From NCBI RefSeq assembly GCF_011927765.1, contig NZ_JAATJG010000005.1, positions 124,001-188,000 on the forward strand: 64,000 nucleotides of DNA, in the 5' to 3' direction. Each line of letters begins with the position of its first letter. Within the stretch, counting starts at the first letter, position 1. This DNA comes from Wenyingzhuangia aestuarii (GTDB taxonomy: Bacteria; Bacteroidota; Bacteroidia; Flavobacteriales; Flavobacteriaceae). The notes beneath the pieces were generated by a model. It was not told the DNA's origin. It did no database searches and worked only from the letters and a program-made list of their open reading frames with translations. The position numbers and the translations under genes are program-made. Positions 1 to 64,000 of this stretch are shown one piece after another.

Positions 1-19
1 AGTTCAACACACTAACTTT

Positions 20-595
20 TTACTCTTTCTTTTTTTTAATTTTACTTAAAAACTCATGGGTAATTCCTAGGTAACTTGAAATTTGTCTGTCCGTTAATTT
101 TGATGCTATTTCTGAATAAGTATCTATAAAATATTGATATCGTTCTTTTGCCGTTAAACTATGATTTCTAACCAACCTCCTTTGCCAAGCTGCAATAGAT
201 TTTTGAGACATAATACGAAAGAGTTTTTCTACAACGGGCAATTCTTCATATAAAGATTGTTTGTTAGATTTATCTATTAACAAAACCTTACTATCTTCTA
301 ATGCCTGTATGTTTAAATCGGAAGGAGTTTGATTCATAAAACTATCTAAATCCATTAACCACCAATCTTTAGCTGCAAAATACAAAGTGTTTTCATTCCC
401 CTTTTTATCAAGCGTAAAAACTCTAAAACATCCTTCTAACACAAAACCTTCAAATTTACAGATGTTCCCTTGTGTTAATAAAAATTCTCCTTTTTGAATT
501 GTGTAAGGCTGAAAGTGGTCACATATTTTATTCATGTCAGAATTAGAAATTTCTACATTTTTTAAAATATTTTCTTTCAGTAAATTCTTATTCAT
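20..595 (-). CDS. Crp/Fnr-family cyclic-nucleotide-binding-type regulator
   Basis: A 191-aa protein with an N-terminal cNMP-binding-type beta-roll (about residues 10-115; it has the pattern KGEFLLTQGNICKFEGFVLEG) and a short C-terminal helix-turn-helix ending in SSYLGITHEFLSKIKKKK. This matches the small Crp/Fnr-like regulators common in Bacteroidota. The ligand and targets cannot be read from the sequence. I chose the ATG at 595 because the domain begins directly after it; an in-frame ATG at 634 would add 13 residues of low-complexity leader. It lies downstream of the transaldolase terminator, so it is probably transcribed separately. It is distinct from the second Crp-type protein at 43571-44197. 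Confidence 0.75.
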   Translation of the reverse strand: MNKNLLKENILKNVEISNSDMNKICDHFQPYTIQKGEFLLTQGNICKFEGFVLEGCFRVFTLDKKGNENTLYFAAKDWWLMDLDSFMNQTPSDLNIQALEDSKVLLIDKSNKQSLYEELPVVEKLFRIMSQKSIAAWQRRLVRNHSLTAKERYQYFIDTYSEIASKLTDRQISSYLGITHEFLSKIKKKKE

Positions 596-679
596 TTCTA
601 ATAGTGTTAACGATGAATGGTGCTCTTCTAACAAATATATTTATTTTTAAATAACATCTTAACAAACTAAATGACACAA

Positions 680-709
680 AAAAGCTCACTTAAAAAAAAG
701 TGAGCTTTT
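680..709 (-). terminator. Rho-independent terminator after the xyl operon
   Basis: A 12-bp perfect inverted repeat (680-691 with 698-709, arm AAAAGCTCACTT) around a 6-nt loop. Read on the minus strand it is followed by a T-rich run. It lies 22 bp after the transaldolase stop codon. Confidence 0.8.
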
Positions 710-730
710 GTATAAATTACAAAGTACTAA

Positions 731-1381
731 TTACATACTTTTTGCAGCTTCTAAAAAAGTAGCCAATCCGCTATCTGTTAAAGGATGTCTCATTAATCCT
801 TCAATAGCAGATAAAGGACCAGTCATAACATCGGCACCAATTTTAGCACAATCTACAATATGCATTGTATGTCTCACCGATGCTGCTAAAATTTCAGTTT
901 CAAAACCGTAATTGTCATATACTTCTCTAATCTCTTGAACTAAATGTAAACCATCCGTAGAAATATCATCTAAACGTCCAATAAATGGAGATACATAAGT
1001 TGCTCCAGCTTTAGCCGCTAACAAAGCTTGTCCTACAGAAAACACTAAAGTTACGTTGGTTTTAATTCCTTTGCTAGAAAAGTATTTACATGCTTTAATT
1101 CCATCTTTAATCATAGGTAATTTTACTACAATTTGAGGGTTTAAAGCCGCTAAAGCTTCTCCTTCTTTTACCATAGTATCAAAATCTACAGAAAGTACCT
1201 CAGCACTTACATCTCCATCTACAGCATCGCAAATATCACGGTAGTGTTGTAAAATGTTCTCAGCTCCAGAGATTCCTTCTTTTGCCATTAATGATGGATT
1301 GGTAGTAACTCCATCTAATACTCCTAATGCTTGCGCTTCTTTAATTTGATCAAGATTAGCAGTGTCTATAAAAAACTTCAT
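731..1381 (-). CDS. Transaldolase / fructose-6-phosphate aldolase family (TalC/Fsa type)
   Basis: A 216-aa single-domain TIM barrel of the short transaldolase (MipB/TalC/Fsa) family. Visible motifs are TTNPS at 26-30, the Schiff-base lysine K87 in VVKLPM, TNVTLVFS at 108-115 and YVSPFIGRLDD at 129-139. Family members act either as sedoheptulose-7-P/glyceraldehyde-3-P transaldolase or as fructose-6-P aldolase, and sequence alone does not decide. As last gene of the xylB-xylA-xylE operon it most likely feeds xylulose-5-P carbon through the non-oxidative pentose phosphate pathway, which favours transaldolase. The gene starts 61 bp after the symporter stop codon. Confidence 0.9.
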   Translation of the reverse strand: MKFFIDTANLDQIKEAQALGVLDGVTTNPSLMAKEGISGAENILQHYRDICDAVDGDVSAEVLSVDFDTMVKEGEALAALNPQIVVKLPMIKDGIKACKYFSSKGIKTNVTLVFSVGQALLAAKAGATYVSPFIGRLDDISTDGLHLVQEIREVYDNYGFETEILAASVRHTMHIVDCAKIGADVMTGPLSAIEGLMRHPLTDSGLATFLEAAKSM

Positions 1382-1442
1382 ATTGATTGATTTTAATTTA
1401 TGTAAAGTGATACATTTTTAAATGCATCTATTTTGATTTTAT

Positions 1443-2861
1443 TTATTTTTTCCAAAGTTTTTCCATCTCTTCTAATGTTTTCCCTTTTGTTTCTGGAACA
1501 TATTTAATAATAAAAAACATGGCTATTAAACTCATAATTCCGTAAACCCAATAAGCAAAACCATGATTAAATTTTTCTGTTAAAGCCGAATTGTCATTCA
1601 TCATTGGAAAAGTTAAAGATACCAAGTAGTTAGAAATCCATTGTGCTGCTACAGCAATTGCTAAAGCTCTTCCTCTAATTTTATTTGGAAAAATTTCAGC
1701 CAACAATACCCAGGCAACAGGCCCCCAACTCATTGCAAAACTTGCTACATACAACATCATGCAAAACAAAGCTAAATACCCTGTAGCTCCAGCAAAAAAC
1801 ACAAACCCTAAACTAAGCATAGCTATTGCCATTCCTAAAGCACCAATAACCATTAAAGGTTTTCTTCCGTACTTGTCTACTGTTTTTACAGCAATAATGG
1901 TAAATAAGAAATTTACTACACCTACAATAATGGTCATTAACAAAGCACTATCTGTTCCTGATGAAATCGTTTTAAAAATTTCAGGAGCATAATACAAAAC
2001 CACATTAATACCAACAAATTGTTGAAAAACAGAGATTAACACTCCTATAATAATAACTAGCCATCCAAAAGATAAAAGATGTCCTGATGTTTTTTCATTC
2101 ATAGAAGTATTGATTTCTTCTAGAATTACAGCACCTCTTTCTGCTCCGTTAACCTTTACCAAAACACTTAAAGCTTCTTCTGGTTTATTTCTAAGCACTA
2201 AAGAACGTGGAGTATCGGGCACAAAAAACAACAATCCTAAAAACAATCCTGCAGGAATTACTTCCGAGGCAAACATCCATCTCCAACCTACTGCATTTAA
2301 CCATTCATCAGAACCTCCTGTTTTAGAAATAAAATAGTTTACAAAATAGACCACCATAAAACCACCTACAATTGCTAGCTGATTAAATGACACTAATTTA
2401 CCTCTACTATCGGCAGGTGCTATTTCTGCAATATACAAAGGTGATAACATAGAAGCCAAACCTACACCTATACCTCCTAAAATTCTATAAACAATAAAAA
2501 CGGTAGATAAAGTATGGTCTCCTTTTCCAATAGGAGAAATAAACATTTCTGGCATTGCAGAACCTAATGCCGAAATTAAAAATAAAATAGCAGCTAAAAT
2601 TAATCCATTCTTTCTACCTAACTTTTTACTAACAATTCCACCAAATATACCTCCAATAATACACCCTATTAAAGCACTAGAAACCAAAAAACCTTTAAAA
2701 GCACTTGCGGCCGTTTCTGACAATCCTTTGGGCATTACAAAAAAAGAATCTAAAGAACCCACAGTTCCAGAAATTACTCCTGTATCATAACCAAATAACA
2801 AACCTCCTAAGGTAGCTACTAGTGTTAATTTTAATAAATAAGTTGAATTTGATGATGCCAT
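1443..2861 (-). CDS. xylE: MFS sugar:proton symporter, xylose-type
   Basis: A 472-aa inner-membrane transporter of the sugar porter family with twelve hydrophobic segments. Family signatures are GGLLFGYDTGVISG at 19-32, a GRKNG loop in the N-terminal half, DKYGRKP between helices 8 and 9, and the C-terminal PETKGKTLEEME near 456-467. Length is close to E. coli XylE (491 aa). Position directly downstream of xylA and xylB makes D-xylose the likely substrate, although related porters carry arabinose or glucose. A 71-bp gap with a strong hairpin separates it from xylA, so expression may be lower than xylBA. Confidence 0.87.
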   Translation of the reverse strand: MASSNSTYLLKLTLVATLGGLLFGYDTGVISGTVGSLDSFFVMPKGLSETAASAFKGFLVSSALIGCIIGGIFGGIVSKKLGRKNGLILAAILFLISALGSAMPEMFISPIGKGDHTLSTVFIVYRILGGIGVGLASMLSPLYIAEIAPADSRGKLVSFNQLAIVGGFMVVYFVNYFISKTGGSDEWLNAVGWRWMFASEVIPAGLFLGLLFFVPDTPRSLVLRNKPEEALSVLVKVNGAERGAVILEEINTSMNEKTSGHLLSFGWLVIIIGVLISVFQQFVGINVVLYYAPEIFKTISSGTDSALLMTIIVGVVNFLFTIIAVKTVDKYGRKPLMVIGALGMAIAMLSLGFVFFAGATGYLALFCMMLYVASFAMSWGPVAWVLLAEIFPNKIRGRALAIAVAAQWISNYLVSLTFPMMNDNSALTEKFNHGFAYWVYGIMSLIAMFFIIKYVPETKGKTLEEMEKLWKK

Positions 2862-2886
2862 ATATTTAGGTATTAGGTTAAAACAA

Positions 2887-2924
2887 AATCAATCACAGAC
2901 AATAATTACAGACTGTGATTGATT
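2887..2924 (-). terminator. Intercistronic hairpin between xylA and xylE (attenuator or mRNA-stability element)
   Basis: A 12-bp perfect inverted repeat (2887-2898 and 2913-2924, arm AATCAATCACAG) with a 14-nt loop, followed on the minus strand by a T-rich stretch. It lies entirely inside the 71-bp xylA-xylE gap. The most economical reading is partial termination that lowers transporter and transaldolase expression relative to xylBA. Confidence 0.6.
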
Positions 2925-2932
2925 CTTAATTT

Positions 2933-4264
2933 TTAAATATTTTCATTTATAATATTCTCGAACAATTCTTGTTTACCACTAATACTTGGCAATTCTCCAT
3001 TGTTTTTTGCAATACTATATAAATCTTCAAAACTTAATTTTCCTTCTTCAAAAGCTTTTCCATTTCCACTATCAAAAGAAGCGTAACGTTTTTCTCTTAA
3101 AGAAGTATAGTTAGATTCTCTCATAATTTTATCAGCAACCAATAGTCCTCTTGCAAACGTATCGGCACCACCAATATGTGCTAAGAAAATATCTTCTAAA
3201 TCTGTAGAATTTCTACGAATTTTAGCATCAAAATTAACACCTCCACCTTGTAAACCTCCAGCTTGTAAAAACACTAACATTGCTTCTGCAGTTTCTTGAA
3301 TGTTGTTTGGAAATTGATCTGTATCCCATCCGTTTTGGTAATCTCCACGGTTAGCATCAATACTACCTAACATACCTGCTTGTGCAGCCACATCCATTTC
3401 GTGTTGCATAGTGTGACTTGCCAACGTTGCGTGATTTACTTCTAAGTTGATTTTAAAATCATCTTGTAAACCGTGCTTGTTTAAGAAACCAACTACGGTT
3501 GCCGCATCAAAATCGTACTGATGTTTGGTTGGTTCCATTGGTTTAGGCTCAATAAAGAAATTTCCTTTAAACCCTTTTCCTCTTGCGTAATCTTTAGCCA
3601 ATCCTAAGAATTGTCCCATGTGGTTTAATTCACGTCCCATATCTGTGTTTAATAAAGACATGTACCCTTCACGACCTCCCCAGAACACGTAGTTTTCACC
3701 ACCTAATTCCATAGTTGCATCTAAAGCCAATTTAATTTGCGCTCCAGCTCTTGCAACTACATCAAAATTTGGATTTGTTGCAGCTCCATTCATGTAACGT
3801 GGATTAGAAAAACAGTTGGCTGTTCCCCATAATAATTTTACTCCACTAGCTGCTTGCTTTTCTTTTAAGTACGCTACAATTTCTTTTAAACGTGCTTCAG
3901 ACTCTTCAAACGTTGCTCCTTCTTGAATTAAATCAAAATCGTGGAAACAATAATAATCAAAGCCCATTTTAGTAATAAATTCAAAGGCAGCATCTGCTTT
4001 GTTTTTTGCAGCTTGCAAAGGATCTGGGTTTTGATCCCATTCAAAATTTTGAGTTCCTGGTCCAAAAGGATCAGAACCTTGTCCGCAGAACGTATGCCAG
4101 TAAGCAATAGAAAACTTAAAATGCTCTCTCATTGTTTTACCTGCAACTATCTGATCTGGATTGTAGTATTTAAAGGCTAATGGATTTTTTGAATCTTTTC
4201 CTTCAAACTTAATTTCTCCAATTCCTTGGAAATATTCTTTACTTCCAACTGTTAATTTAGACAT
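2933..4264 (-). CDS. xylA: Xylose isomerase
   Basis: A 443-aa class II-type xylose isomerase that converts D-xylose to D-xylulose in the cytoplasm. All metal and catalytic residues are recognisable: H108/D111 in CFHDFDL, E239 and K241 in [10 protein letters not shown]275 and H278 in [10 protein letters not shown]303 in IDANRGD, and D314/D316 in GWDTDQFPN. Length and motif spacing match the class II enzymes. The start codon follows the xylB stop by only 4 bp, so the two are co-transcribed and probably translationally linked. Confidence 0.97.
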
Positions 4265-4268
4265 AATA

Positions 4269-5756
4269 TTATGATTTTAATTTTGATTCTAATGCTGTTA
4301 CCCACTTATCATAAGCTATCTGATAAGCTTCTTTTTTTAAGGCATCTGCCTTGTATATTTTAAGAATATTCTCTTTAGCAAAGGCATCTTGTAAATTCTC
4401 TATTTCTCCAGCTCCATAACCAGCTCCAATAGCAGCTCCTACGGCTCCAGAAGTTTCTTTTACTTGAATTTCGGCACCTGTTAGAGTAGCAATGGTTGTA
4501 GCAAATACATTTGACTGAAACATATTATCATTACCAACTTTTATAATACTTGGCTCCAGTCCTAATTCTTTCATTCCTGCAATTCCATACACAAAAGAAA
4601 AAGCAATTCCCTCTAAACAAGCCCTCACCATATCTGCTAATTTGTGTTTGTTAAACTGCAAACCATCAAACTGAGCTCCTATTATTTTATTTGCCAACAT
4701 ACGTTCCGATCCATTTCCGAAAGGTAAAAAGGTCAATCCGTTAGCTCCCACAGCTACACTTTGTGCCAATTCTTCTAACTCAAAATAATTTTTATCTGCT
4801 GCTAAATTATTACGCAACCAAGCATAGGCACTACCCGTTCCATTGATACATAATAAAACTCCTAACTTTCTTTCTTGATCTGTATGATTTACGTGAGCAA
4901 AAGTGTTTACTCTTTGTTTTGCATCGTACTTTAATTGATCTACCACTCCATAAACAACACCAGAAGTTCCACCTGTAGCGGCAATCTCTCCTGGATTTAA
5001 TACATTTAAAGAAAATGCATTGTTTGGCTGATCTCCAGCTCTGTAAGAAACAACAGCATTAGAACTAAATCCAAATGCTTTTGCCATTTTCTCGCTTATT
5101 TTTCCTTGTTCTGCAAATACTGGTTTTACTTCTGGAAATAAAGACGTATCAAAACCATAATAATCTACCAATGTACTGTTTAATGCTTCTTTTTTAAAAT
5201 CCCATAAAATTCCTTCGGACAGTCCCGTGTTTGTGGTTGTAATACTATCTGTAAATTTATAAGCTATATAATCCCCTGGTAACATTATTTTATCAATAGT
5301 GTTGTACAAGTCAGGTTCATTTTGTTTAACCCATGCCAATTTTGAAGCTGTGAAATTTCCTGGAGAATTTAACATGGTCTCCAAACAAACTTGTTCTCCT
5401 ATTTCTTTAAAAGCCTTATTTCCAACCTCAACAGCTCTACTATCGCACCAAATAATGGCAGGTCTTACTACTTCACCCTTATCTGTCAAAGTAACCAAAC
5501 CGTGCATTTGATAAGCAACACCTATAGCAACTACATTTGCTCTATTTTTATTAGTTCTTTCAAAAAGTTTATCTGTTACTTTTTTAATATTGTTCCACCA
5601 ATCTTCTGGGTTTTGCTCTGCCCAATTTTCTTGAGGTGCATCTATAGTCATTTCCCTTTCTGGATAACTAGCAGATGCTTTTACCTCTTTGGTTTCATTA
5701 TCAAATAAAACAGCTTTTACTGATGAACTTCCTAAATCATATCCAATTGATAGCAT
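4269..5756 (-). CDS. xylB: Xylulokinase (FGGY family)
   Basis: A 495-aa FGGY carbohydrate kinase that phosphorylates D-xylulose to xylulose-5-phosphate. It has the N-terminal phosphate loop [16 protein letters not shown] (4-19), the substrate loop YQMHG (82-86) and the catalytic aspartate D242 in YRAGDQPNN, followed by the TGGTSG nucleotide loop (261-266). Neighbouring xylA fixes the substrate within the family. It is the first gene of the minus-strand operon, preceded by a well-formed Bacteroidota promoter and operator-like palindromes. Confidence 0.95.
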
Positions 5757-5797
5757 AAAAAATATTTTTTATAAACAGTTTTTCTTTTAAAAACACA

Positions 5798-5820
5798 CTT
5801 AGTTTTAAATACAAACTAAG
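5798..5820. promoter_or_regulatory. Operator-like palindrome O1 in the xylB/regulator divergent region
   Basis: The inverted repeat CTTAGTTT-N7-AAACTAAG has 8-bp arms. It lies immediately downstream of the xylB -7 box, so it covers the expected transcription start. The same geometry recurs at 5858-5880 with centres exactly 60 bp apart. Binding by the adjacent NUDIX-type regulator is inferred. Confidence 0.65.
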
Positions 5821-5851
5821 CAAATATAATTAGTTGTCGTTGTATTTCAAA
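5821..5851 (-). promoter_or_regulatory. Bacteroidota-type promoter of the xylBAE-tal operon
   Basis: Read on the minus strand this is TTTG (5848-5851), a 19-bp spacer, then TATATTTG (5821-5828), an exact match to the -33 TTTG / -7 TAnnTTTG consensus of Bacteroidota. The rpsF promoter in this window has the same spacer length. The -7 box lies 64 bp upstream of the xylB start. Confidence 0.75.
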
Positions 5852-5857
5852 CAAAAA

Positions 5858-5880
5858 GTTAGTTTATTTATGAAACTATC
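5858..5880. promoter_or_regulatory. Operator-like palindrome O2 in the xylB/regulator divergent region
   Basis: This is TTAGTTT-N7-AAACTAT, the same half-site and spacer as the palindrome at 5798-5820. It sits upstream of the -33 element of xylB and about 30 bp before the start codon of the divergent regulator gene, so one bound protein could influence both directions. Confidence 0.6.
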
Positions 5881-5909
5881 AATAAATTCGCGTAAACATT
5901 GACATTCAT

Positions 5910-6575
5910 ATGGTAGAAACTTCAGTAGACTGTGTAATTTTTGGTTTTCAGAACGAAACGCTAAAAGTGTTACTAATTAAAAGAAACAGCGAACCCTCTA
6001 AAGGCTTAATGGCTTTGCCTGGAGATTTTTTAGATGAAAATATTAGCATATACGGAAGTGCAGAAAATACACTAAAGAAAATCACAGATTTAGATAATAT
6101 TTTCTTGGAACAAATTCAGGCTTTTGGTAGAGTAGATAGATACCCTGGAAAAAGAGTTATTACCATTAGTTATTATGCTCTTATTAATATAGAAAACTAT
6201 TCTCCTACTGCTGGTTATACTGCTGAAAAGTTAGAATGGTGTGATATTGATAAATTGCCAGAACTTGCTTTTGATCATAAAAGAATTATAGAATCTGCTC
6301 ATCAAAAATTAAAAAGAAAAGTAAGGTACGAACCTATTGGTTTTAACTTATTACCCGAAGAATTTAGTTTAACAAATTTACAACAAGTTTACGAGGCTAT
6401 ATTACAAGTAGAACTAAACAAACGTAATTTTAGAACTAAGTTGAACCAAATGAAACTGTTAATTGACACAGGTAAAAAACAAAAAAATGTAGCTCATAAA
6501 CCCGCAATCCTTTATAAGTTTGATGAAAACATGTATCAACAATTAAAAGAAGAAGGTTTTTACTTTAAACTATAA
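5910..6575 (+). CDS. NUDIX-type transcriptional regulator (NrtR/AraR/XylR-like)
   Basis: A 221-aa protein with a NUDIX fold (about 5-140) and a winged-helix C-terminus (about 150-221). The Nudix box is degenerate: the region near LPGDFLDENISIYGSAENTL has the opening glycine but lacks the REUXEE catalytic segment. That points to a sugar-sensing regulator, not a hydrolase, as in the NrtR-related pentose regulators of Bacteroidota. It is divergent from xylB, with two matching palindromes between them. Its own mRNA continues into two esterases with 4-bp gaps. Probable ligand: xylose or a xylose-derived metabolite (inferred). Confidence 0.85.
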   Translation: MVETSVDCVIFGFQNETLKVLLIKRNSEPSKGLMALPGDFLDENISIYGSAENTLKKITDLDNIFLEQIQAFGRVDRYPGKRVITISYYALINIENYSPTAGYTAEKLEWCDIDKLPELAFDHKRIIESAHQKLKRKVRYEPIGFNLLPEEFSLTNLQQVYEAILQVELNKRNFRTKLNQMKLLIDTGKKQKNVAHKPAILYKFDENMYQQLKEEGFYFKL

Positions 6576-6579
6576 ACTC

Positions 6580-7467
6580 ATGTCACTTTTAAAAAAAGTA
6601 TTCTTAGTTACCCTTTTTACCTCTACCCTTATTGCTCAAAAAATGGAAACCATAAAACTTCCATTTACCAAAGCTAATGATGTTACATGGACGGGAGGTG
6701 AAAATTCTTTTTTTACCAAAAGTTGGAATTCTGATATTATTACCAATGTTTCAGAACCTAGTATCAACATTTACCAACCTACAAATTATAAAAACGGAAC
6801 TACTGTTGTTATTGCTCCAGGAGGTGGTTTGTATGCATTAAGTATTGTAAACGAAGGAAAAAAAGTAGCCAAATGGTTAAACGACAAAGGAATTACAGCT
6901 GTAATTTTAAAATATAGATTGGTTCCTACTCAAAAGAAAGAGGCTATTCAGGAGTATAAAAATCTAAGTAAAAATCACCCTGAAAAACTTCAAGAAAATG
7001 TAAGTAAAGTTATTCCTTATTCTATTAAAGATGGGCTTACAGCAATTTCTTACTTAAGAAAAAACGCAGTTACTTATGGTATCAATCCTCATAAAATTGG
7101 TTTTATGGGATTTTCTGCAGGTGGTGCCGTTACTATGGGAGTGGCTTATAATTATACCGAAAAAAACAGACCTGACTTTTTAGTTCCTGTTTATCCTTGG
7201 ACTTCTAAATATCCGGTACAAAAACCACAAACAGACTCTCCTCCTATTTTTATTGTTTGTTCATCTAACGACCCCTTAGATTTGGCTATGGGAAGTATAC
7301 ACATATACAAATCGTGGAAGGAGTTTGATTTAAATGCAGAACTACACATGTACGCAAAAGGAGGTCATGGTTTTGGTTTAAAAACTACGGGAAAACCAAC
7401 CGATACTTGGATAGAACGTTTTTACGATTGGGGAGTAAACGAAAACTTAATCACACCTAAAAATTAA
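6580..7467 (+). CDS. Secreted alpha/beta-hydrolase, acetyl-xylan-esterase-like (copy 1)
   Basis: A 295-aa protein with an N-terminal signal peptide (cleavage near LIAQ, residue 20) and an alpha/beta-hydrolase fold. The oxyanion motif is APGGG (79-83), the nucleophile S179 lies in GFSAGG, the acid is D231 in SSNDPLD and the histidine is H263 in GGHGFG. This BD-FAE/esterase-lipase type often removes acetyl groups from plant polysaccharides. Because it is co-transcribed with the xylose regulator, deacetylation of xylo-oligosaccharides is plausible, but substrate is unproven. It is followed 4 bp later by a close paralogue. Confidence 0.75.
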   Translation: MSLLKKVFLVTLFTSTLIAQKMETIKLPFTKANDVTWTGGENSFFTKSWNSDIITNVSEPSINIYQPTNYKNGTTVVIAPGGGLYALSIVNEGKKVAKWLNDKGITAVILKYRLVPTQKKEAIQEYKNLSKNHPEKLQENVSKVIPYSIKDGLTAISYLRKNAVTYGINPHKIGFMGFSAGGAVTMGVAYNYTEKNRPDFLVPVYPWTSKYPVQKPQTDSPPIFIVCSSNDPLDLAMGSIHIYKSWKEFDLNAELHMYAKGGHGFGLKTTGKPTDTWIERFYDWGVNENLITPKN

Positions 7468-7471
7468 AACT

Positions 7472-8341
7472 ATGTTTAAAACATTTCTAATATTAATACT
7501 GTCCGTAGTTTCTTTAAATGCACAAGAAATTGTAAAAATTCCTTACCATAAAGTAGAAGGACTTACTTGGGTAGGTGATGAAATCAATTATCAAACAGAG
7601 ATCCCTAGAATTGCCAATATATCAAAGCCAAGTATTCAGATTTTTAAACCTAAACCTGAAATTAACACAGGAACAACTGTGGTAATACTACCAGGTGGAG
7701 GAATGACAATTAGTAGCATTTTAACCGAAGGAACTATGGTGGCTGATTGGTTGGTAAAAAAAGGAGTAACCGCTGTGATTTTAAAATACAGATTAAGACC
7801 TACCCAAAAAGGGAAAACTTTTGATGAGTTTAAAAAACTAAACAGAATTAACAAACAAGACAGACAAGAATTGCATCAAAAATTATTTCCTGCTTCTATT
7901 GATGATGCCCTAAATGCTATTACTTATTTAAGAGAAAATGCAAATCAACTTTCTATTAACCCCAACAAAATTGGAGTGATGGGATTTTCTGCGGGTGGAG
8001 CCGTTACAATGGGAGTTGGTTATAGTTATACAAAAAATAACAGACCTAATTTTTTAGCTCCTATCTATCCTTGGACTAGTGAATATCCGGTACAAGAACC
8101 AAAACAAGATGCTCCTCCTTTATTTATTGTATGTGCCAGTAACGATCCGTTAAAACTAGCAATGGGTAGTATTAACTTATACACTTCTTACAAAGAACAA
8201 AATAAAAATGCTGAACTGCATTTGTATGCCAAAGGGAAACACGGTTTTGGAATGAAAACCCAAAACTTACCTTCGGACACATGGATAGAACGTTTTTACG
8301 ATTGGGCTGTAAGCGAACAATTCATAACTCCTATAGAATAA
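7472..8341 (+). CDS. Secreted alpha/beta-hydrolase, acetyl-xylan-esterase-like (copy 2)
   Basis: A 289-aa paralogue of the preceding gene with the same layout: signal peptide ending near LNAQ (18), PGGG oxyanion loop (74-77), S173 in GFSAGG, D225 in ASNDPLK and H257 in GKHGFG. Large blocks such as GFSAGGAVTMG and DTWIERFYDW are shared, which indicates tandem duplication. The copies differ most in the lid region around residues 110-140, so they may have divided substrates. Last gene of the regulator operon, ended by a strong terminator. Confidence 0.75.
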   Translation: MFKTFLILILSVVSLNAQEIVKIPYHKVEGLTWVGDEINYQTEIPRIANISKPSIQIFKPKPEINTGTTVVILPGGGMTISSILTEGTMVADWLVKKGVTAVILKYRLRPTQKGKTFDEFKKLNRINKQDRQELHQKLFPASIDDALNAITYLRENANQLSINPNKIGVMGFSAGGAVTMGVGYSYTKNNRPNFLAPIYPWTSEYPVQEPKQDAPPLFIVCASNDPLKLAMGSINLYTSYKEQNKNAELHLYAKGKHGFGMKTQNLPSDTWIERFYDWAVSEQFITPIE

Positions 8342-8343
8342 TA

Positions 8344-8373
8344 AAAAAGAGACCTTAATTAAGGTCTCTTTTT
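8344..8373. terminator. Bidirectional Rho-independent terminator
   Basis: A 15-bp perfect inverted repeat (8344-8358 / 8359-8373) containing AAAAAGAGACCTT, with A and T runs on both sides. It lies between the convergent esterase operon and the YeeE/YedE operon. Confidence 0.85.
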
Positions 8374-8380
8374 GTTTGTA

Positions 8381-8794
8381 TTAGTGGGGTAATTTATTTT
8401 TTATTTTTCCATAAACATAGGTTCCAAAGGTGGCCGATGCAATAACGATTAGCAAACTATAAAAACCTGCTCCTACCAAAGTAAACATAGGTCCAGGGCA
8501 AGCTCCTGCCAAAGCCCAACCTAATCCAAAAATAATTCCTCCGAACAAATATCTTTTTACAGATTTTTCTTTATCATTAAACGTAATAGGAACTCCATAA
8601 AAACTTTTTAGTTGAAACTTTTTTATAAGTTGTACCATAATAATACCAACTACTACAGCTACTCCAATAATTCCATACATATGGAATGCTTGAAAATTAA
8701 ACATTTCATAAATTCTAAACCAAGAAGCCGCTTCTGATTTGTACATGGTAATTCCAAAAAAGATTCCAATACTTAAATATATACTGTTTTTCAT
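8381..8794 (-). CDS. YeeE/YedE-family sulfur-transport protein, C-terminal half type
   Basis: A 137-aa integral membrane protein with about four hydrophobic helices and the conserved cysteine motif AGACPGP near residues 97-103. The family (TsuA-like YeeE/YedE; the short form is also called DUF6691) moves thiosulfate or related sulfur species. Here the transporter is split over two genes; this is the second, starting 10 bp after the first. The operon promoter carries the same Crp-type site as the persulfide dioxygenase and sulP genes. Confidence 0.82.
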   Translation of the reverse strand: MKNSIYLSIGIFFGITMYKSEAASWFRIYEMFNFQAFHMYGIIGVAVVVGIIMVQLIKKFQLKSFYGVPITFNDKEKSVKRYLFGGIIFGLGWALAGACPGPMFTLVGAGFYSLLIVIASATFGTYVYGKIKNKLPH

Positions 8795-8804
8795 GTCTGT
8801 GCTT

Positions 8805-9353
8805 TTAAAAAATTAAAGGAAACAAAAGGTGAATCATTACCAAACCACCTATAAAGAAACCGATAACGGCTATTAGAGAAGGAAGTTGTAAATTACTTAG
8901 TCCTGAAATGGCATGTCCAGAGGTACAACCTCCTGCATATCTTGCTCCAAAACCAACTAAAAATCCTCCAACAATTAAAATAACAATACTTTTTAACGTA
9001 AAAGTTTCAAATAATTCGGTAGGTAAAAAATGACTATCAGAGCTTGTAATTCCAATTTCTTGTAATTGTTCTACTGTAGTAGGACTAATAGAAACTCCAA
9101 CGTTAGATGATAAAAAATTAGCTCCAATAAAACCACCTATCACCATTCCTAAAGCTACTAGTAAATTCCACTTTTCAGCTCTCCAATCAAATTGAAAAAA
9201 TGTTGTTTTTTTCCCAATTCCACACATAGTGCATAAAGTTCTTAAATTAGAAGAAACTCCAAATTGATCTCCCATCATCAACAAAACAAACATTACCACG
9301 GAAATTAAAAATCCTGAAACATACCATGGCCACGGTTCTAAAATTAAACTCAT
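8805..9353 (-). CDS. YeeE/YedE-family sulfur-transport protein, N-terminal half type
   Basis: A 182-aa membrane protein with about five hydrophobic segments and the family motif [11 protein letters not shown] near residues 143-153. A Cys pair occurs earlier in LCTMCG. It pairs with the 137-aa partner downstream to make one complete YeeE/YedE unit. The expected role is uptake or release of thiosulfate, sulfide or similar; which one cannot be read here. Regulation is probably by a Crp/Fnr-type activator through the palindrome at 9411-9426. Confidence 0.83.
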
Positions 9354-9381
9354 TTTCTAGTTTTTAATTATTAATTTTAAG

Positions 9382-9426
9382 CAAAGGTAGTTAACCACAA
9401 CAAATGCACGTGTAACAATTGTTACA
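9382..9426 (-). promoter_or_regulatory. Promoter and Crp-type site of the YeeE/YedE operon
   Basis: A perfect 16-bp palindrome TGTAACAATTGTTACA (9411-9426) is followed on the minus strand by the -7 box TACCTTTG (9382-9389). Centre-to-centre distance is 33 bp, which places the site near -40, the class-II activator position. The two other promoters with this site (40373-40417, 42162-42206) have the identical 33-bp distance. Confidence 0.75.
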
Positions 9427-9444
9427 AGCAAAATTACATTCTTA

Positions 9445-10302
9445 ATGAACACTCTTATTACTAGTTTTACAAACAGCATTTCTTGGGTTTACCAAATGAT
9501 CACTTTTCAAACACTTTGGTATCAAAATTATTTCTGGGGATTAATCCTTATCTCTCTAATAATATGGAGCTTAGAAATTGTATTTCCTTGGAGAAAAGAA
9601 CAAAGCATTTTTAGAAAAGACTTTTGGTTAGATGGATTTTATATGTTTTTTAACTTCTTTCTATTCAGTATTTTTATCAGTGGATTTTACGCTCTTTTGG
9701 GACAATTTTTACAATCTATAGGACTTAACAAAAACTCTTTAACTCTTATTCATGTTAATGATTTATCGCCTATAACACAACTTTTTATCTTTTTTGTGTT
9801 GAGTGATTTTTTTCAATGGTTTACACACTTGTTACTACACAGGTTTCATTTTTTATGGAAGTTTCATCAAATACATCACAGTGTAAAAGAAATGGGTTTT
9901 GCAGCACATTTACGTTATCACTGGATGGAAAATATTTTATACAAACCCTTAAAAACATTAGCTATTATGCTAATTGGTGGTTTTGAACCTGAGCAAGCTT
10001 ACGTGGTTCATTTTATTGCTATTTGCATTGGCCATTTAAACCATGCCAACCTAAATATTACTTGGGGGCCTTTAAAATATGTATTTAACAATCCTGTTAT
10101 GCATTTGTATCATCACGCATATACATTGCCTAAAAACAAACAACTTGGGGTAAATTTTGGAATTAGTTTAAGCCTTTGGGATTATATATTTAGAACCAAT
10201 TACTTACCTAAACCTAATAAAGATTTAGAAATTGGTTTTCAGGGTGATGAAAAAATTCCAAATTCTTTTTGGAAACAACTTTGGGTAGGTTTTAAGAACT
10301 AA
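9445..10302 (+). CDS. Fatty-acid hydroxylase / sterol desaturase superfamily membrane enzyme
   Basis: A 285-aa protein with about four transmembrane segments and the di-iron histidine clusters of the superfamily: HLLLH (128-132), HQIHH (141-145), HLNHAN (197-202) and HLYHH (220-224). It should be an inner-membrane oxygenase acting on a lipid; the substrate is unknown (carotenoid, fatty acid or sterol-like are all possible). It is divergent from the YeeE/YedE operon, and the 16-bp Crp-type palindrome ends only 18 bp before its start codon, so it may be affected by the same regulator. Confidence 0.85.
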   Translation: MNTLITSFTNSISWVYQMITFQTLWYQNYFWGLILISLIIWSLEIVFPWRKEQSIFRKDFWLDGFYMFFNFFLFSIFISGFYALLGQFLQSIGLNKNSLTLIHVNDLSPITQLFIFFVLSDFFQWFTHLLLHRFHFLWKFHQIHHSVKEMGFAAHLRYHWMENILYKPLKTLAIMLIGGFEPEQAYVVHFIAICIGHLNHANLNITWGPLKYVFNNPVMHLYHHAYTLPKNKQLGVNFGISLSLWDYIFRTNYLPKPNKDLEIGFQGDEKIPNSFWKQLWVGFKN

Positions 10303-10312
10303 ATACAATGAG

Positions 10313-10320
10313 TATCTTTG
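10313..10320 (+). promoter_or_regulatory. Candidate -7 box for the RluA-type gene
   Basis: TATCTTTG matches TAnnTTTG and lies 19 bp before the start codon at 10340. No TTTG lies at the usual -33 distance, so support is partial. Confidence 0.4.
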
Positions 10321-10339
10321 TAGTTAAATTAACTTCTGG

Positions 10340-12022
10340 ATGTCTACACCCAACTATTTTCATTCTTTTAGCAGTACTATTTCTGATATAGCTTTACCTA
10401 CAAAGTTTACTTATCCGTTTTATTACGAAACCCATCCTTTGTGTGAATTAGCTGCTAAAGAAGTACAAGCCTATATTCAAAATCAAAAAGAATGGGTGCA
10501 TCCTTTTACAGAAGAAAATGAACTAAACGAAAAACCTATTGGTAAAATGTTTGGAGTTTTGGTGGTTAAAAATCAACAAGGCAATATTGGATTTATTAGT
10601 GCTTTTTCTGGAAAGTTAGCAGGAACCAACAATCATACTTATTTTGTACCTCCTGTTTTTGATATGTTAACACAGGATAGTTACTTTTTACAAGAAGAAA
10701 TTCTTTTAAACAACCTTAATGCTCAGGTAGAAGCTTTAGAAAACAATCCAGATTATCAACGTTATAAAATTAAACTAGCTCAAACACTTAAAACAGCTTC
10801 GGAAGAAATAGGTAATTTAAGAGCTTTTATGATTGAAGCTAAAAAACAAAGAAAGCAAGAACGTATACAAGGACAGCAAACTTTATCAGAACCTGAATAC
10901 CATTTACTATTAAAAGAGTTGGCTAAAAAAAGTGTAGAAGCCAAATCTAACTTAAGAAACCTAACACAATCTTTTGACCAACAAATAGAAGAATTACAGA
11001 AACAAGTAGCTGTTTTTAAAAATCAGATACAGCATTTAAAAGCAGAAAGAAAATCAAAATCTAATGCTTTACAAAACTATCTATTTCATCAATACCAGTT
11101 TTTAAATAAAGCTGGAGACAGAAAAGATTTATTGGCTATTTTTAAAAACACTCCTTTTGACATTCCTCCTGCAGGAGCCGGAGAATGTGCTGCTCCCAAG
11201 TTGTTGCAATATGCATTTGCCAATAAGTTAACTCCTATTTGTATGGCCGAATTTTGGTGGGGAGACAGCCCTAAATCTGAAATTAGAAAACATGGAAATT
11301 ACTACCCTGCTTGCCAAGGAAAATGCAAACCTATTTTAGGGCATATGTTAGAAGGAATGGAATTAGACGACAATCCTTTGTTAACAAATCCTGCCATAGG
11401 AAAAGAAATTACCACGGTTTTTGAAGATGATTATTTATTAGTGATTAACAAACCCGAAGAGTTTTTATCCGTCCCCGGAAAAACCATAGATGATTCTGTC
11501 TATTTACGAATGAAACAACAATTTCCTAATGCAACCGGACCTTTAATTGTACATAGATTAGACATGTCTACATCTGGATTGATGGTCATTGCCAAAACCA
11601 AAGAAATTCACGAACACATACAACGTCAATTCATCAAAAGACAAGTAAGTAAACGTTATGTAGCTTTGTTAGACGGAATTCCAGAAAAAGAAGAAGGGTT
11701 TATAGATTTACCTCTGCGTTTAGATATTGATGACCGACCTAGACAATTGGTTTGTTTTAAACATGGAAAATCTGCCAGAACTCAATGGGAAATTATAGAA
11801 CAAAAGAACGGAAAAACTAAAGTGTACTTTTACCCTGTTACAGGTAGAACGCATCAATTAAGAGTTCATGCATCCCATCAACTAGGGTTAAACACTCCTA
11901 TTGTAGGTGATGATTTATATGGTACCAAACAAAATAGACTCCACTTACATGCAGAGTCTATTGTATTTCAACATCCTATTACTAAGGAAGAAGTAAAGGT
12001 TCAAGTTGAGGCTGAGTTTTAA
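10340..12022 (+). CDS. RluA-family pseudouridine synthase with long N-terminal region
   Basis: A 560-aa protein whose C-terminal ~220 residues are an RluA-type pseudouridine synthase: catalytic D408 in HRLDMSTSG, then GRTHQLRVH. About 340 extra residues precede it, including a predicted coiled coil (about 120-255) and a cysteine cluster (C283, C301, C325, C329) that could bind a metal. The RNA target (23S rRNA or tRNA) cannot be inferred. Long RluA variants of this layout occur in Bacteroidota and gamma-proteobacteria. There is no operon partner. Confidence 0.87.
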   Translation: MSTPNYFHSFSSTISDIALPTKFTYPFYYETHPLCELAAKEVQAYIQNQKEWVHPFTEENELNEKPIGKMFGVLVVKNQQGNIGFISAFSGKLAGTNNHTYFVPPVFDMLTQDSYFLQEEILLNNLNAQVEALENNPDYQRYKIKLAQTLKTASEEIGNLRAFMIEAKKQRKQERIQGQQTLSEPEYHLLLKELAKKSVEAKSNLRNLTQSFDQQIEELQKQVAVFKNQIQHLKAERKSKSNALQNYLFHQYQFLNKAGDRKDLLAIFKNTPFDIPPAGAGECAAPKLLQYAFANKLTPICMAEFWWGDSPKSEIRKHGNYYPACQGKCKPILGHMLEGMELDDNPLLTNPAIGKEITTVFEDDYLLVINKPEEFLSVPGKTIDDSVYLRMKQQFPNATGPLIVHRLDMSTSGLMVIAKTKEIHEHIQRQFIKRQVSKRYVALLDGIPEKEEGFIDLPLRLDIDDRPRQLVCFKHGKSARTQWEIIEQKNGKTKVYFYPVTGRTHQLRVHASHQLGLNTPIVGDDLYGTKQNRLHLHAESIVFQHPITKEEVKVQVEAEF

Positions 12023-12402
12023 ATCTCAATATCACAGAATAAAATAGAAATATAATCCTTTTATATAAATACGATTGTATGTGTTTTAAAAACATATACC
12101 TTTAAACCTACTATAAATCTAAAGAACCTGATTCATTATGAATACTAGTTTAAAGGAGTAACAAAGACTATTAATTCGTTATTTAAAATTCTTTTTTTTT
12201 AGTTTAGATTTACTATAAAACAGTTTAGTTCTATTTAATTAATAGTTAAAACTTTACATAACTTTAAACTGAAGTTTTACCGAAAACGTTTCCTTTAACC
12301 GAAAACGTTACCGATTTATACTATTTATATACTAAACTAGTAATACTATATAAATTCAATAGTTTTAAATAAAATTAATCCACACTCTACAACTAAACTA
12401 GT
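12023..12402. other. Intergenic region upstream of PUL1, with a duplicated 12-mer
   Basis: A 380-bp AT-rich stretch with no credible gene. It contains ACCGAAAACGTT twice (12279-12290 and 12298-12309, period 19 bp), about 95-125 bp before the PUL1 regulator start. The core AAACGTT resembles LacI-family operator cores, but no LacI gene lies in the window. No clean TAnnTTTG box was found; TAGTTTTA near 12360 is one mismatch away. Confidence 0.5.
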
Positions 12403-14034
12403 ATGAAAAATTATAATTTATTTTATCTATTATTTTTTTTATGTTTTACTACAAGTGCGCAAGTATATTGGAAAAAAGATAGTCTTTTTATAAAAGGACA
12501 AAAGCTAAAATTAATCTCTCCAGATGAAGCAATGGTCTATTATTATAGATCTTTAAAACTATGTACAGAAAACAACGATACAATTGGTATTATTAGAAAC
12601 AATACAGAAATTTCTGACATTTATAAAAGTAATATGGATTATACCATGGCATATGATGGATACTGGAAAGCTCTTTTATTAGCCAAAAATTTTCCTAACA
12701 AAATTGCAACAGGTAGAGTATATAGAGAATTAGGAGGTTTACATGGACTCTATAAAAGAAACAAAGAAGCTATTAAATATTTAAAAAAATCTCTAGAGCT
12801 AAGTAAAAAGCTGTATTACGAAAAAAAAATTAACAACAACTACGTTGTTAGTGACTATGCTATTATCTCTAAGTTTTACAGCACTTCTGGTTTAATAGAA
12901 AAATCTAAAATATATTTAGACAGTGCTATATTTTTGTATAAAAAACACAATCCAAACAAAACTAACTATCATTTTGAAATTGAAAAAGCTTTTTTTTTAG
13001 GAGAAGAAGGCAAACTTAAAAAAGCTATTGAAAAAATTGAAACCTCCTATAAATTCACTAAAAAAAACAACCAATCTTACCTTCCAATATTAGGTTGGAT
13101 AGCAGGGAATATTTACGCTAAAACAAATAATATTAAAAAAGCTAAATTTTATTTTGAAGAGGGTATTAATGCTAGCAACAAACACAAATCACATAAAGAA
13201 CATAAACTAAAATGTTTAATAGCCCTTTCTAAATTACATTATGAAAGTAATCATATTCATAAAGCTTATGAATATCTAAAAAAGGCTAAAAAAATTGAAG
13301 ATAAAACCTTTAATATTACCTCTTTTAACAATCAAAAATTATTCAACTTAAACGATAAATATCGAGAAAAAATTGAAAAACAAGATCAGTTATTAAAAAA
13401 ACAAGAGCTAGACAAGCTAGTACAAAAAGAAAAAATATTAAACCTAAAACTGATCTACATAAGTATAATATCAATTCTATTAATAGTGTTTGCTTTTACA
13501 TATATAAGAAATCTTATGATAAGACATAAAAAAGAAAAAGAAAAAAATAAATTAATAAGGATTAATGAACTCCAAAAACAAAAAGACATTCTAGAATTAA
13601 AAAACAAAGAATTAACCTCATCAGCTCTTAGATTAATTGAAAAGGATCAATTTATTAATAAAATTAGTAACAAACTTTCTACTAGAAATGAAAGAGTAAA
13701 TGTTTCAGAAATAAAACGAATGATAAAGTCCGAAAAAAAGAACAATACAACAAACTGGTCAGAGTTTGAAACTAGGTTTACCAAAGTAAATAAAAAGTTT
13801 TATGTAGGACTAAATCAAAAACATCCAAACTTAAGCTTGTCAGAAAAAAAGTTATGTGCTTTCATTAAACTAAAACTAACTAGTAAAGAAATTGCATCTC
13901 TAATGGGAGTATCTAACGAAAGTGTTCACACCTTTAGATATAGACTTCGAAAAAAACTTAATCTAAAAAAAGAAGTTAGTTTAACAGAATACATTGATAA
14001 TATTAAAATCGGCAATAAAAACGACACAGAATAG
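12403..14034 (+). CDS. TPR-containing membrane regulator with C-terminal LuxR-type HTH (PUL1 regulator)
   Basis: A 543-aa protein with a signal peptide (ends near TTSAQ, 20), TPR-like helical repeats (about 40-310), a coiled coil, one transmembrane helix (about 349-370), a second coiled coil and a LuxR/GerE-like helix-turn-helix (about 475-540; it includes LTSKEIASLMGVSNESVH). The topology puts the TPRs outside the cytoplasm and the DNA-binding domain inside, as in one-protein PUL sensors of Flavobacteriia. It sits directly upstream of susC in the same direction. The C-terminal domain resembles that of the PUL2 regulator (35683-38472), but the sensor part is unrelated. Confidence 0.8.
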   Translation: MKNYNLFYLLFFLCFTTSAQVYWKKDSLFIKGQKLKLISPDEAMVYYYRSLKLCTENNDTIGIIRNNTEISDIYKSNMDYTMAYDGYWKALLLAKNFPNKIATGRVYRELGGLHGLYKRNKEAIKYLKKSLELSKKLYYEKKINNNYVVSDYAIISKFYSTSGLIEKSKIYLDSAIFLYKKHNPNKTNYHFEIEKAFFLGEEGKLKKAIEKIETSYKFTKKNNQSYLPILGWIAGNIYAKTNNIKKAKFYFEEGINASNKHKSHKEHKLKCLIALSKLHYESNHIHKAYEYLKKAKKIEDKTFNITSFNNQKLFNLNDKYREKIEKQDQLLKKQELDKLVQKEKILNLKLIYISIISILLIVFAFTYIRNLMIRHKKEKEKNKLIRINELQKQKDILELKNKELTSSALRLIEKDQFINKISNKLSTRNERVNVSEIKRMIKSEKKNNTTNWSEFETRFTKVNKKFYVGLNQKHPNLSLSEKKLCAFIKLKLTSKEIASLMGVSNESVHTFRYRLRKKLNLKKEVSLTEYIDNIKIGNKNDTE

Positions 14035-14255
14035 AGTATTTATCAAAAAAACACAAGATTAAATGTCATTTCGTAAAAAAACAACAAATAAACACATAAA
14101 CCACTCATTACCAACAGTAAAAAAACACCTTGTTCATTAAATTTTCAGATAGAAAACTCATTTAGTTCATCAATTATACAGAGGTATCTCATACATAAAG
14201 CGACTATCATTAATAATATTTGTTAAGTATAAACTTAAATTAACGCTAAATTATT

Positions 14256-17200
14256 ATGAGATTAAAACCACGTTCGAAAAGGAAAATAAGATTCCTTATC
14301 TCGAGTTTAATGCTACTTAGTACAACACTAAGTATGGCTCAAAAAAAAACAATAACAGGAATTGTTTCTGGTGATGGCATGACTTTACCAGGAGTTAATA
14401 TTGTTATAAAAGGGACAAATCTTGGTAGTACCACAGATTTTGATGGAAAGTTTAAAATTGCTGTAGAATCTGAAAAAATACTTCAATTTTCTTACTTAGG
14501 ATTTAAAACAAAAGAAATAAAAATTGGCAACAAAACAGATTTGCAAGTAACCTTGGTTTCTGATATTTCTTCTTTAGATGAAGTTGTTGTTGTAGGGTAT
14601 GGATCTCAGAAAAAAAAGGAAGTTACTGGTGCCGTTACCAAAATACAACAAGAAGACTTAAGTAAAACAGCTACACCCGATGTTGCATCTGCATTGCAAG
14701 GACAAGTAGCTGGAGTAAATGTTGTAGCTAGTTCTGGTGACCCAGGAGCTACGGCAAACATTACAATTAGAGGTTTAACCTCTGTCAATGGGTCTAACTC
14801 CCCCCTTTATGTTGTTGATGGGATTCCTTATGAGGACGACCCAAAATTAAGTATGGAAGAAATTGAGAGCTTTGACATTTTAAAAGATGATGCCTCAGCT
14901 GCCATATACGGAACTAGAGGAGCTGCCGGAGTAATATTAATTACAACCAAAAAAGGACAAAAGGGAACTATGAAAATGTCTCTTAATAGTTTTTATGGTA
15001 TTCAAAGTATTACATCTGGTGTTCCTTTGCTAAATTCACAAAACCTATACTATGTTCGGTTTTTAAGAGCTCAAGCTCAAAACAATACTACATATGGAAA
15101 CACTTGGACTAGCGCAGAACAAGGACCACACAGATTAAGCTTAAACTCTAACATTGTTGATGTTGTAGAAAACAATTACGCCCCAATACAAAGTCACAGT
15201 TTAAGAGTTTCTGGAGGTAAAAGTGGTCTTTTGTATAGTTTTACAGGTACTTACTTTAATCAAGAAGGAGTTGTAATTAAATCAGGATATGATAGAATCA
15301 ACTTAAGATCTAATGTAGAGTTTAAAAAAGGAAATTGGAAAGTCTCAACCATTACTGGTTTTAGACTCGAAGAAACACAACACTCACCATACGGTTTATT
15401 ATTAGATGCCAATAGCTACTTTGCATATCAACCACAATTAAATTTAGGTACAGATATATTTAACAATGCAGGAGATGCAGATAGTAGTGAAGCTGCAAAC
15501 CTAGGTAGAATAGGACGTAAATTTATTAGAGAAGATGATACCGAAGCCAGAACTTTTGACACCAATATTAAAATAAAATACAATTTTTCAAAAAAATTGA
15601 ACTATATGATGAGAGTAGGTGCTCTTTATGGAAATTCTAACAGAATAACTATAAACCCTGATTTTAAAGTATACAATTCTCTTGGAGAATTGGTTCCTAC
15701 AGAAAGATCTAGTATTAGAAACACTAGCATGAGTAGAAAAAAATTATCTTTTGAAAACATTCTTAACTACACTCAAAAAATTGGAAATCACGAATTAAAA
15801 CTTTTAGGGGTGTACTCTAGAGAATATTATGAATACAGTCAATTTTACGCTCAAAAGCACGATGTAGCCAACAATGACATTACCGTAATAAATGGAGCTA
15901 CCGCAGACCCAGTTGTTGCATCTGGAACCACTAGGTACGACATGGATAGAACCAACACTTTAGTAGGTATGTTAGGTAGATTGCAATACAACTATGCAGG
16001 TAAATATCTTTTAAGCGCAAGTTTAAGAAGAGATGGATCTTCTAGATTTGTAAAACAACCTTGGGGACTCTTCCCTTCAGTTTCTTTAGGATGGAACGTA
16101 TCTGATGAAAACTTTTGGACTCCTATTAAAGACGTTGTTGGAAATTTTAAACTTAGAGCAAGTAGAGGAACAACAGGAAATCAAGGAATACAAGACTACA
16201 GTTTTGATTCTGTTATTGTGTTAGAAAACGATTATTTATTTGGTGCAGGGGATAATCAAAATTTACAGCTTGGTGCCATTCAAACTACTTACGCAAACCC
16301 AAATGTAAAATGGGAAACCTCTGTATCTAATAACTTTGGTTTAGACATGTCTTTGTTTCGCAATAAATTTCAATTTACTGCAGACATTTATAAATCTAAC
16401 AAACGCGATATGCTACTACCAGTATTAACTCCTCCATCTTCTGGAGGAGGCTCTAATTCTCAGGTAGTTTTAAACGTAGGAGACATGGAAAATAGTGGTC
16501 TAGAACTAGCCTTAAATTACAAACAAAGATTTGGAAAACTTAACATAAGAACAGGACTTACCTACACAAAAAACAACAATAAAATAACTAAAATGGGTGG
16601 TGAAAACACAATGTTAGCATTACCTAACAGTAAAGTTTCTGATATAGGTGCAGGAGAAGATTTAGTTTCTTTTGTAGCTGAAGGTTACGAAGCTGGTTCT
16701 TTCTTTCTAATTAAAACAGACGGCCTTGTAACTACTGATGAAGAACTTTTAGAATATCAAAAAATAATGCCTACAGCAAAACTTGGTGACTTAAGATATA
16801 TAGATGCCATTACTGTTGACACTAATGGTGACGGAATAGCTGATGCAGGTGACGGAACCATTAATGAAGACGACAGACAATATTCAGGAAGTGGAATTCC
16901 TACTTTTGAAATGGGATGGAACTTTAATGCAGGCTACAAAAACTTTGATTTTTCTATGCAATGGTATGGATCTTTTGGAGCAGAAATATTAAACGGTAGT
17001 AAAGCATATACTTACAAAAAAGCAAACCACCAAGATTTAGTATATCAGTGGTCTCCACAAAACCCTACATCTACCATTCCTGTAAACAGAGGAGATAGTC
17101 ATGAAAACTACAGAGGTCAAACAGACTTTTGGTTAGAAGACGGAAGCTTTATTAGACTTAGAAATATTACTCTTGGCTATACCTTTCCTAAGAAATCTAT

Positions 17201-17381
17201 TGAAAAGCTAAATATTAGTAAACTTAGAATGTATGTTGCCGCTCAAAACCCTCTAACATTTACTAAATATACTGGATACGACCCCGAAGTTGGAAACAAC
17301 GGTCTAAGCACAAGAGGTATCGATAAAGGTACTTACCCTGTAAGTTCTCAGTTAAGAGCCGGATTACAATTAAACTTTTAA
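14256..17381 (+). CDS. SusC-like TonB-dependent outer-membrane transporter (PUL1)
   Basis: A 1041-aa SusC/RagA-family receptor. After a signal peptide (ends near SMAQ) come a carboxypeptidase-regulatory-like domain (about 32-110), a plug domain starting at the conserved DEVVVVGYGSQKKKEVTGAV, and a large beta-barrel ending in the aromatic-terminated GLQLNF. With the adjacent SusD it forms a glycan-import pair energised by TonB. The substrate is expected to be oligosaccharides released by the downstream GH16-like enzyme. The 221 bp before the gene hold no exact TAnnTTTG box. Confidence 0.94.
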   Translation: MRLKPRSKRKIRFLISSLMLLSTTLSMAQKKTITGIVSGDGMTLPGVNIVIKGTNLGSTTDFDGKFKIAVESEKILQFSYLGFKTKEIKIGNKTDLQVTLVSDISSLDEVVVVGYGSQKKKEVTGAVTKIQQEDLSKTATPDVASALQGQVAGVNVVASSGDPGATANITIRGLTSVNGSNSPLYVVDGIPYEDDPKLSMEEIESFDILKDDASAAIYGTRGAAGVILITTKKGQKGTMKMSLNSFYGIQSITSGVPLLNSQNLYYVRFLRAQAQNNTTYGNTWTSAEQGPHRLSLNSNIVDVVENNYAPIQSHSLRVSGGKSGLLYSFTGTYFNQEGVVIKSGYDRINLRSNVEFKKGNWKVSTITGFRLEETQHSPYGLLLDANSYFAYQPQLNLGTDIFNNAGDADSSEAANLGRIGRKFIREDDTEARTFDTNIKIKYNFSKKLNYMMRVGALYGNSNRITINPDFKVYNSLGELVPTERSSIRNTSMSRKKLSFENILNYTQKIGNHELKLLGVYSREYYEYSQFYAQKHDVANNDITVINGATADPVVASGTTRYDMDRTNTLVGMLGRLQYNYAGKYLLSASLRRDGSSRFVKQPWGLFPSVSLGWNVSDENFWTPIKDVVGNFKLRASRGTTGNQGIQDYSFDSVIVLENDYLFGAGDNQNLQLGAIQTTYANPNVKWETSVSNNFGLDMSLFRNKFQFTADIYKSNKRDMLLPVLTPPSSGGGSNSQVVLNVGDMENSGLELALNYKQRFGKLNIRTGLTYTKNNNKITKMGGENTMLALPNSKVSDIGAGEDLVSFVAEGYEAGSFFLIKTDGLVTTDEELLEYQKIMPTAKLGDLRYIDAITVDTNGDGIADAGDGTINEDDRQYSGSGIPTFEMGWNFNAGYKNFDFSMQWYGSFGAEILNGSKAYTYKKANHQDLVYQWSPQNPTSTIPVNRGDSHENYRGQTDFWLEDGSFIRLRNITLGYTFPKKSIEKLNISKLRMYVAAQNPLTFTKYTGYDPEVGNNGLSTRGIDKGTYPVSSQLRAGLQLNF

Positions 17382-17400
17382 TCCACTAAACAAAACAATC

Positions 17401-19227
17401 ATGAAAAACATAGATAAAAAAATCACAACCAAATCTTCATTCAAAAAGAAATGGAGTATTTTGTTCCTTTCATTAACGCTAATATCATTACTACCTAGTT
17501 GTAATGATGATGAATTTTTAACTAGAACCAACCCAAACCAAATATCTACCGGAATTTACTGGAAAACAATCGACGATCTTAACTGGGGGTTAGTGGCTGT
17601 TTATAATACTTTTAGAAATGATAATATTATCAATCTTGTTAATGAACTTAACAGAAGTGATATTGCCTATGCAGGATCTTGGAGAGCAAGACCTTCTGTA
17701 ACACAACCTACCTATTTACAGACTTTTAACAACGCTTTTACTGCCTCTGTTAACAAATGGCAAGAAGGATACAAAGGTATTTTTAGAGCAAATCAAGTTA
17801 TCAAAGCATCTAATGATTTAATGCCAAGTTTAACTGAGTCTGAAAAAGAAGAGGCAACCATTATTATAGCCCAAGCTAGACTCTTAAGAGGCTTCTTTTA
17901 CTATCACTTATACAACTCATTTAACAAAGGCTCTATTCCTTTATTTTCTGACATTCCTGAAGATCAATCTGATTTTTATAAAACTCCAGAATCAGCAGAA
18001 GTAATCAAAGACTTTATCATAACAGATTTAGAATTTGCATCTGAAACCTTACCAGAAAATTGGGAAAATAAAAACAAAGGAAGAGTTACATCTGGTGCTG
18101 CTTTGGCTTTGTTAGGTAACACCTATTTACACAACAAACAATACACAAAAGCTACCGAAGAGTATAAAAAACTTATTGATAGTAATGTTTATTCTCTTAC
18201 AGCCGATATTGGAAGTAACTTTACTACAAGAAATGAATTTAACGAGGAATCTATTTTAGAAGCATCTCATACTGTTGATTATAAAATGGAAGAAATTGGT
18301 TATTCTTGGAAACTACTTTCAAGTGGCTTGTCTTGGAGGTTTTCACCCTCAGGATGGCTAACAACAATTCCATCAAACTGGTTAACAATCCTCTACAAAA
18401 ATGAAGTTATTGACTCTACAGATCCTAGAAATTTACTTGAAAATGGAACACTTAGAACATACAGCTTAAGAACTTCTGCATCTATTGCTTTGGCTGATGA
18501 TTTTGAAAGTATTTACTACGGTTATGAACCTGCAGCAGCCTACACTTTTAATCAAGGAAACACTTCTTTTTGGAGAAAACATACAAACTGGGACATCTCA
18601 GAAAGCGAAAAAGATATTTATCCATCTACACCAAGATCAGGTGTTAACGAGCGTTATATCCGTTTAGCAGCAGTATACCTTAACTACGCAGAGGCTTTAA
18701 ATGAGATAGGAGATACTGAGACAGCAATGCTTTATATCAACAAAATAAGAAGAAGATCAGGAGTAAGACTTATTGGACCAAACGGAAGTGGTGAATTTCC
18801 TACAAACGACCATGATAATATCACCTATAATCAAGCATCTTTAAGAGAACACATTAGACATGTAGAAAAACCTTTGGAATTATCTGGAGAAAATATGGGA
18901 GAAAGAAATGTAGACTTGATTAGGTGGGGAATAAAAAAAGACCGTTTTATTGAACTTGCAACAAGAAGATATGATGCAACTCACTTATACAACGTTACTG
19001 ATAAAAGTGGGAACTCAAAAACGAGATGGAATGCTTTGTTGTGGGAATCTGATCCTAATGATCCTAACGCAATCATAGATCCCAATTATAGTGAATTTCA
19101 AGAAGCTGCAGTTAATTACAATGAAGAAAATCACGCATATTGGCCTATACCTAATACAGAGTTAGTCACAAACCCGTTAATTAACCTGTATTCTGAAAGT
19201 GAACAGCTACCTACAGAAAATGAATAA
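17401..19227 (+). CDS. SusD/RagB-family glycan-binding lipoprotein (PUL1)
   Basis: A 608-aa surface lipoprotein. The hydrophobic N-terminus ends in LLPSC with lipidation at C34. Conserved RagB/SusD features include the TPR-like region around RLLRGFFYYHLYNSF and the C-terminal RYIRLAAVYLNYAEALNEIG. It caps the SusC barrel and presents glycan. It begins 20 bp after susC and is certainly co-transcribed. It is longer than the PUL2 SusD (523 aa), suggesting a different ligand. Confidence 0.94.
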   Translation: MKNIDKKITTKSSFKKKWSILFLSLTLISLLPSCNDDEFLTRTNPNQISTGIYWKTIDDLNWGLVAVYNTFRNDNIINLVNELNRSDIAYAGSWRARPSVTQPTYLQTFNNAFTASVNKWQEGYKGIFRANQVIKASNDLMPSLTESEKEEATIIIAQARLLRGFFYYHLYNSFNKGSIPLFSDIPEDQSDFYKTPESAEVIKDFIITDLEFASETLPENWENKNKGRVTSGAALALLGNTYLHNKQYTKATEEYKKLIDSNVYSLTADIGSNFTTRNEFNEESILEASHTVDYKMEEIGYSWKLLSSGLSWRFSPSGWLTTIPSNWLTILYKNEVIDSTDPRNLLENGTLRTYSLRTSASIALADDFESIYYGYEPAAAYTFNQGNTSFWRKHTNWDISESEKDIYPSTPRSGVNERYIRLAAVYLNYAEALNEIGDTETAMLYINKIRRRSGVRLIGPNGSGEFPTNDHDNITYNQASLREHIRHVEKPLELSGENMGERNVDLIRWGIKKDRFIELATRRYDATHLYNVTDKSGNSKTRWNALLWESDPNDPNAIIDPNYSEFQEAAVNYNEENHAYWPIPNTELVTNPLINLYSESEQLPTENE

Positions 19228-19249
19228 TTAAAAATTAAAACCATTTAAA

Positions 19250-20875
19250 ATGAAAAAAATATTTTTAACCCTAATTGCAGTCTTCACACTGTTGATTAGT
19301 TGTAAAGACGACTCATACGAGATTCCAAACACTTTTTCTGATATAGGTTTTTACACCAGTAAAGGAACCGCAAACACGCTAAATACTAAAATTAACGGAT
19401 ACGTTAGTTTTGCAGATTTATCACAAGGTACTGTAAATCATAAATGGACAATTACAGGTAAAACAAAATACTTAGAAGGTGAAATACCTAGAGACAATAA
19501 TCTTACTAAAGAAAAGCTAGAAGCCTTAATTATTGAAGGAAACGATACTATTTCTACCCAAAAAACAGTACATGTATACTTTCCAAACAGTGGTTTACAT
19601 ACCGTTAATCTATACAATACGTTTAACGATTCTGTAACTTTTAGAGGTCATAATGGTGATTTTTATTTTACAGGAGCTAAAAAAGTTAACAATTTGTGGG
19701 TTATTGATACTACTTTTGTGGTGGATGTATACGATACCATTGTTCCAAGCATTAAAATTTCTCAAAATGGTACACAAATAGACCACACAAGTAAAACAGA
19801 TACTGTTTTTGTAGAAGTAGGTAATACACTTACATTTGAAGATTTAAGTACAATTGGTAGACCTAACGGTAGAACTTGGTCTATTTCTGGAGTGTCTAAA
19901 ACATTGGTTAATGAAGACACAGGAAACATTCCTTACGAACATACCTTTGTAAAACTAGGTGTTTTTAACGCAACGGTACGTGTCTTTAGAGATCAAGAAC
20001 AAGTCCCTGGTGATTCAGAAGTATATAAAATCCCTGTACCTATAAAAGTAAATCCTTCCTCTAACCCATTTAACTTACACGGAGATGTTATTGAATTAGA
20101 AGATCAAACAATACAAATTAGTTTTAATGGAGAATTTGATGAAACTACAATTGCAACCAATCCTCTTACTTCTTTTAATGTTAAAGTGAATGAAATATCT
20201 TTTAACATAGCATCTATTTCGTTAGACAGCGAAGACAAAACAAAATTAAATATAAAACTTCAAGATGAGATATACAGACCTGATGTTATTAAAATTTCTT
20301 ATTCAGGTGGTACTTTAAAATCTTCTGATTCAAGAAGTTTACAAGGCTTTACTGATGCATTAGTAAACATGTATAATATAAATTTACTACCTGCTGATAT
20401 GTCTACAGTAAATGCATCAGGACCGTGGAGAGGAAGAAATCCTGGAGAAGATGACATTACAATATCTAGTGATCAAGCCTCTGATGGAGACACAAGCTTA
20501 AAAGTTGTATTAACACCTGGTAGTGGTATTGCAGATGCTGATTGTCCATTTGAAGCTGATGAAAAAATAGCTATGATTAAAGATAAAACTTATGTTCTTA
20601 GCTACAAAGTATATATAGACCCATCATCTACCGTATTACCTAGATTAGATCAAATGATACTCCTTAACAACTGGGTTCAAGATACTAGAGTATATTATCC
20701 AACTGCTGGATTTGCTACTGGAAAATGGATTCTAATTGAAAGAGATTACATCCCTAGTAGTAATTTTGATTTTGTGAATTTATATATGAAATTACACGTA
20801 AACTCTCCTAATGATAACAATTGTACATTGTATTTTGATGAATTTAAACTTCAAGAAAAAGAAGTAAGGCCTTAA
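19250..20875 (+). CDS. PKD-type surface glycan-binding lipoprotein (PUL1)
   Basis: A 541-aa lipoprotein (C18 in LLISC) placed where a SusE-like protein is expected. It contains at least two Ig/PKD-like beta-sandwich modules (about 25-180 and 185-275), a third linker module, and a C-terminal jelly-roll-type region (about 385-535) that resembles carbohydrate-binding modules. No enzyme motif is visible. The likely role is binding polysaccharide at the cell surface. A strong hairpin follows, so the downstream GH16-like gene may be expressed at a lower level. Confidence 0.75.
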   Translation: MKKIFLTLIAVFTLLISCKDDSYEIPNTFSDIGFYTSKGTANTLNTKINGYVSFADLSQGTVNHKWTITGKTKYLEGEIPRDNNLTKEKLEALIIEGNDTISTQKTVHVYFPNSGLHTVNLYNTFNDSVTFRGHNGDFYFTGAKKVNNLWVIDTTFVVDVYDTIVPSIKISQNGTQIDHTSKTDTVFVEVGNTLTFEDLSTIGRPNGRTWSISGVSKTLVNEDTGNIPYEHTFVKLGVFNATVRVFRDQEQVPGDSEVYKIPVPIKVNPSSNPFNLHGDVIELEDQTIQISFNGEFDETTIATNPLTSFNVKVNEISFNIASISLDSEDKTKLNIKLQDEIYRPDVIKISYSGGTLKSSDSRSLQGFTDALVNMYNINLLPADMSTVNASGPWRGRNPGEDDITISSDQASDGDTSLKVVLTPGSGIADADCPFEADEKIAMIKDKTYVLSYKVYIDPSSTVLPRLDQMILLNNWVQDTRVYYPTAGFATGKWILIERDYIPSSNFDFVNLYMKLHVNSPNDNNCTLYFDEFKLQEKEVRP

Positions 20876-20894
20876 CAACACTAACCTTAACCAC

Positions 20895-20927
20895 AATAGA
20901 CCTCTTTATACCATAAAGAGGTCTATT
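20895..20927 (+). terminator. Hairpin between PUL1 lipoprotein and GH16-like gene
   Basis: A 15-bp perfect inverted repeat (20895-20909 / 20913-20927; arm AATAGACCTCTTTAT) with a 3-nt loop, followed by an AT-rich run. It is either a terminator with a separate promoter downstream or an attenuator inside the PUL. Confidence 0.65.
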
Positions 20928-20955
20928 AATATTTTTAACAGAAAAACAGAAAACT

Positions 20956-22284
20956 ATGTTTAGTAAAATTTCAATTTTCTCACTAATAATTCTTCTTGGT
21001 GCCTGTAGCAACGATAGTCCTATAAAAGAAAAAATAAAAGAACCTACAGAAAACCCTGATCCTGATGTAAAACCTGATCCTGACCCAAATCCTAAAATTA
21101 CGATAGATTTAAGTAAATGGACACTTACATGGAATGATGAATTTGATTACGACAACTCTAAATTGGAAGAAAAATGGATTTCTCAAAATTCAAAATCGGG
21201 TGGATTTGTATTGAGCAGTAGATGGAGAGAGAATGCAGTAGTCAAAAATGGTATTTTAGAACTATTAGCGAAAAAAGAAACAAAAGGTGGACAAGAGTGG
21301 ACAACTGGTAACATTTGGACCAAAGAAACGTTTAACTATGGTTATTACGAATGTAGATATAAATATGCTGGAGCAACAGGAACAAATAATTCGTTCTGGT
21401 TATGGCCTATGAAAGGAGTTAAATCTGGAGAAAAAGCAATTGAATTAGACATAAACGAAGGACACTTTCCCAACGAAATTAACACTAATATTCATAACTG
21501 GACTGATAAATGGATAGAAGATGGTCTTGAGAAACACTCTGTAAACCCTATGCCTTTTGCTATTGGTGGAAGCCAAAAAAAACCTGATTACTCCACTATA
21601 TTAGACAATAGTATTACTGCTAAAAAACTTAGATTTTCTTCTAACAATGGTTCACATTTTCATATGAGAGAATTTAAAATTTATGCTCCCAACAGTCTTG
21701 GATACCCAACTAATATTTTAGCAGAATCTACAGACAATACCATAACTGGTTTAACCAACCATGCAAAATCTAACGACGTATCTATAACAGTAAGCGGAAA
21801 CTACAATGCTACAACAAATAGTAGAAATATTGCAGATAATAAAACTAGTACTAGCTGGATTTCTCAAATTGATGGAGAAAAATGGATTGAATTCAACTGG
21901 ACTGATTCTAAAAAAATTGGAGCTATTCAATTTGTAAATGGATGGAAAAACGGAAGTCAATGGAATGGAATGATAGATGGATATACAATTCAATATCATA
22001 ACGGAACTGAGTGGATAGATTTAATAAACTACAGTATTTATGGAGATGAAGACTTCTCTAAAGACTACCACACCTATGGAGTAATGTGGAATAAAGATGT
22101 TCATGAATTTTATTATGACGGAGAACTTATAAGAAGTATCCCTAACGAAAACAACCATGCAAACACCAACATTCTTTTAAGTTTAGCAGTTCTTAAGGGA
22201 GGAATAGCTGGACCTGTAACAGATGTTATTGACGGCACAAGTATGAAAGTAGATTACGTAAGATACTACACTCCTATTGAATAA
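20956..22284 (+). CDS. GH16-like lipoprotein with an internal discoidin (F5/8 type C)-like domain
   Basis: A 442-aa lipoprotein (C17 in LLGAC) with a Pro/Asp-rich linker (about 31-47). The GH16 signature is AIELDINEG, giving the ExDxxE triad E163, D165, E168. After NTNIHNW (177-182) the GH16 fold is interrupted by about 160 residues (about 203-362) that look like a discoidin/F5/8C domain. The fold then resumes with YHTYGVMWNKDVHEFYYDG (371-389) and ends at DYVRYY. The substrate class (beta-glucan, agar, porphyran, carrageenan) cannot be fixed. It is the only recognisable hydrolase of PUL1. Confidence 0.78.
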   Translation: MFSKISIFSLIILLGACSNDSPIKEKIKEPTENPDPDVKPDPDPNPKITIDLSKWTLTWNDEFDYDNSKLEEKWISQNSKSGGFVLSSRWRENAVVKNGILELLAKKETKGGQEWTTGNIWTKETFNYGYYECRYKYAGATGTNNSFWLWPMKGVKSGEKAIELDINEGHFPNEINTNIHNWTDKWIEDGLEKHSVNPMPFAIGGSQKKPDYSTILDNSITAKKLRFSSNNGSHFHMREFKIYAPNSLGYPTNILAESTDNTITGLTNHAKSNDVSITVSGNYNATTNSRNIADNKTSTSWISQIDGEKWIEFNWTDSKKIGAIQFVNGWKNGSQWNGMIDGYTIQYHNGTEWIDLINYSIYGDEDFSKDYHTYGVMWNKDVHEFYYDGELIRSIPNENNHANTNILLSLAVLKGGIAGPVTDVIDGTSMKVDYVRYYTPIE

Positions 22285-22370
22285 GACATATTTGAGTTAG
22301 TTTACTAATGTGTAAGAGCTTGTAAGTATATTTTACTAGGCACTAAGCCATAAAGTGTGTAAGTTTTAAA

Positions 22371-22398
22371 AACTCAGGATTGAATTCAATCCTGAGTT
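22371..22398 (+). terminator. Terminator hairpin just inside the left IS end
   Basis: A perfect 28-bp palindrome (22371-22384 / 22385-22398) followed by seven T residues. Its outer arm is part of the IS inverted repeat. It should stop transcription entering from the upstream GH16-like gene before it reaches the transposase. Confidence 0.8.
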
Positions 22399-22431
22399 TT
22401 TTTATTTATTAATTTTAAATTTTACACATTT

Positions 22432-23622
22432 ATGAAACCAGAAGATTTACTAAACGACGATTTTTTAAAGCAATTTAAAAACGGAGCAGAGTTAACCAAT
22501 TTTTTAGAACAACTTCACAAACGAGGCATCGAGAAGATTTTAGAGGGAGAGTTAGATGCTCATTTAGATTATGATAAGCATCAAAAAAGAAAAGAGCAGA
22601 ATCTACGTAATGGTTATTCTAAAAAGAAGTTAAAAACAACTTTAGGAGAAACAGAGATTCAAGTTCCTAGAGATCGTGATAGTTCTTTTAATCCTATGAT
22701 TGTTAAGAAACGAGAAAGTACAACAGAAGGCCTCGAAAACATTATTATATCTCTTTATGCCAAAGGGATGAGCAATAGTGATATAGAAGAACAAATACGT
22801 GAACTCTACAATTTTGATATTTCTACATCAACTATCTCAAGAATTACAGATAAAATCACAGAAAATGTTATTGCCTGGAGAAACAGACCTTTAGAAGCCA
22901 CTTACCTAATCGTTTGGATGGATGGCATTGTATTTAAAGTCAGAGAGAACTCTAAAGTAATAAATAAGACCGTTTATATTGCAGTGGGATTGAGAACTGA
23001 TGGAAAAAAGGAAGTATTAGGATTATGGTTAGGTAAAAATGAATCTTCTGCCTTTTGGATGAGCGTTTTAACAGATATAAAAGCCAGAGGAACTCAAGAT
23101 ATCTTAATCACTGATAATTTAAATGGATTTACAGATACTATTAAAACCATTTTCCCTAACTCTACGACACAAATCTGCGTGGTACATCAAATAAGAAACT
23201 CCTGTCGCTACGTAGTCTGGAAGGATAAAAAAGAATTTACTCGTGACATGAAGCAAATTTATACGGCTCCTACAAAAGAAGCCGCTAAAGCTGCCTTAAA
23301 AGACTTCAAAATTAAATGGGAGCCCAAATATTCTTATGCCATTAAAAGTTGGGAAAATAATTGGGATGAGCTTACTGTATTCTTTGATTTTCCTATTGAA
23401 ATAAGAACCATTATTTACACCACAAACCTTATAGAAAATCTAAATGGTAAAATAAGAAAATACACCAAAAACAAACTCTCATTCCCAACAGATGATGCAG
23501 TTATGAAATCAGTATTTCTTGCGCTCAGAGAAAGTACTAAAAAATGGACAATGCCCATCAGGAACTGGGGAGTGATACTAAATCAATTTTTAGCTATATT
23601 TGAAAACAGGATTAAACTATAA
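22432..23622 (+). CDS. IS256-family (mutator-type) transposase
   Basis: A 396-aa DDE transposase that appears intact. The likely catalytic residues are D164 in [10 protein letters not shown]228 in ITDNLNGF and E335 in [14 protein letters not shown], with the CVVHQIRNS motif (249-257) between the second and third. The N-terminal region has the [20 protein letters not shown] pattern typical of the family. No frameshift or internal stop is present, so it may still be active. Confidence 0.94.
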
Positions 23623-23683
23623 ATAATTTAACCCTGAGTTTTAGTTACACACTTTATTAGGATAGTGTCTTCTTAAAATTTAT

Positions 23684-24571
23684 TTAGCGATAAACTTGAT
23701 ATTCATCTGCTGTTAATTTTTGAACATTGTTAGGTCTTACCACTAAATTTTCACCTGAAAGAATATTGTTTTTTACTAGAAATTCATCAGCATATTCTAA
23801 AGACCAATAAAAGAATCTATTATTTTTATTTCTTCCATTACAAAAACCATGTTTTCCTTTTTTACCAATATACAATTCTGATGGATTACCTACTTTTTTA
23901 AGAGCATTGTGAAAATCTATCATTTGTTGTACAGGAATTCCAGGATCCTGACCTCCAGAAAAAGTAATAATTGATGGCAAATTCTTTGTTATATGAAAAG
24001 GAGGGGATAAACTCTCTGAACACTTAAACCAAGGGTTGTATAAAATAACAGCATTGGGAACGCAAGAAATAGATAAATTATAAAAATCATCATTAATCTT
24101 CTCATCAGTAATCATTGCGGTAGCAGCTGCCAACTGACCTTCAGCAGAGCCACCTGCAGTCACTATTTTATTTGGATTCACTTTTAAGTTTTTTGCATTT
24201 TTTCTTAAAAAACGAATTACGGACTTTGCATCTTTTACACATTCCAAAGGTACCTCAACATTATCTCTTGTTTTTAGTCTATAATCCACAGATATAGCTA
24301 TCATCCCTCTTTTACTCCAATAAGTACAATCTGGAAAATGCATACTAACATCTCCTTTATTCCAGGCTCCTCCATGAAATATGGCTATGGTTGGAAATTC
24401 TTTTTCAGAATTTTTATAATTACTCGGTAAAAAAACCGATAATTCTAAATCTTTATCATTTATGCTTTTATAAACCCAAGTTGTATCTGGAGTTTGAGAA
24501 ATACCGTGTTGACTCCAAAATAATAACCCTATAAGAATTAATATCGATCTACATTTTGTTTTTATCTTCAT
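23684..24571 (-). CDS. Secreted alpha/beta-hydrolase (esterase-like), PUL2 end
   Basis: A 295-aa protein with a signal peptide ending near HGISQ (26). The hydrolase motifs are HGGAW (66-70), nucleophile S142 in AGGSAEGQ, D209 in SGGQDPG and H241 in KGKHGF. The GGSAEG nucleophile elbow differs from the GFSAGG of the xylose-operon esterases. The substrate is unknown; acetyl or feruloyl removal is typical for the family. It lies 208 bp beyond the GH3 terminator and has a candidate -7 box at 24595-24602, so it may have its own promoter. Confidence 0.75.
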   Translation of the reverse strand: MKIKTKCRSILILIGLLFWSQHGISQTPDTTWVYKSINDKDLELSVFLPSNYKNSEKEFPTIAIFHGGAWNKGDVSMHFPDCTYWSKRGMIAISVDYRLKTRDNVEVPLECVKDAKSVIRFLRKNAKNLKVNPNKIVTAGGSAEGQLAAATAMITDEKINDDFYNLSISCVPNAVILYNPWFKCSESLSPPFHITKNLPSIITFSGGQDPGIPVQQMIDFHNALKKVGNPSELYIGKKGKHGFCNGRNKNNRFFYWSLEYADEFLVKNNILSGENLVVRPNNVQKLTADEYQVYR

Positions 24572-24594
24572 ATTTAAATTAATTTATTATAGTC

Positions 24595-24602
24595 CAAAAC
24601 TA
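24595..24602 (-). promoter_or_regulatory. Candidate -7 box for the PUL2 esterase
   Basis: On the minus strand this reads TAGTTTTG, matching TAnnTTTG, 23 bp before the start codon. No TTTG lies at the usual -33 distance. Confidence 0.4.
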
Positions 24603-24687
24603 TACAAACACTTGGCAAAATAGTTTCTCTAATCTATCATTCATTAACTTATATTCATCAAAAAATTCTTTATTTACTTTACAAAAA

Positions 24688-24728
24688 AACAAGATAGATT
24701 CTACCTATTTAGTGGAATCTATCTTGTT
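24688..24728 (-). terminator. Rho-independent terminator after the GH3 gene
   Basis: A 14-bp perfect inverted repeat (24688-24701 / 24715-24728, arm AACAAGATAGATTC) with a 13-nt loop and a T run on the minus strand. It marks the end of the main PUL2 transcript. Confidence 0.8.
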
Positions 24729-24779
24729 AAAACATCCTATACTTTTTACAAGATGCCAAAAAACTATAAAAAATAAACC

Positions 24780-27059
24780 TTATTTAATTTCAAAACTAGT
24801 TTCAATTACTGTTTTAGAACTACCTCCTAAAAACAACTTAAATTCTCCTGGTTCAACTATAAACTTTCCCTTATTATCATAAAATCCAAGTTCTTTGTTA
24901 GTTAGTACAAATTCAACTATTTTTTCTTCACCAGCTTCTAATTCAATCAACTCAAAACCTTTTAACTCTTTTACAGGTCTAGTTACACTTGCTACCAAAT
25001 CTCTTAAATACAATTGCACTACTTCTTTCCCTTTTAACTTTCCTATGTTTTTTACCCCAATTTTAACATGTACTTCATCTTCTTTTTGATGCACTTTTAA
25101 ATTTTCATATTCAAACTGAGTATAACTTAATCCATGCCCAAAAGGATACAATGCACTATTTTTTTCATCTTGAAAATGCGACCAAAAAACCACATCTTTT
25201 CCTGGTAAAATAGGTCTACCTGTATTTTTATAATTGTAATACAGTGGTAACTGACCAACATGTCTTGGAAAACTCATAGGTAACTTTCCGCTAGGATTGT
25301 AATCTCCATACAACACTTGTGCAATAGCATGACCACTTTGAGTTCCTAACTGCCAACATTCTAAAATAGAAGGAATATTTGCATCTGCCCAACCTAATGT
25401 TAACGGCCTTCCGTTATTTAACACTAATACAATGTTTTTATTTACTTTATAAATTTCTTCTAACAATTCTTGTTGCACTCCAGGCAAACCAATATCTACT
25501 CTACTTCTACCTTCTCCACTTTGAAAACCGTGTTCACCTAGAACCATAACTACAACATCTGCATTTTTAGCTACTTTTTTAGCTTCTTCAAATTCACTTT
25601 TGTCTGTGTTGTTAATTTTAACTTCGGTAATAAAATCTGGAGTACCTAAAGCTACATCTGCTCCTTTTGCATATACAATACTGTTTCCTTTGTAAGCGTT
25701 TAATCCTTCTAAAACAGATACTGCTGTACTGTCTTTAGCTGCAATTCTCCAACTTCCCAAAGGACTTGTTTTATCGTTTGCCAAAGCACCGATTATAGCA
25801 ATTTTTTGACCTTGTTTTTTTAAGGGTAATAAATTGTTTTGATTCTTTAGCAAAACAATAGATTTTTTAGCCAAATCTAAAGATGCATCTAAAACCTCTT
25901 TACTTCCGATTACATTTTGCTCTCTTTTTTCATCACAATAACGATATGGATCTTCAAACAAACCAAGTTCAAATTTTACTTTTAAAATTCGTTTTACAGC
26001 ATCATCAATTACGCTTTCTTTTACTTTTCCTTCTTTAACCAAATCTGCTAAATGATGTACATAAGCATTAGATTCCATATCCATATCCGATCCTGCATTA
26101 GCTGCAATTTCTGCTGCATGCTTTAAATCTTTGGCATGTCCATGCGCAATCATTTCTACCATAGAACCCCAATCGGATATTACAAAACCATCAAACTTCC
26201 ATTCTTGTTTTAAAAGATCTCTTTGTAAATAAGAATTTCCTGTTGCAGGAATTCCATTTAACTCATTAAAAGAATTCATAAATGTTCTAACACCAGCATC
26301 TACAGAAGCTTTAAATGGTGGTAATACAATATTGTGTAAAGTTGATGTTCCTATATCTACCGTATTGTAATCTCTTCCAGATTCTGCAAAACCATAACCT
26401 GCAAAATGTTTAGCACAAGCCAAAATGGTATTTTCTTTTGATAAATCTGTTCCTTGAAAACCAAGAATTCTAGCTTTGGCAATTTTACTTCCTAAATAAG
26501 GATCTTCTCCTGCCCCTTCCATTACACGTCCCCAACGAGCATCTCTAGATACATCTACCATAGGTGCAAAAGTCCAGTTGATTCCTGCTGCAGATGCTTC
26601 TAAAGCTGCCATTTCTGATGATTTTTGAATAGCTTCTAAATCCCAACTTGCAGATTCTGCCAAAGGAATTGGACTCAACGTTTCATAACCATGAATAACA
26701 TCAAAACCAATCACTAAAGGAATTCCCAATCTAGTTTCTTCAACCGCAATTTTCTGAACAGCTCTTACCTCTTTAACCCCTCTTACGTTTAGCATAGAAC
26801 CTACATAGCCTTTGCGTAAGTCTTTGTATTTTTTGGCTGCATCACCCTGAATTGGAGTAGGACCCGTAACGTTCCAAAAACCATTGTATTGATTCATTTG
26901 TCCTATTTTTTCCTCTAAAGTCATTTTAGACAATAAGTCATTAACTCTATCATTAATAGGCAATCCCATATCTTTATAAGTTAGTTTACTAGTCTGACTA
27001 CAAGAAAATACCATTCCTGCCAGTGTAAGTAAACTTATTATTTTTTTTAATTTCTTCAT
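24780..27059 (-). CDS. bglX: GH3 beta-glucosidase (BglX type) lipoprotein
   Basis: A 759-aa glycoside hydrolase family 3 enzyme with lipidation at C20 (MVFSC), so membrane-anchored, probably in the periplasm. It has the N-terminal TIM barrel with nucleophile D296 in GFVISDWGS, the KHFAGYG motif (218-224), a central alpha/beta sandwich and a C-terminal fibronectin-III-like domain. BglX enzymes cleave terminal glucose from beta-linked oligosaccharides. With the neighbouring GH16 it completes laminarin breakdown (GH16 cuts the chain, GH3 releases glucose). Confidence 0.92.
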   Translation of the reverse strand: MKKLKKIISLLTLAGMVFSCSQTSKLTYKDMGLPINDRVNDLLSKMTLEEKIGQMNQYNGFWNVTGPTPIQGDAAKKYKDLRKGYVGSMLNVRGVKEVRAVQKIAVEETRLGIPLVIGFDVIHGYETLSPIPLAESASWDLEAIQKSSEMAALEASAAGINWTFAPMVDVSRDARWGRVMEGAGEDPYLGSKIAKARILGFQGTDLSKENTILACAKHFAGYGFAESGRDYNTVDIGTSTLHNIVLPPFKASVDAGVRTFMNSFNELNGIPATGNSYLQRDLLKQEWKFDGFVISDWGSMVEMIAHGHAKDLKHAAEIAANAGSDMDMESNAYVHHLADLVKEGKVKESVIDDAVKRILKVKFELGLFEDPYRYCDEKREQNVIGSKEVLDASLDLAKKSIVLLKNQNNLLPLKKQGQKIAIIGALANDKTSPLGSWRIAAKDSTAVSVLEGLNAYKGNSIVYAKGADVALGTPDFITEVKINNTDKSEFEEAKKVAKNADVVVMVLGEHGFQSGEGRSRVDIGLPGVQQELLEEIYKVNKNIVLVLNNGRPLTLGWADANIPSILECWQLGTQSGHAIAQVLYGDYNPSGKLPMSFPRHVGQLPLYYNYKNTGRPILPGKDVVFWSHFQDEKNSALYPFGHGLSYTQFEYENLKVHQKEDEVHVKIGVKNIGKLKGKEVVQLYLRDLVASVTRPVKELKGFELIELEAGEEKIVEFVLTNKELGFYDNKGKFIVEPGEFKLFLGGSSKTVIETSFEIK

Positions 27060-27107
27060 GCTTCTATTGTTTTAACATAAAACTCTGCTCATCAACTTAG
27101 AAAACCT

Positions 27108-27965
27108 CTATTGATATACTCTTACATAATCTATTTCCATTGCCGATTCTGTAAAATCAGGATCAACATTACCTCCTAAAGTTCCTCCCATAGCTACATT
27201 TAAAATGACAAATTGATTCTTATCAAAAGGCCAATTAGCAGCATCTTTTGTAGCAGGCTGATAGGTATAATGCACTACATTATCTACCATAAATTCAATC
27301 TTATCTGCTGTCCAATTAATGGAATACAAATGAAATTCTGTAGACAAATCTTCTTTAGGTTCATTTTCTCCTACGTAAGGTGTGTTTCCATATCCAGAAG
27401 AATTATGAATAGCACTTGTGGTAATTTTTAAATTAGCTGAACTAGTTCCGGCACGTTCCATAATATCTATTTCTCCACAGGTTGGCCACCCTACTGTACT
27501 AATATTATCTCCCAACATCCATATAGCAGGCCAAGTACCTAAACCATAAGGTAATTTTGCACGTACTTCTACTTTACCGTAAGTAAAACTAAATCTGTCT
27601 TGAGTTTTCATTCTTGCAGATGTATATGGAGCTCCTCTATAGGTTTCTTTTTTTGCCGTAATTTTTAAAATTCCGTTCTCAACCACTGCATTATCTCTTG
27701 TGTAATATTGAAGTTCATTATTTCCCCAACCACTGTTTCCTATGTCGTAAGTCCAGTTTTCTGTACAAGGAGATCCTGCTGTATTAAACTCATCAGACCA
27801 AACCAATACATTATTATTTCCGTTTGGAACTGCATTGGTTATTTTTCCAGGACAAGCTACTGTAGGTTCTGTAGTATCATTTACTGCTACTTTGTCTTTA
27901 CTACATGCACAAGAAAACAAACAAGCTAAAACCATGCTTTTTATCCATATTTTTGTGTATTTCAT
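27108..27965 (-). CDS. GH16 laminarinase-type endo-beta-glucanase lipoprotein
   Basis: A 285-aa protein. I start at the ATG at 27965, not at 27998, because the longer form overlaps the upstream stop codon and spoils the signal peptide. The lipobox region LACLFSCACS has C15, C19 and C21 as candidate lipidated residues. The GH16 core has GNNELQYYT (81-89), WPAIWMLG (145-152) and the catalytic GEIDIME with E165, D167, E170, the intact pattern of endo-beta-1,3-glucanases. Likely substrate: laminarin or mixed beta-glucan. It follows the small lipoprotein gene by 10 bp. Confidence 0.9.
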   Translation of the reverse strand: MKYTKIWIKSMVLACLFSCACSKDKVAVNDTTEPTVACPGKITNAVPNGNNNVLVWSDEFNTAGSPCTENWTYDIGNSGWGNNELQYYTRDNAVVENGILKITAKKETYRGAPYTSARMKTQDRFSFTYGKVEVRAKLPYGLGTWPAIWMLGDNISTVGWPTCGEIDIMERAGTSSANLKITTSAIHNSSGYGNTPYVGENEPKEDLSTEFHLYSINWTADKIEFMVDNVVHYTYQPATKDAANWPFDKNQFVILNVAMGGTLGGNVDPDFTESAMEIDYVRVYQ

Positions 27966-27975
27966 AATTCTTTTT

Positions 27976-28614
27976 TTACTGATTATTTTTATTTTCAAAA
28001 GTGATTCTATCTATATAAACTATTTGATTACTAGCTCTATTTCTATAATCTGGAAAGATGATTATTTGATCTATTATACCTGTAATACCTTTTCCAATAT
28101 TACTAGATACATCAAACGTTAATTCTTCCCATTCATTAATTTTTGTGTTAGCAACTTTTATTTCTGGTTGTGCCTCTCCATTAGCTTCTGAAAACTTTAA
28201 GCCCACATTACTAATAACCGATTTGTACACTAACATTTTTACAATTGTATTTGTAGTGTCAAAAGTAAAAGACCCAATATCTGAACCGTGTAAAGATTCA
28301 AAACCTGCCCATTGAGCACCTGTGTTTGTTGCTGTAAATTTTGCAACAGCATTAGATTTGTTAATTCCTGAGTTATTTGGATTAGCAACTATTTCTACAC
28401 TTGGATTAGATCCATTTTCAAAAACAGTCCAAGTCCAATCGCCTCCAAAACCATTTTCCTCAAAATCTATGGGATAAAATGGAGATTGATTTGTATAGGC
28501 AATTACCTCTTCTTCTACTATATCCGTATTTTCCTGTTCGTTATTACTATCACAATTTGTGAATAGTAAAGCTGTAAAAATTACACAGGTAATTAACAAT
28601 TCTTTCTGTTTCAT
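27976..28614 (-). CDS. Small surface lipoprotein with carbohydrate-binding-like beta-sandwich
   Basis: A 212-aa lipoprotein (C21 in LFTNC). After an acidic linker (about 22-42) there is one beta-rich module of about 165 residues. FYPIDFEENGFGGDWTW leads into it and it ends with IVYIDRITFEN, a pattern seen in jelly-roll glycan-binding domains. No catalytic motif is visible. Its position between the SusCD/PKD genes and the GH16 suggests it binds beta-glucan, but this is inferred from context and fold pattern only. Confidence 0.65.
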   Translation of the reverse strand: MKQKELLITCVIFTALLFTNCDSNNEQENTDIVEEEVIAYTNQSPFYPIDFEENGFGGDWTWTVFENGSNPSVEIVANPNNSGINKSNAVAKFTATNTGAQWAGFESLHGSDIGSFTFDTTNTIVKMLVYKSVISNVGLKFSEANGEAQPEIKVANTKINEWEELTFDVSSNIGKGITGIIDQIIIFPDYRNRASNQIVYIDRITFENKNNQ

Positions 28615-29072
28615 ATTTGGGTAGGTTTTATAAAAAATTATTGTTCTTGATTTGTAATACTACTATTCAGGAATAAGAGATTTTTTACTTATTCTTTCTT
28701 TATCAGTCTCATTAATACTGATGTTTTCTTTTTAAAATTCTGAAAACTTTAATTTTAATGATTGTTTAAAATTTTCAGGATTTTATTGTTGTCATCAAGT
28801 ACAAACAAAGCTTTGTTCTTTTTACTTGTTATTTTTTTTAAAACAAGTAGTTAAACACTATTCTTTAAATTTTATTACAAACTATTTCTTTATTAAGTCA
28901 ATAGAATCAAATGATATTAGCTTTTATAAATTCATATTCACTACAATTTATTTTTAACATGTAGATGTAGTTAAGTATGATTTGCCTCCCATTTTGTTTT
29001 TAAAATTTTATAAAAAGCGGTTAAAAACTTCTAACCGCTTTTATAAAATTAAATCTGTGCAAAAACTATTTT
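28615..29072. other. Non-coding gap inside PUL2
   Basis: A 458-bp AT-rich gap without a credible gene. It holds the hairpin at 29013-29042. I found no exact TAnnTTTG box for the downstream gene at 28614, although this long gap is where one would be expected. Confidence 0.6.
29013..29042 (-). terminator. Terminator after the PUL2 SusC-SusD-PKD block
   Basis: An 11-bp perfect inverted repeat (29013-29023 / 29032-29042, arm AAAAGCGGTTA) with an 8-nt loop. It lies 30 bp after the PKD lipoprotein stop codon and divides the binding/transport genes from the enzyme genes. Confidence 0.7.
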
Positions 29073-30527
29073 TTATTTGTATAAATAGATATTATCAACA
29101 TGGAAAGAAGTAGCTCCCGTTGCTGTACCATCTAAAGATACACCGTACTTTAATTGGTCAATAGCTCCACTTTCTGTTAACCCAATAAATTCTGATAATG
29201 GAATATCAATAGAAGTCCATTGTCCACTTGTTAATGTTTTGTCTACCCCCACTTCAAAAGTAGATCCACTTGAATCTGCAGTATTAATCAACGTAATGTT
29301 TAACTTATCTATTTCAGAAGAATGAACATCAAAATGAATATGAGTATAACCTGCAAGACTAATTGCATCAAACGTAGTTCCTTGGTAGTCTAAGAATGAG
29401 TATTGTAACACTTTATTCCCCGTAGCTGGCTCCAATTCTGCAAACTGTGTTGCTTGTCCCCATCCTGGATTTACATTTACGTTTCCAACGCTTGTATAAG
29501 CATCACTATATATAGAAATTACATTTGCTGCATCTACGCTTGGAGTTGTTGGTACTGTTGTTACATCTGTAACTACCGGACATCCGTTGTTTGTTCCTGC
29601 TACATTAGGACAAGCATCATCTGCATCGTTAACTCCATCTCCATCTGTATCTACATCTGCAATTGCTGCACCTGCAGTTCCTTCTTTTGCTAATTTAAAT
29701 TGCCAAAAATCTGTTCCAGATGAAATTTGTACTGTCATAATATTTTTATCTTCTGAAAAACCTACAGCACTATATGTTACACTTTCTGGAGCAGCAGTTG
29801 GACTTGTAAACAATGTATTAGCTACTTTTGCCAATCCTAAATATGCACCTTTACCTGTTATGGTTACTGTATTTTCAGTTTCATTGTGAAACCATGTTGC
29901 TGTTGCTGTTCCATCAAAAGGAGCAACTGGTGTAGCACATCCTTCTGGATCGTTACCAAAAACTGGCTCTACCCAAGTTTCGTTACCTAAAACATTTACA
30001 AAGGTTCCATCACTTTTAAACTCATAAACATCGTCAAACAAACAATTTCTTGTGTTAACATCTGCCAAACTGTTTGACCACCAAGAATAATTGTTTACTT
30101 CTGGTCCTACAGCCAAAGCTCCAACCTGATGTAACAACACCCATCTACCTATTACATCTGTTTGAGGAATAGAAATAACAACAGCATGTTCTTTAGTTAA
30201 AACTACGTTGTCTGCTCCTGTTGCAGAAGCTGTTACTGTAATGTTGTAAGTAGCTGCTGCTGAAGGATACACATATGTAACTTTAGGCCCTACGGTTGCT
30301 AAAACATCATCCGTAGCTTCTGTATTTCCAAAATCTACTGAATAAGAAGTTGCTCCTGAAGCCGAAGGTGTTACACTAACAGTGTTTCCTAGCCCAGAAC
30401 TTTCAATAGTAAATTCTAAGTTTGTAATTGCAGATCCTGATGTTCCCATTGCATCATCTTCTTTACTACACGATACCATAAGTCCTAAACAAAGTAAGGC
30501 ACTTATACTTTTTTTAAATAAATTCAT
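29073..30527 (-). CDS. PKD-type glycan-binding lipoprotein with TSP3 calcium motif (PUL2)
   Basis: A 484-aa lipoprotein (C20 in MVSC). Modules in order: a PKD-like domain (about 35-118); a lipocalin-like central region (about 124-283) opening with IGRWVLLHQ; one thrombospondin-type-3 repeat DTDGDGVNDADDACPN (293-308), a calcium-binding linker; and a C-terminal jelly-roll module (about 335-484). It occupies the SusE position after susD. This layout resembles surface laminarin-binding proteins of marine Flavobacteriia. No enzyme residues are seen. Confidence 0.78.
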   Translation of the reverse strand: MNLFKKSISALLCLGLMVSCSKEDDAMGTSGSAITNLEFTIESSGLGNTVSVTPSASGATSYSVDFGNTEATDDVLATVGPKVTYVYPSAAATYNITVTASATGADNVVLTKEHAVVISIPQTDVIGRWVLLHQVGALAVGPEVNNYSWWSNSLADVNTRNCLFDDVYEFKSDGTFVNVLGNETWVEPVFGNDPEGCATPVAPFDGTATATWFHNETENTVTITGKGAYLGLAKVANTLFTSPTAAPESVTYSAVGFSEDKNIMTVQISSGTDFWQFKLAKEGTAGAAIADVDTDGDGVNDADDACPNVAGTNNGCPVVTDVTTVPTTPSVDAANVISIYSDAYTSVGNVNVNPGWGQATQFAELEPATGNKVLQYSFLDYQGTTFDAISLAGYTHIHFDVHSSEIDKLNITLINTADSSGSTFEVGVDKTLTSGQWTSIDIPLSEFIGLTESGAIDQLKYGVSLDGTATGATSFHVDNIYLYK

Positions 30528-30566
30528 AATATTTGATTTTTAAGTTTATTGTTTAATCTGTTTATC

Positions 30567-32138
30567 TTAATAATTTGGATTTTGTCCCCATCTAGTAACA
30601 GCGTTTGCTAACTCCAATTCTACCAATGGAATAGGGAATACTTCATTTTTATTTTCTTGGAATGTAATTTCTCCAAAGTCTGCAGGCTTAGTTGCATTGT
30701 AGTTTGCAAAAGCTTGACTTGCTTTTTCTGTTCTTACCAAGTCAAAAAACCTATGTCCTTCTCCTGCTAATTCTACACGTCTTTCTTTATAAATAGCTTC
30801 TAACAAATCTGACTCTCCATTGTAAGGATAATCGTGTGTATTGTTTCCAAAAGCTCTTGCTCTTACCAAGTTTAAGTAAGCTGTTGCATTAGCTATAGAA
30901 CCACTACTTTGTACTTCTGCTTCTGCTGCCATTAGCAAAACATCAGCATAACGAATAGCTCTGTAATTGTTTTCGTAGTTTAAAGGATCTGATCCTGCTC
31001 TAGTACTTTCATTTTCTTGAGTTGGAAGGTATTTTTTAGAAAAATAACCTGTATTTTCTCTACTTGGTGTATACTCTCCTACTCCTGGTGCTAAAATGGT
31101 AATGTCTCTTCTTTGATCTCCATTTTCAAAAGCATCATATAGTTGTTGTGTTGGTAAACTAAATCCCCAACCTGCTTTGTATACAGCTCCTGTAAAATCT
31201 CTTGGAGCATTGTTTTGAGGTAAGTAATTTCCTTCGCTACATTGAATACAATCCCAACCAGCTCCTTCTACACTTGTATACTGAACTTCAAAAACAGATT
31301 CTACTCCATTTTCTCCACTTTTTTCAAACAAGGTTGATAAGTCAGCTAAGCTATATTCTCCACTATTAATTACGATGTTTAATTGTGTTGCTGCATTGTC
31401 AAACTGAGTAACATCATAAGTTCCGTGATACAAATACACTTTCCCTAATAAAGCCTGTGCTGCTCCTTTTGAAATTTGATATTTTTCATTAGGTGTTACC
31501 GGTAAGTTTGTAATAGCTTCTTTTAAATCTTCTTCTATTAAAGCATATACTTTTGCAACACTCCCAACACGATTTACATCATATTGCTCTCCAATTCTAA
31601 TACGTTTGTCTTGAATTCTTGAAACTCCATCTCTTTGCTCTACAGCTAAAGGAATGTCTCCAAAAAACTTTGCTAGTTCAAACGTAAAATAGGCTCTTAA
31701 AAAATAAGCTTGTGCAATTACCTCATCTTTACCTTCAAATTCTGTTTTGTCTTTAAATTCCAAGATATAATTGGCTCTTCCCATAGCTGCATACATAAAC
31801 TTCCAAACATCTCTAAGTTGATTATTGTCTGCTGGAGTTTGATCCATTTTATCTATTCTTTGTAAAGTAGGTTGATCGTAATTATTGGCATCACCTCCTA
31901 CAATAATATCATCTGCAGCTCCTGTAATAGTTAATATATTTACATAAGTAGACTGCAACATATCGTAAGCACCAATTAATGCTTTATCGTATTCTTCTTC
32001 TGAATTAAAATATTCATCCGACACTGCTCCTACGGGTTCTAAATCGTTTATAAAATCATCACAACCTATTAGTGTAGAACCCAACACTATAGTTAAAGCT
32101 AAAATTTTACTATATTTTTTTATGATATGTGTTTTCAT
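30567..32138 (-). CDS. SusD/RagB-family glycan-binding lipoprotein (PUL2)
   Basis: A 523-aa lipoprotein (C26 in LIGC). It has the SusD-type features AYFLRAYFTFELAKFFGDIPL in the TPR region and YRAIRYADVLLMAAEAEVQ in the C-terminal half, and ends with NPNY. It pairs with the SusC encoded 9 bp upstream. Together they import beta-glucan oligosaccharides, judging from the GH16 and GH3 genes in the same locus. Confidence 0.94.
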   Translation of the reverse strand: MKTHIIKKYSKILALTIVLGSTLIGCDDFINDLEPVGAVSDEYFNSEEEYDKALIGAYDMLQSTYVNILTITGAADDIIVGGDANNYDQPTLQRIDKMDQTPADNNQLRDVWKFMYAAMGRANYILEFKDKTEFEGKDEVIAQAYFLRAYFTFELAKFFGDIPLAVEQRDGVSRIQDKRIRIGEQYDVNRVGSVAKVYALIEEDLKEAITNLPVTPNEKYQISKGAAQALLGKVYLYHGTYDVTQFDNAATQLNIVINSGEYSLADLSTLFEKSGENGVESVFEVQYTSVEGAGWDCIQCSEGNYLPQNNAPRDFTGAVYKAGWGFSLPTQQLYDAFENGDQRRDITILAPGVGEYTPSRENTGYFSKKYLPTQENESTRAGSDPLNYENNYRAIRYADVLLMAAEAEVQSSGSIANATAYLNLVRARAFGNNTHDYPYNGESDLLEAIYKERRVELAGEGHRFFDLVRTEKASQAFANYNATKPADFGEITFQENKNEVFPIPLVELELANAVTRWGQNPNY

Positions 32139-32147
32139 GGTCGTTGG

Positions 32148-35100
32148 TTAAAAAGTTAAATTAAGTCCCAAAATAAATGTGGTAGCTACCGGATAAAATC
32201 CTCTGTCTATTCCTGCTCCAATAGGATCTCCTTTACCATCGGTTCCAGAACCAGATGCAGAAGGATCGTAACCAGAGTAATCTGTAAAGGTGTATAAATT
32301 GTTTGCTGACAAGAATAATCTTAAGTTGTCTACTCCCATTTTATTTAATATTTTATTATCGAAATTGTATCCAACCTGTACATTTTGAATTCTGATATAA
32401 GAAGCATCTTCTACAAAATAATCTGAAAATAAATCTGTATTTATAGATGCTCCATTGGTAGCTCTAGGAACGGTATTACTTGGATTTGTAGGTGTCCAAC
32501 GGTCTAAAACTCTTGTACTCTTGTTTGCTAATAAATTTAAACGCTCATAATCTCTTACCATTTCGTTTCCAAAAGATCCAATTGCTGAGGCACTAAAATC
32601 TATATTTTTATAAGTAAACCCTAAGTTTAAACCTGCTGTTAAATCTGCTATAGGATCTCCAATATCTGTTTTATCATCTTCAGAAATGTATCCATCACCA
32701 TTGGTGTCTACAAATCTTAAATCTCCAACACCTGCATCTGTATGATACTCATTATTATTTGCTGTAGCATTGACATTTAACGCATCAATTTCTGCTTGGT
32801 TTTGATAAATACCATTGGTTTTGTATCCGTAGAAATATCCTAAAGCGTGACCTGCTTCCATACGAGAAGGAACAATACCTGTACCTATTCCAAAAGCACC
32901 TCCTTGTTCAAAACCTGCCAAGTTTCCTACATAAGTAACTTCATTTTTAAGTGTTGAAAAATTAAAACTAGCGTTAAACTTAAAGTCTTTAGAAAATTGA
33001 TCTCTATAAGAAACTAAGAATTCTAATCCTGAATTTTCTACAGTACCTGCATTGATAAAAGGTGCACTTGACCCAATACCTGCAACTCCAGTTAAGGCTG
33101 ATGATTCCGCACTAATTAACAAATCATCTGTTACTTTTTTAAATACATCTGCGGTAAAGGTTAATCTGTTATTTAATACCGCTAAATCAAACCCAATGTT
33201 TCCTGTTGTAGTGGTCTCCCATTTTAATGATGGATTTCCCAATTTTCCTTCAGCAACTCCAACTAATAAATCAGCTTCTGTTACTTCATCGTTAGAGCTA
33301 TAAGCTCCTTCTCCATCTAACAAACCTACATATGGAAAATCTCCATCAATTCTATCGTTACCAATAACTCCATAACTAGCTCTTAATTTTAATGAACTAA
33401 TTGTATTGTTGTCTTTTAAAAATGATTCATCAGAAATGTTCCATCCTAAAGACAATGATGGAAAGAAACCTACATTATTATCTTCACTAAACTTTGAAGA
33501 AGCATCTCTACGAAAAACTGCAGACAATAAGTACTTTTCTTTATAATTGTATTGTACTCTTGTAAAAATGGACTGCAATCTATTCTTAAATTGATTTGAT
33601 CCAGACTCAATAGCTGATGGTTGATAACGTGGGTTTACAGTTTCTGAATTTGCAATACTAGCTTCGGCAAATGTATTGGCTCCATTTTTTAAACTCACTC
33701 CTGTTTGTCCATCATACAAACCTCTAAACTCTACCATTTCATGCCCTAAAAGCACTGTTAAATTATGAATATCGTTAAAAGTATCTGTATAGGTAATTAA
33801 GTTGTTCCAAGTATAATCATCATAAGTATCTACATAATCTACATACTCATTATTAAATTCTCTTGTTAAAGATTTACCTACCCCCATAAAAACCTCAGGT
33901 CTAAACGTTTCTATATTTACGGTAGCATGGTTCATTAAGAACTTTGATCTTATAGATAGTTTATCTGAAAAACTATAATCTGCAGAAAATGTTGGACTTA
34001 TTTTGTTAACCACATCTGTGTCATACGTGCTTGCCATTTGAGACAATGGGTTAGACACCTCTATAGCCCCTGTTTGCACAATACCATATCCGTTTCTTAA
34101 TTCTTCAAAACCTACATCAGTTAAAGGGGCAGGATCTTTTGCTAATGTAAAGGGATCTGCATTTATTGCATTATATAATACTGCTCCAATTCCTCCTTCT
34201 TGTAGTTTATTTTTTTGTGAACGAGAATAAATAGCTGTTGCAGATAGCTTTAATTTGTCTGTAACATCGTATTGAAGATTGGTTCTAGCAGTAAATCTGT
34301 TATAGTTAGACTTGTCTCCTCCTACAATACCATCTTGTGATAAGAATGATGTTCCAAAAGAATAAGCTAATTTTTCTGTACCTCCGTTGGCTGTAAGATT
34401 TACATCGTATGAAGGAGCTAACTCAAACACCTCATTTTGCCAGTCTGTATTGGCTAAAGGATCTACAGCACTTACGCTAGAATCATATACTAAACCCGTA
34501 GTTGGTTGAATAAAGTATCTACTTGTACCTGTAGCTTCGTTAATATATTCTGCCAATCCTTGAGCATCTAATAAATCTAACCTGTTACTTGTTTGTTGTA
34601 AACTGTAGTTAGCAGTTACATTAAACTTTAAGTCACTTTTTTTACTACCTGTTTTGGTTTCTATTAAAATAACCCCATTTGCTGCACGTACTCCATAAAT
34701 ACCTGCTGTTGCATCTTTTAATACGTTTACACTTTTTATGTCGTTAGGATTAATTACAGATAAATCTGTAATTGGATTTCCATCTACCAATATTAAAGGT
34801 CTACTATCTCCATTGGTAGAAACCCCTCTAATTCTAATATTCATTCCGCTACCAGGTGCTCCTGACGTAGAGGTAATGTTAACCCCAGCAACCTGTCCTT
34901 GCAAAGCTTGTTCTACTCTGGTAGGATTTAAAGCTTCTATAACTTCTGAATTTACAACAGAAACAGCACCGGTTACTTCTTTTTTCTTTTGAGTACCATA
35001 ACCAATAACAACAACTTCTGATAAAGATTCTATATCTTCTTTTAATTCTACATTAATTATATTTTCATTACCTATAGTTATTTCTTCAGAATTGTATCCT

Positions 35101-35324
35101 AAATAACTGAACGTAATAATTTGTCCTGAAGAAACTTTTGTAAGAATATATTCTCCATCAAAGTTTGAATAAGAACCATTAGCAGTTCCTTTAATAAGAA
35201 CACTAACCCCTGGTAAAGGCTCTCCAGTTTTTACACTTGTTACAACTCCGGATATATTCTTGCTTTGAGCGAACCCAAATACAGATATGAATAAGAGAAG
35301 CGTGAATATTGTGATTTTTCTCAT
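32148..35324 (-). CDS. SusC-like TonB-dependent outer-membrane transporter (PUL2)
   Basis: A 1058-aa SusC/RagA receptor: a signal peptide ending near VFGFAQ (20), a carboxypeptidase-regulatory-like domain (about 23-100), a plug starting at SEVVVIGYGTQKKKEVTGAV, and a 22-strand-type barrel ending in LGLNLTF. It resembles the PUL1 SusC in overall layout but the barrel loops differ. It is the first gene of the PUL2 structural operon, and a TATGTTTG box lies 28 bp upstream. Confidence 0.94.
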   Translation of the reverse strand: MRKITIFTLLLFISVFGFAQSKNISGVVTSVKTGEPLPGVSVLIKGTANGSYSNFDGEYILTKVSSGQIITFSYLGYNSEEITIGNENIINVELKEDIESLSEVVVIGYGTQKKKEVTGAVSVVNSEVIEALNPTRVEQALQGQVAGVNITSTSGAPGSGMNIRIRGVSTNGDSRPLILVDGNPITDLSVINPNDIKSVNVLKDATAGIYGVRAANGVILIETKTGSKKSDLKFNVTANYSLQQTSNRLDLLDAQGLAEYINEATGTSRYFIQPTTGLVYDSSVSAVDPLANTDWQNEVFELAPSYDVNLTANGGTEKLAYSFGTSFLSQDGIVGGDKSNYNRFTARTNLQYDVTDKLKLSATAIYSRSQKNKLQEGGIGAVLYNAINADPFTLAKDPAPLTDVGFEELRNGYGIVQTGAIEVSNPLSQMASTYDTDVVNKISPTFSADYSFSDKLSIRSKFLMNHATVNIETFRPEVFMGVGKSLTREFNNEYVDYVDTYDDYTWNNLITYTDTFNDIHNLTVLLGHEMVEFRGLYDGQTGVSLKNGANTFAEASIANSETVNPRYQPSAIESGSNQFKNRLQSIFTRVQYNYKEKYLLSAVFRRDASSKFSEDNNVGFFPSLSLGWNISDESFLKDNNTISSLKLRASYGVIGNDRIDGDFPYVGLLDGEGAYSSNDEVTEADLLVGVAEGKLGNPSLKWETTTTGNIGFDLAVLNNRLTFTADVFKKVTDDLLISAESSALTGVAGIGSSAPFINAGTVENSGLEFLVSYRDQFSKDFKFNASFNFSTLKNEVTYVGNLAGFEQGGAFGIGTGIVPSRMEAGHALGYFYGYKTNGIYQNQAEIDALNVNATANNNEYHTDAGVGDLRFVDTNGDGYISEDDKTDIGDPIADLTAGLNLGFTYKNIDFSASAIGSFGNEMVRDYERLNLLANKSTRVLDRWTPTNPSNTVPRATNGASINTDLFSDYFVEDASYIRIQNVQVGYNFDNKILNKMGVDNLRLFLSANNLYTFTDYSGYDPSASGSGTDGKGDPIGAGIDRGFYPVATTFILGLNLTF

Positions 35325-35682
35325 GTCTAGTAATATTAATTTGATATATCACAAACATAAGCCCCATCTATTGATAATTCATCAAACAAACCCCCTACAA
35401 AAAACATACAATGTAATTTATTTACCCACTAGTAGGGTTTATATAGGATTCACGCTTAAAAAAAACTGCTGATTTTTAACTTTGTAGTGGTGTTGTATAG
35501 GTAAAACACCTGTTTGTAGTGACAACAACAAGACAAAAACCCCGTATTAAAAGGATTTATAGAGCCAAAAACTCTAAAAAGAAATAGCTTTGTATTGTTT
35601 GTTACATTCTACTTAACAAAGAACCACCACGTTTTGAAGCTTCAAAACGTAGTGATTTTTTAATTTATTACTTAAAACACCC
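35325..35682. other. Non-coding region between PUL2 susC and its regulator
   Basis: A 358-bp gap carrying the susC promoter on the minus strand. A 22-bp perfect palindrome (35629-35650, core GAAGCTTC) lies 33 bp after the regulator stop codon and can act as its terminator, although the T run is on the plus-strand side. No small gene is convincing here. Confidence 0.55.
35352..35386 (-). promoter_or_regulatory. Candidate promoter of the PUL2 susC operon
   Basis: The -7 box TATGTTTG (minus strand, 35352-35359) matches TAnnTTTG. A TTTG occurs at 35383-35386 with a 23-bp spacer, longer than the 19 bp seen at xylB and rpsF. The start codon lies 27 bp downstream of the box. Confidence 0.5.
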
Positions 35683-38472
35683 TTATATATTTAAAATATA
35701 ATCTGTTAAATTTTGTTCATTAGACAAATTCATTTTTTTCCTTAATCTATACCTCTTTACCTCAATACTCTTTGGGGAAATATTTAATAAAGGAGCAATT
35801 TCTTTAGATGATAGATTTAATCTTAAATAAGCACACAATCTTAAATCGTTAGATGTTAATGCAGGATGCATTGTTTTTGTTTTCTTGATAAAATCTTTAT
35901 CGGCATTATTAAAAGCTTCCTCAAACAACTTCCAATCATCAACATTATTTAAACTCTTATCTATAATATTTACTACGTTGTTAATGTTTTTCTGTTCTCC
36001 TTTTAACAATTCATCTTTTATAGTATTTAACAATTCGTTCTTTTTAATAATATTCATGGTAGAACTGGCCAATTCCTTACTTTTTAAATCAACATCTTCT
36101 TCTAGTTTTTGATTTTCTAAAAGTGTTAATCTTTTTTCATTTTCTAATTTGTGAAGTTCTATTTCTCTTTGTTTTCTTGCCAATAATCTTTTTTTCTGTT
36201 TGTTATAACTTCTTTTATACATAATGTGCATAAAAGCAGAAAATAACACAATTATAACAACGTATAGAAAAAGCATAGGAGTAGCTATATACCACGGTTG
36301 TTTAATTTTAAATCTATAAGTTTCTACATTACTTGTTAATACTCCATCTACTCTTGCTCTAATGGAAAGCTTATAGTTACCAAAAGGAATATTTTTTAAT
36401 AGAATATTACTATCATCAGACCAAGGACTCCAAAAATTACTTAAACCTTCTAACTTGTATTGATATTTTACTTGTGTATAATTATTAAAAACGGGAACAC
36501 TACAAGCAAACTCAAAATTATTGTCTTTGTTTTCAAATTTTAGTTCCTCATTTAAATTTACATTAACAGATTGATGGTTAAACGATGAGTTCTTAATTTG
36601 ATTAATTTGAACTCTATATTGTTTTTTCTTATCTAGTTTATTGGTGTTTAGAATAATATATCCGTTTGAATTCCCTAGTAAATAGGTGTTATCAGACAAA
36701 AAACTAATGTTTTCAAAACCAGTAGCTCCTTTTCTTAATTTTAAAGGGATAGAAATCCTTGTAATAATAGGTTTAGTGCTTAACCCACCTTGTTCTATGC
36801 AAATAATTTCTTTTTTAGAAAAGCCCCACAATTTATCATTAGGAATGGTGTTTACCAAAACTCCAGAAATATAGCTTCTGTTAGACCACAAACTTGATAA
36901 AACACTATCTTTTACAAAAACATCTTTATTAGTATTGTACTTATACACTCCTTTTTTATATGAGTACAAAATATGATTTTTGTATTTTAACAAGTCTGAG
37001 TGTAATCCTTTAGAAATATGACTAATAATAGAGATATTGGAAACCTGAGTTAATGCTTTATCTACAGTTAATTTATATACCCCCTTGTATTCGTGGTTTA
37101 CAAAAATGGTATGATCATTTAAAAATTCAAAAGATCTACTTGAAATATTAAATCCCTTAATTTTATTTTTTAATATCCATTGATTATTTATTTTATGGAA
37201 TACATATAATCCTGAATAATTACCTTGTATAAATGTATTGGCAGATAATGACTCTATTTTCCAAGTTCCATTAATATCACTTATTAAGTTAGCTTTAGTA
37301 CCTTCTACAACATAAGTTCCTGAATTATGACCACAAAAAAGTTCATTTCCAATTATTTTTAATTCCCAAACTTGCCCTCCAGTATTGGCTAGCATTTTAA
37401 AATCATCATTAGAATTATATGGTTTACTAAACAATCCTTGATTGGTTCCTAAATAAATTCTATCCTTATAAACTACCGATGTGTATACTGTTCCTATAAT
37501 TCCGTTTAAGTCTTTGTATACTTTAAAAGGAGTATTAATATCAATTACATTAATACCATCATCTAAACCTAGCCAAATATTATTCTCACTATCTTCAAAC
37601 AAACTTAATACGGTATTATTCCCTAAACCTTTTTTCTGGTTCATACTAAATGTAATCCCCTCTTTTTGATTGACAACAATTACTCCGTTTGAAATAGTTC
37701 CTAAAACTAAATTCCCGTTTCTTAACTTGTAACTACTATAAATAGTATAGGGTTTAATTTGCTTATTAACATTTCCTCCCCATTGTTTTAACTGTTTGTT
37801 TTTTAAAATGTAAATTCCATTATGATCTGTAATACAAACCAAGTTATTCTCTACTTTATGTAATCCAACAATAATGTTTTTTAGAATTATTTTATCGTTA
37901 GAAACCAATACAGGTTTTCCTTTTTCTAGTTTAAAAACACCTTTGTTTAATTCTTGATAATACAGTACACCATCTACCAAGTACATATGTAATATTTCCG
38001 TGGCAGATTCAATTAACTTGTACGTTCCTGTTTGTAAGTTATACAAGTATATTCTTTGCAATGATTGAAAAAGAACCCATCCTTCTACTTCTTCTATTTT
38101 CCAAAATTGCTCATCTTCTAACAATTCAATTTCATCAGATAAAGAAGTATAAATTAGTCTTCCTTTTAAATCTCTTTCCCAATATCCAAAACCATTGTAA
38201 AAACCACCATAAATCTTATCTCCAATAACATTAACAGATCTTAAAATAGTTTCGTTAGGAGTAGGGTACAACCTCCATGCAGCTCCATCAAACTCTAAAA
38301 GACCTTTATTATTTGCTACATAAACATGTTTATTTTTTCCTTGCGCAAAAGACCAATTCTGATTTTCTGCATTGTAATCTTTGGCAGTATAAATACTAAT
38401 AGGTGGTAATTCTTGTGAAAAAACAGTAGTTATAAAAAGTAAAAAAAAATAAATGGGGCTAAAAACGCGCAT
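35683..38472 (-). CDS. Propeller/Y_Y_Y membrane sensor with LuxR-type HTH (PUL2 regulator)
   Basis: A 929-aa one-protein sensor. I use the ATG at 38472, which places the signal peptide (ends near TVFSQ) at the true N-terminus; an ATG 27 bp upstream is possible. Order of domains: a periplasmic beta-propeller of Reg_prop-type repeats (about 20-640), a Y_Y_Y domain (about 650-722), one transmembrane helix (about 727-750), a coiled coil, and a LuxR-like HTH (about 863-929; it includes LSSKEIAPLLNISPKSIE). There is no histidine kinase or receiver domain, so it is not a hybrid two-component system. It lies upstream of, and in line with, PUL2 susC. Confidence 0.85.
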   Translation of the reverse strand: MRVFSPIYFFLLFITTVFSQELPPISIYTAKDYNAENQNWSFAQGKNKHVYVANNKGLLEFDGAAWRLYPTPNETILRSVNVIGDKIYGGFYNGFGYWERDLKGRLIYTSLSDEIELLEDEQFWKIEEVEGWVLFQSLQRIYLYNLQTGTYKLIESATEILHMYLVDGVLYYQELNKGVFKLEKGKPVLVSNDKIILKNIIVGLHKVENNLVCITDHNGIYILKNKQLKQWGGNVNKQIKPYTIYSSYKLRNGNLVLGTISNGVIVVNQKEGITFSMNQKKGLGNNTVLSLFEDSENNIWLGLDDGINVIDINTPFKVYKDLNGIIGTVYTSVVYKDRIYLGTNQGLFSKPYNSNDDFKMLANTGGQVWELKIIGNELFCGHNSGTYVVEGTKANLISDINGTWKIESLSANTFIQGNYSGLYVFHKINNQWILKNKIKGFNISSRSFEFLNDHTIFVNHEYKGVYKLTVDKALTQVSNISIISHISKGLHSDLLKYKNHILYSYKKGVYKYNTNKDVFVKDSVLSSLWSNRSYISGVLVNTIPNDKLWGFSKKEIICIEQGGLSTKPIITRISIPLKLRKGATGFENISFLSDNTYLLGNSNGYIILNTNKLDKKKQYRVQINQIKNSSFNHQSVNVNLNEELKFENKDNNFEFACSVPVFNNYTQVKYQYKLEGLSNFWSPWSDDSNILLKNIPFGNYKLSIRARVDGVLTSNVETYRFKIKQPWYIATPMLFLYVVIIVLFSAFMHIMYKRSYNKQKKRLLARKQREIELHKLENEKRLTLLENQKLEEDVDLKSKELASSTMNIIKKNELLNTIKDELLKGEQKNINNVVNIIDKSLNNVDDWKLFEEAFNNADKDFIKKTKTMHPALTSNDLRLCAYLRLNLSSKEIAPLLNISPKSIEVKRYRLRKKMNLSNEQNLTDYILNI

Positions 38473-38507
38473 ATTTTTGGTTGTTTTATGTAAAAACAAG
38501 TTAAAAA

Positions 38508-38536
38508 AAAAAGAGCAACATACCGTAGCTCTTTTT
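38508..38536 (-). terminator. Terminator of the persulfide dioxygenase-rhodanese operon
   Basis: A 9-bp inverted repeat (38508-38516 / 38528-38536, arm AAAAAGAGC) with an 11-nt loop and a long minus-strand T run. It lies 25 bp after the rhodanese stop codon. Confidence 0.75.
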
Positions 38537-38560
38537 CTTTTTAATAATTATTTGGAACGT

Positions 38561-38941
38561 CTATTTATTCCACTCCAAATAACCTCCTTTTAAATCGTAA
38601 ATATGTGTATATCCGTTTTTGATCATTTGATTTAAAGCTTTTAAACTTCTTTTACCAGAACGACAATAAATATACGTTGGCCTATTTTTATCTAAAGTCT
38701 CTATTTGTTGTTTAAAATTACTTTGCGATAAGACATCCATATTTATAGCTTTTGGAATATGACCTGATTTGTATTCATTAGCTGTTCTAACATCTATTAA
38801 CTGAATTTTACCTTCTGAAATAGCTTGTTTAAATTCAGCCACAGACAATCTATAGTTCTTAAGTTTTTGAGCCGTTACTTTTTGCATAACTACCCAACCA
38901 ACTAAAACAACTGTAATTGCTACATATACTATTGTTTTCAT
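38561..38941 (-). CDS. Membrane-anchored single-domain rhodanese
   Basis: A 126-aa sulfurtransferase with one N-terminal transmembrane helix (about 4-20) and a rhodanese domain (about 32-125). The catalytic cysteine is C93 in the loop CRSGKRS, preceded by the LIDVRTANEY motif (48-57). It should transfer sulfane sulfur between thiosulfate or persulfide and an acceptor, probably on the periplasmic face. It starts 3 bp after the dioxygenase gene, so the two are co-expressed. Confidence 0.9.
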   Translation of the reverse strand: MKTIVYVAITVVLVGWVVMQKVTAQKLKNYRLSVAEFKQAISEGKIQLIDVRTANEYKSGHIPKAINMDVLSQSNFKQQIETLDKNRPTYIYCRSGKRSLKALNQMIKNGYTHIYDLKGGYLEWNK

Positions 38942-38944
38942 AGT

Positions 38945-40351
38945 TTATAACGTTGACGGACAAACATAGTCCGTTGTTTTTAACTTAGATTCTTTAATTT
39001 TAGCAAATCCTCCTATAACATCTACAAAATTATGAATCCCTCTACTTTTAAGAATAGAAGCTGCAATTACACTTCTATACCCTCCTCCACAGTGGATGTA
39101 AAAATTACTTGTTGATGGAAATTTATCTAAATGATTATTTAAATCATCCAAAGGAGTATTTTTGGCTATAACCATTCTTTCAGATAAAAACTCACTATTT
39201 TTTCTTACATCAAAAACAGGTGTAGCTTCTGTAATAATAGTTTCTAAAGCATCTGCTGTAATTTGTCTAACCACATCGTATTCTCTACCCGATTTTACCC
39301 AAGCATCAAAACCTCCTTTTAAATATCCTAAAGTATTATCAAAACCTACACGAGACAAACGTGTAATAGTTTCCTCTTCTCTACCTTCTGGAATTACCAA
39401 AACAATAGGTTGTTTAACATCACCAATTAATGCTCCTACCCAAGGTGCAAAACTACCATCAATACCAATAAATATAGATTGAGGAATATGTCCTTTGGCA
39501 AAATCGTCTTGAGATCTAACATCTAATACCAAGGCACCTGCTTCATTTGCTAAATGCTCTAATTCATCTGCACTTAACTCATGCGTTCCATGTGCAATAA
39601 CCTCAGCAATATCTTCATACCCCTCTTTATTCATTTTAACGTTTAAAGGAAAATATTGAGGTGGTGGCAACAAACCATCAGTTACTTCTTTTACAAATTC
39701 AGCTTTGGTCATATCTGCTCTTAAAGCATAATTATTCTCTTTTTGATCTCCTAAAGTTCCTTTGGTTTCTTTACTTAAATTTTTACCACAAGCAGAACCT
39801 GCTCCATGGCCAGGATAAATAATTAAATCGTTAGAAAGAGGCATTATTTTAGTTCGTAAACTATCGTATAAAATAGCGGCTAAATCATCTTGAGTCATAT
39901 CCGCAGCTTTTTGAGCCAAATCGGGTCTACCAACATCTCCTAAGAACAAAGTATCTCCCGTAAACAAAGCATAATCAGCCCCATTTTCATCTCTTAATAA
40001 ATATGTGGTAGATTCCATTGTATGCCCTGGTGTGTGTATAGCCACAATGGTAATTTTACCTAATTTAAATTTTTGATTATCTTTTGCAATAATGGCATCA
40101 AAAGTAGGATTGGCATTAGGTCCATATACAATAGGTGCTCCTGTTTTTTTAGACAAGGTAACATGACCACTCACAAAATCTGCATGAAAATGTGTTTCTA
40201 AAATATATTTTATAGTAGCCTTATTTTTAGATGCCATTTCTATATAAGGTTGCACCTCTCTTAATGGATCTATAATAGCTACCTCTCCTTCACTTTCTAT
40301 ATAATAAGCTCCTTGAGCCAAACATCCTGTATAAATTTGTTCTATTTTCAT
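38945..40351 (-). CDS. Persulfide-dioxygenase-like metallo-beta-lactamase fused to two rhodanese domains
   Basis: A 468-aa cytoplasmic protein. The start at 40351 is preferred over upstream ATGs (e.g. 40480), which would run back across the sulP stop codon. The ETHE1/Blh-type domain (1-230) has THFHADF (H54, H56, D58), H110, D133 and H182 as iron ligands. Rhodanese domain 1 (about 265-357) has no cysteine at its active loop (VIPEGREEET), so it is probably inactive. Domain 2 (about 365-468) keeps C421 in HCGGGYRS. Expected reaction: oxidation of glutathione-type persulfide to sulfite. The promoter carries a Crp-type site. Confidence 0.88.
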   Translation of the reverse strand: MKIEQIYTGCLAQGAYYIESEGEVAIIDPLREVQPYIEMASKNKATIKYILETHFHADFVSGHVTLSKKTGAPIVYGPNANPTFDAIIAKDNQKFKLGKITIVAIHTPGHTMESTTYLLRDENGADYALFTGDTLFLGDVGRPDLAQKAADMTQDDLAAILYDSLRTKIMPLSNDLIIYPGHGAGSACGKNLSKETKGTLGDQKENNYALRADMTKAEFVKEVTDGLLPPPQYFPLNVKMNKEGYEDIAEVIAHGTHELSADELEHLANEAGALVLDVRSQDDFAKGHIPQSIFIGIDGSFAPWVGALIGDVKQPIVLVIPEGREEETITRLSRVGFDNTLGYLKGGFDAWVKSGREYDVVRQITADALETIITEATPVFDVRKNSEFLSERMVIAKNTPLDDLNNHLDKFPSTSNFYIHCGGGYRSVIAASILKSRGIHNFVDVIGGFAKIKESKLKTTDYVCPSTL

Positions 40352-40372
40352 TTCTTTATTTTTTATTCTATT

Positions 40373-40417
40373 CAAAATTAAAGCTATTTTAACTTCTCTA
40401 CAGTAACAATGGTTACA
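40373..40417 (-). promoter_or_regulatory. Promoter and Crp-type site of the dioxygenase-rhodanese operon
   Basis: On the minus strand: TGTAACCATTGTTACT (40402-40417) followed by the -7 box TAATTTTG (40373-40380). Centres are 33 bp apart, and the site centre is 58 bp from the start codon. It overlaps the sulP stop codon. Confidence 0.75.
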
Positions 40418-42140
40418 CTCTACGAACCGTTTGCTGACAAATTTTATTCTGTAAATCGTCTTTACAAATAATGCCATCAAAACAATCTACAGCCTCATAA
40501 GTTCTTACAAACAAGTTTTCTTTTCCTAACTCTTTTATCATTCCATTATTAAACAATACATCTCTTGTAGGACCAATGGCACCCGTAATAAAAAACTTTA
40601 TCTGTTGTTCTTTTAGACTTTGTATGTATTTAATTAACATGGCATTTGCACTACTATCTATATAACTAATAGATTCTGCATTTAAAATAACAGCTTTTAA
40701 AGTTTCCTTTTTTTGAGTAACCAATCCTTCTAGTGTTTTCTTAAAAAAATCTTTATTTCCAAAAAATAACTGGGCATCAAAACGAATAATTAACAAATCG
40801 TCTCTGTGTTTTACTTGCTCATGAAATCTCTCTACATTTTTAAAATAATTGCTTCCTTCTATTCTTGCCAACACTGCAATATGAGGTTGTGATGTTCTGT
40901 AAATCATCAACACCAAAGAAGCCATAATTCCTACCAATATTCCCTGAGTAATTCCTATAAATAAAGTGATGATGAATGTAGTAATTAACAAGAAAAATTC
41001 ATCTCTATTTTGATTCCATAATTGAACAGGCAATTTAAAATCGATTAAATTATATACGGCCACCATAATCATAGATGCCAATACTGCACTAGGTAAATAA
41101 TAAAACAACGGCGTTAAAAACAATAAGGTTAAGCCAATAACAATGGTACTTACTATACTTGAAATTCCTGTATGTGCACCTGCTTGATTGTTTACAGCTG
41201 TTCTAGAAAATCCTCCTGTGGTTGGATAAGATTGAAAAAAAGATCCTACAATGTTAGATGTTCCCAAAGCCACCAATTCTTGATTGGCATCTACTTTATA
41301 ATTATCTTCATTTTCTTCTAAAGATTTAGATACAGAAATAGCCTCCATATAAGCCACCAAAGCTAAGGTTAACGCCAAAGGTGTTAATTTAGACAAAGGA
41401 ATATTATTAAAATCTGGAACTTTTAAAGAAGGCAATCCTTTAGGGATATCTCCTACAATTTTTACTCCCAAATCCTGTAAATTAAATAGATAAACTACTA
41501 GTGTTCCTAAAAGCACCACTACCAAAGCCGATGGAATTTTGGGTACATATTTCTTTAAAAGCACAATAGTTACAATTCCTAAAAAGCTAATTAACAAGGT
41601 AACTAAATGTGTTTCTGTAATGTGTGTAAAAACTTGTTCTATTAAGAAGTGTAACTTAGAGTTTCCTTGAATGGAGATTCCTAAAAAGTGTTTTAACTGA
41701 CTTAATCCTATAACAATAGCAGCTGCAGATGTAAATCCACTAATAACGGGTTTTGATAAAAAATTAACCAAAAACCCCAATCGTAGAATTCCCAATAACA
41801 ATTGAAAAAGCCCCATAAATAAAGACAAGAATATTGCCATGGCAATATAATTATCTAAGCCCGTAATGCTTAAAGCTCCTAAACTGGCTGCTACCAATAG
41901 AGAGTCCATAGCTACAGGTCCTACAGACAATTGTCTGGAAGTTCCCATAACAGCATACACTACTTGTGGCATTAATGCAGCATATAGTCCAAAAACTGGA
42001 GGTAAACCTGCTATCATGGCATAAGCCATACCTTGCGGAATTAATAAAATTCCAACGGTAATACCTGCCATAACATCTCCATACAGAAATGCTTTTTTAT
42101 AGGTGGGTATCCAGCTTAAAATGGGAAAGTATTGTTTCAT
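40413..42140 (-). CDS. SulP-family anion transporter with STAS domain
   Basis: A 575-aa inner-membrane transporter of the SLC26/SulP family. It opens with a cytoplasmic segment, then GDVMAGITVGILLIPQGMAYA, has about 10-14 transmembrane segments and the SulP signature region near RQLSVGPVA, and ends in a STAS domain (about 445-560) containing DSSANAML. Probable cargo is sulfate or sulfite; bicarbonate and other anions are alternatives. I start at 42140, not 42164, because the position of the promoter and of MKQYFPIL fits family members. It probably exports sulfite or sulfate formed by the dioxygenase pathway. Confidence 0.9.
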   Translation of the reverse strand: MKQYFPILSWIPTYKKAFLYGDVMAGITVGILLIPQGMAYAMIAGLPPVFGLYAALMPQVVYAVMGTSRQLSVGPVAMDSLLVAASLGALSITGLDNYIAMAIFLSLFMGLFQLLLGILRLGFLVNFLSKPVISGFTSAAAIVIGLSQLKHFLGISIQGNSKLHFLIEQVFTHITETHLVTLLISFLGIVTIVLLKKYVPKIPSALVVVLLGTLVVYLFNLQDLGVKIVGDIPKGLPSLKVPDFNNIPLSKLTPLALTLALVAYMEAISVSKSLEENEDNYKVDANQELVALGTSNIVGSFFQSYPTTGGFSRTAVNNQAGAHTGISSIVSTIVIGLTLLFLTPLFYYLPSAVLASMIMVAVYNLIDFKLPVQLWNQNRDEFFLLITTFIITLFIGITQGILVGIMASLVLMIYRTSQPHIAVLARIEGSNYFKNVERFHEQVKHRDDLLIIRFDAQLFFGNKDFFKKTLEGLVTQKKETLKAVILNAESISYIDSSANAMLIKYIQSLKEQQIKFFITGAIGPTRDVLFNNGMIKELGKENLFVRTYEAVDCFDGIICKDDLQNKICQQTVRRV

Positions 42141-42161
42141 AAAATTAAATAAGTAGAAGCA

Positions 42162-42206
42162 CAAAGCTAAGTGTAAGATAGCCCTTATACAGTAACAAAA
42201 GTTACA
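42162..42206 (-). promoter_or_regulatory. Promoter and Crp-type site of sulP
   Basis: On the minus strand: TGTAACTTTTGTTACT (42191-42206) followed by the -7 box TAGCTTTG (42162-42169). Centres are 33 bp apart and the site centre is 58 bp from the start codon, identical to the dioxygenase promoter. Confidence 0.75.
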
Positions 42207-42286
42207 CTAAAAAATTATGTAGATTACTTTGTATATATCAGCTAGATTGGGCATTTTTACACTTTTAAAACAAACACTACTTCAAC

Positions 42287-43516
42287 ATGGCAAAGGCACA
42301 AAAAGAAGTCATCTTATTAAAAGTTTCAGGTCAAGACAAACCTGGTGTAACCTCAGGGTTAACAGGAGTTCTAGCTCAATACAAAGCAAATATTTTAGAT
42401 ATTGGTCAAGCCGATATTCACGATACGCTATCCTTAGGAATGTTGTTTGAAGTTCCTGCAGGAAACGATTCTGCTCCTGTTTTAAAAGACTTGCTATTTA
42501 AAGCTTACGAACTTGACATTAAAGTTAAGTTTATTCCTATTTCTATTGAAGATTACGAAAACTGGGTAGATGCTCAAGGAAAACCTCGTTATATTGTTAC
42601 TCTTTTAGGAGAAACTTTAGCTGCAGCACAAGTATCGGCAGTTACAAAAGTAATGGCCGAAGAAAACTTAAACATTGATTCTATCAAACGTTTAACAGGT
42701 CGTACTTCTTTAATTAAAGAAAATGAGCAACCTCGTTCTTGTATTCAACTATCCGTTAGAGGAGAAGTAAATAATAAAGAAGCCATGACTGCTAAATTCA
42801 TGGAAATTTCTAGAACCTTAAATGTAGATTTATCTTTTCAAGAAGATAATATTTATCGTAGAAACAGACGTTTGGTTTGTTTTGATATGGATTCTACTTT
42901 AATTCAGGCAGAAGTAATTGATAAATTGGCTGAATTGGCTGGTGTGGGTAAAGAAGTATCTGCTATTACAGAATCTGCAATGCGTGGTGAAATTGATTTT
43001 AACACCAGTTTTAAGAAACGTATGGCAATGTTAGAAGGATTAAGCGAAGATGTTTTACGCGAAGTTGCTGTAAACTTACCTATTACTAAAGGAGCGCACA
43101 GACTGTTTAAAGCTTTAAAATACTACGGATTTAAAACAGCTATTTTATCTGGAGGTTTTACTTATTTTGCTGAGTATTTACAAAAAGAATTAGGTATTGA
43201 TTATGTACACGCAAATCAATTAGAAATAAAAGACGGTGCTTTAACTGGTGGGTATTTAGGTGATATTGTTGATGGAAACAAAAAAGCAGAATTTTTAAAA
43301 GCTATTGCGAAAAAAGAAGGAATTCACTTAAACCAAACGATTGCTGTAGGTGATGGTGCTAACGATTTACCAATGTTAAACTTAGCTGGTTTAGGAATTG
43401 CTTTTCATGCAAAACCTAAAGTAAAAGAAAGTGCAGAAAGTTCTATTTCTAGTTTAGGATTAGATGGTGTTTTGTACTTACTAGGATACCACGATAGACA
43501 TATTGATTTATTATAA
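42287..43516 (+). CDS. serB: Phosphoserine phosphatase with N-terminal ACT domains
   Basis: A 409-aa HAD-superfamily enzyme of L-serine synthesis. Two ACT-like domains (about 7-85 and 100-185) precede the phosphatase domain, which has the nucleophile/acid pair D200/D202 in CFDMDSTLIQAE, the ILSGGFTYF motif and GDGANDLPML. ACT domains usually bind serine for feedback control. It is divergent from sulP and convergent with the Crp-type gene. A link to sulfur metabolism (serine to cysteine) is possible but not shown. Confidence 0.95.
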   Translation: MAKAQKEVILLKVSGQDKPGVTSGLTGVLAQYKANILDIGQADIHDTLSLGMLFEVPAGNDSAPVLKDLLFKAYELDIKVKFIPISIEDYENWVDAQGKPRYIVTLLGETLAAAQVSAVTKVMAEENLNIDSIKRLTGRTSLIKENEQPRSCIQLSVRGEVNNKEAMTAKFMEISRTLNVDLSFQEDNIYRRNRRLVCFDMDSTLIQAEVIDKLAELAGVGKEVSAITESAMRGEIDFNTSFKKRMAMLEGLSEDVLREVAVNLPITKGAHRLFKALKYYGFKTAILSGGFTYFAEYLQKELGIDYVHANQLEIKDGALTGGYLGDIVDGNKKAEFLKAIAKKEGIHLNQTIAVGDGANDLPMLNLAGLGIAFHAKPKVKESAESSISSLGLDGVLYLLGYHDRHIDLL

Positions 43517-43531
43517 AAAAACACATAACTA

Positions 43532-43569
43532 AAAAAAGACCGTTTAAATTACTTTAAACGGTCTTTTTT
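43532..43569. terminator. Bidirectional terminator between serB and the Crp-type gene
   Basis: A 17-bp perfect inverted repeat (43532-43548 / 43553-43569, arm includes GACCGTTTAAA) with a TTAC loop and A/T runs on both flanks. Confidence 0.88.
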
Positions 43570-43570
43570 A

Positions 43571-44197
43571 TTACAATAATTCTAAAGAGTTTCTGTTTAA
43601 AACTAATACTTTGTTAGTTTCTAATTTTTTTAACAATCTACTTATCACCACTCTTGATGTATGCAGTTCATACGCTATTTCTTGATGTGTGCTTTTAATT
43701 AACTTAGTTCCTGTTACCGCAACTTTGTCTTTTAAATACTTTAACAATCGCTCATCCATTTTTTTAAAAGCAATGTTATCTACGGTTTCTAACAACTCCA
43801 TTAATCTATTGTGATAACTATCTAACACAAAATTTCTCCACGATTTGTAAGTTCCTATCCATTCGTCCATTTTATCAATAGGAATCATGACCAATTTGGT
43901 ATCTAGCTCGGCAACCGCTTTAATTTCACTCTTCTTATTTCCAGTACAACAACTCATCGTCATTGCACAAGTATCTCCTTTTTCTAAGAAATACAGTAGT
44001 AATTCATCACCATCATCATCTTCTCTTAAAATTTTAATAGCTCCATCTATTAACAATGGCATCGATTTAATGTATTGACCAATATTCATAATAGTAGTAC
44101 CTGCAGGAACTTCTTTAATAGTTCCTACTCTACTAATTTCTTCTAACAACTCTTTTTCAAAAATGTAACTATAATGTAATTCTAACTCTGTTAACAT
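43571..44197 (-). CDS. Crp/Fnr-family regulator, probable activator of the sulfur genes
   Basis: A 208-aa Crp/Fnr protein: an N-terminal beta-roll (about 15-115), a dimerisation helix (about 117-145) and a winged HTH (about 150-208) with recognition segment TSRVVISRLLKKLE (180-193), which keeps the SR pair typical of Fnr-like readers. Cysteines C77, C83 and C84 lie in TCAMTMSCCTG near the beta-roll and could sense redox or sulfane sulfur. It lies next to serB and sulP, near two of the three GTAAC-N4-GTTAC promoters, so it is the best candidate regulator. The related gene at 20-595 is the alternative. Confidence 0.85.
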   Translation of the reverse strand: MLTELELHYSYIFEKELLEEISRVGTIKEVPAGTTIMNIGQYIKSMPLLIDGAIKILREDDDGDELLLYFLEKGDTCAMTMSCCTGNKKSEIKAVAELDTKLVMIPIDKMDEWIGTYKSWRNFVLDSYHNRLMELLETVDNIAFKKMDERLLKYLKDKVAVTGTKLIKSTHQEIAYELHTSRVVISRLLKKLETNKVLVLNRNSLELL

Positions 44198-44390
44198 AGG
44201 CTGTTTTTAATTCGCACTTAAAAATACTTAATTATATGCTAGCACCACAAAACTGTTGCAAAAACATAGAAAAGATATTTACACCCGTGATAAAAAGATG
44301 AAACTAACCTGTTAAAACACAGCTTGGTTACTGTCAGTGTTTTATAGCTTTACTACATGAAATATTACTAACATTTAAACATTCAAAATT

Positions 44391-44585
44391 ATGAAGTATT
44401 TAAACAAGAACATCGAAGAAATTGGAAAAAGAGCTAATGAAAAATCATTAGTAAATCGTTCAACATCATGTGGTATATTTCAAAATCATGATTACAACAG
44501 TCCTGCTGTTAAAAACTCTCTTTTAAGCAGCAGACCTAATACATCTAATGAAAAAGAAAACTCTTTGAATCATCTTTTTATGTAA
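44391..44585 (+). CDS. Small peptide A of a three-member tandem paralogous family
   Basis: A 64-aa peptide beginning MKYLNKNIEEIGKR, with SLVNRS at 19-24 and TSCGIFQ at 25-31, then HDY. These positions coincide with peptides B (44678) and C (44904): same start pattern, SLV at 19-21 and IF at 29-30. There is no signal peptide or membrane helix. The C-terminal part (about 36-64) is Ser/Asn-rich and not conserved. A conserved leader-like half with a variable tail recalls precursor peptides, but no modification enzyme is encoded nearby. Function unknown. Confidence 0.7.
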   Translation: MKYLNKNIEEIGKRANEKSLVNRSTSCGIFQNHDYNSPAVKNSLLSSRPNTSNEKENSLNHLFM

Positions 44586-44677
44586 GCTTACTGCTTGCAT
44601 AAAAAGTTATTCAATACACTTTCTAAAAACGAAAACAACTACAAGTAATTATTAACAATATTTAAAACATTTGAACT

Positions 44678-44839
44678 ATGAAATTTTTAAACAAAAATGT
44701 GGAAGCATTAACCAAAAGCGTAAGTAGTACGTCTTTAGTTAACCGTTCTAAAACTGATAGTATTTTTAAAATAGCTACTTATAATATTTTTTTAGTAAAA
44801 GAATCCGGACAAGGACCACGTAGTTTATCTTATCAATAA
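44678..44839 (+). CDS. Small peptide B of the tandem family
   Basis: A 53-aa peptide: MKFLNKNVEALTKS, then SLVNRS at 19-24 and SIFK at 28-31. It shares the leader-like pattern with A and C, but Cys27 of TSCGIFQ is replaced (KTDSIFK) and the DY that follows is changed. The tail from residue 33 is hydrophobic and then Gly/Ser-rich (KESGQGPRS). Reading frame continuity, equal spacing of SLV and IF, and the similar start to its neighbours support a real gene. Function unknown. Confidence 0.62.
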   Translation: MKFLNKNVEALTKSVSSTSLVNRSKTDSIFKIATYNIFLVKESGQGPRSLSYQ

Positions 44840-44903
44840 AAACTAAGAAGACATCTTTTATTGTAAGTTTGCATTGTAAATATGGACCTATTTAAAAAAA
44901 ATT

Positions 44904-45080
44904 ATGAAATATTTAAGTAAAGATATAGAAGCGTTGTCTAAACTACAAAGTAACAAATCTTTGGTAAGAGCAACTACATCGTGCGGTATTTTTCAAGACA
45001 CTGATTATACAGAAGATACGGGTAAACTTTACCATCAACAAAAAATAGAAAATATAAAACCTGCAAAAAAGAGTCGCTAA
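44904..45080 (+). CDS. Small peptide C of the tandem family
   Basis: A 58-aa peptide: MKYLSKDIEALSKL, SLV at 19-21, TSCGIFQ at 25-31 and DTDY at 32-35, matching peptide A closely in the conserved half. The tail is charged and ends KPAKKSR. Its stop codon lies inside the stem of the terminator that ends the array. No transmembrane or signal sequence is present. Function unknown; see the separate finding. Confidence 0.67.
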   Translation: MKYLSKDIEALSKLQSNKSLVRATTSCGIFQDTDYTEDTGKLYHQQKIENIKPAKKSR

Positions 45081-45095
45081 GTTAGCGACTCTTTT
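45067..45095 (+). terminator. Terminator of the small-peptide array, overlapping a stop codon
   Basis: A 14-bp perfect inverted repeat (45067-45080 / 45082-45095, arm AAAAGAGTCGCTAA) with a single-base apex as drawn. The TAA of peptide C is the last codon of the left arm. Confidence 0.75.
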
Positions 45096-45320
45096 GGCCT
45101 TTAAAGACTTTATACACAAAACACTCTCTTTAGTAAGTATCTTTATACTTTAACAGATAAACTGAACAAAACTAGACAAAAACAGTATTCTATTAAACAT
45201 CTGTTTTATTATTTAAGATTAACGACTCCCTACCTCAGCCACATTCCTCTCTATATTTGATAATTGAGTTTCTAAGCATAACAACTCTTGTTTAAGAAGC
45301 TATTAAAATTCATCAACTAT

Positions 45321-48300
45321 ATGAGATTTCTAAAATTACATTTCTTAGCAGTATTAGCTGCAACTCCTTTTCTTGCCAATGCACAAGAAACTTCTACCTC
45401 TTTTTTTAATAGATTAAATTCAGAACGAGTAGTTTCTGAAAAATCTATTATTTGGAAACAAGTAGGACCTGGTAATGCTGGTTTTGCAAATTTACTTCGT
45501 TATCACCCCACCATTCCTGGTCTTGTGGTAGAATGTCCAGATATGTGGAATATTTATCAATCTAGCGATAATGGGAAACAATGGGAAAGTATTAAAGATT
45601 ATGATGGAAATGGTGATTTTTACCACATACGTGATTTATACTACTCTCCTAGTGATGCTAATTTTGGATTGGCTTTGGAATCTTCTAGATTATGGAAAAC
45701 AAATGATTTAGGTAAAACATGGATTAACGTTCCTAACTGCCCTTGGTATACAAAAGATGCTAACGGATTAGACAAAGACGGATGGAGAAAAAAAGTGGCT
45801 TCTCTTGCCATAGATCCAAACAATAAAAATACATGGTTTGTAGGTGGTGGTTCCAACGTTAGAGGTCAAGAATGGCTTTCTTGCTACAAAGAAATTACAG
45901 CAGCACAACCACACGGATTAACAGCTGCTAACGAAGGTAAATTATGGAGAACTACCAACGGAGGAAACAGCTGGTCTTTGGTTAACTCTGGAATAAATGC
46001 AAAAGCGCAAGTAGGTAGAATTATAGTGAACCCTAAAAATTCTCAACAAGTATTTGCTTCGTCAAACTATGGTTTGTATCGTTCAGAAAATGGAGGAACT
46101 ACTTGGACCAACATTTCTTCAGGTCAATTAGATAATGAAATTGTAATGGATATGGATTTCTACTACAACAAAACAACCAATAAATTTACGCTTTATGTAA
46201 TAGATCAGGTACAATATATTGCTGATGGAACTTCTACAAAATGTACAGGAGGTATTTTTAAATCTACAGACAACGGAACTACTTGGACTAATATTACTGG
46301 AGATTTAGGCTTAGACATCAATCAACTAACCGGAGGAACATCTGCTAGCTATTATAAATATATTGCTAATTGGTTTGGAATTTCTGTTGCCCAAGCAAAA
46401 TCAACTTACCCAACCTTACCCACAAAGGCTTTGCAATGTTTTAACATGATTAGTACCGACCCTAGTAGAGAAGGTGCTTTGTATATTGGATTTGCAGACC
46501 CACAAATAGCAAACTCTATAGTTCCTGGTCGTTTATGGACTACAAATAATGATGGAGAAAAATGGATTAACACCGCTAGATTGTACGAACATGTTTGGAC
46601 TGCTGATAAAGATTATTGGATTTCTAGAGGAAACCCATATCACGAAAACATGGTCGTAGGACACGAATCTCCTCATATGCAATCTGGAAATAATTATGCC
46701 TTACGATCTATGCGTGGTTTAGATGTAGGTGTTGATGGTAGTGTGATGATTATTTCTGACCACAGTACCATGTTAAGTACAGACCACGGAGTTTCTTGGC
46801 AACAAGTTGACGAAGATTATACTGCAGATGGAAATATTATTGGACATGGAAACAGTAATTTACCGGCCTTGCACATTGCACAAGATCAGCGTTACAAAAC
46901 TGCTATTTTAGGTTCTGGAGAACATAGAGTTTGGATTCCAACCAACGATAGCCCTGACGATAGACAAGCTTTAAAGTTTATAGAAAGTGCACAAGAAACC
47001 GTTATTACTATGGCTTTTGATCCTTATGATGCCAAAACTATTTACGGAACATCTAGCAGACAAGCTAAAAAACAAAACATTTTTAGAAGTACCGATGGTG
47101 GATTAACATGGACTAACCATGGAGTTGCAACACCTGCTACAAATGCTTGGGGTGATGATTTTTACACCAACGCATTAACCATTGATCCTATTGATAATAG
47201 ATACTTATATTTTGGAATTACAGATATTAAAACAGCATCTAAACAAGACATGGGTGGGTTTTATTTTTCTGATGATTTTGGAAAAACATTTACAACTAGA
47301 AATAATGGTTTACCAACCCCTGTAAGAATTGAAGATATTGCTTTTGATCCAAGAGATGATTCAAGACAGTCTTTATTTGTAGCTGCCGAAAAAAATGCTT
47401 TTAATCAAAACCTTCCTCTTGCCAATGGAGGTTTATATCACTCTAATGATAGAGGAGAAAATTGGACTAAAATAAACACACCTTCTGCTATACATGGAGT
47501 TAATAGAATTGTGATAGACCACACTAACAGAATGTACATTTCTACAGGATATAGACAAAACGGAAGTGGAGTTTGGTATACCGATGATTTTGGAGAAAAC
47601 TGGACACAAGTATTTAAATATGCCGGAGCAGAACATATAGATGTTTCTCCTTACGATCATAATTTACTTTTAGTAACCACCGAACATTTAGCACTAAACC
47701 CTGGAGTATTTTATAGTAAAGACAGAGGAATAACTTGGGAGAAAGACAACACAAACATTGCATCTCCAAATCATATAGAAGACATTCGTTTTGATTTAAA
47801 AAATCCTACTGAAGTTTGGCTAGCTACCTTAGGTAGTGGTTTTTACAAAGGTAAAATTGAAAATGGTGATAAAATAAAAGTCGTAGATGTTTCTCCTAAT
47901 GTTATTGAATATACTGTTGGAACCTCTACACAACTTACTGCTCAAATAATTCAGAATGAATTTTCTAATGAAACTATTACATGGAAATCAGACAATCCTT
48001 CTATTGCTACAGTAAATCAAAATGGATTGGTTACTCCATTAAAAAAAGGAAATGTAAAAATATGGGCTACTTGTGCTAATAGTAGATATAGTGATTATGC
48101 GACTATTGTAGTAAAAGAAGAACCTAATTTATCGGTTCCTAAAGAAGTTAGTAACTCTTCTAAATTTAATATTAGTCCAAACCCATTTACTAACAAAATT
48201 AACCTACAACTACCTAAAAGTAATGAAGAGTTTTTAAATGTTAAAATTTACTCTACATTAGGACATTTATTACATAGTCAAACACATTCAATTGCAAATA

Positions 48301-48401
48301 ACCAAGTAGCAATTAACATTCCTAATCTACATAAAGGAATGTATGTAGTTTCTTGTCAGAATTCCAGCTTAAATGCAGCTAGTAAAATATTCAAAAATTA
48401 A
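45321..48401 (+). CDS. Secreted Asp-box beta-propeller protein with Big2 and T9SS sorting domain
   Basis: A 1026-aa secreted protein. I start at 45321, where the signal peptide (ends near FLANAQ) begins, not at 45288. At least seven Asp-box/BNR repeats of the type SxDxGxTW are visible (e.g. STDNGTTWTN, STDGGLTWTN, SKDRGITWE), which predicts VPS10/GH74-like propellers (about 25-845). A Big2-like domain (about 850-930) and a type IX secretion C-terminal domain (about 950-1026, starting NISPNPF) follow. Family members include xyloglucanases, sialidases and non-enzymatic binders. A sulfatase gene converges on it, so a sulfated polysaccharide is a plausible target. Confidence 0.75.
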   Translation: MRFLKLHFLAVLAATPFLANAQETSTSFFNRLNSERVVSEKSIIWKQVGPGNAGFANLLRYHPTIPGLVVECPDMWNIYQSSDNGKQWESIKDYDGNGDFYHIRDLYYSPSDANFGLALESSRLWKTNDLGKTWINVPNCPWYTKDANGLDKDGWRKKVASLAIDPNNKNTWFVGGGSNVRGQEWLSCYKEITAAQPHGLTAANEGKLWRTTNGGNSWSLVNSGINAKAQVGRIIVNPKNSQQVFASSNYGLYRSENGGTTWTNISSGQLDNEIVMDMDFYYNKTTNKFTLYVIDQVQYIADGTSTKCTGGIFKSTDNGTTWTNITGDLGLDINQLTGGTSASYYKYIANWFGISVAQAKSTYPTLPTKALQCFNMISTDPSREGALYIGFADPQIANSIVPGRLWTTNNDGEKWINTARLYEHVWTADKDYWISRGNPYHENMVVGHESPHMQSGNNYALRSMRGLDVGVDGSVMIISDHSTMLSTDHGVSWQQVDEDYTADGNIIGHGNSNLPALHIAQDQRYKTAILGSGEHRVWIPTNDSPDDRQALKFIESAQETVITMAFDPYDAKTIYGTSSRQAKKQNIFRSTDGGLTWTNHGVATPATNAWGDDFYTNALTIDPIDNRYLYFGITDIKTASKQDMGGFYFSDDFGKTFTTRNNGLPTPVRIEDIAFDPRDDSRQSLFVAAEKNAFNQNLPLANGGLYHSNDRGENWTKINTPSAIHGVNRIVIDHTNRMYISTGYRQNGSGVWYTDDFGENWTQVFKYAGAEHIDVSPYDHNLLLVTTEHLALNPGVFYSKDRGITWEKDNTNIASPNHIEDIRFDLKNPTEVWLATLGSGFYKGKIENGDKIKVVDVSPNVIEYTVGTSTQLTAQIIQNEFSNETITWKSDNPSIATVNQNGLVTPLKKGNVKIWATCANSRYSDYATIVVKEEPNLSVPKEVSNSSKFNISPNPFTNKINLQLPKSNEEFLNVKIYSTLGHLLHSQTHSIANNQVAINIPNLHKGMYVVSCQNSSLNAASKIFKN

Positions 48402-48420
48402 TACTTGCTAAAAAAATCAT

Positions 48421-48458
48421 AAAAAAAAGAGCCACTAATACTAGTGGCTCTTTTTTTT
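48421..48458. terminator. Bidirectional terminator between propeller and sulfatase genes
   Basis: A 17-bp perfect inverted repeat (48421-48437 / 48442-48458, core GAGCCACTA) with a 4-nt loop, and A and T runs on both sides. Confidence 0.88.
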
Positions 48459-48497
48459 TATGATTTTTATAAAGTTTCTAAAAAGAAACTGTCAGAG

Positions 48498-50021
48498 TTA
48501 TTTATCACTCATCCAGTTTAATTGAGCCCATCTTTTAGCTCCATCATTTTTTTGCTTTGCTCCTACAGTACTTCTTCCATTCAAAACAATTTGAGCAAGT
48601 TCATCTCTATACTGTTCTAACAACTCTGGTTCTTTGTCTTGAAGGTTGTTTACTTCACCAATATCATTCTTTAGGTTGTACAATTGAAACTTAGGTAACT
48701 CTTTAGCTTCTTTAGAATTAAATCTAGGAAAACTCCATCCTCCAGAACCAGGACAAAAAGCTGCTTTCCATTCATTTTTACGATATGCAAACGATCCGTT
48801 AATAGAATGATGTACAATACTTTTTCTAACAGCAGCTTTACTTTTTATGTTTAATGCCGACAGAAAACTAAAACTATCTTCTGCTTCATTATCCTTAAGA
48901 TCTACTCCTAAAGCATCGGTAACCGTTGCAAAAAAATCAGTAGTACATAACAATTGATCTGATATTCCTTCTTTTACTTTAGATGGCCAACGAACAATAA
49001 AAGGAACTCTGTGTCCTCCTTCAAAAATATCGGCTTTATGTCCTCTGTACACATAACTTGGATTATGATTTTTTGTTGCTAATTGTTTAAAATCTGCTTT
49101 AGGAGAACAACCATTATCACTTGTAAAAACTACCAATGTATTGTCTGCTATTCCCTGATCTTCCAAAGCCTTCATTACCTGTCCTACCACTGAATCTACC
49201 ATTAACACAAAATCTCCATAAGGATTGTTTAAACCACTTTTCCCTTTAAATTCTGGTGTTGGTAATATAGGTGTATGAGGTGCAGGTAAAGGCATGTACA
49301 AAAAGAAAGGCTTCTTGTTATGTGCATTTTTAGCGATGTATTCTACAGTTTTAGCAGTTACTTTAGGCAATACTTGTTCATGATCAAAATCATCAGACGT
49401 AAGTCCTTTTCTCCACATAGCTTGTCCTGTATTTTGTGTAAATTTATTTGGAACCATAGTAGGTTGGTCATTTTCTACCCAAACGTATGGAGCCATATCT
49501 AAAGAGCCATTAAATCCAAACCAATAATCAAAACCTAATGTTGTAGGTCCATTCTTTATTTTTTTTGAATAATCTACTTTAGAGAACCCTTCATCTACAT
49601 TAGCCCAATCCCATCCTAAATGCCATTTACCAATAGCTGCTGTTTTGTAACCGTTAGATTTTAATACACCAGCAATAGTTGCTCTATCTTGTGGAATTAA
49701 AGCTTTACTAAATCCTTGTATTACCCCTGATTTTAATTTTGATCGCCAATTGTAGCGACCTGTTAAAATACCATATCGGGTTGGAGTACAAACAGAACTA
49801 CTTGTATGGGCATCTGTAAACAAAACTCCTTCCGATGCTAGCTTGTCTATATGTAAGGTTTTAATTTTTGAATTTTTATTATAACTAGAAACATCTCCAT
49901 ACCCTAAATCATCTGCTAGAATGAAAATAATATTTGGGGATTTTTTACTATTTTTCTGCCCTACAGAACTAAAGGCTACAAGCACTATAGATAATGTAAA
50001 TAGATTTTTTAATAGATTCAT
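48498..50021 (-). CDS. Secreted S1-type sulfatase
   Basis: A 507-aa type I (formylglycine-dependent) sulfatase. I start at 50021 because the signal peptide (ends near FSSVGQ, 22) begins there; longer forms are non-homologous leader. Active-site residues: the D37/D38 metal pair in LADDLGYGD, and C78 in SVCTPTRYGILTGR, which matches the C-x-P-x-R signature that is converted to formylglycine. Further GKWHLGW and FTSDNG motifs complete the fold. It acts in the periplasm or at the surface on sulfated glycans. No formylglycine-generating enzyme gene is present in the window, so maturation needs one elsewhere. Confidence 0.92.
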   Translation of the reverse strand: MNLLKNLFTLSIVLVAFSSVGQKNSKKSPNIIFILADDLGYGDVSSYNKNSKIKTLHIDKLASEGVLFTDAHTSSSVCTPTRYGILTGRYNWRSKLKSGVIQGFSKALIPQDRATIAGVLKSNGYKTAAIGKWHLGWDWANVDEGFSKVDYSKKIKNGPTTLGFDYWFGFNGSLDMAPYVWVENDQPTMVPNKFTQNTGQAMWRKGLTSDDFDHEQVLPKVTAKTVEYIAKNAHNKKPFFLYMPLPAPHTPILPTPEFKGKSGLNNPYGDFVLMVDSVVGQVMKALEDQGIADNTLVVFTSDNGCSPKADFKQLATKNHNPSYVYRGHKADIFEGGHRVPFIVRWPSKVKEGISDQLLCTTDFFATVTDALGVDLKDNEAEDSFSFLSALNIKSKAAVRKSIVHHSINGSFAYRKNEWKAAFCPGSGGWSFPRFNSKEAKELPKFQLYNLKNDIGEVNNLQDKEPELLEQYRDELAQIVLNGRSTVGAKQKNDGAKRWAQLNWMSDK

Positions 50022-50058
50022 TATTGTTGATTTATATATTATTATTTTTACTCTTTTA

Positions 50059-50271
50059 TCATTGTTCATATAACTCATCATCTCTAAAAACCTTTAGTAC
50101 ATAATTTTTCTGCTTTGTTTTATCCTTGACTCTTCCTGATAAAATAACTTTTGCAGTGTTGCTAGCATCTCTAGCATACAATAGATAATCTTCTGGAGCT
50201 TTAGTAAATGTGATCTCTTGAGAAAATAAGCTCATCGATAAAAAGAAAAACAATAATTGAAAGTACTTCAT
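50059..50271 (-). pseudogene. Truncated N-terminal fragment of a secreted protein
   Basis: A 70-aa reading frame with a clear signal peptide (MKYFQLLFFFLSMSLFSQ) followed by KAPEDYLLYARDASNTA and VLKVFRDDELYEQ. This resembles the N-terminal beta-domain that precedes larger secreted esterases in Bacteroidota (recalled, not searched). It stops at TGA with further in-frame stops soon after, and the sulfatase starts 37 bp downstream. It is therefore most likely a remnant left after deletion, though a small secreted protein cannot be excluded. Confidence 0.45.
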
Positions 50272-50511
50272 AATTTAAATTGATGTTAGAACAAACTAAT
50301 CTATCACGAATTAACAAAATAGAAGACCCGTAAACTTGCTCTAATCCACCAAAGCTTAACTCATAATCTTCATATTCAAATACTAAATCAATAAGAATAG
50401 GCTATCATTTTATCTACCCTTACTATAACCATAAGTATCATAAACTTTATGAGCTTTAAAAAGTAATAGAATATTCAATTAATTTAAAGATATTTGCAAC
50501 CATTACTTAAA

Positions 50512-50594
50512 GCACCTATGGCGGAATTGGTAGACGTGCTACCTTGAGGGGGTAGTGTCCTATGGACGTGCTGGTTCGAATCCAGTTAGGTGCA
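50512..50594 (+). tRNA. tRNA-Leu (anticodon GAG)
   Basis: An 83-nt class II tRNA. The acceptor stem GCACCTA / TAGGTGC is 50512-50518 with 50587-50593, with discriminator A50594. The anticodon stem CTACC / GGTAG encloses the loop TTGAGGG, giving anticodon GAG at 50546-50548. A long variable arm and the T-loop TTCGAAT are present. CCA is not encoded. Confidence 0.95.
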
Positions 50595-50658
50595 CTTACT
50601 AAATAAGTGTATGTATTAATTTTTTGAAATAGTTTCTTTAAATCTAAAATTTTTATTT

Positions 50659-51054
50659 ATGAAAAAAATTATTTTATCTATCGTCTTATTAACTCTAGTA
50701 GCTTGTTCTAAAAAAAACAACACTCCTATTATTCTAATTAAAACAATTACCGTTGTTAACCTTAAAGACAACATTATTGAAAAGAGAATAGATACATTAA
50801 AAGACACTTCATTTAACATCAGTTTACATCCAGGAGAAAAAAAGCTAGAATTTATAGCTCGAAAAGAACTTCCAAAAACAGCAATTGATAAAAAATTTGA
50901 TATAGCTTACGCTTATATTGTTGATGAAAACGGGGAAAACATAAAATTTAAAAGTAATACAGATTTTAAAAATTTTATGAATAATAGCGGATATCAATTA
51001 ACCCACCAAAAATCATATATATATCATATGAATTATACTTTTAATAAAAAATAA
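50659..51054 (+). CDS. Hypothetical small lipoprotein
   Basis: A 131-aa lipoprotein with a clean lipobox (LVAC, C16). The mature part is beta-rich and polar with no motif that I recognise. It lies between tRNA-Leu and tsaE with a 21-bp gap to tsaE, so it could share a transcript. I cannot assign a function. Confidence 0.65.
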   Translation: MKKIILSIVLLTLVACSKKNNTPIILIKTITVVNLKDNIIEKRIDTLKDTSFNISLHPGEKKLEFIARKELPKTAIDKKFDIAYAYIVDENGENIKFKSNTDFKNFMNNSGYQLTHQKSYIYHMNYTFNKK

Positions 51055-51075
51055 TTTTATTACAGGATTTACAAA

Positions 51076-51480
51076 ATGGAAATAACTTATTCGCTAAAAG
51101 ACTTATCTGCAGTAGCTAGTGCCATACTAAAAAACACTAAAAGTAAAACCTTGTTGTTTTATGCTACTATGGGAACTGGTAAAACCACGTTAATAAAGGA
51201 GTTGGCCAATCAATTAGGATGTAGCATTAGCTCATCACCTACTTTTGCTTTGGTTAATGAGTATGAAACCGATCAAAATGAAATTTTATATCATTTTGAT
51301 TTTTACCGTGTAGAAGATGAAAATGAAGCCTATGACATAGGGATTGAAGAGTACCTGTATAATAACCAATGGGCTTTTATAGAATGGCCAGAGAATGTAG
51401 AAAATTTACTACCTTTAGATGCACAGGTGATAACGATTAAGACCAATGCTGACGACAGCAGAACCATTTGTCTTAAATAA
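51076..51480 (+). CDS. tsaE: tRNA threonylcarbamoyladenosine biosynthesis ATPase TsaE
   Basis: A 134-aa P-loop ATPase with the Walker A motif ATMGTGKTT (30-38), the conserved SSPTFALVNEY segment (52-62), FDFYRV, and FIEWPE near the C-terminus. It works with TsaB and TsaD in forming t6A37 on tRNAs that read ANN codons. The length is typical. An alanine-dehydrogenase gene follows within about 30 bp. Confidence 0.95.
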   Translation: MEITYSLKDLSAVASAILKNTKSKTLLFYATMGTGKTTLIKELANQLGCSISSSPTFALVNEYETDQNEILYHFDFYRVEDENEAYDIGIEEYLYNNQWAFIEWPENVENLLPLDAQVITIKTNADDSRTICLK

Positions 51481-51510
51481 ACAATACTCACTTGCTTACA
51501 ATACTTGATT

Positions 51511-52710
51511 ATGGGGAAACGTATGTCTGCATTTGGTAAAATAGAATTTCATGTTCAAGAAGAACGCTTGGCAATTACTCCTAAAAAAGGAGATTTATTT
51601 ATAGGAATTCCTAAAGAAACTTGTCACGAAGAAAAAAGAGTTTGCTTAACTCCAGATGCTGTAGCAGCTATGACACTACAAGGACATCAAATTATCTTAG
51701 AAACAGGTGCCGGATTAGCTTCTAATTTTACAGACAAAGAATATGCGGATTCTGGGGCTAAAATTTGTTATAGTACCAAAGAAGTTTTTAAATGTAACTT
51801 AATTTTAAAAGTATCTCCCCCTTCTCTAGAAGAAATAGATCACATGATTCCGCAAAGCTTCTTAGTATCTTCTCTTCAATTAAAAACACAATCCAAAGAA
51901 TATTTTAAAGCATTAGCAAACAAGCGCATTACAGCTATTGCTTTTGATTATATACAAGATGAACAAGATAGTTATCCTGTTGTAAAATCGTTAAGCGAAA
52001 TTGCAGGAACGGCTTCTATTTTAATTGCATCCGAATTAATGAATGCAGAAAATGGAGGTTCTGGTAGATTGTTAGGAAACATAAGTGGTGTACCTCCTTG
52101 CGAAGTAGTTATTTTAGGTGCAGGTACCGTTGGTTTATTTGCTGCCAAATCTGCCAAAGCTTTAGGAGCAAGCGTAAAAGTTTTTGATAATTCCATTACC
52201 AAGCTAAGACAACTACAACAAGATTTAAACATTCCTGTATACACCTCAACCATACATCATAAAGCATTAGAAAAAGCTTTAATGAGAGCAGATGTTGTTA
52301 TTGCCGCTATTAAAGGAAAAACAAGAGCTCCTATTATTGTGTCCGAAGACATGGTCTCTATTATGAAAGAAGGTGCTGTGGTAATTGATGTAAGTATTGA
52401 TAGAGGTGGTTGTTTTGAAACTTCTGAACTAACAACACATAGTCAACCTACTTTTGTAAAATATGGTGTTGTACATTATTGTGTACCCAACATTCCATCT
52501 AGATACGCAAAAACAGCTACCATTTCTATTAGTAACATCATCACTCCTTACCTTTTAACAGTTGGTGATGAAGGTGGTTTTGAAGCGGCTGTAAAATATG
52601 ATAGAATCATTAGAAGTGGAATGTATATGTACAAAGGTATTGTTACTAAAAAAGCGGTAGGAGATTGGTTTAACATTCCTTATACCGATATTAATTTATT
52701 AATTATTTAG
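51511..52710 (+). CDS. ald: Alanine dehydrogenase family protein
   Basis: A 399-aa NAD-dependent enzyme of the alanine dehydrogenase/PNT family. The N-terminal signature IGIPKETCHEEKRVCLTPDAV is followed by the Rossmann motif ILGAGTVGLFAAKSA (about 198-212) and the IDRGGCFETSELTTH block near the substrate site. It interconverts L-alanine and pyruvate plus ammonia. I use the ATG at 51511; a TTG at 51505 is possible. About 30 residues precede the usual start of the family, as in other Bacteroidota members. Confidence 0.9.
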   Translation: MGKRMSAFGKIEFHVQEERLAITPKKGDLFIGIPKETCHEEKRVCLTPDAVAAMTLQGHQIILETGAGLASNFTDKEYADSGAKICYSTKEVFKCNLILKVSPPSLEEIDHMIPQSFLVSSLQLKTQSKEYFKALANKRITAIAFDYIQDEQDSYPVVKSLSEIAGTASILIASELMNAENGGSGRLLGNISGVPPCEVVILGAGTVGLFAAKSAKALGASVKVFDNSITKLRQLQQDLNIPVYTSTIHHKALEKALMRADVVIAAIKGKTRAPIIVSEDMVSIMKEGAVVIDVSIDRGGCFETSELTTHSQPTFVKYGVVHYCVPNIPSRYAKTATISISNIITPYLLTVGDEGGFEAAVKYDRIIRSGMYMYKGIVTKKAVGDWFNIPYTDINLLII

Positions 52711-52745
52711 TTCCAAAAACCCTTATCCAATCCGTTTGACTTCTT

Positions 52746-52753
52746 TACTTTTG
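52746..52753 (+). promoter_or_regulatory. Candidate -7 box for the 52774-54397 gene group
   Basis: TACTTTTG matches TAnnTTTG, 20 bp before the start at 52774. No TTTG at the usual -33 distance. Confidence 0.4.
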
Positions 52754-52773
52754 ACGTTATAAACTCACAAGAA

Positions 52774-53211
52774 ATGATAAAAGACTTATTAAGTAAAATT
52801 GATGCTGAATTGTTAAAAAGATTTGGTTATTACTTAGGAGGATTAGCCTTAGGTGTTATTGCATTAACCTACATAAATAAACAAAAAGGAACCACTTTTG
52901 ATTATGGTTTTAACGCTAGAGTTTTAAAACAAATTCGCCTAAAAGACACTTTAAAAATATCAGAACAAGCAAAGCTTGTTTTAAATCAATATCACTTAGA
53001 TTCTACAGATATACAATACGTTTTATTAAAAGGAGATTGGAATAGAGATAAAAGTCATGTACACCGAAAACCATGTCCAGATTATTGGATTGATGCTACC
53101 ATTGGTAAAAAAATAAACAACAAGGTGGTAACTCACAATTTTGCTTTTATTTTTGAACGTTGTGAATATGTTGCTACTATAAAAGACGTTAAAGTAACTT
53201 CTAATGACTAA
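52774..53211 (+). CDS. Hypothetical membrane-anchored protein
   Basis: A 145-aa protein with one transmembrane helix (about 19-34) and a basic soluble domain. The segment LDSTDIQYVLLKGDWNRDKS has some likeness to DUF4258-type domains, but I am not certain. Its last 8 bp overlap the aldose-epimerase gene, so the two are translationally coupled. Function unknown. Confidence 0.65.
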   Translation: MIKDLLSKIDAELLKRFGYYLGGLALGVIALTYINKQKGTTFDYGFNARVLKQIRLKDTLKISEQAKLVLNQYHLDSTDIQYVLLKGDWNRDKSHVHRKPCPDYWIDATIGKKINNKVVTHNFAFIFERCEYVATIKDVKVTSND

Positions 53212-54082
53212 TACATATCAATTAGAAAATCAATTTTTAAAAGCTACGTTTAAAGCTGAGGGAGCTGAATTAATCAGTCTTGTTAAAGATTCTACTGAAT
53301 ATATTTGGAATGGGGATTCTGCTTTTTGGAACAGACACACTCCTGTATTATTTCCTTTTGTGGGTTCAGAAATTAACAATACTTATTTTTATAAAAAAAC
53401 AGCCTATACAATTGGACAACATGGTTTTGCTAGAGATCAAAAATTTACGATTGTAGAGCATAGTAAAAACAAAATTACGTTTCAACTAAAACCAAATAAA
53501 GCTAGCCTAAAAATATATCCTTTTGATTTTATTTTAGAACTTTCTTACATTTTAACAGGCAAGCATCTAACCACAGCTTACAGTGTAAAAAATCCATCTA
53601 CAACAGAAGATCTTTATTTTTCTATTGGAGGCCACCCAGCTTTTAAATGTCCTTTTAAAGAACATCACAAAAGAGAAGAATATAGTATTCTGTTTGACAA
53701 TCAGGCTACTCCAAAAGCCCAAGCCCTAAACAATGGACTAAGAACAAATGAGAACTATGTTGTTTTTAAAGAAAAAGGATGTTTAGAACTTACCAAAAAT
53801 GTTTTTTATAAAGATGCTATCATTTTTAATCCTAATCCTTTTTCTAAAGCATCGTTTATACACAATCCTACAGGAACTACATACATGAGTATAACCTTTA
53901 AAGACTTTCCTTATTTAGGCATTTGGTCTAAAAACAAAGAAGCTCCTTTTGTTTGTATTGAACCTTGGTACGGTATTGCAGATCATGAAAACCACAATCA
54001 AGAACTTACTCAAAAAGAAGGGATTCTAAAACTAAGTGGTTTAGCTACGTTTAATTGTGAGTATGTAATTTCAATTCCTTAG
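53204..54082 (+). CDS. Aldose 1-epimerase family protein
   Basis: A 292-aa galactose-mutarotase-fold enzyme of the LacX/YeaD type, which lack a signal peptide. Conserved positions include the basic/aromatic stretch FWNRHTPVLFPFVG (41-54), GQHGFARD (66-73) with the putative catalytic histidine, and the GGHPAFKCP loop. The family interconverts alpha and beta anomers of aldoses or phosphosugars. It overlaps the preceding gene by 8 bp and is followed 3 bp later by a small membrane protein. Confidence 0.88.
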   Translation: MTNTYQLENQFLKATFKAEGAELISLVKDSTEYIWNGDSAFWNRHTPVLFPFVGSEINNTYFYKKTAYTIGQHGFARDQKFTIVEHSKNKITFQLKPNKASLKIYPFDFILELSYILTGKHLTTAYSVKNPSTTEDLYFSIGGHPAFKCPFKEHHKREEYSILFDNQATPKAQALNNGLRTNENYVVFKEKGCLELTKNVFYKDAIIFNPNPFSKASFIHNPTGTTYMSITFKDFPYLGIWSKNKEAPFVCIEPWYGIADHENHNQELTQKEGILKLSGLATFNCEYVISIP

Positions 54083-54085
54083 TAC

Positions 54086-54397
54086 ATGACTAAATTACTC
54101 TTCATTTTTATTTTTTGCATTGCAACTGCCGTTACTATTATGATGGTTCAAAACAAAAATAAATCTAGTATAAAAAATAATGGTGCTGAAACTGTGGGAA
54201 CTGTTACAGACATTATGTATAGAGGAAAAATACCATTTTGTAAATTTTCTTATCAAGTTGATGGTGTTACCTATTCCAAAAGACAATTCGTTCAAAAACA
54301 CTTAATTTCTAAAATAGCAAACAAAAAATTTATAGTTACCTATGAGGTTGGCAATCCTAAAAACGTAATTATCCAATTTAAAAGAGAAGCTAATTAA
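54086..54397 (+). CDS. Small membrane protein (DUF3592-like)
   Basis: A 103-aa protein with one N-terminal transmembrane helix (about 4-21) and a beta-rich domain with GTVTDIMYRG and YEVGNPKNVIIQF, which is the pattern of DUF3592-like proteins. Function unknown. Its 3' end overlaps the convergent SCO1-like gene by 8 bp. Confidence 0.65.
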   Translation: MTKLLFIFIFCIATAVTIMMVQNKNKSSIKNNGAETVGTVTDIMYRGKIPFCKFSYQVDGVTYSKRQFVQKHLISKIANKKFIVTYEVGNPKNVIIQFKREAN

Positions 54398-55049
54398 CCT
54401 CTGCCTTTAATGTTTTAATATCTGCTATCAATTGTTTTACCGCTGTTTTATTTAATCCGTTATAAATTCCTCGGAGATGTTTGTTTTTATCTACCAAAAC
54501 AAAATTTTCGGTATGTAAAAAATCATCTAAGCTTTGCTCGTAGCCTAAATCTTCTTCTATAAAATAAGATTGTCTACCCAAATTATAAATTTGTTTTTTA
54601 TCTCCTGTTGCCAAATGCCATTTTCCAGAAATCACTTCATTTACATTTGCATAGTGATTTAATACAGATACAGAATCTATAGAAGGAGTTACAGAGTGTG
54701 ATAGCAATAAAACTTCAGAATCTTTTGCAAATGCTTGCTGAACCAATTTCATGTTAGTTGTCATTTTAGGACAAATTCCCGGACAAGTGGTAAAGAAAAA
54801 ATCGACCACATAAACTTTATTCTCAAAAGTCTTATCTGTTATCTTTTCTCCTTCTTGATTTATTAAACTAAAAGCTGATACTTTATGAAACTCCGATAAT
54901 TCCTTGTCTGATAAATTCCAATGAGGAGTAAAAGAAGCATCATTATAATAAGGCAACTTACTAACTCTACTTCCATTGTCTTTTTTGGGTTGGCACGCAA
55001 CAATACTTACTAACACCAGTATGATTAATTTATTTTTTAACTTTCTCAT
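54390..55049 (-). CDS. SCO1/SenC-family copper chaperone lipoprotein
   Basis: A 219-aa lipoprotein (C19 in IVAC) with a thioredoxin-like fold. The copper-binding cysteines C89 and C93 lie in FTTCPGICPKM, with a histidine in the FLHTENFVLVD segment of the C-terminal third. SCO proteins deliver copper to the CuA centre of cytochrome oxidase or act as thiol-disulfide carriers. It overlaps the MORN gene upstream by 20 bp, which indicates tight coupling within a YHYH-MORN-SCO1 operon. Confidence 0.92.
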   Translation of the reverse strand: MRKLKNKLIILVLVSIVACQPKKDNGSRVSKLPYYNDASFTPHWNLSDKELSEFHKVSAFSLINQEGEKITDKTFENKVYVVDFFFTTCPGICPKMTTNMKLVQQAFAKDSEVLLLSHSVTPSIDSVSVLNHYANVNEVISGKWHLATGDKKQIYNLGRQSYFIEEDLGYEQSLDDFLHTENFVLVDKNKHLRGIYNGLNKTAVKQLIADIKTLKAEVN

Positions 55050-55599
55050 TTTCTACTTTATAACACATATTAGAACCTTTTAATCCAAATATTCTACCAT
55101 TAACGGCCTGATAATTTGCATATAGCTTTCCTGTTTTTCGCCAAGCTTTTTGCATTCCATTTTCTTGACCATAATAGAGTTTTCTCTCTTTTTGTTTTTC
55201 TCCTGTAGGATACCAAACAGTTTCTTGTCCGTGCACCACTCCTTTAAAATAAGTGGTTTCTCTTTGTAATTGACCATTCTTATACCAAACCTTAGTAGCT
55301 CCTTGCTTACGTCCTTTTACATAAAATGTTTCATAATTTAAGACTCTATTACTGTACCAACGCTTAGCTTTTCCGTCTTTTAAACCATCAACATAACTAC
55401 ATGTCATTTTTAAAGTTGTACCATCCAACAAATACTGTTCTGTAGTTCCTGTAAACAAAACTCCATTATAAGTCATTAATCCATTCTTAGAATTTCTTTC
55501 TAATACATCGTAATCAACCTTTAGTCTAGGAGCTTCTGCTTTTTTCTTATGACAAGAAAAAAGCAGAAATAGGAACCCTAAAATTGTAAAAACTCTCAT
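55030..55599 (-). CDS. MORN-variant repeat lipoprotein
   Basis: A 189-aa lipoprotein (C16 in LFSC) with five to six MORN-variant repeats of the type YxNGxLxxExxYxxGxxxG (about 35-165), for example WYKNGQLQRETTYFKG. Such repeats form an extended beta-sheet scaffold. The exact role is unknown. Its genetic linkage to SCO1 and YHYH genes suggests a cell-envelope or metal-related job (inferred from context). Confidence 0.8.
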   Translation of the reverse strand: MRVFTILGFLFLLFSCHKKKAEAPRLKVDYDVLERNSKNGLMTYNGVLFTGTTEQYLLDGTTLKMTCSYVDGLKDGKAKRWYSNRVLNYETFYVKGRKQGATKVWYKNGQLQRETTYFKGVVHGQETVWYPTGEKQKERKLYYGQENGMQKAWRKTGKLYANYQAVNGRIFGLKGSNMCYKVENEKVKK

Positions 55600-55610
55600 G
55601 TCTTTTTATT

Positions 55611-56453
55611 TTAAAAAGGTGGAGGTCCCATTTCACCAGGTCCTGTTCCAGCACCACTTCCAGAAATAGCATTGGGTGTTCCTTGATAATCTCCTGTAAA
55701 GTTTACATAATACTTATTGTAAATAGTACTATTCCCTATATGATAGTGATACTCCGCTTCTGTACTATATTCCGTAACAGTAGTATGTCCATTAGAATCG
55801 TCTAAATCTGTTGGGTAGGTTCCTGTTGATGAACATTTTCTTCCATAAAGAAAAAATCCATCTGCAATTATTCCTACCAAATGATCATCATCACTAGAAA
55901 TAGAGGTAGGCTCAAAATGATAATGGTAACTAGTAGGACCTGTATGTGCTCCGTTATAATCCAATCCAGAAGCTACGTTTTCTGTAATTTGTACATTTCC
56001 TGCTTCATTCTGATTGTAAATAACACCACCACTTGTAGCAATACCAATAGCACCTAAAGAAGTTGCCGTAGTAGATGTTGCTTTTACAGGATTGGTAGAA
56101 ACTTGTAATTCGTAAGTATCTTCAAAATCATCAATATATCCTGGAGACATTTGAGCTTCTGTAGCAACAGTAGCCTCTACATATAATTCGTGAGTTGGAG
56201 ACCAGTAAGGTGAAGTGTGATTTGGCAAACCATCAGTTTCAATAGAAACTAAATTATCGCCAACCAGTACAATGCTAATATCTGATGCAAATTCTGCAAA
56301 AGCTGCATGTAAGGTTCCTGTATACGAAGTGCCGGTATTTGTACCATCAGTTTCTTCATCCTCCGTTGTTGACGACATCATATCATCATCCTCACTACAG
56401 GATACAGACAACACCAATATACTGATGCATAAAAACTTAAATAAATGGGTCAT
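55611..56453 (-). CDS. YHYH-domain lipoprotein
   Basis: A 280-aa lipoprotein (C19 in SVSC) with an acidic/Thr-rich spacer (about 20-42) and a YHYH domain. YHYHFEP occurs in the middle and EYHYHIG near the C-terminus, together with GIIADGFFLYGRKC. The histidine-rich motifs suggest metal binding. The family is found next to SCO1-like genes in Bacteroidota, as here. It is the first gene of the three-gene operon; the tail ends in a Gly/Pro-rich stretch. Confidence 0.85.
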   Translation of the reverse strand: MTHLFKFLCISILVLSVSCSEDDDMMSSTTEDEETDGTNTGTSYTGTLHAAFAEFASDISIVLVGDNLVSIETDGLPNHTSPYWSPTHELYVEATVATEAQMSPGYIDDFEDTYELQVSTNPVKATSTTATSLGAIGIATSGGVIYNQNEAGNVQITENVASGLDYNGAHTGPTSYHYHFEPTSISSDDDHLVGIIADGFFLYGRKCSSTGTYPTDLDDSNGHTTVTEYSTEAEYHYHIGNSTIYNKYYVNFTGDYQGTPNAISGSGAGTGPGEMGPPPF

Positions 56454-56510
56454 AATTGTAATGTTTATTGGTTATATATACTATAACAACAACAAACAAA
56501 AACACCCTAC

Positions 56511-57185
56511 CTATTTTTCTAAATCTTTATAATATCTTTCTTTAATTTGTTTTACAGAACCTATAGATTTTTCTAACCAACTTACATAGGTTTCTTCTTT
56601 TTCTTGATCTGAAAACTGCCAATCTATATCTGATTTATGTAATCTATCTGTAGTGTTTTGCAAAGTAATGGCTGCTGCTACAGATACATTTAAACTTTCT
56701 GTAAAACCATACATTGGAATTTTTAAATAGCCATCTGCTTTGCTCATAATTAAATCAGAAGCTCCCGCTCCCTCAACTCCAAATACAAAAGCAGATTTTT
56801 TAGTAATATCAAAATCTGACACAAAAGAAGAATCTTCATGTGGAGTGGTTACTATAATTTGATATCCTTTTGCTTTTAAAGCATCTACACAATCTTGTGT
56901 GTTATTTTCTCTAGCTTTAAATCGATGAAAATCTACCCACTTTTGAGCTCCCTTTCCTACTCCGTTAGAAATATAAGCACTGTATTTATTTTCTATGGTA
57001 TAAATATCTTGCACTCCAAAAACATCGCAACTTCTTACCACAGCACTCCAATTGTGTTTTTGGTACAAATCCTCTAACACAACCGTAAAATGTCTGGTTC
57101 TATTCTCTAAAACTTTTCTAAACAAAGTTTTGCGCTCTTCTGTAACAAACTCTTCTAAGTAAGCAACTAATTTTTCATCTATCAT
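56511..57185 (-). CDS. trmH: TrmH-family SPOUT RNA methyltransferase
   Basis: A 224-aa protein with the SPOUT signature blocks: HNWSAVVRSCDVFGV (44-58), VFGVEGAGASD near 133-143, and MYGFTESLNVSVAAAITL near 158-175, which forms the knot that binds S-adenosylmethionine. It fits tRNA (Gm18) 2'-O-methyltransferase by motif and length, but rRNA-directed relatives are similar. It begins 5 bp after the DUF6495-like gene. Confidence 0.88.
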   Translation of the reverse strand: MIDEKLVAYLEEFVTEERKTLFRKVLENRTRHFTVVLEDLYQKHNWSAVVRSCDVFGVQDIYTIENKYSAYISNGVGKGAQKWVDFHRFKARENNTQDCVDALKAKGYQIIVTTPHEDSSFVSDFDITKKSAFVFGVEGAGASDLIMSKADGYLKIPMYGFTESLNVSVAAAITLQNTTDRLHKSDIDWQFSDQEKEETYVSWLEKSIGSVKQIKERYYKDLEK

Positions 57186-57190
57186 AACTC

Positions 57191-57664
57191 TTAGTTTACA
57201 AACTTTTCAAAGTTTAAATACAAAGTTCCTTCTTTATTAATACTTGCTCCTTTTAAAATCAAATCAAAAATTTCTAAATTTCGTTCTTTGTCGTATTTTT
57301 TAGCTCCTTTAAAAAATTCAAACTTTTTACTTTTAGGATCATTTAGCAATAACTGAATTCCTTCTTGTGAACTTAAATCGATAGTATCATCATTAGTTTT
57401 AATCATTATTCGTTGAATAACTCCATCTATACAATGAAATAAATTAATGCTAGATTTTGAAAAATGCTCTATGTATTTTGCTTTTGTCAACACATCTTCC
57501 CACACCAAATCACTAAAAATATTAATCTCCTCATCGGCCACTTCGGGTTTGTTTGCCTTTATATCATTCCATTCTTTTACATCTATTTGTTGCGATGCCA
57601 AAAAAGTAGCAAACTCTTCGTGTAATTCTTCTAATTGTTCTTTGGTAAGTTGAATGTATTTCAT
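57191..57664 (-). CDS. Conserved hypothetical protein (DUF6495-like)
   Basis: A 157-aa soluble acidic protein beginning MKYIQLTKEQLEELHEEFA and containing IFSDLVWEDVLTKAKYIEHFSK. This matches what I recall of the DUF6495 family, restricted to Bacteroidota, of unknown function. It is co-transcribed with the trmH-like gene (5-bp gap). Confidence 0.72.
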   Translation of the reverse strand: MKYIQLTKEQLEELHEEFATFLASQQIDVKEWNDIKANKPEVADEEINIFSDLVWEDVLTKAKYIEHFSKSSINLFHCIDGVIQRIMIKTNDDTIDLSSQEGIQLLLNDPKSKKFEFFKGAKKYDKERNLEIFDLILKGASINKEGTLYLNFEKFVN

Positions 57665-57982
57665 TTTTATGCTAAATATCTTATATAAACTATAGAGCTA
57701 ATAAGCTCTAATTCTTGAATTTGATTGCAAAAATAAGAAAATAGGAACAAAGCGAACGACTTAGTTTGGTCTATTAGACCGTCCTTCCTAAATATGTATT
57801 AAACATTTGCCAAAATTTGATTCTTTTTTTAAGATATCTATTTTTAAAAGTCTGTTTGTTATCATATTGACTATTCTACTATAAATTAAAGATTCCTCTA
57901 ATTATTTAACGTATTAATTACCTCAAATAGAATACATTAGTACTATAGAATTTCATCAATCTTATATTTTAAATTAGTCACT
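57665..57982. other. Intergenic region, no gene seen
   Basis: A 318-bp AT-rich gap between divergent genes. It holds a small inverted repeat (AGAGCT-AATA-AGCTCT, 57691-57706) and a minus-strand TATTTTTG box at 57728-57735 that could serve the DUF6495-trmH operon. Nothing else is supported. Confidence 0.45.
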
Positions 57983-58777
57983 ATGCATTTACTTATAAGT
58001 TGTTATTTACGTTTTGAAATTATCAACCCCACTCCTTTTATTCTAATGTTAAGACCCCGTAGTGGTACACAACAATGGGTAGAAAGGGAAGAATACAAAG
58101 TATTACCTAGCACTCCTGTTTTTGAATTTACGGATAATTACGGAAATCTTTGTCAGCGTTTAATTGCCAAACCTGGAATATTTTCTATTGCCACATCTGC
58201 AGATGTTATTATTTCAAACACTATTGATGAAGCTTTTGGAGCTCACTTTGTTGAAATTCAAAACTTACCCGATACTGTACTTTGTTATTTACTACCTAGT
58301 AGATATTGTGAGTCTGATTTTTTTAACGATATGGCTACCCAAATAACACAAGGGCAATTACTAGGATACAATCAGGTATACGCTATAAAAGAATGGTTGT
58401 TGACAAATATTAACTACGTTCCTGGTAGTAATAACGAACCTTTATCTGCCATACAAGTAAACAACAGACAATTTGGTGTTTGTAGAGATTTGGCACATTT
58501 AGGAATTGCTTTGTGTAGAAGTTTAAGCATTCCTGCAAGAATTGTTGTGGGATATTTACATAATTTAAATCCGATGGATATGCATGCTTGGTTTGAAGCC
58601 TATGTAGGAGATAGATGGTATACTTTTGATGCCACACAAACAAACTCTCCAGGTGGTTACGTAGCCTTAGGCTATGGTAGAGATGCTGCCGATGTAGCTG
58701 TCTTTAATCAATTTGGATTATCTGTTCATCCTATAGAACAACAAGTCTCGGTAGATTTTATTCCCAACGAACTTTAA
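57983..58777 (+). CDS. Transglutaminase-like cysteine protease-fold protein
   Basis: A 264-aa protein with an N-terminal beta-domain (about 1-105) of the kind found before bacterial transglutaminase cores and a core domain with the triad C167 ([10 protein letters not shown]), H201 (MHAWFEAY) and D216 (TFDATQT). There is no signal peptide, so it is probably cytoplasmic. Such proteins act as transglutaminases, peptidases or amidases. The substrate is unknown. Confidence 0.85.
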
Positions 58778-58793
58778 AAATAAATAGACACAA

Positions 58794-58823
58794 AAAAAGC
58801 TCACTAGTAATAGTGAGCTTTTT
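58794..58823. terminator. Bidirectional terminator between the transglutaminase and rplI
   Basis: A 13-bp perfect inverted repeat (58794-58806 / 58811-58823, arm AAAAAGCTCACTA) with a 4-nt loop and A/T runs on both flanks. Confidence 0.85.
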
Positions 58824-58846
58824 ATATAATTTAATTATAGTGAGAA

Positions 58847-59293
58847 TTACTCTCCAATAATTTCAAATTCTAAATCAACAGTTACAGTTCTGTGTAAACG
58901 AATTGCAGCGTTGTATTTACCTGTACGCTTGATAACTCCACCAGCGATTTTGATAAATTTTCTTTCGATAGAATGTCCTGCTTTGTTTAAAGCTTCAGCA
59001 ACATCAACGTTAGAAATAGAACCAAATAATTTAGTTCCTTGACCTACTTTAGAAGTCAATTTAATCTCTAATCCTTTGATAGCTTCAGCAGTAGCATTTG
59101 CTTCTTCTACGATCTTAGCTTCTTTATAAGCACGTTGCTTTAAAGTTTCAGCTAATACTTTTTTAGCAGACTCAGTTGCTAAAACAGCTTTTCTTGTAGG
59201 AATTAAAAAGTTACGTCCGTAACCACTCTTCACCTCTACGATATCGTCTGCGAACCCTAAGTTCTCAACGTCTTGTTTTAATATTACTTGCAT
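58847..59293 (-). CDS. rplI: 50S ribosomal protein L9
   Basis: A 148-aa protein with the L9 N-terminal signature MQVILKQDVENLGFADDIVEVKSGYGRNFLIP, the central helix and the C-terminal domain. It is third in the rpsF-rpsR-rplI order that is conserved in bacteria and starts 13 bp after rpsR. Confidence 0.97.
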   Translation of the reverse strand: MQVILKQDVENLGFADDIVEVKSGYGRNFLIPTRKAVLATESAKKVLAETLKQRAYKEAKIVEEANATAEAIKGLEIKLTSKVGQGTKLFGSISNVDVAEALNKAGHSIERKFIKIAGGVIKRTGKYNAAIRLHRTVTVDLEFEIIGE

Positions 59294-59306
59294 GATTGTC
59301 TACTTA

Positions 59307-59603
59307 TTATTTTAATAAATCACCAACATATGGCATTAATGCCAAGTGACGAGCTCTCTTGATAGCTTGTGCCACTTTACGTTGATATTTTAAAGAAGTT
59401 CCTGTTAAACGTCTTGGTAAAATTTTACCTTGCTCGTTTACTAAGTACATTAAGAAATCTGCATCTTTATAATCGATGTATTTGATTCCTTTTTTCTTAA
59501 ATCTACAGTATTTAGCTTCTTTCTTAGTTTCAATGTCTAACGGAGTTAAGTATCTAACATCTCCTTTAGCACCACCTTTTGCTTGTTGATCGATATTTGC
59601 CAT
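59307..59603 (-). CDS. rpsR: 30S ribosomal protein S18
   Basis: A 98-aa protein with the conserved [17 protein letters not shown] and [30 protein letters not shown] blocks. It binds next to S6 on the platform. It starts 2 bp after the rpsF stop codon. Confidence 0.97.
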
Positions 59604-59605
59604 AA

Positions 59606-59944
59606 TTACTTCGCAGATTTTAAGTTAGACTTTCTTTTGTCAGCCCATGCTGCAGCGTGCTTATCTAACTTTACAGTTAAATAACGCATAACGCTATCGT
59701 CACGTCTAAACTCTAATTCGAAAGGAGCAACTAATTCACCAGCAGCTTTAAATTCGAACAAGTGGTAAAATCCACTTTTTTTCTTTTCAATTGTGTAAGC
59801 TAATTTTTTTAGCCCCCAATCTTCCTTATGTAACATTTCGGCACCTTTAGAAACCAAATAGTCCTCGAACTTTTGTACTGTTTCCTTTACCTGAGTATCA
59901 GATAAAACGGGATTCAAAATGAAAACAGTTTCGTAATGATTCAT
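59606..59944 (-). CDS. rpsF: 30S ribosomal protein S6
   Basis: A 112-aa protein beginning [18 protein letters not shown] with the [18 protein letters not shown] block and [14 protein letters not shown], diagnostic of S6. It is the first gene of the operon, with a strong promoter upstream. Confidence 0.97.
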
Positions 59945-59977
59945 AATGATTGTTTTTAATTAAATTTAAATCGGGTG

Positions 59978-60008
59978 CAAATATACTGATTATATATCCA
60001 TTACCAAA
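59978..60008 (-). promoter_or_regulatory. rpsF operon promoter
   Basis: Minus strand: TTTG (60005-60008), 19-bp spacer, TATATTTG (59978-59985). It is an exact Bacteroidota -33/-7 match with the same spacer as xylB. Confidence 0.78.
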
Positions 60009-60032
60009 ATGCTAAGCCTAAAAATAAACAGT

Positions 60033-61496
60033 TTACTTTTTAAGTAAACTCGTACCCTTTTGATAAAGACCCGATAAATCTGTAGATAAATTTAATTTTA
60101 CAACCACAAAGACATAAGCTATCGTTAATATTACCGATTCTATTAACATATTTACAATAGGATGAAAAGGTAATTTTACCCAAATTCCAACTGCTGTAAA
60201 AATAGCTATTAGTACCAAAGCCCACCATGTTTTAACGGTTGTAGGTTGAATTTTAAATTTAGACTTTACATACAGCAACTTTAAAGTATTAAAAATTAAC
60301 ACCACTATTAAAGTAGCCAAAGCCGCTCCATTTATTCCAATTTTATCTATCAAAATAGTATTGAACACTACCACCATAAAAGCCATAGCCAATCCATAAG
60401 GCAATAAAATTTTATAATGTTTTGAATTGGATATAATAGCACCATTGTTTCCTAAAAACATATGATACAATTTGGCTACGGAAATCATTAAAACCACCCA
60501 TACTCCTCCTGTATAATCTCTTGGCAATAATTGATATAAAGAAGATATGTTTGAATTGACTAATACAAATATAAATCCTGAAGCTATAATTAAATTGATA
60601 GATGTTTTTTGATACAAATCTAAAACCTCATCGTCTTTTCCTTCGTTGATAGCTTTTGCCGTTAAGGGTTGTACAATTTGACTCATGGCTCTACCCGGAA
60701 TTTCTATCACCGATCCTATATAAACAGCCACCGCATAAAAAGCAACTTGTTCTAATACTTCTTTTTGCGGAATCATAAACTTGTCTATGTCTAATAAAAT
60801 TGTAGCAGCAGATCCTGCTAAAATTATATACAAACTGTATTTTATAACTTCTTTAAAATTATTAGGTAACTGAAAAGAGAATTTAGGACGGTATTGTTGA
60901 AATGCAAACAACATCATTAATAAGGTTTGCAAAAAATAAGCAGCTACCATACAAAGCACAAACTGATGACTATTGATAAGTTTAAAATAAACAGCAATCA
61001 ACAATAGGGTGGCCATTATTCTAACAAACAACTCTTTTAATATATTTCCAAATACCGATTTTAAATGAACTCTTGCCCAAGCATAAAAAATTTCAAAATA
61101 AGCATTGGCAATGGCTACCAAAAAAATAAGATAGGTATAGTCTTTTACCAACGGATTCTTTTCAGACAATAACGTAGAAATATATTCGTAACACAAAACC
61201 GCTACAAAGCCTAAAGGAACAATTACTAAAAGGGGTTGCCACAAAGCCAAACTTAAAAACTTGTCTTTATTTTCTTTATCGGTGTAAGCAGAAAAAAACT
61301 TAACAATGCTAAAATTTACTCCTAACGCTATTAAAGGTTTTAGAATAAATGCTGTAGATAGTACAAAAGTGATTAAACCATAATAAGAAGCATCTAAAAA
61401 GTACACATATAAAAACAGGGTATTTATAGCTCCCACCAAAATAGCTACCAATAAGGTAACGGTATTTTTATACGACTCTTTTAAAACAATTCCCAT
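60033..61496 (-). CDS. Polysaccharide flippase (Wzx/MATE-like)
   Basis: A 487-aa integral membrane protein with about 12-14 hydrophobic helices in the pattern of the polysaccharide-transport (PST/Wzx) group of the MOP superfamily. It opens with MGIVLKESYKNTVTLLVAILVG. It should flip a lipid-linked glycan unit across the inner membrane. It lies just downstream of wecB and a glycosyltransferase on the same strand, consistent with a surface polysaccharide cluster. A 7-bp tandem repeat ends 4 bp before its start codon. Confidence 0.83.
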   Translation of the reverse strand: MGIVLKESYKNTVTLLVAILVGAINTLFLYVYFLDASYYGLITFVLSTAFILKPLIALGVNFSIVKFFSAYTDKENKDKFLSLALWQPLLVIVPLGFVAVLCYEYISTLLSEKNPLVKDYTYLIFLVAIANAYFEIFYAWARVHLKSVFGNILKELFVRIMATLLLIAVYFKLINSHQFVLCMVAAYFLQTLLMMLFAFQQYRPKFSFQLPNNFKEVIKYSLYIILAGSAATILLDIDKFMIPQKEVLEQVAFYAVAVYIGSVIEIPGRAMSQIVQPLTAKAINEGKDDEVLDLYQKTSINLIIASGFIFVLVNSNISSLYQLLPRDYTGGVWVVLMISVAKLYHMFLGNNGAIISNSKHYKILLPYGLAMAFMVVVFNTILIDKIGINGAALATLIVVLIFNTLKLLYVKSKFKIQPTTVKTWWALVLIAIFTAVGIWVKLPFHPIVNMLIESVILTIAYVFVVVKLNLSTDLSGLYQKGTSLLKK

Positions 61497-61500
61497 ATGT

Positions 61501-61554
61501 TGGTTGTTGGTTGTTGGTTGTTGGTTGTTGGTTGTTGGTTGTTGGTTGTTGGTT
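61501..61554. repeat. 7-bp tandem repeat (TGGTTGT) directly upstream of the flippase gene
   Basis: About 7.7 tandem copies of TGGTTGT (minus strand ACAACCA) with no interruption, ending 4 bp before the ATG at 61496. The unit length is not a multiple of three. Confidence 0.9.
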
Positions 61555-61576
61555 AAAAAAGATAGAAATACTCTTG

Positions 61577-61594
61577 TTCTCGACTACGCTCGAA
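61577..61594. repeat. REP-like short palindromic sequence
   Basis: TTCTCGACTACGCTCGAA, an imperfect palindrome built on TCGA half-sites with a CTACGC centre. Similar dispersed sequences are, as I recall, common between genes in Flavobacteriia. A related GAGTCGAGA lies at 61675-61683. Confidence 0.45.
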
Positions 61595-61688
61595 CACCTA
61601 TTGATTATTTATTTTTCCTCAATTTATTAGATATACAAAGTTTATATTTTTTTCACATAAACTGGTCATCGATCTGAGTCGAGATGCA

Positions 61689-62774
61689 TTAATTTTCAAT
61701 TAACTCTTTAATTTCTCTGTAAATTGTTTCTCCCACTTGAGTTCCATATAAAGAAACAGAAAAGTTGTGTTTTGTTTTTTGTAATTCTTCAGAGGCATTA
61801 AAAATAGTTTGCGCATTACTTCCTGCTAATTTGGCAAAACCACCATCTACCAATTCAATCCATTCTGTTTCTTCTCTTGCAATTACACAAGGTTTGTTGT
61901 TAAAAAAAGCTTCTTTTTGTAAACCTCCACTATCGGTAACTACCAAAGCACAATGTTTTAGTAAAGCCAACATATCAAAATACCCAACAGGATCTATAAA
62001 AGTAATAGGATAATTTAAGTTGTGATTTTCTAAAACTGATTTGGTTCTAGGATGCAATGGCATAACCACATGTTTGGTGTTGTGAATTTTCGTCAATCCC
62101 TCAAAAACTCCTTTTAAAGCAGATAAATCATCTGTGTTTTCTTGCCTGTGAATGGTTGCCAATACAAACTTGTTAGTCTGTAAGTTATTATTTTGTAATA
62201 CTATGGCTTTTTCATCAGACAAAGCACCGTAAAACTCCACTGCATCTTTCATAATGTCTCCTGAATTCACAATTTTTATGTTGTGATTTGCAAAGCTCTC
62301 TTTTTCTAAATTGTCAATTGCAGTTTGTGTAGGACACAATAATAAATTAGAAATTCTGTCTGTTAAAATTCTATTTACTTCTTCTGGCATACTCATATTA
62401 TAAGAACGCAAACCAGCCTCTATGTGAATAACCTTTATTCCCAATTTTTGAGCAGCTAATGCTCCAGCTAATGTTGAATTGGTATCTCCATACACAACCA
62501 CCGCATCTGGTTTTTCAAACACTAAAACTTCTTCTATTTTAGAGAGCATTTGTCCCGTCATGGCTCCATGACTCAATCCATTAATATTTAAATTGTACTT
62601 AGGAACGGGAATTTGCATTTCATCAAAAAACACCCTACTCATATTATTATCGTAATGCTGACCTGTATGTATAATAACTTCCTCAATAGTATTGTATTCA
62701 GAAATTACTCTACTTAACACCGCAGCTTTTACAAACTGAGGTCTTGCTCCTAATATGGTAACTATTTTTTTCAA
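61689..62774 (-). CDS. wecB: UDP-N-acetylglucosamine 2-epimerase (non-hydrolysing)
   Basis: A 361-aa enzyme with the GT-B-like fold. Conserved residues include HTGQHYD (36-42), D97 in YGDTNSTLAG, E119 in HIEAGLRS, and E131 in MPEEVNR. It makes UDP-ManNAc from UDP-GlcNAc for surface glycan assembly. It starts 1 bp after the upstream glycosyltransferase stop codon, so the two form one operon. Confidence 0.95.
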   Translation of the reverse strand: MKKIVTILGARPQFVKAAVLSRVISEYNTIEEVIIHTGQHYDNNMSRVFFDEMQIPVPKYNLNINGLSHGAMTGQMLSKIEEVLVFEKPDAVVVYGDTNSTLAGALAAQKLGIKVIHIEAGLRSYNMSMPEEVNRILTDRISNLLLCPTQTAIDNLEKESFANHNIKIVNSGDIMKDAVEFYGALSDEKAIVLQNNNLQTNKFVLATIHRQENTDDLSALKGVFEGLTKIHNTKHVVMPLHPRTKSVLENHNLNYPITFIDPVGYFDMLALLKHCALVVTDSGGLQKEAFFNNKPCVIAREETEWIELVDGGFAKLAGSNAQTIFNASEELQKTKHNFSVSLYGTQVGETIYREIKELIEN

Positions 62775-62775
62775 A

Positions 62776-64000
62776 TTATGATTTAATAATGTTTGCTAAT
62801 TCTGCTGTTAATGCCTTTCTATGGTACTGCTCCACTCCCACTGCATTTATATTTAACGCACCTTGCTGGTATTGTTTGTGTAAATCTACAAGTATTTCTT
62901 TTAACTTTTCAGTTTCTTTAAAGTCTACCACAAAACCTGCTTTTGCTTTTTCTAAAATTACTGCCAAATCTCCATTAGTAGGAGCAATGGCCACAACTGG
63001 TCTTTGTGCTTGTAAATATTCAAAAATTTTACCCGTTACAATTCCTTTGGCACTTGGTACATTGTTTACTGCTAATAACAATACTTGCGATTTTTGTTGA
63101 TAAGCTTTTACTTCTTCATGAGGTAAATAATCCACAAAAGAAACATTGTCTAACAAACCAAAATCTTGAATACTTTGTTGTACTTCAATCGCTATTTTTC
63201 CGATTAACTGAATTTTAAAATCAATAGTTTCTTTTAAAGCTGATAAAGCTTGCCATAAAATTAATGGATTTCTATCGGCATTTAACATCCCTACGTGAGT
63301 AATGGTAAATTCTTTATCTAGATTCGTTTCATTGCTCAATTCACCATCAAATCCATTGGTGATGACATGTACATTTTTAGAGAACTCATCATAGGATGCT
63401 TTCATAGTTTGTCCTACCACCAAAACCTCATCAGCATTTTTTAAAACTTGTTGTTCTAATTTTTGATGTTTTAGAATTGATTTTTGAGTTAATGGTAATT
63501 GATGAAAATAATCTATTTCTGTCCACGGGTCTCTAAAATCTGCAATCCAACGAATTCCTAATTTCTTTTTCAAACCCAATGCAATCATATGCGTTGTGTG
63601 TGGTGGACCTGTAGAAATAATAGTATCAATCTTATTTTCTGATATATATTTTTCTAAATAAGTAATCGATGGTTTGATCCAGAACATTCTAGCATCTGGA
63701 ATAAAATAATTTGCTCTTATGTAAGTAGCAATCTTAGAAACCACTCCTTTTTTGGCTCCTAAAAAACCTGCACTTGTTTTTACATTTTTGTTTTTAGAAA
63801 ATATAGAAGCCAATTGATAAGGCTCCCAAATAGATTGTTTTATCACCTCTACTCCCTCAGGAATATCGGCTTGTAAAGTAGCATCGGTTATTGGATAATC
63901 TGGATTGTCTACCGTATAAACCACAGGAGTAACACCAAAGTCTTGTAAATATTTTACAAACTTTAGCCAACGCTGTACTCCCGAGCCACCTGCTGGAGGC
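62776..64000 (-). CDS. GT4-type glycosyltransferase (5' end outside the window)
   Basis: An open reading frame of about 408 codons that runs past the window edge at 64000. In frame, the visible N-terminal part reads PPAGGSGVQRWLKFVKYL, the usual opening of GT4-like transferases, so the GTG at 63924 is not the true start. A central Rossmann-type segment includes THVGMLNADRNP, and the GKIFEYLQAQRPVVAI block is the conserved nucleotide-sugar site. Acceptor and donor cannot be inferred, but it belongs with wecB and the flippase. Confidence 0.88.
   Translation of the reverse strand, partial: PPAGGSGVQRWLKFVKYLQDFGVTPVVYTVDNPDYPITDATLQADIPEGVEVIKQSIWEPYQLASIFSKNKNVKTSAGFLGAKKGVVSKIATYIRANYFIPDARMFWIKPSITYLEKYISENKIDTIISTGPPHTTHMIALGLKKKLGIRWIADFRDPWTEIDYFHQLPLTQKSILKHQKLEQQVLKNADEVLVVGQTMKASYDEFSKNVHVITNGFDGELSNETNLDKEFTITHVGMLNADRNPLILWQALSALKETIDFKIQLIGKIAIEVQQSIQDFGLLDNVSFVDYLPHEEVKAYQQKSQVLLLAVNNVPSAKGIVTGKIFEYLQAQRPVVAIAPTNGDLAVILEKAKAGFVVDFKETEKLKEILVDLHKQYQQGALNINAVGVEQYHRKALTAELANIIKS

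What the first reader, a model, noticed from the sequence alone, without database searches (positions are those of the whole stretch)
9382..42206. A three-promoter Crp-type sulfur regulon with identical architecture
GTAAC-N4-GTTAC occurs in front of three separate units: the split YeeE/YedE transporter (9411-9426), the persulfide dioxygenase-rhodanese operon (40402-40417) and sulP (42191-42206). In each, the site centre is exactly 33 bp upstream of the centre of an exact TAnnTTTG box (TACCTTTG, TAATTTTG, TAGCTTTG), equal to about -40, the class-II position of Crp-family activators. Two of the three also share the same 58-bp distance to the start codon. The units are up to 33 kb apart but functionally coherent (sulfur import, persulfide oxidation, anion export). 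The Crp/Fnr-type gene at 43571-44197 is the natural candidate regulator. I do not know of a described GTAAC-N4-GTTAC regulon in Flavobacteriia.
Basis: partly seen in the sequence, partly recalled or inferred. Interest (0 to 1): 0.85.

Follow-up and report, generated by a model that had tools for sequence, protein, structure and literature searches.

The report
Flavobacterial Crp-type reactive-sulfur regulon
Many flavobacteria appear to use one CRP-like switch protein, placed at a fixed spot in front of a set of genes, to turn on the handling and removal of reactive sulfur; the DNA pattern is real and widely conserved, but binding and the signal are untested.

Summary
Confirmed. The three GTAAC-N4-GTTAC sites are real (0.06 expected) and each lies exactly 22 nt before a TAnnTTTG box, which places them at -41.5. 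In the whole genome only these three exact sites have that layout; one-mismatch copies precede trxA and a CoA-disulfide-reductase-like gene. Of 202 palindromes around 80 named crp orthologs, 106 have a strict box at gap 21-23, 101 of them at gap 22, mostly before TauE/SafE, persulfide-dioxygenase-like and SulP genes. Across 395 genomes of the phylum the layout tracks the window's Crp (31 of 70 with it, 5 of 325 without). That Crp alone among the genome's 20 cNMP-domain proteins has Val at the CRP Glu181 position; Cys77, Cys83 and Cys84 are invariant in 26 aligned sequences. The operator is not new: it was predicted for HcpR2 (PMC1274295) and contains the NtcA core GTAN8TAC, but hcp is absent here. 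Best reading: a class-II CRP/FNR activator of a reactive-sulfur regulon. The operator-regulator link is strong inference; the signal (persulfide on cysteines) is a guess. Nothing was tested at the bench.

The parts
9382..9425 (-). promoter 1: operator TGTAACaattGTTACA (9411-9426), 22-nt gap, box TACCTTTG (9382-9389); predicted start of transcription about 9377
   Evidence: start inferred from the sigma-A box at -12 to -5 in F. psychrophilum (PMC9723704)
8805..9353 (-). YeeE/YedE-type sulfur transporter half 1 (182 aa), weakly TsuA-like
   Evidence: Pfam Sulf_transp; NCBIfam TsuA 40 bits against a cut-off of 400
8381..8794 (-). YeeE/YedE-type sulfur transporter half 2 (137 aa)
   Evidence: Pfam DUF6691 and Sulf_transp
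40373..40416 (-). promoter 2: operator TGTAACcattGTTACT, 22-nt gap, box TAATTTTG (40373-40380); operator overlaps the sulP stop codon; predicted start about 40368
   Evidence: start inferred as above
38945..40351 (-). persulfide-dioxygenase-like MBL-fold protein with rhodanese domains (468 aa, ATG at 40351); the name rests on the domains
   Evidence: Pfam Lactamase_B and Rhodanese (2 stretches); NCBIfam sulfur transferase/dioxygenase 65 bits against a cut-off of 625
38561..38941 (-). single-domain rhodanese (126 aa)
   Evidence: Pfam Rhodanese
42162..42205 (-). promoter 3: operator TGTAACttttGTTACT, 22-nt gap, box TAGCTTTG (42162-42169); predicted start about 42157
   Evidence: start inferred as above
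40413..42140 (-). SulP anion transporter (575 aa, ATG at 42140)
   Evidence: Pfam Sulfate_transp and STAS, NCBIfam sulP over cut-off
43571..44197 (-). CRP/FNR-type regulator (208 aa): Cys77, Cys83, Cys84; recognition helix TSRVVISR (Val at the CRP Glu181 position)

Best explanation
The window carries the core of a reactive-sulfur regulon run by the CRP/FNR-family protein at 43571-44197. Its dimer binds TGTAAC-N4-GTTACW (the CRP operator TGTGA-N6-TCACA with G7 changed to A) through a recognition helix with Val where CRP has Glu181. The operator sits at -41.5 from the start set by the flavobacterial sigma-A box TAnnTTTG, so the protein most likely activates as a class-II activator. Targets in this genome: the split YeeE sulfur importer, persulfide-dioxygenase-like protein plus rhodanese, SulP, and probably trxA and, less surely, a CoA-disulfide-reductase-like gene elsewhere on the chromosome. 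Inferred only: the protein is switched by sulfane sulfur (persulfide or polysulfide) reacting with its cysteines, which lie in the stretch aligned with the effector-binding part of NtcA; the products oxidise, reduce or move the sulfur and so lower the signal.
For: Sites and spacing beyond chance. Family scan, 397 genomes, free gap of 8-38: in the 30 loci fetched gap 22 occurs 29 times, no other gap more than twice. 80 named loci around crp orthologs: 404 strand counts of the palindrome (202 palindromes) against 0-14 for seven rearranged controls; gap 22 to a strict box 101 times, 24 times for all other gaps from 0 to 60 together. 186 of 202 palindromes have the box with at most 1 mismatch at gap 21-23, and 62 of 80 loci have a palindrome within about 160 nt 3' of crp. 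Co-occurrence: mean 2.12 matches in 109 genomes with a strong Crp, 0.20 in 20 without, 0.18 in 11 with only a weak homolog; reversed control 0.44, 0.15, 0.27 (G001-G140 of 397). Phylum: 31 of 70 with the Crp against 5 of 325 without. Two congeners keep the yeeE, pdo, sulP and trxA sites. Val183 invariant in 26 aligned sequences and kept in 27 of 28 further homologs; the one with Glu (L279, genome G430) has no exact spaced site in its genome. Class-II position from PMC9723704. Many targets are sulfur or thiol genes.
Against: No binding, expression or start-site data. 39 of 70 phylum-set genomes with a homolog at E<=1e-50 have no exact spaced site; many hold a homolog of about 48% identity that may be another subfamily. 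Homolog L278 lacks Cys83 and L280 lacks both Cys83 and Cys84, yet their genomes keep spaced sites before tolC, which weakens a simple cysteine-pair sensor. The commonest target in the gap-22 sample is a TolC-type efflux operon (25 of 89), not obviously sulfur and not found in this genome. The Cys region of the model is poorly predicted (pLDDT 54-57). The one-mismatch site of the CoA-disulfide-reductase-like gene was not found in congeners. An hcp promoter elsewhere has the same layout, so the DNA pattern alone does not name the regulator. Genomes are related, so the p-value overstates the weight.
Confidence: 0.75

Rival explanations
1. Same regulator and promoters, but the signal is not sulfane sulfur: a thiophilic metal such as copper, sulfite, general thiol oxidation or a small ligand.
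For: The TolC-HlyD-RND operon is the commonest target in the gap-22 sample (25 of 89); peroxiredoxin, OsmC and DoxX genes also occur; Cys83 or both Cys83 and Cys84 are missing in two homologs.
Against: Targets in this genome are sulfur importer, persulfide-dioxygenase-like protein, rhodanese, SulP, thioredoxin and a CoA-disulfide-reductase-like protein; the one RND piece scanned scores best with multidrug models, then CusA/CzcA, all far below cut-off.
Confidence: 0.3
2. The sites belong to an HcpR2-type nitrosative-stress regulator, as predicted for this motif in Bacteroides, clostridia and others.
For: Identical operator (PMC1274295); genome G620, with no window-type Crp at E<=1e-50, has the same 44-bp layout before hcp.
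Against: hcp (PF03063) found in 0 of 12 genomes that have the layout, this one included, while the control search finds it in 5 of 14 known genomes, E. coli and a Bacteroides among them; targets here are sulfur genes; the helix has Val, not the Pro reported for HcpR2.
Confidence: 0.03
3. Another Crp paralog of this genome binds the sites, for instance the SRPSLN-helix protein (L042).
For: Pro at the 181 position, as in HcpR2.
Against: Not found at E<=1e-30 in either congener, both of which have the sites; found in 8 of 31 genomes lacking a strong window-type Crp, and those 8 have 0-1 matches. Sites cluster beside the window-type Crp.
Confidence: 0.03
4. Repressor rather than activator: the protein sits at the same place but blocks transcription until the signal removes it.
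For: Sulfane-sulfur regulators of other families include repressors (titles and abstract starts in the listings).
Against: The fixed gap (22 in 101 cases against 24 for all other gaps together), giving -41.5, is what class-II activation needs; repression would tolerate other positions (recalled principle).
Confidence: 0.1

Closest known systems
HcpR2 (CRP/FNR family; Rodionov et al. 2005, PMC1274295, one section and passages read)
   Same: Predicted operator GTAACnnnnGTTAC; CRP/FNR family; changed residue at position 181; the same 44-bp layout is seen before hcp in genome G620.
   Different: HcpR2 is predicted to regulate hcp and has Pro at 181; here hcp is absent, the residue is Val, and the targets are sulfur genes.
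NtcA of cyanobacteria (PMC3898017, passages read)
   Same: Operator core GTAN8TAC, centre about -41.5, class-II promoter with a TAN3T box; helix aligned as TRVTVTR against SRVVISR.
   Different: NtcA responds to 2-oxoglutarate and controls nitrogen; the window protein scores 42 against its cut-off of 245; NtcA has no cysteines at the aligned places.
Reactive-sulfur regulators of other families: BigR, SqrR, SoxR/sHdrR, OxyR, MarR types (listings); FisR and CstR recalled
   Same: Control sulfide and persulfide genes such as sulfur dioxygenase, rhodanese or sulfur transport; sensing by cysteines (partly recalled).
   Different: Other protein families (recalled: ArsR, LysR, MarR, sigma-54 activator, CsoR); none of those listed is CRP/FNR.
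E. coli CRP
   Same: Same fold family and class-II position (position recalled); operator differs at one base per half (TGTGA to TGTAA).
   Different: Glu181 replaced by Val; score 55 against a cut-off of 266.
3dv8, Crp/Fnr-family protein of Eubacterium rectale (solved structure, function not stated)
   Same: Best sequence relative in the PDB; Cys residues aligned with Cys77 and Cys83.
   Different: No regulon known to me; helix reads SHREVITR (Glu, not Val).

Membership tests
CRP/FNR superfamily | cNMP-binding-type domain plus Crp-type HTH | tested here: met
   Pfam PF00027 38.4 bits over 27.5; PF13545 27 bits at a cut-off of 27; the 50 Foldseek matches shown are CRP/FNR-family structures
CRP/FNR superfamily | binds DNA as a dimer at a palindrome | not testable with these tools
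   operator is palindromic; binding not measured
class-II CRP-dependent promoter | operator centred at -41.5 from the start of transcription | tested here: inconclusive
   gap 22 to TAnnTTTG and box at -12 to -5 in F. psychrophilum give -41.5; start not mapped in this organism
HcpR2 | operator GTAACnnnnGTTAC | tested here: met
HcpR2 | co-occurs with and regulates hcp | tested here: not met
   PF03063 in 0 of 12 genomes, this one included
HcpR2 | Pro at CRP position 181 | tested here: not met
   Val183, invariant in 26 of 26 aligned sequences
NtcA | GTAN8TAC at about -41.5 with a TA-box | tested here: met
   GTAAC-N4-GTTAC contains GTA-N8-TAC; position inferred
NtcA | NCBIfam NtcA model above cut-off | tested here: not met
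   42.1 against 244.95 bits
E. coli-type CRP | NCBIfam CRP equivalog above cut-off; Glu181 | tested here: not met
   55.1 against 266 bits; Val at that position
FNR (4Fe-4S) | four cluster cysteines (recalled) | tested here: not met
   the window protein has only three, Cys77, Cys83 and Cys84
sulfane-sulfur sensor | cysteine persulfidation switches DNA binding | not testable with these tools
   three invariant Cys in 26 sequences; in 28 further homologs Cys77 in 28, Cys83 and Cys84 together in 26

The most novel reading that the evidence does not exclude
A CRP/FNR subfamily, common in the family of the window's organism and present in other families of its class, has turned the effector-binding part into a Cys-x5-Cys-Cys site and become a persulfide-activated class-II activator: a sulfane-sulfur sensor in a protein family for which my searches listed none, controlling import, oxidation, reduction and export of sulfur and, in many species, an RND efflux pump.
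Probability: 0.45. Interest if true: 0.75.

Novelty: new variant of a known kind. Interest (0 to 1): 0.62.

Why it matters
Flavobacteria are abundant in the sea (recalled), yet five searches of an open-access library listed no CRP/FNR-type sulfur regulator for them. A defined operator with fixed spacing lets the regulon be read from genomes of this phylum, groups unexplained genes (TolC-RND operon, DoxX operon, DUF983, a fatty-acid hydroxylase) with sulfur handling, and offers a testable case of a cNMP-type pocket turned into a thiol sensor. It also suggests that two regulators (this one and a probable HcpR2) use one promoter layout.

Tried and rejected
Chance: rejected, though with up to 3 mismatches the spaced pattern equals its control in this genome (81 against 76). 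HcpR/nitrosative regulon: rejected by the absence of hcp in 12 of 12 genomes; one genome without the window-type Crp does have an hcp promoter with the same layout. Paralog L042 as binder: rejected. The OmpA-like candidate L014 (one mismatch) is probably chance: its right half-site is incomplete and no such site came up in four near genomes. The CoA-disulfide-reductase-like site (L015) also did not come up in those four, so it is less sure than trxA. Structure prediction did not resolve the Cys region. In the 16 kb read around the G620 hcp promoter no protein resembling the window Crp was found. Paper PMC10100741 (passages) gave nothing of use.

Dropped or partial counts: one search uses G001-G140 of 397 genomes, counts typed by hand; its weak class (best E between 1e-20 and 1e-58) was drawn after seeing the data; of the 57 genomes without a match, one search listed only 20, which are those used. 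One search uses the 30 loci plus 60 stretches chosen from the 44-nt matches listed there (the listing was cut), so its 89 sites are conditioned on gap 22. The 80 loci were kept from 587 for being the best crp relatives, which favours crp's neighbours among the targets. Alignment A1 holds the window protein and 25 of the 29 other loci L091-L119; L105, L107, L109 and L113 were left out (they show the same cysteines and helix). Of 19 unassigned sites, 3 have no open frame, 6 were checked with Pfam (one of them by its next gene), the rest named by likeness.
Full report
What was checked. The window has exactly three GTAAC-N4-GTTAC palindromes, at 9412-9425, 40403-40416 and 42192-42205, against 0.06 expected. 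Read on the minus strand, each is followed 22 nt later by TAnnTTTG. With the box, and allowing two mismatches, the window gives four matches against 0.09 expected, one of them site 2 read on the other strand. The whole genome (3.53 Mb, 43 contigs) has nine such palindromes against two for the reversed control; only these three have the box at gap 22 on the reading strand. Allowing one mismatch adds three places: in front of a gene most like CoA-disulfide reductase (L015; below the model's cut-off, and the locus ends inside the gene), a thioredoxin (L013; over cut-off) and an OmpA-like protein (L014, named from its sequence). With up to three mismatches the pattern equals its control (81 against 76), so only the close matches mean anything. 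By near relatives the organism is a Wenyingzhuangia (inference, since the window's own record may be left out there).

Position. In Flavobacterium psychrophilum the sigma-A box TAnnTTTG lies at -12 to -5 (PMC9723704, passages). A 33-bp distance between centres therefore puts the operator centre at -41.5, the class-II position. Predicted starts are 9377, 40368 and 42157, with leaders of 24, 17 and 17 nt. These are inferred, not mapped.

Conservation of the layout. In 397 genomes of the family, searched with a free gap of 8 to 38, 297 have a match (the reversed control also matches in some genomes, see below). In the 30 loci fetched from that search gap 22 occurs 29 times and no other gap more than twice. 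Around 80 named crp orthologs (1.55 Mb) there are 202 palindromes, counted on both strands as 404, against 0 to 14 for seven rearranged control palindromes. Gap 22 to a strict box occurs 101 times, gap 23 four times, and each other gap from 0 to 60 at most twice; 71 of 80 loci have at least one site at gap 21-23. With one mismatch allowed in the box, 186 of 202 palindromes have it at gap 21-23 on one strand or the other (at most other gaps single-mismatch boxes number 1 to 11 of 404, against 78 at gap 22). The 101 distinct promoters show a longer consensus, TGTAAC-N4-GTTACTG: T before the left half in 92%, T and G after the right half in 78% and 72%.

Which regulator. The window's Crp at 43571-44197 has a homolog at E<=1e-20 in 340 of 397 family genomes. 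In 62 of 80 named loci a palindrome lies within about 160 nt 3' of crp. Among genomes G001-G140 of the family set, those with a strong Crp have 2.12 matches on average (109 genomes, 95 with at least one), those without have 0.20 (20 genomes) and those with only a weak homolog 0.18 (11); the reversed control gives 0.44, 0.15 and 0.27. Over 395 genomes of the phylum the exact 44-bp layout occurs in 31 of 70 with the Crp at E<=1e-50 and in 5 of 325 without (Fisher p about 1e-21; genomes are related, so this overstates the weight); the reversed control is 0 in every row listed. One of the five exceptions is an hcp promoter. The other side: 39 of the 70 have the Crp and no exact spaced site; many of these hold a homolog of about 48% identity. 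The genome has 20 matches to the cNMP-binding domain, 19 over cut-off; reading all 20, only the window protein has SR-V-V in the recognition helix. Paralog L042, with Pro there, was not found in the two congeners, which have the sites, and occurs in 8 of 31 genomes that lack a strong window-type Crp and have 0-1 matches.

How the protein would read the site. CRP contacts bases with Arg180, Glu181 and Arg185 (PMC12531629, passage). The matching residues here are Arg182, Val183 and Arg187, invariant in 26 aligned sequences, the window's included. In 28 further homologs SRVV is kept in 27; the exception (L279) has Glu, and its genome G430 has no exact spaced site. NtcA also has Val there (TRVTVTR) and binds GTAN8TAC at about -41.5 before a TAN3T box (PMC3898017, passages). 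HcpR2, with Pro, was predicted to read GTAACnnnnGTTAC (PMC1274295). That CRP Glu181 variants change the preference at base 7 is recalled, not checked.

What it controls. Within the crp neighbourhoods, 106 spaced sites precede genes like TauE/SafE (45), the persulfide-dioxygenase-like protein (32), SulP (6), a cytochrome c (5), TolC (3), rhodanese (3), crp (2), peroxiredoxin (1), fatty-acid hydroxylase (1), no open frame (1) and 7 unassigned, one of which looks like a sulfide quinone reductase. In 89 gap-22 sites taken from the family scan and not by nearness to crp: TolC 25, persulfide-dioxygenase-like 12, TauE 9, SulP 9, rhodanese 4, fatty-acid hydroxylase 3, cytochrome 3, peroxiredoxin 2, one each of TlpA, thioredoxin and YeeE, and 19 unassigned. 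Family searches on six of the 19 point to sulfide-quinone-reductase-like proteins (two, both below cut-off), DoxX, Thioredoxin_9, OsmC and DUF983. Outside the organism's family, sites in the same class precede TauE-, dioxygenase-, SulP- and cytochrome-like genes (L293, L294, L295, L290). Congeners G228 and G383 have sites before yeeE, pdo, sulP and, with one mismatch, trxA; G180 has them before yeeE, sulP and, with one mismatch in the box, pdo; G060 before yeeE and pdo, among others, and no sulP site was found. The TolC gene was not found in this genome or in G383 at E<=1e-30; G228 has it, with a site.

The signal. This is the weak step. Cys77, Cys83 and Cys84 are the only cysteines of the protein and invariant in the 26 sequences; in 28 further homologs Cys77 is kept in 28 and Cys83 with Cys84 in 26. 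In the alignment with NtcA they fall in what I recall as its effector-binding stretch. With the gene content this suggests sulfane sulfur. Against it: L278 lacks Cys83 and L280 lacks both Cys83 and Cys84, although their genomes keep the layout before tolC, and the model is uncertain there (pLDDT 54-57).

Novelty. The library is open-access only, so this is not proof of absence. The operator sequence and promoter geometry are known kinds; the regulator subfamily and its regulon look undescribed.

Noticed in passing
L336:6295-8003 (genome G620): hcp (hydroxylamine reductase) with the identical 44-bp promoter layout in a genome with no window-type Crp at E<=1e-50; probably an HcpR2 promoter, so two regulators may share one layout.
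   Followed up: partly
L066, L207, L225 and others: A TolC-type gene, in L207 followed by HlyD-like and RND genes, is the commonest target in the gap-22 sample (25 of 89); it was not found in the window's genome.
   Followed up: partly
window 9445-10302: A fatty-acid hydroxylase gene (weakly OlsE-like) diverges from yeeE across the same palindrome; in other genomes such a gene has its own spaced site (L060, L214, L257). No TAnnTTTG at gap 22 on that side here.
   Followed up: partly
L009 around 1501 (contig C30 of the own genome): A GTAACGAAAGTTAC palindrome lies just in front of the 16S rRNA gene; it may belong to the rRNA leader rather than be an operator.
   Followed up: no
L278, L280 (genomes G181, G119): Homologs with the same recognition helix that lack Cys83 (L278) or both Cys83 and Cys84 (L280), in genomes that keep the layout before tolC.
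   Followed up: partly
window 40403-40416: The pdo operator overlaps the stop codon of sulP.
   Followed up: no
L080, L205, L233, L236, L253, L256: A small protein of unknown function followed by a DoxX-type membrane protein is a recurring target; only L080's DoxX was checked with Pfam, the rest by likeness.
   Followed up: partly
L065, L206: Next to the cytochrome-type target lies a TPMT-like methyltransferase (Pfam on a 50-residue start), possibly a thiol or sulfide methyltransferase.
   Followed up: no
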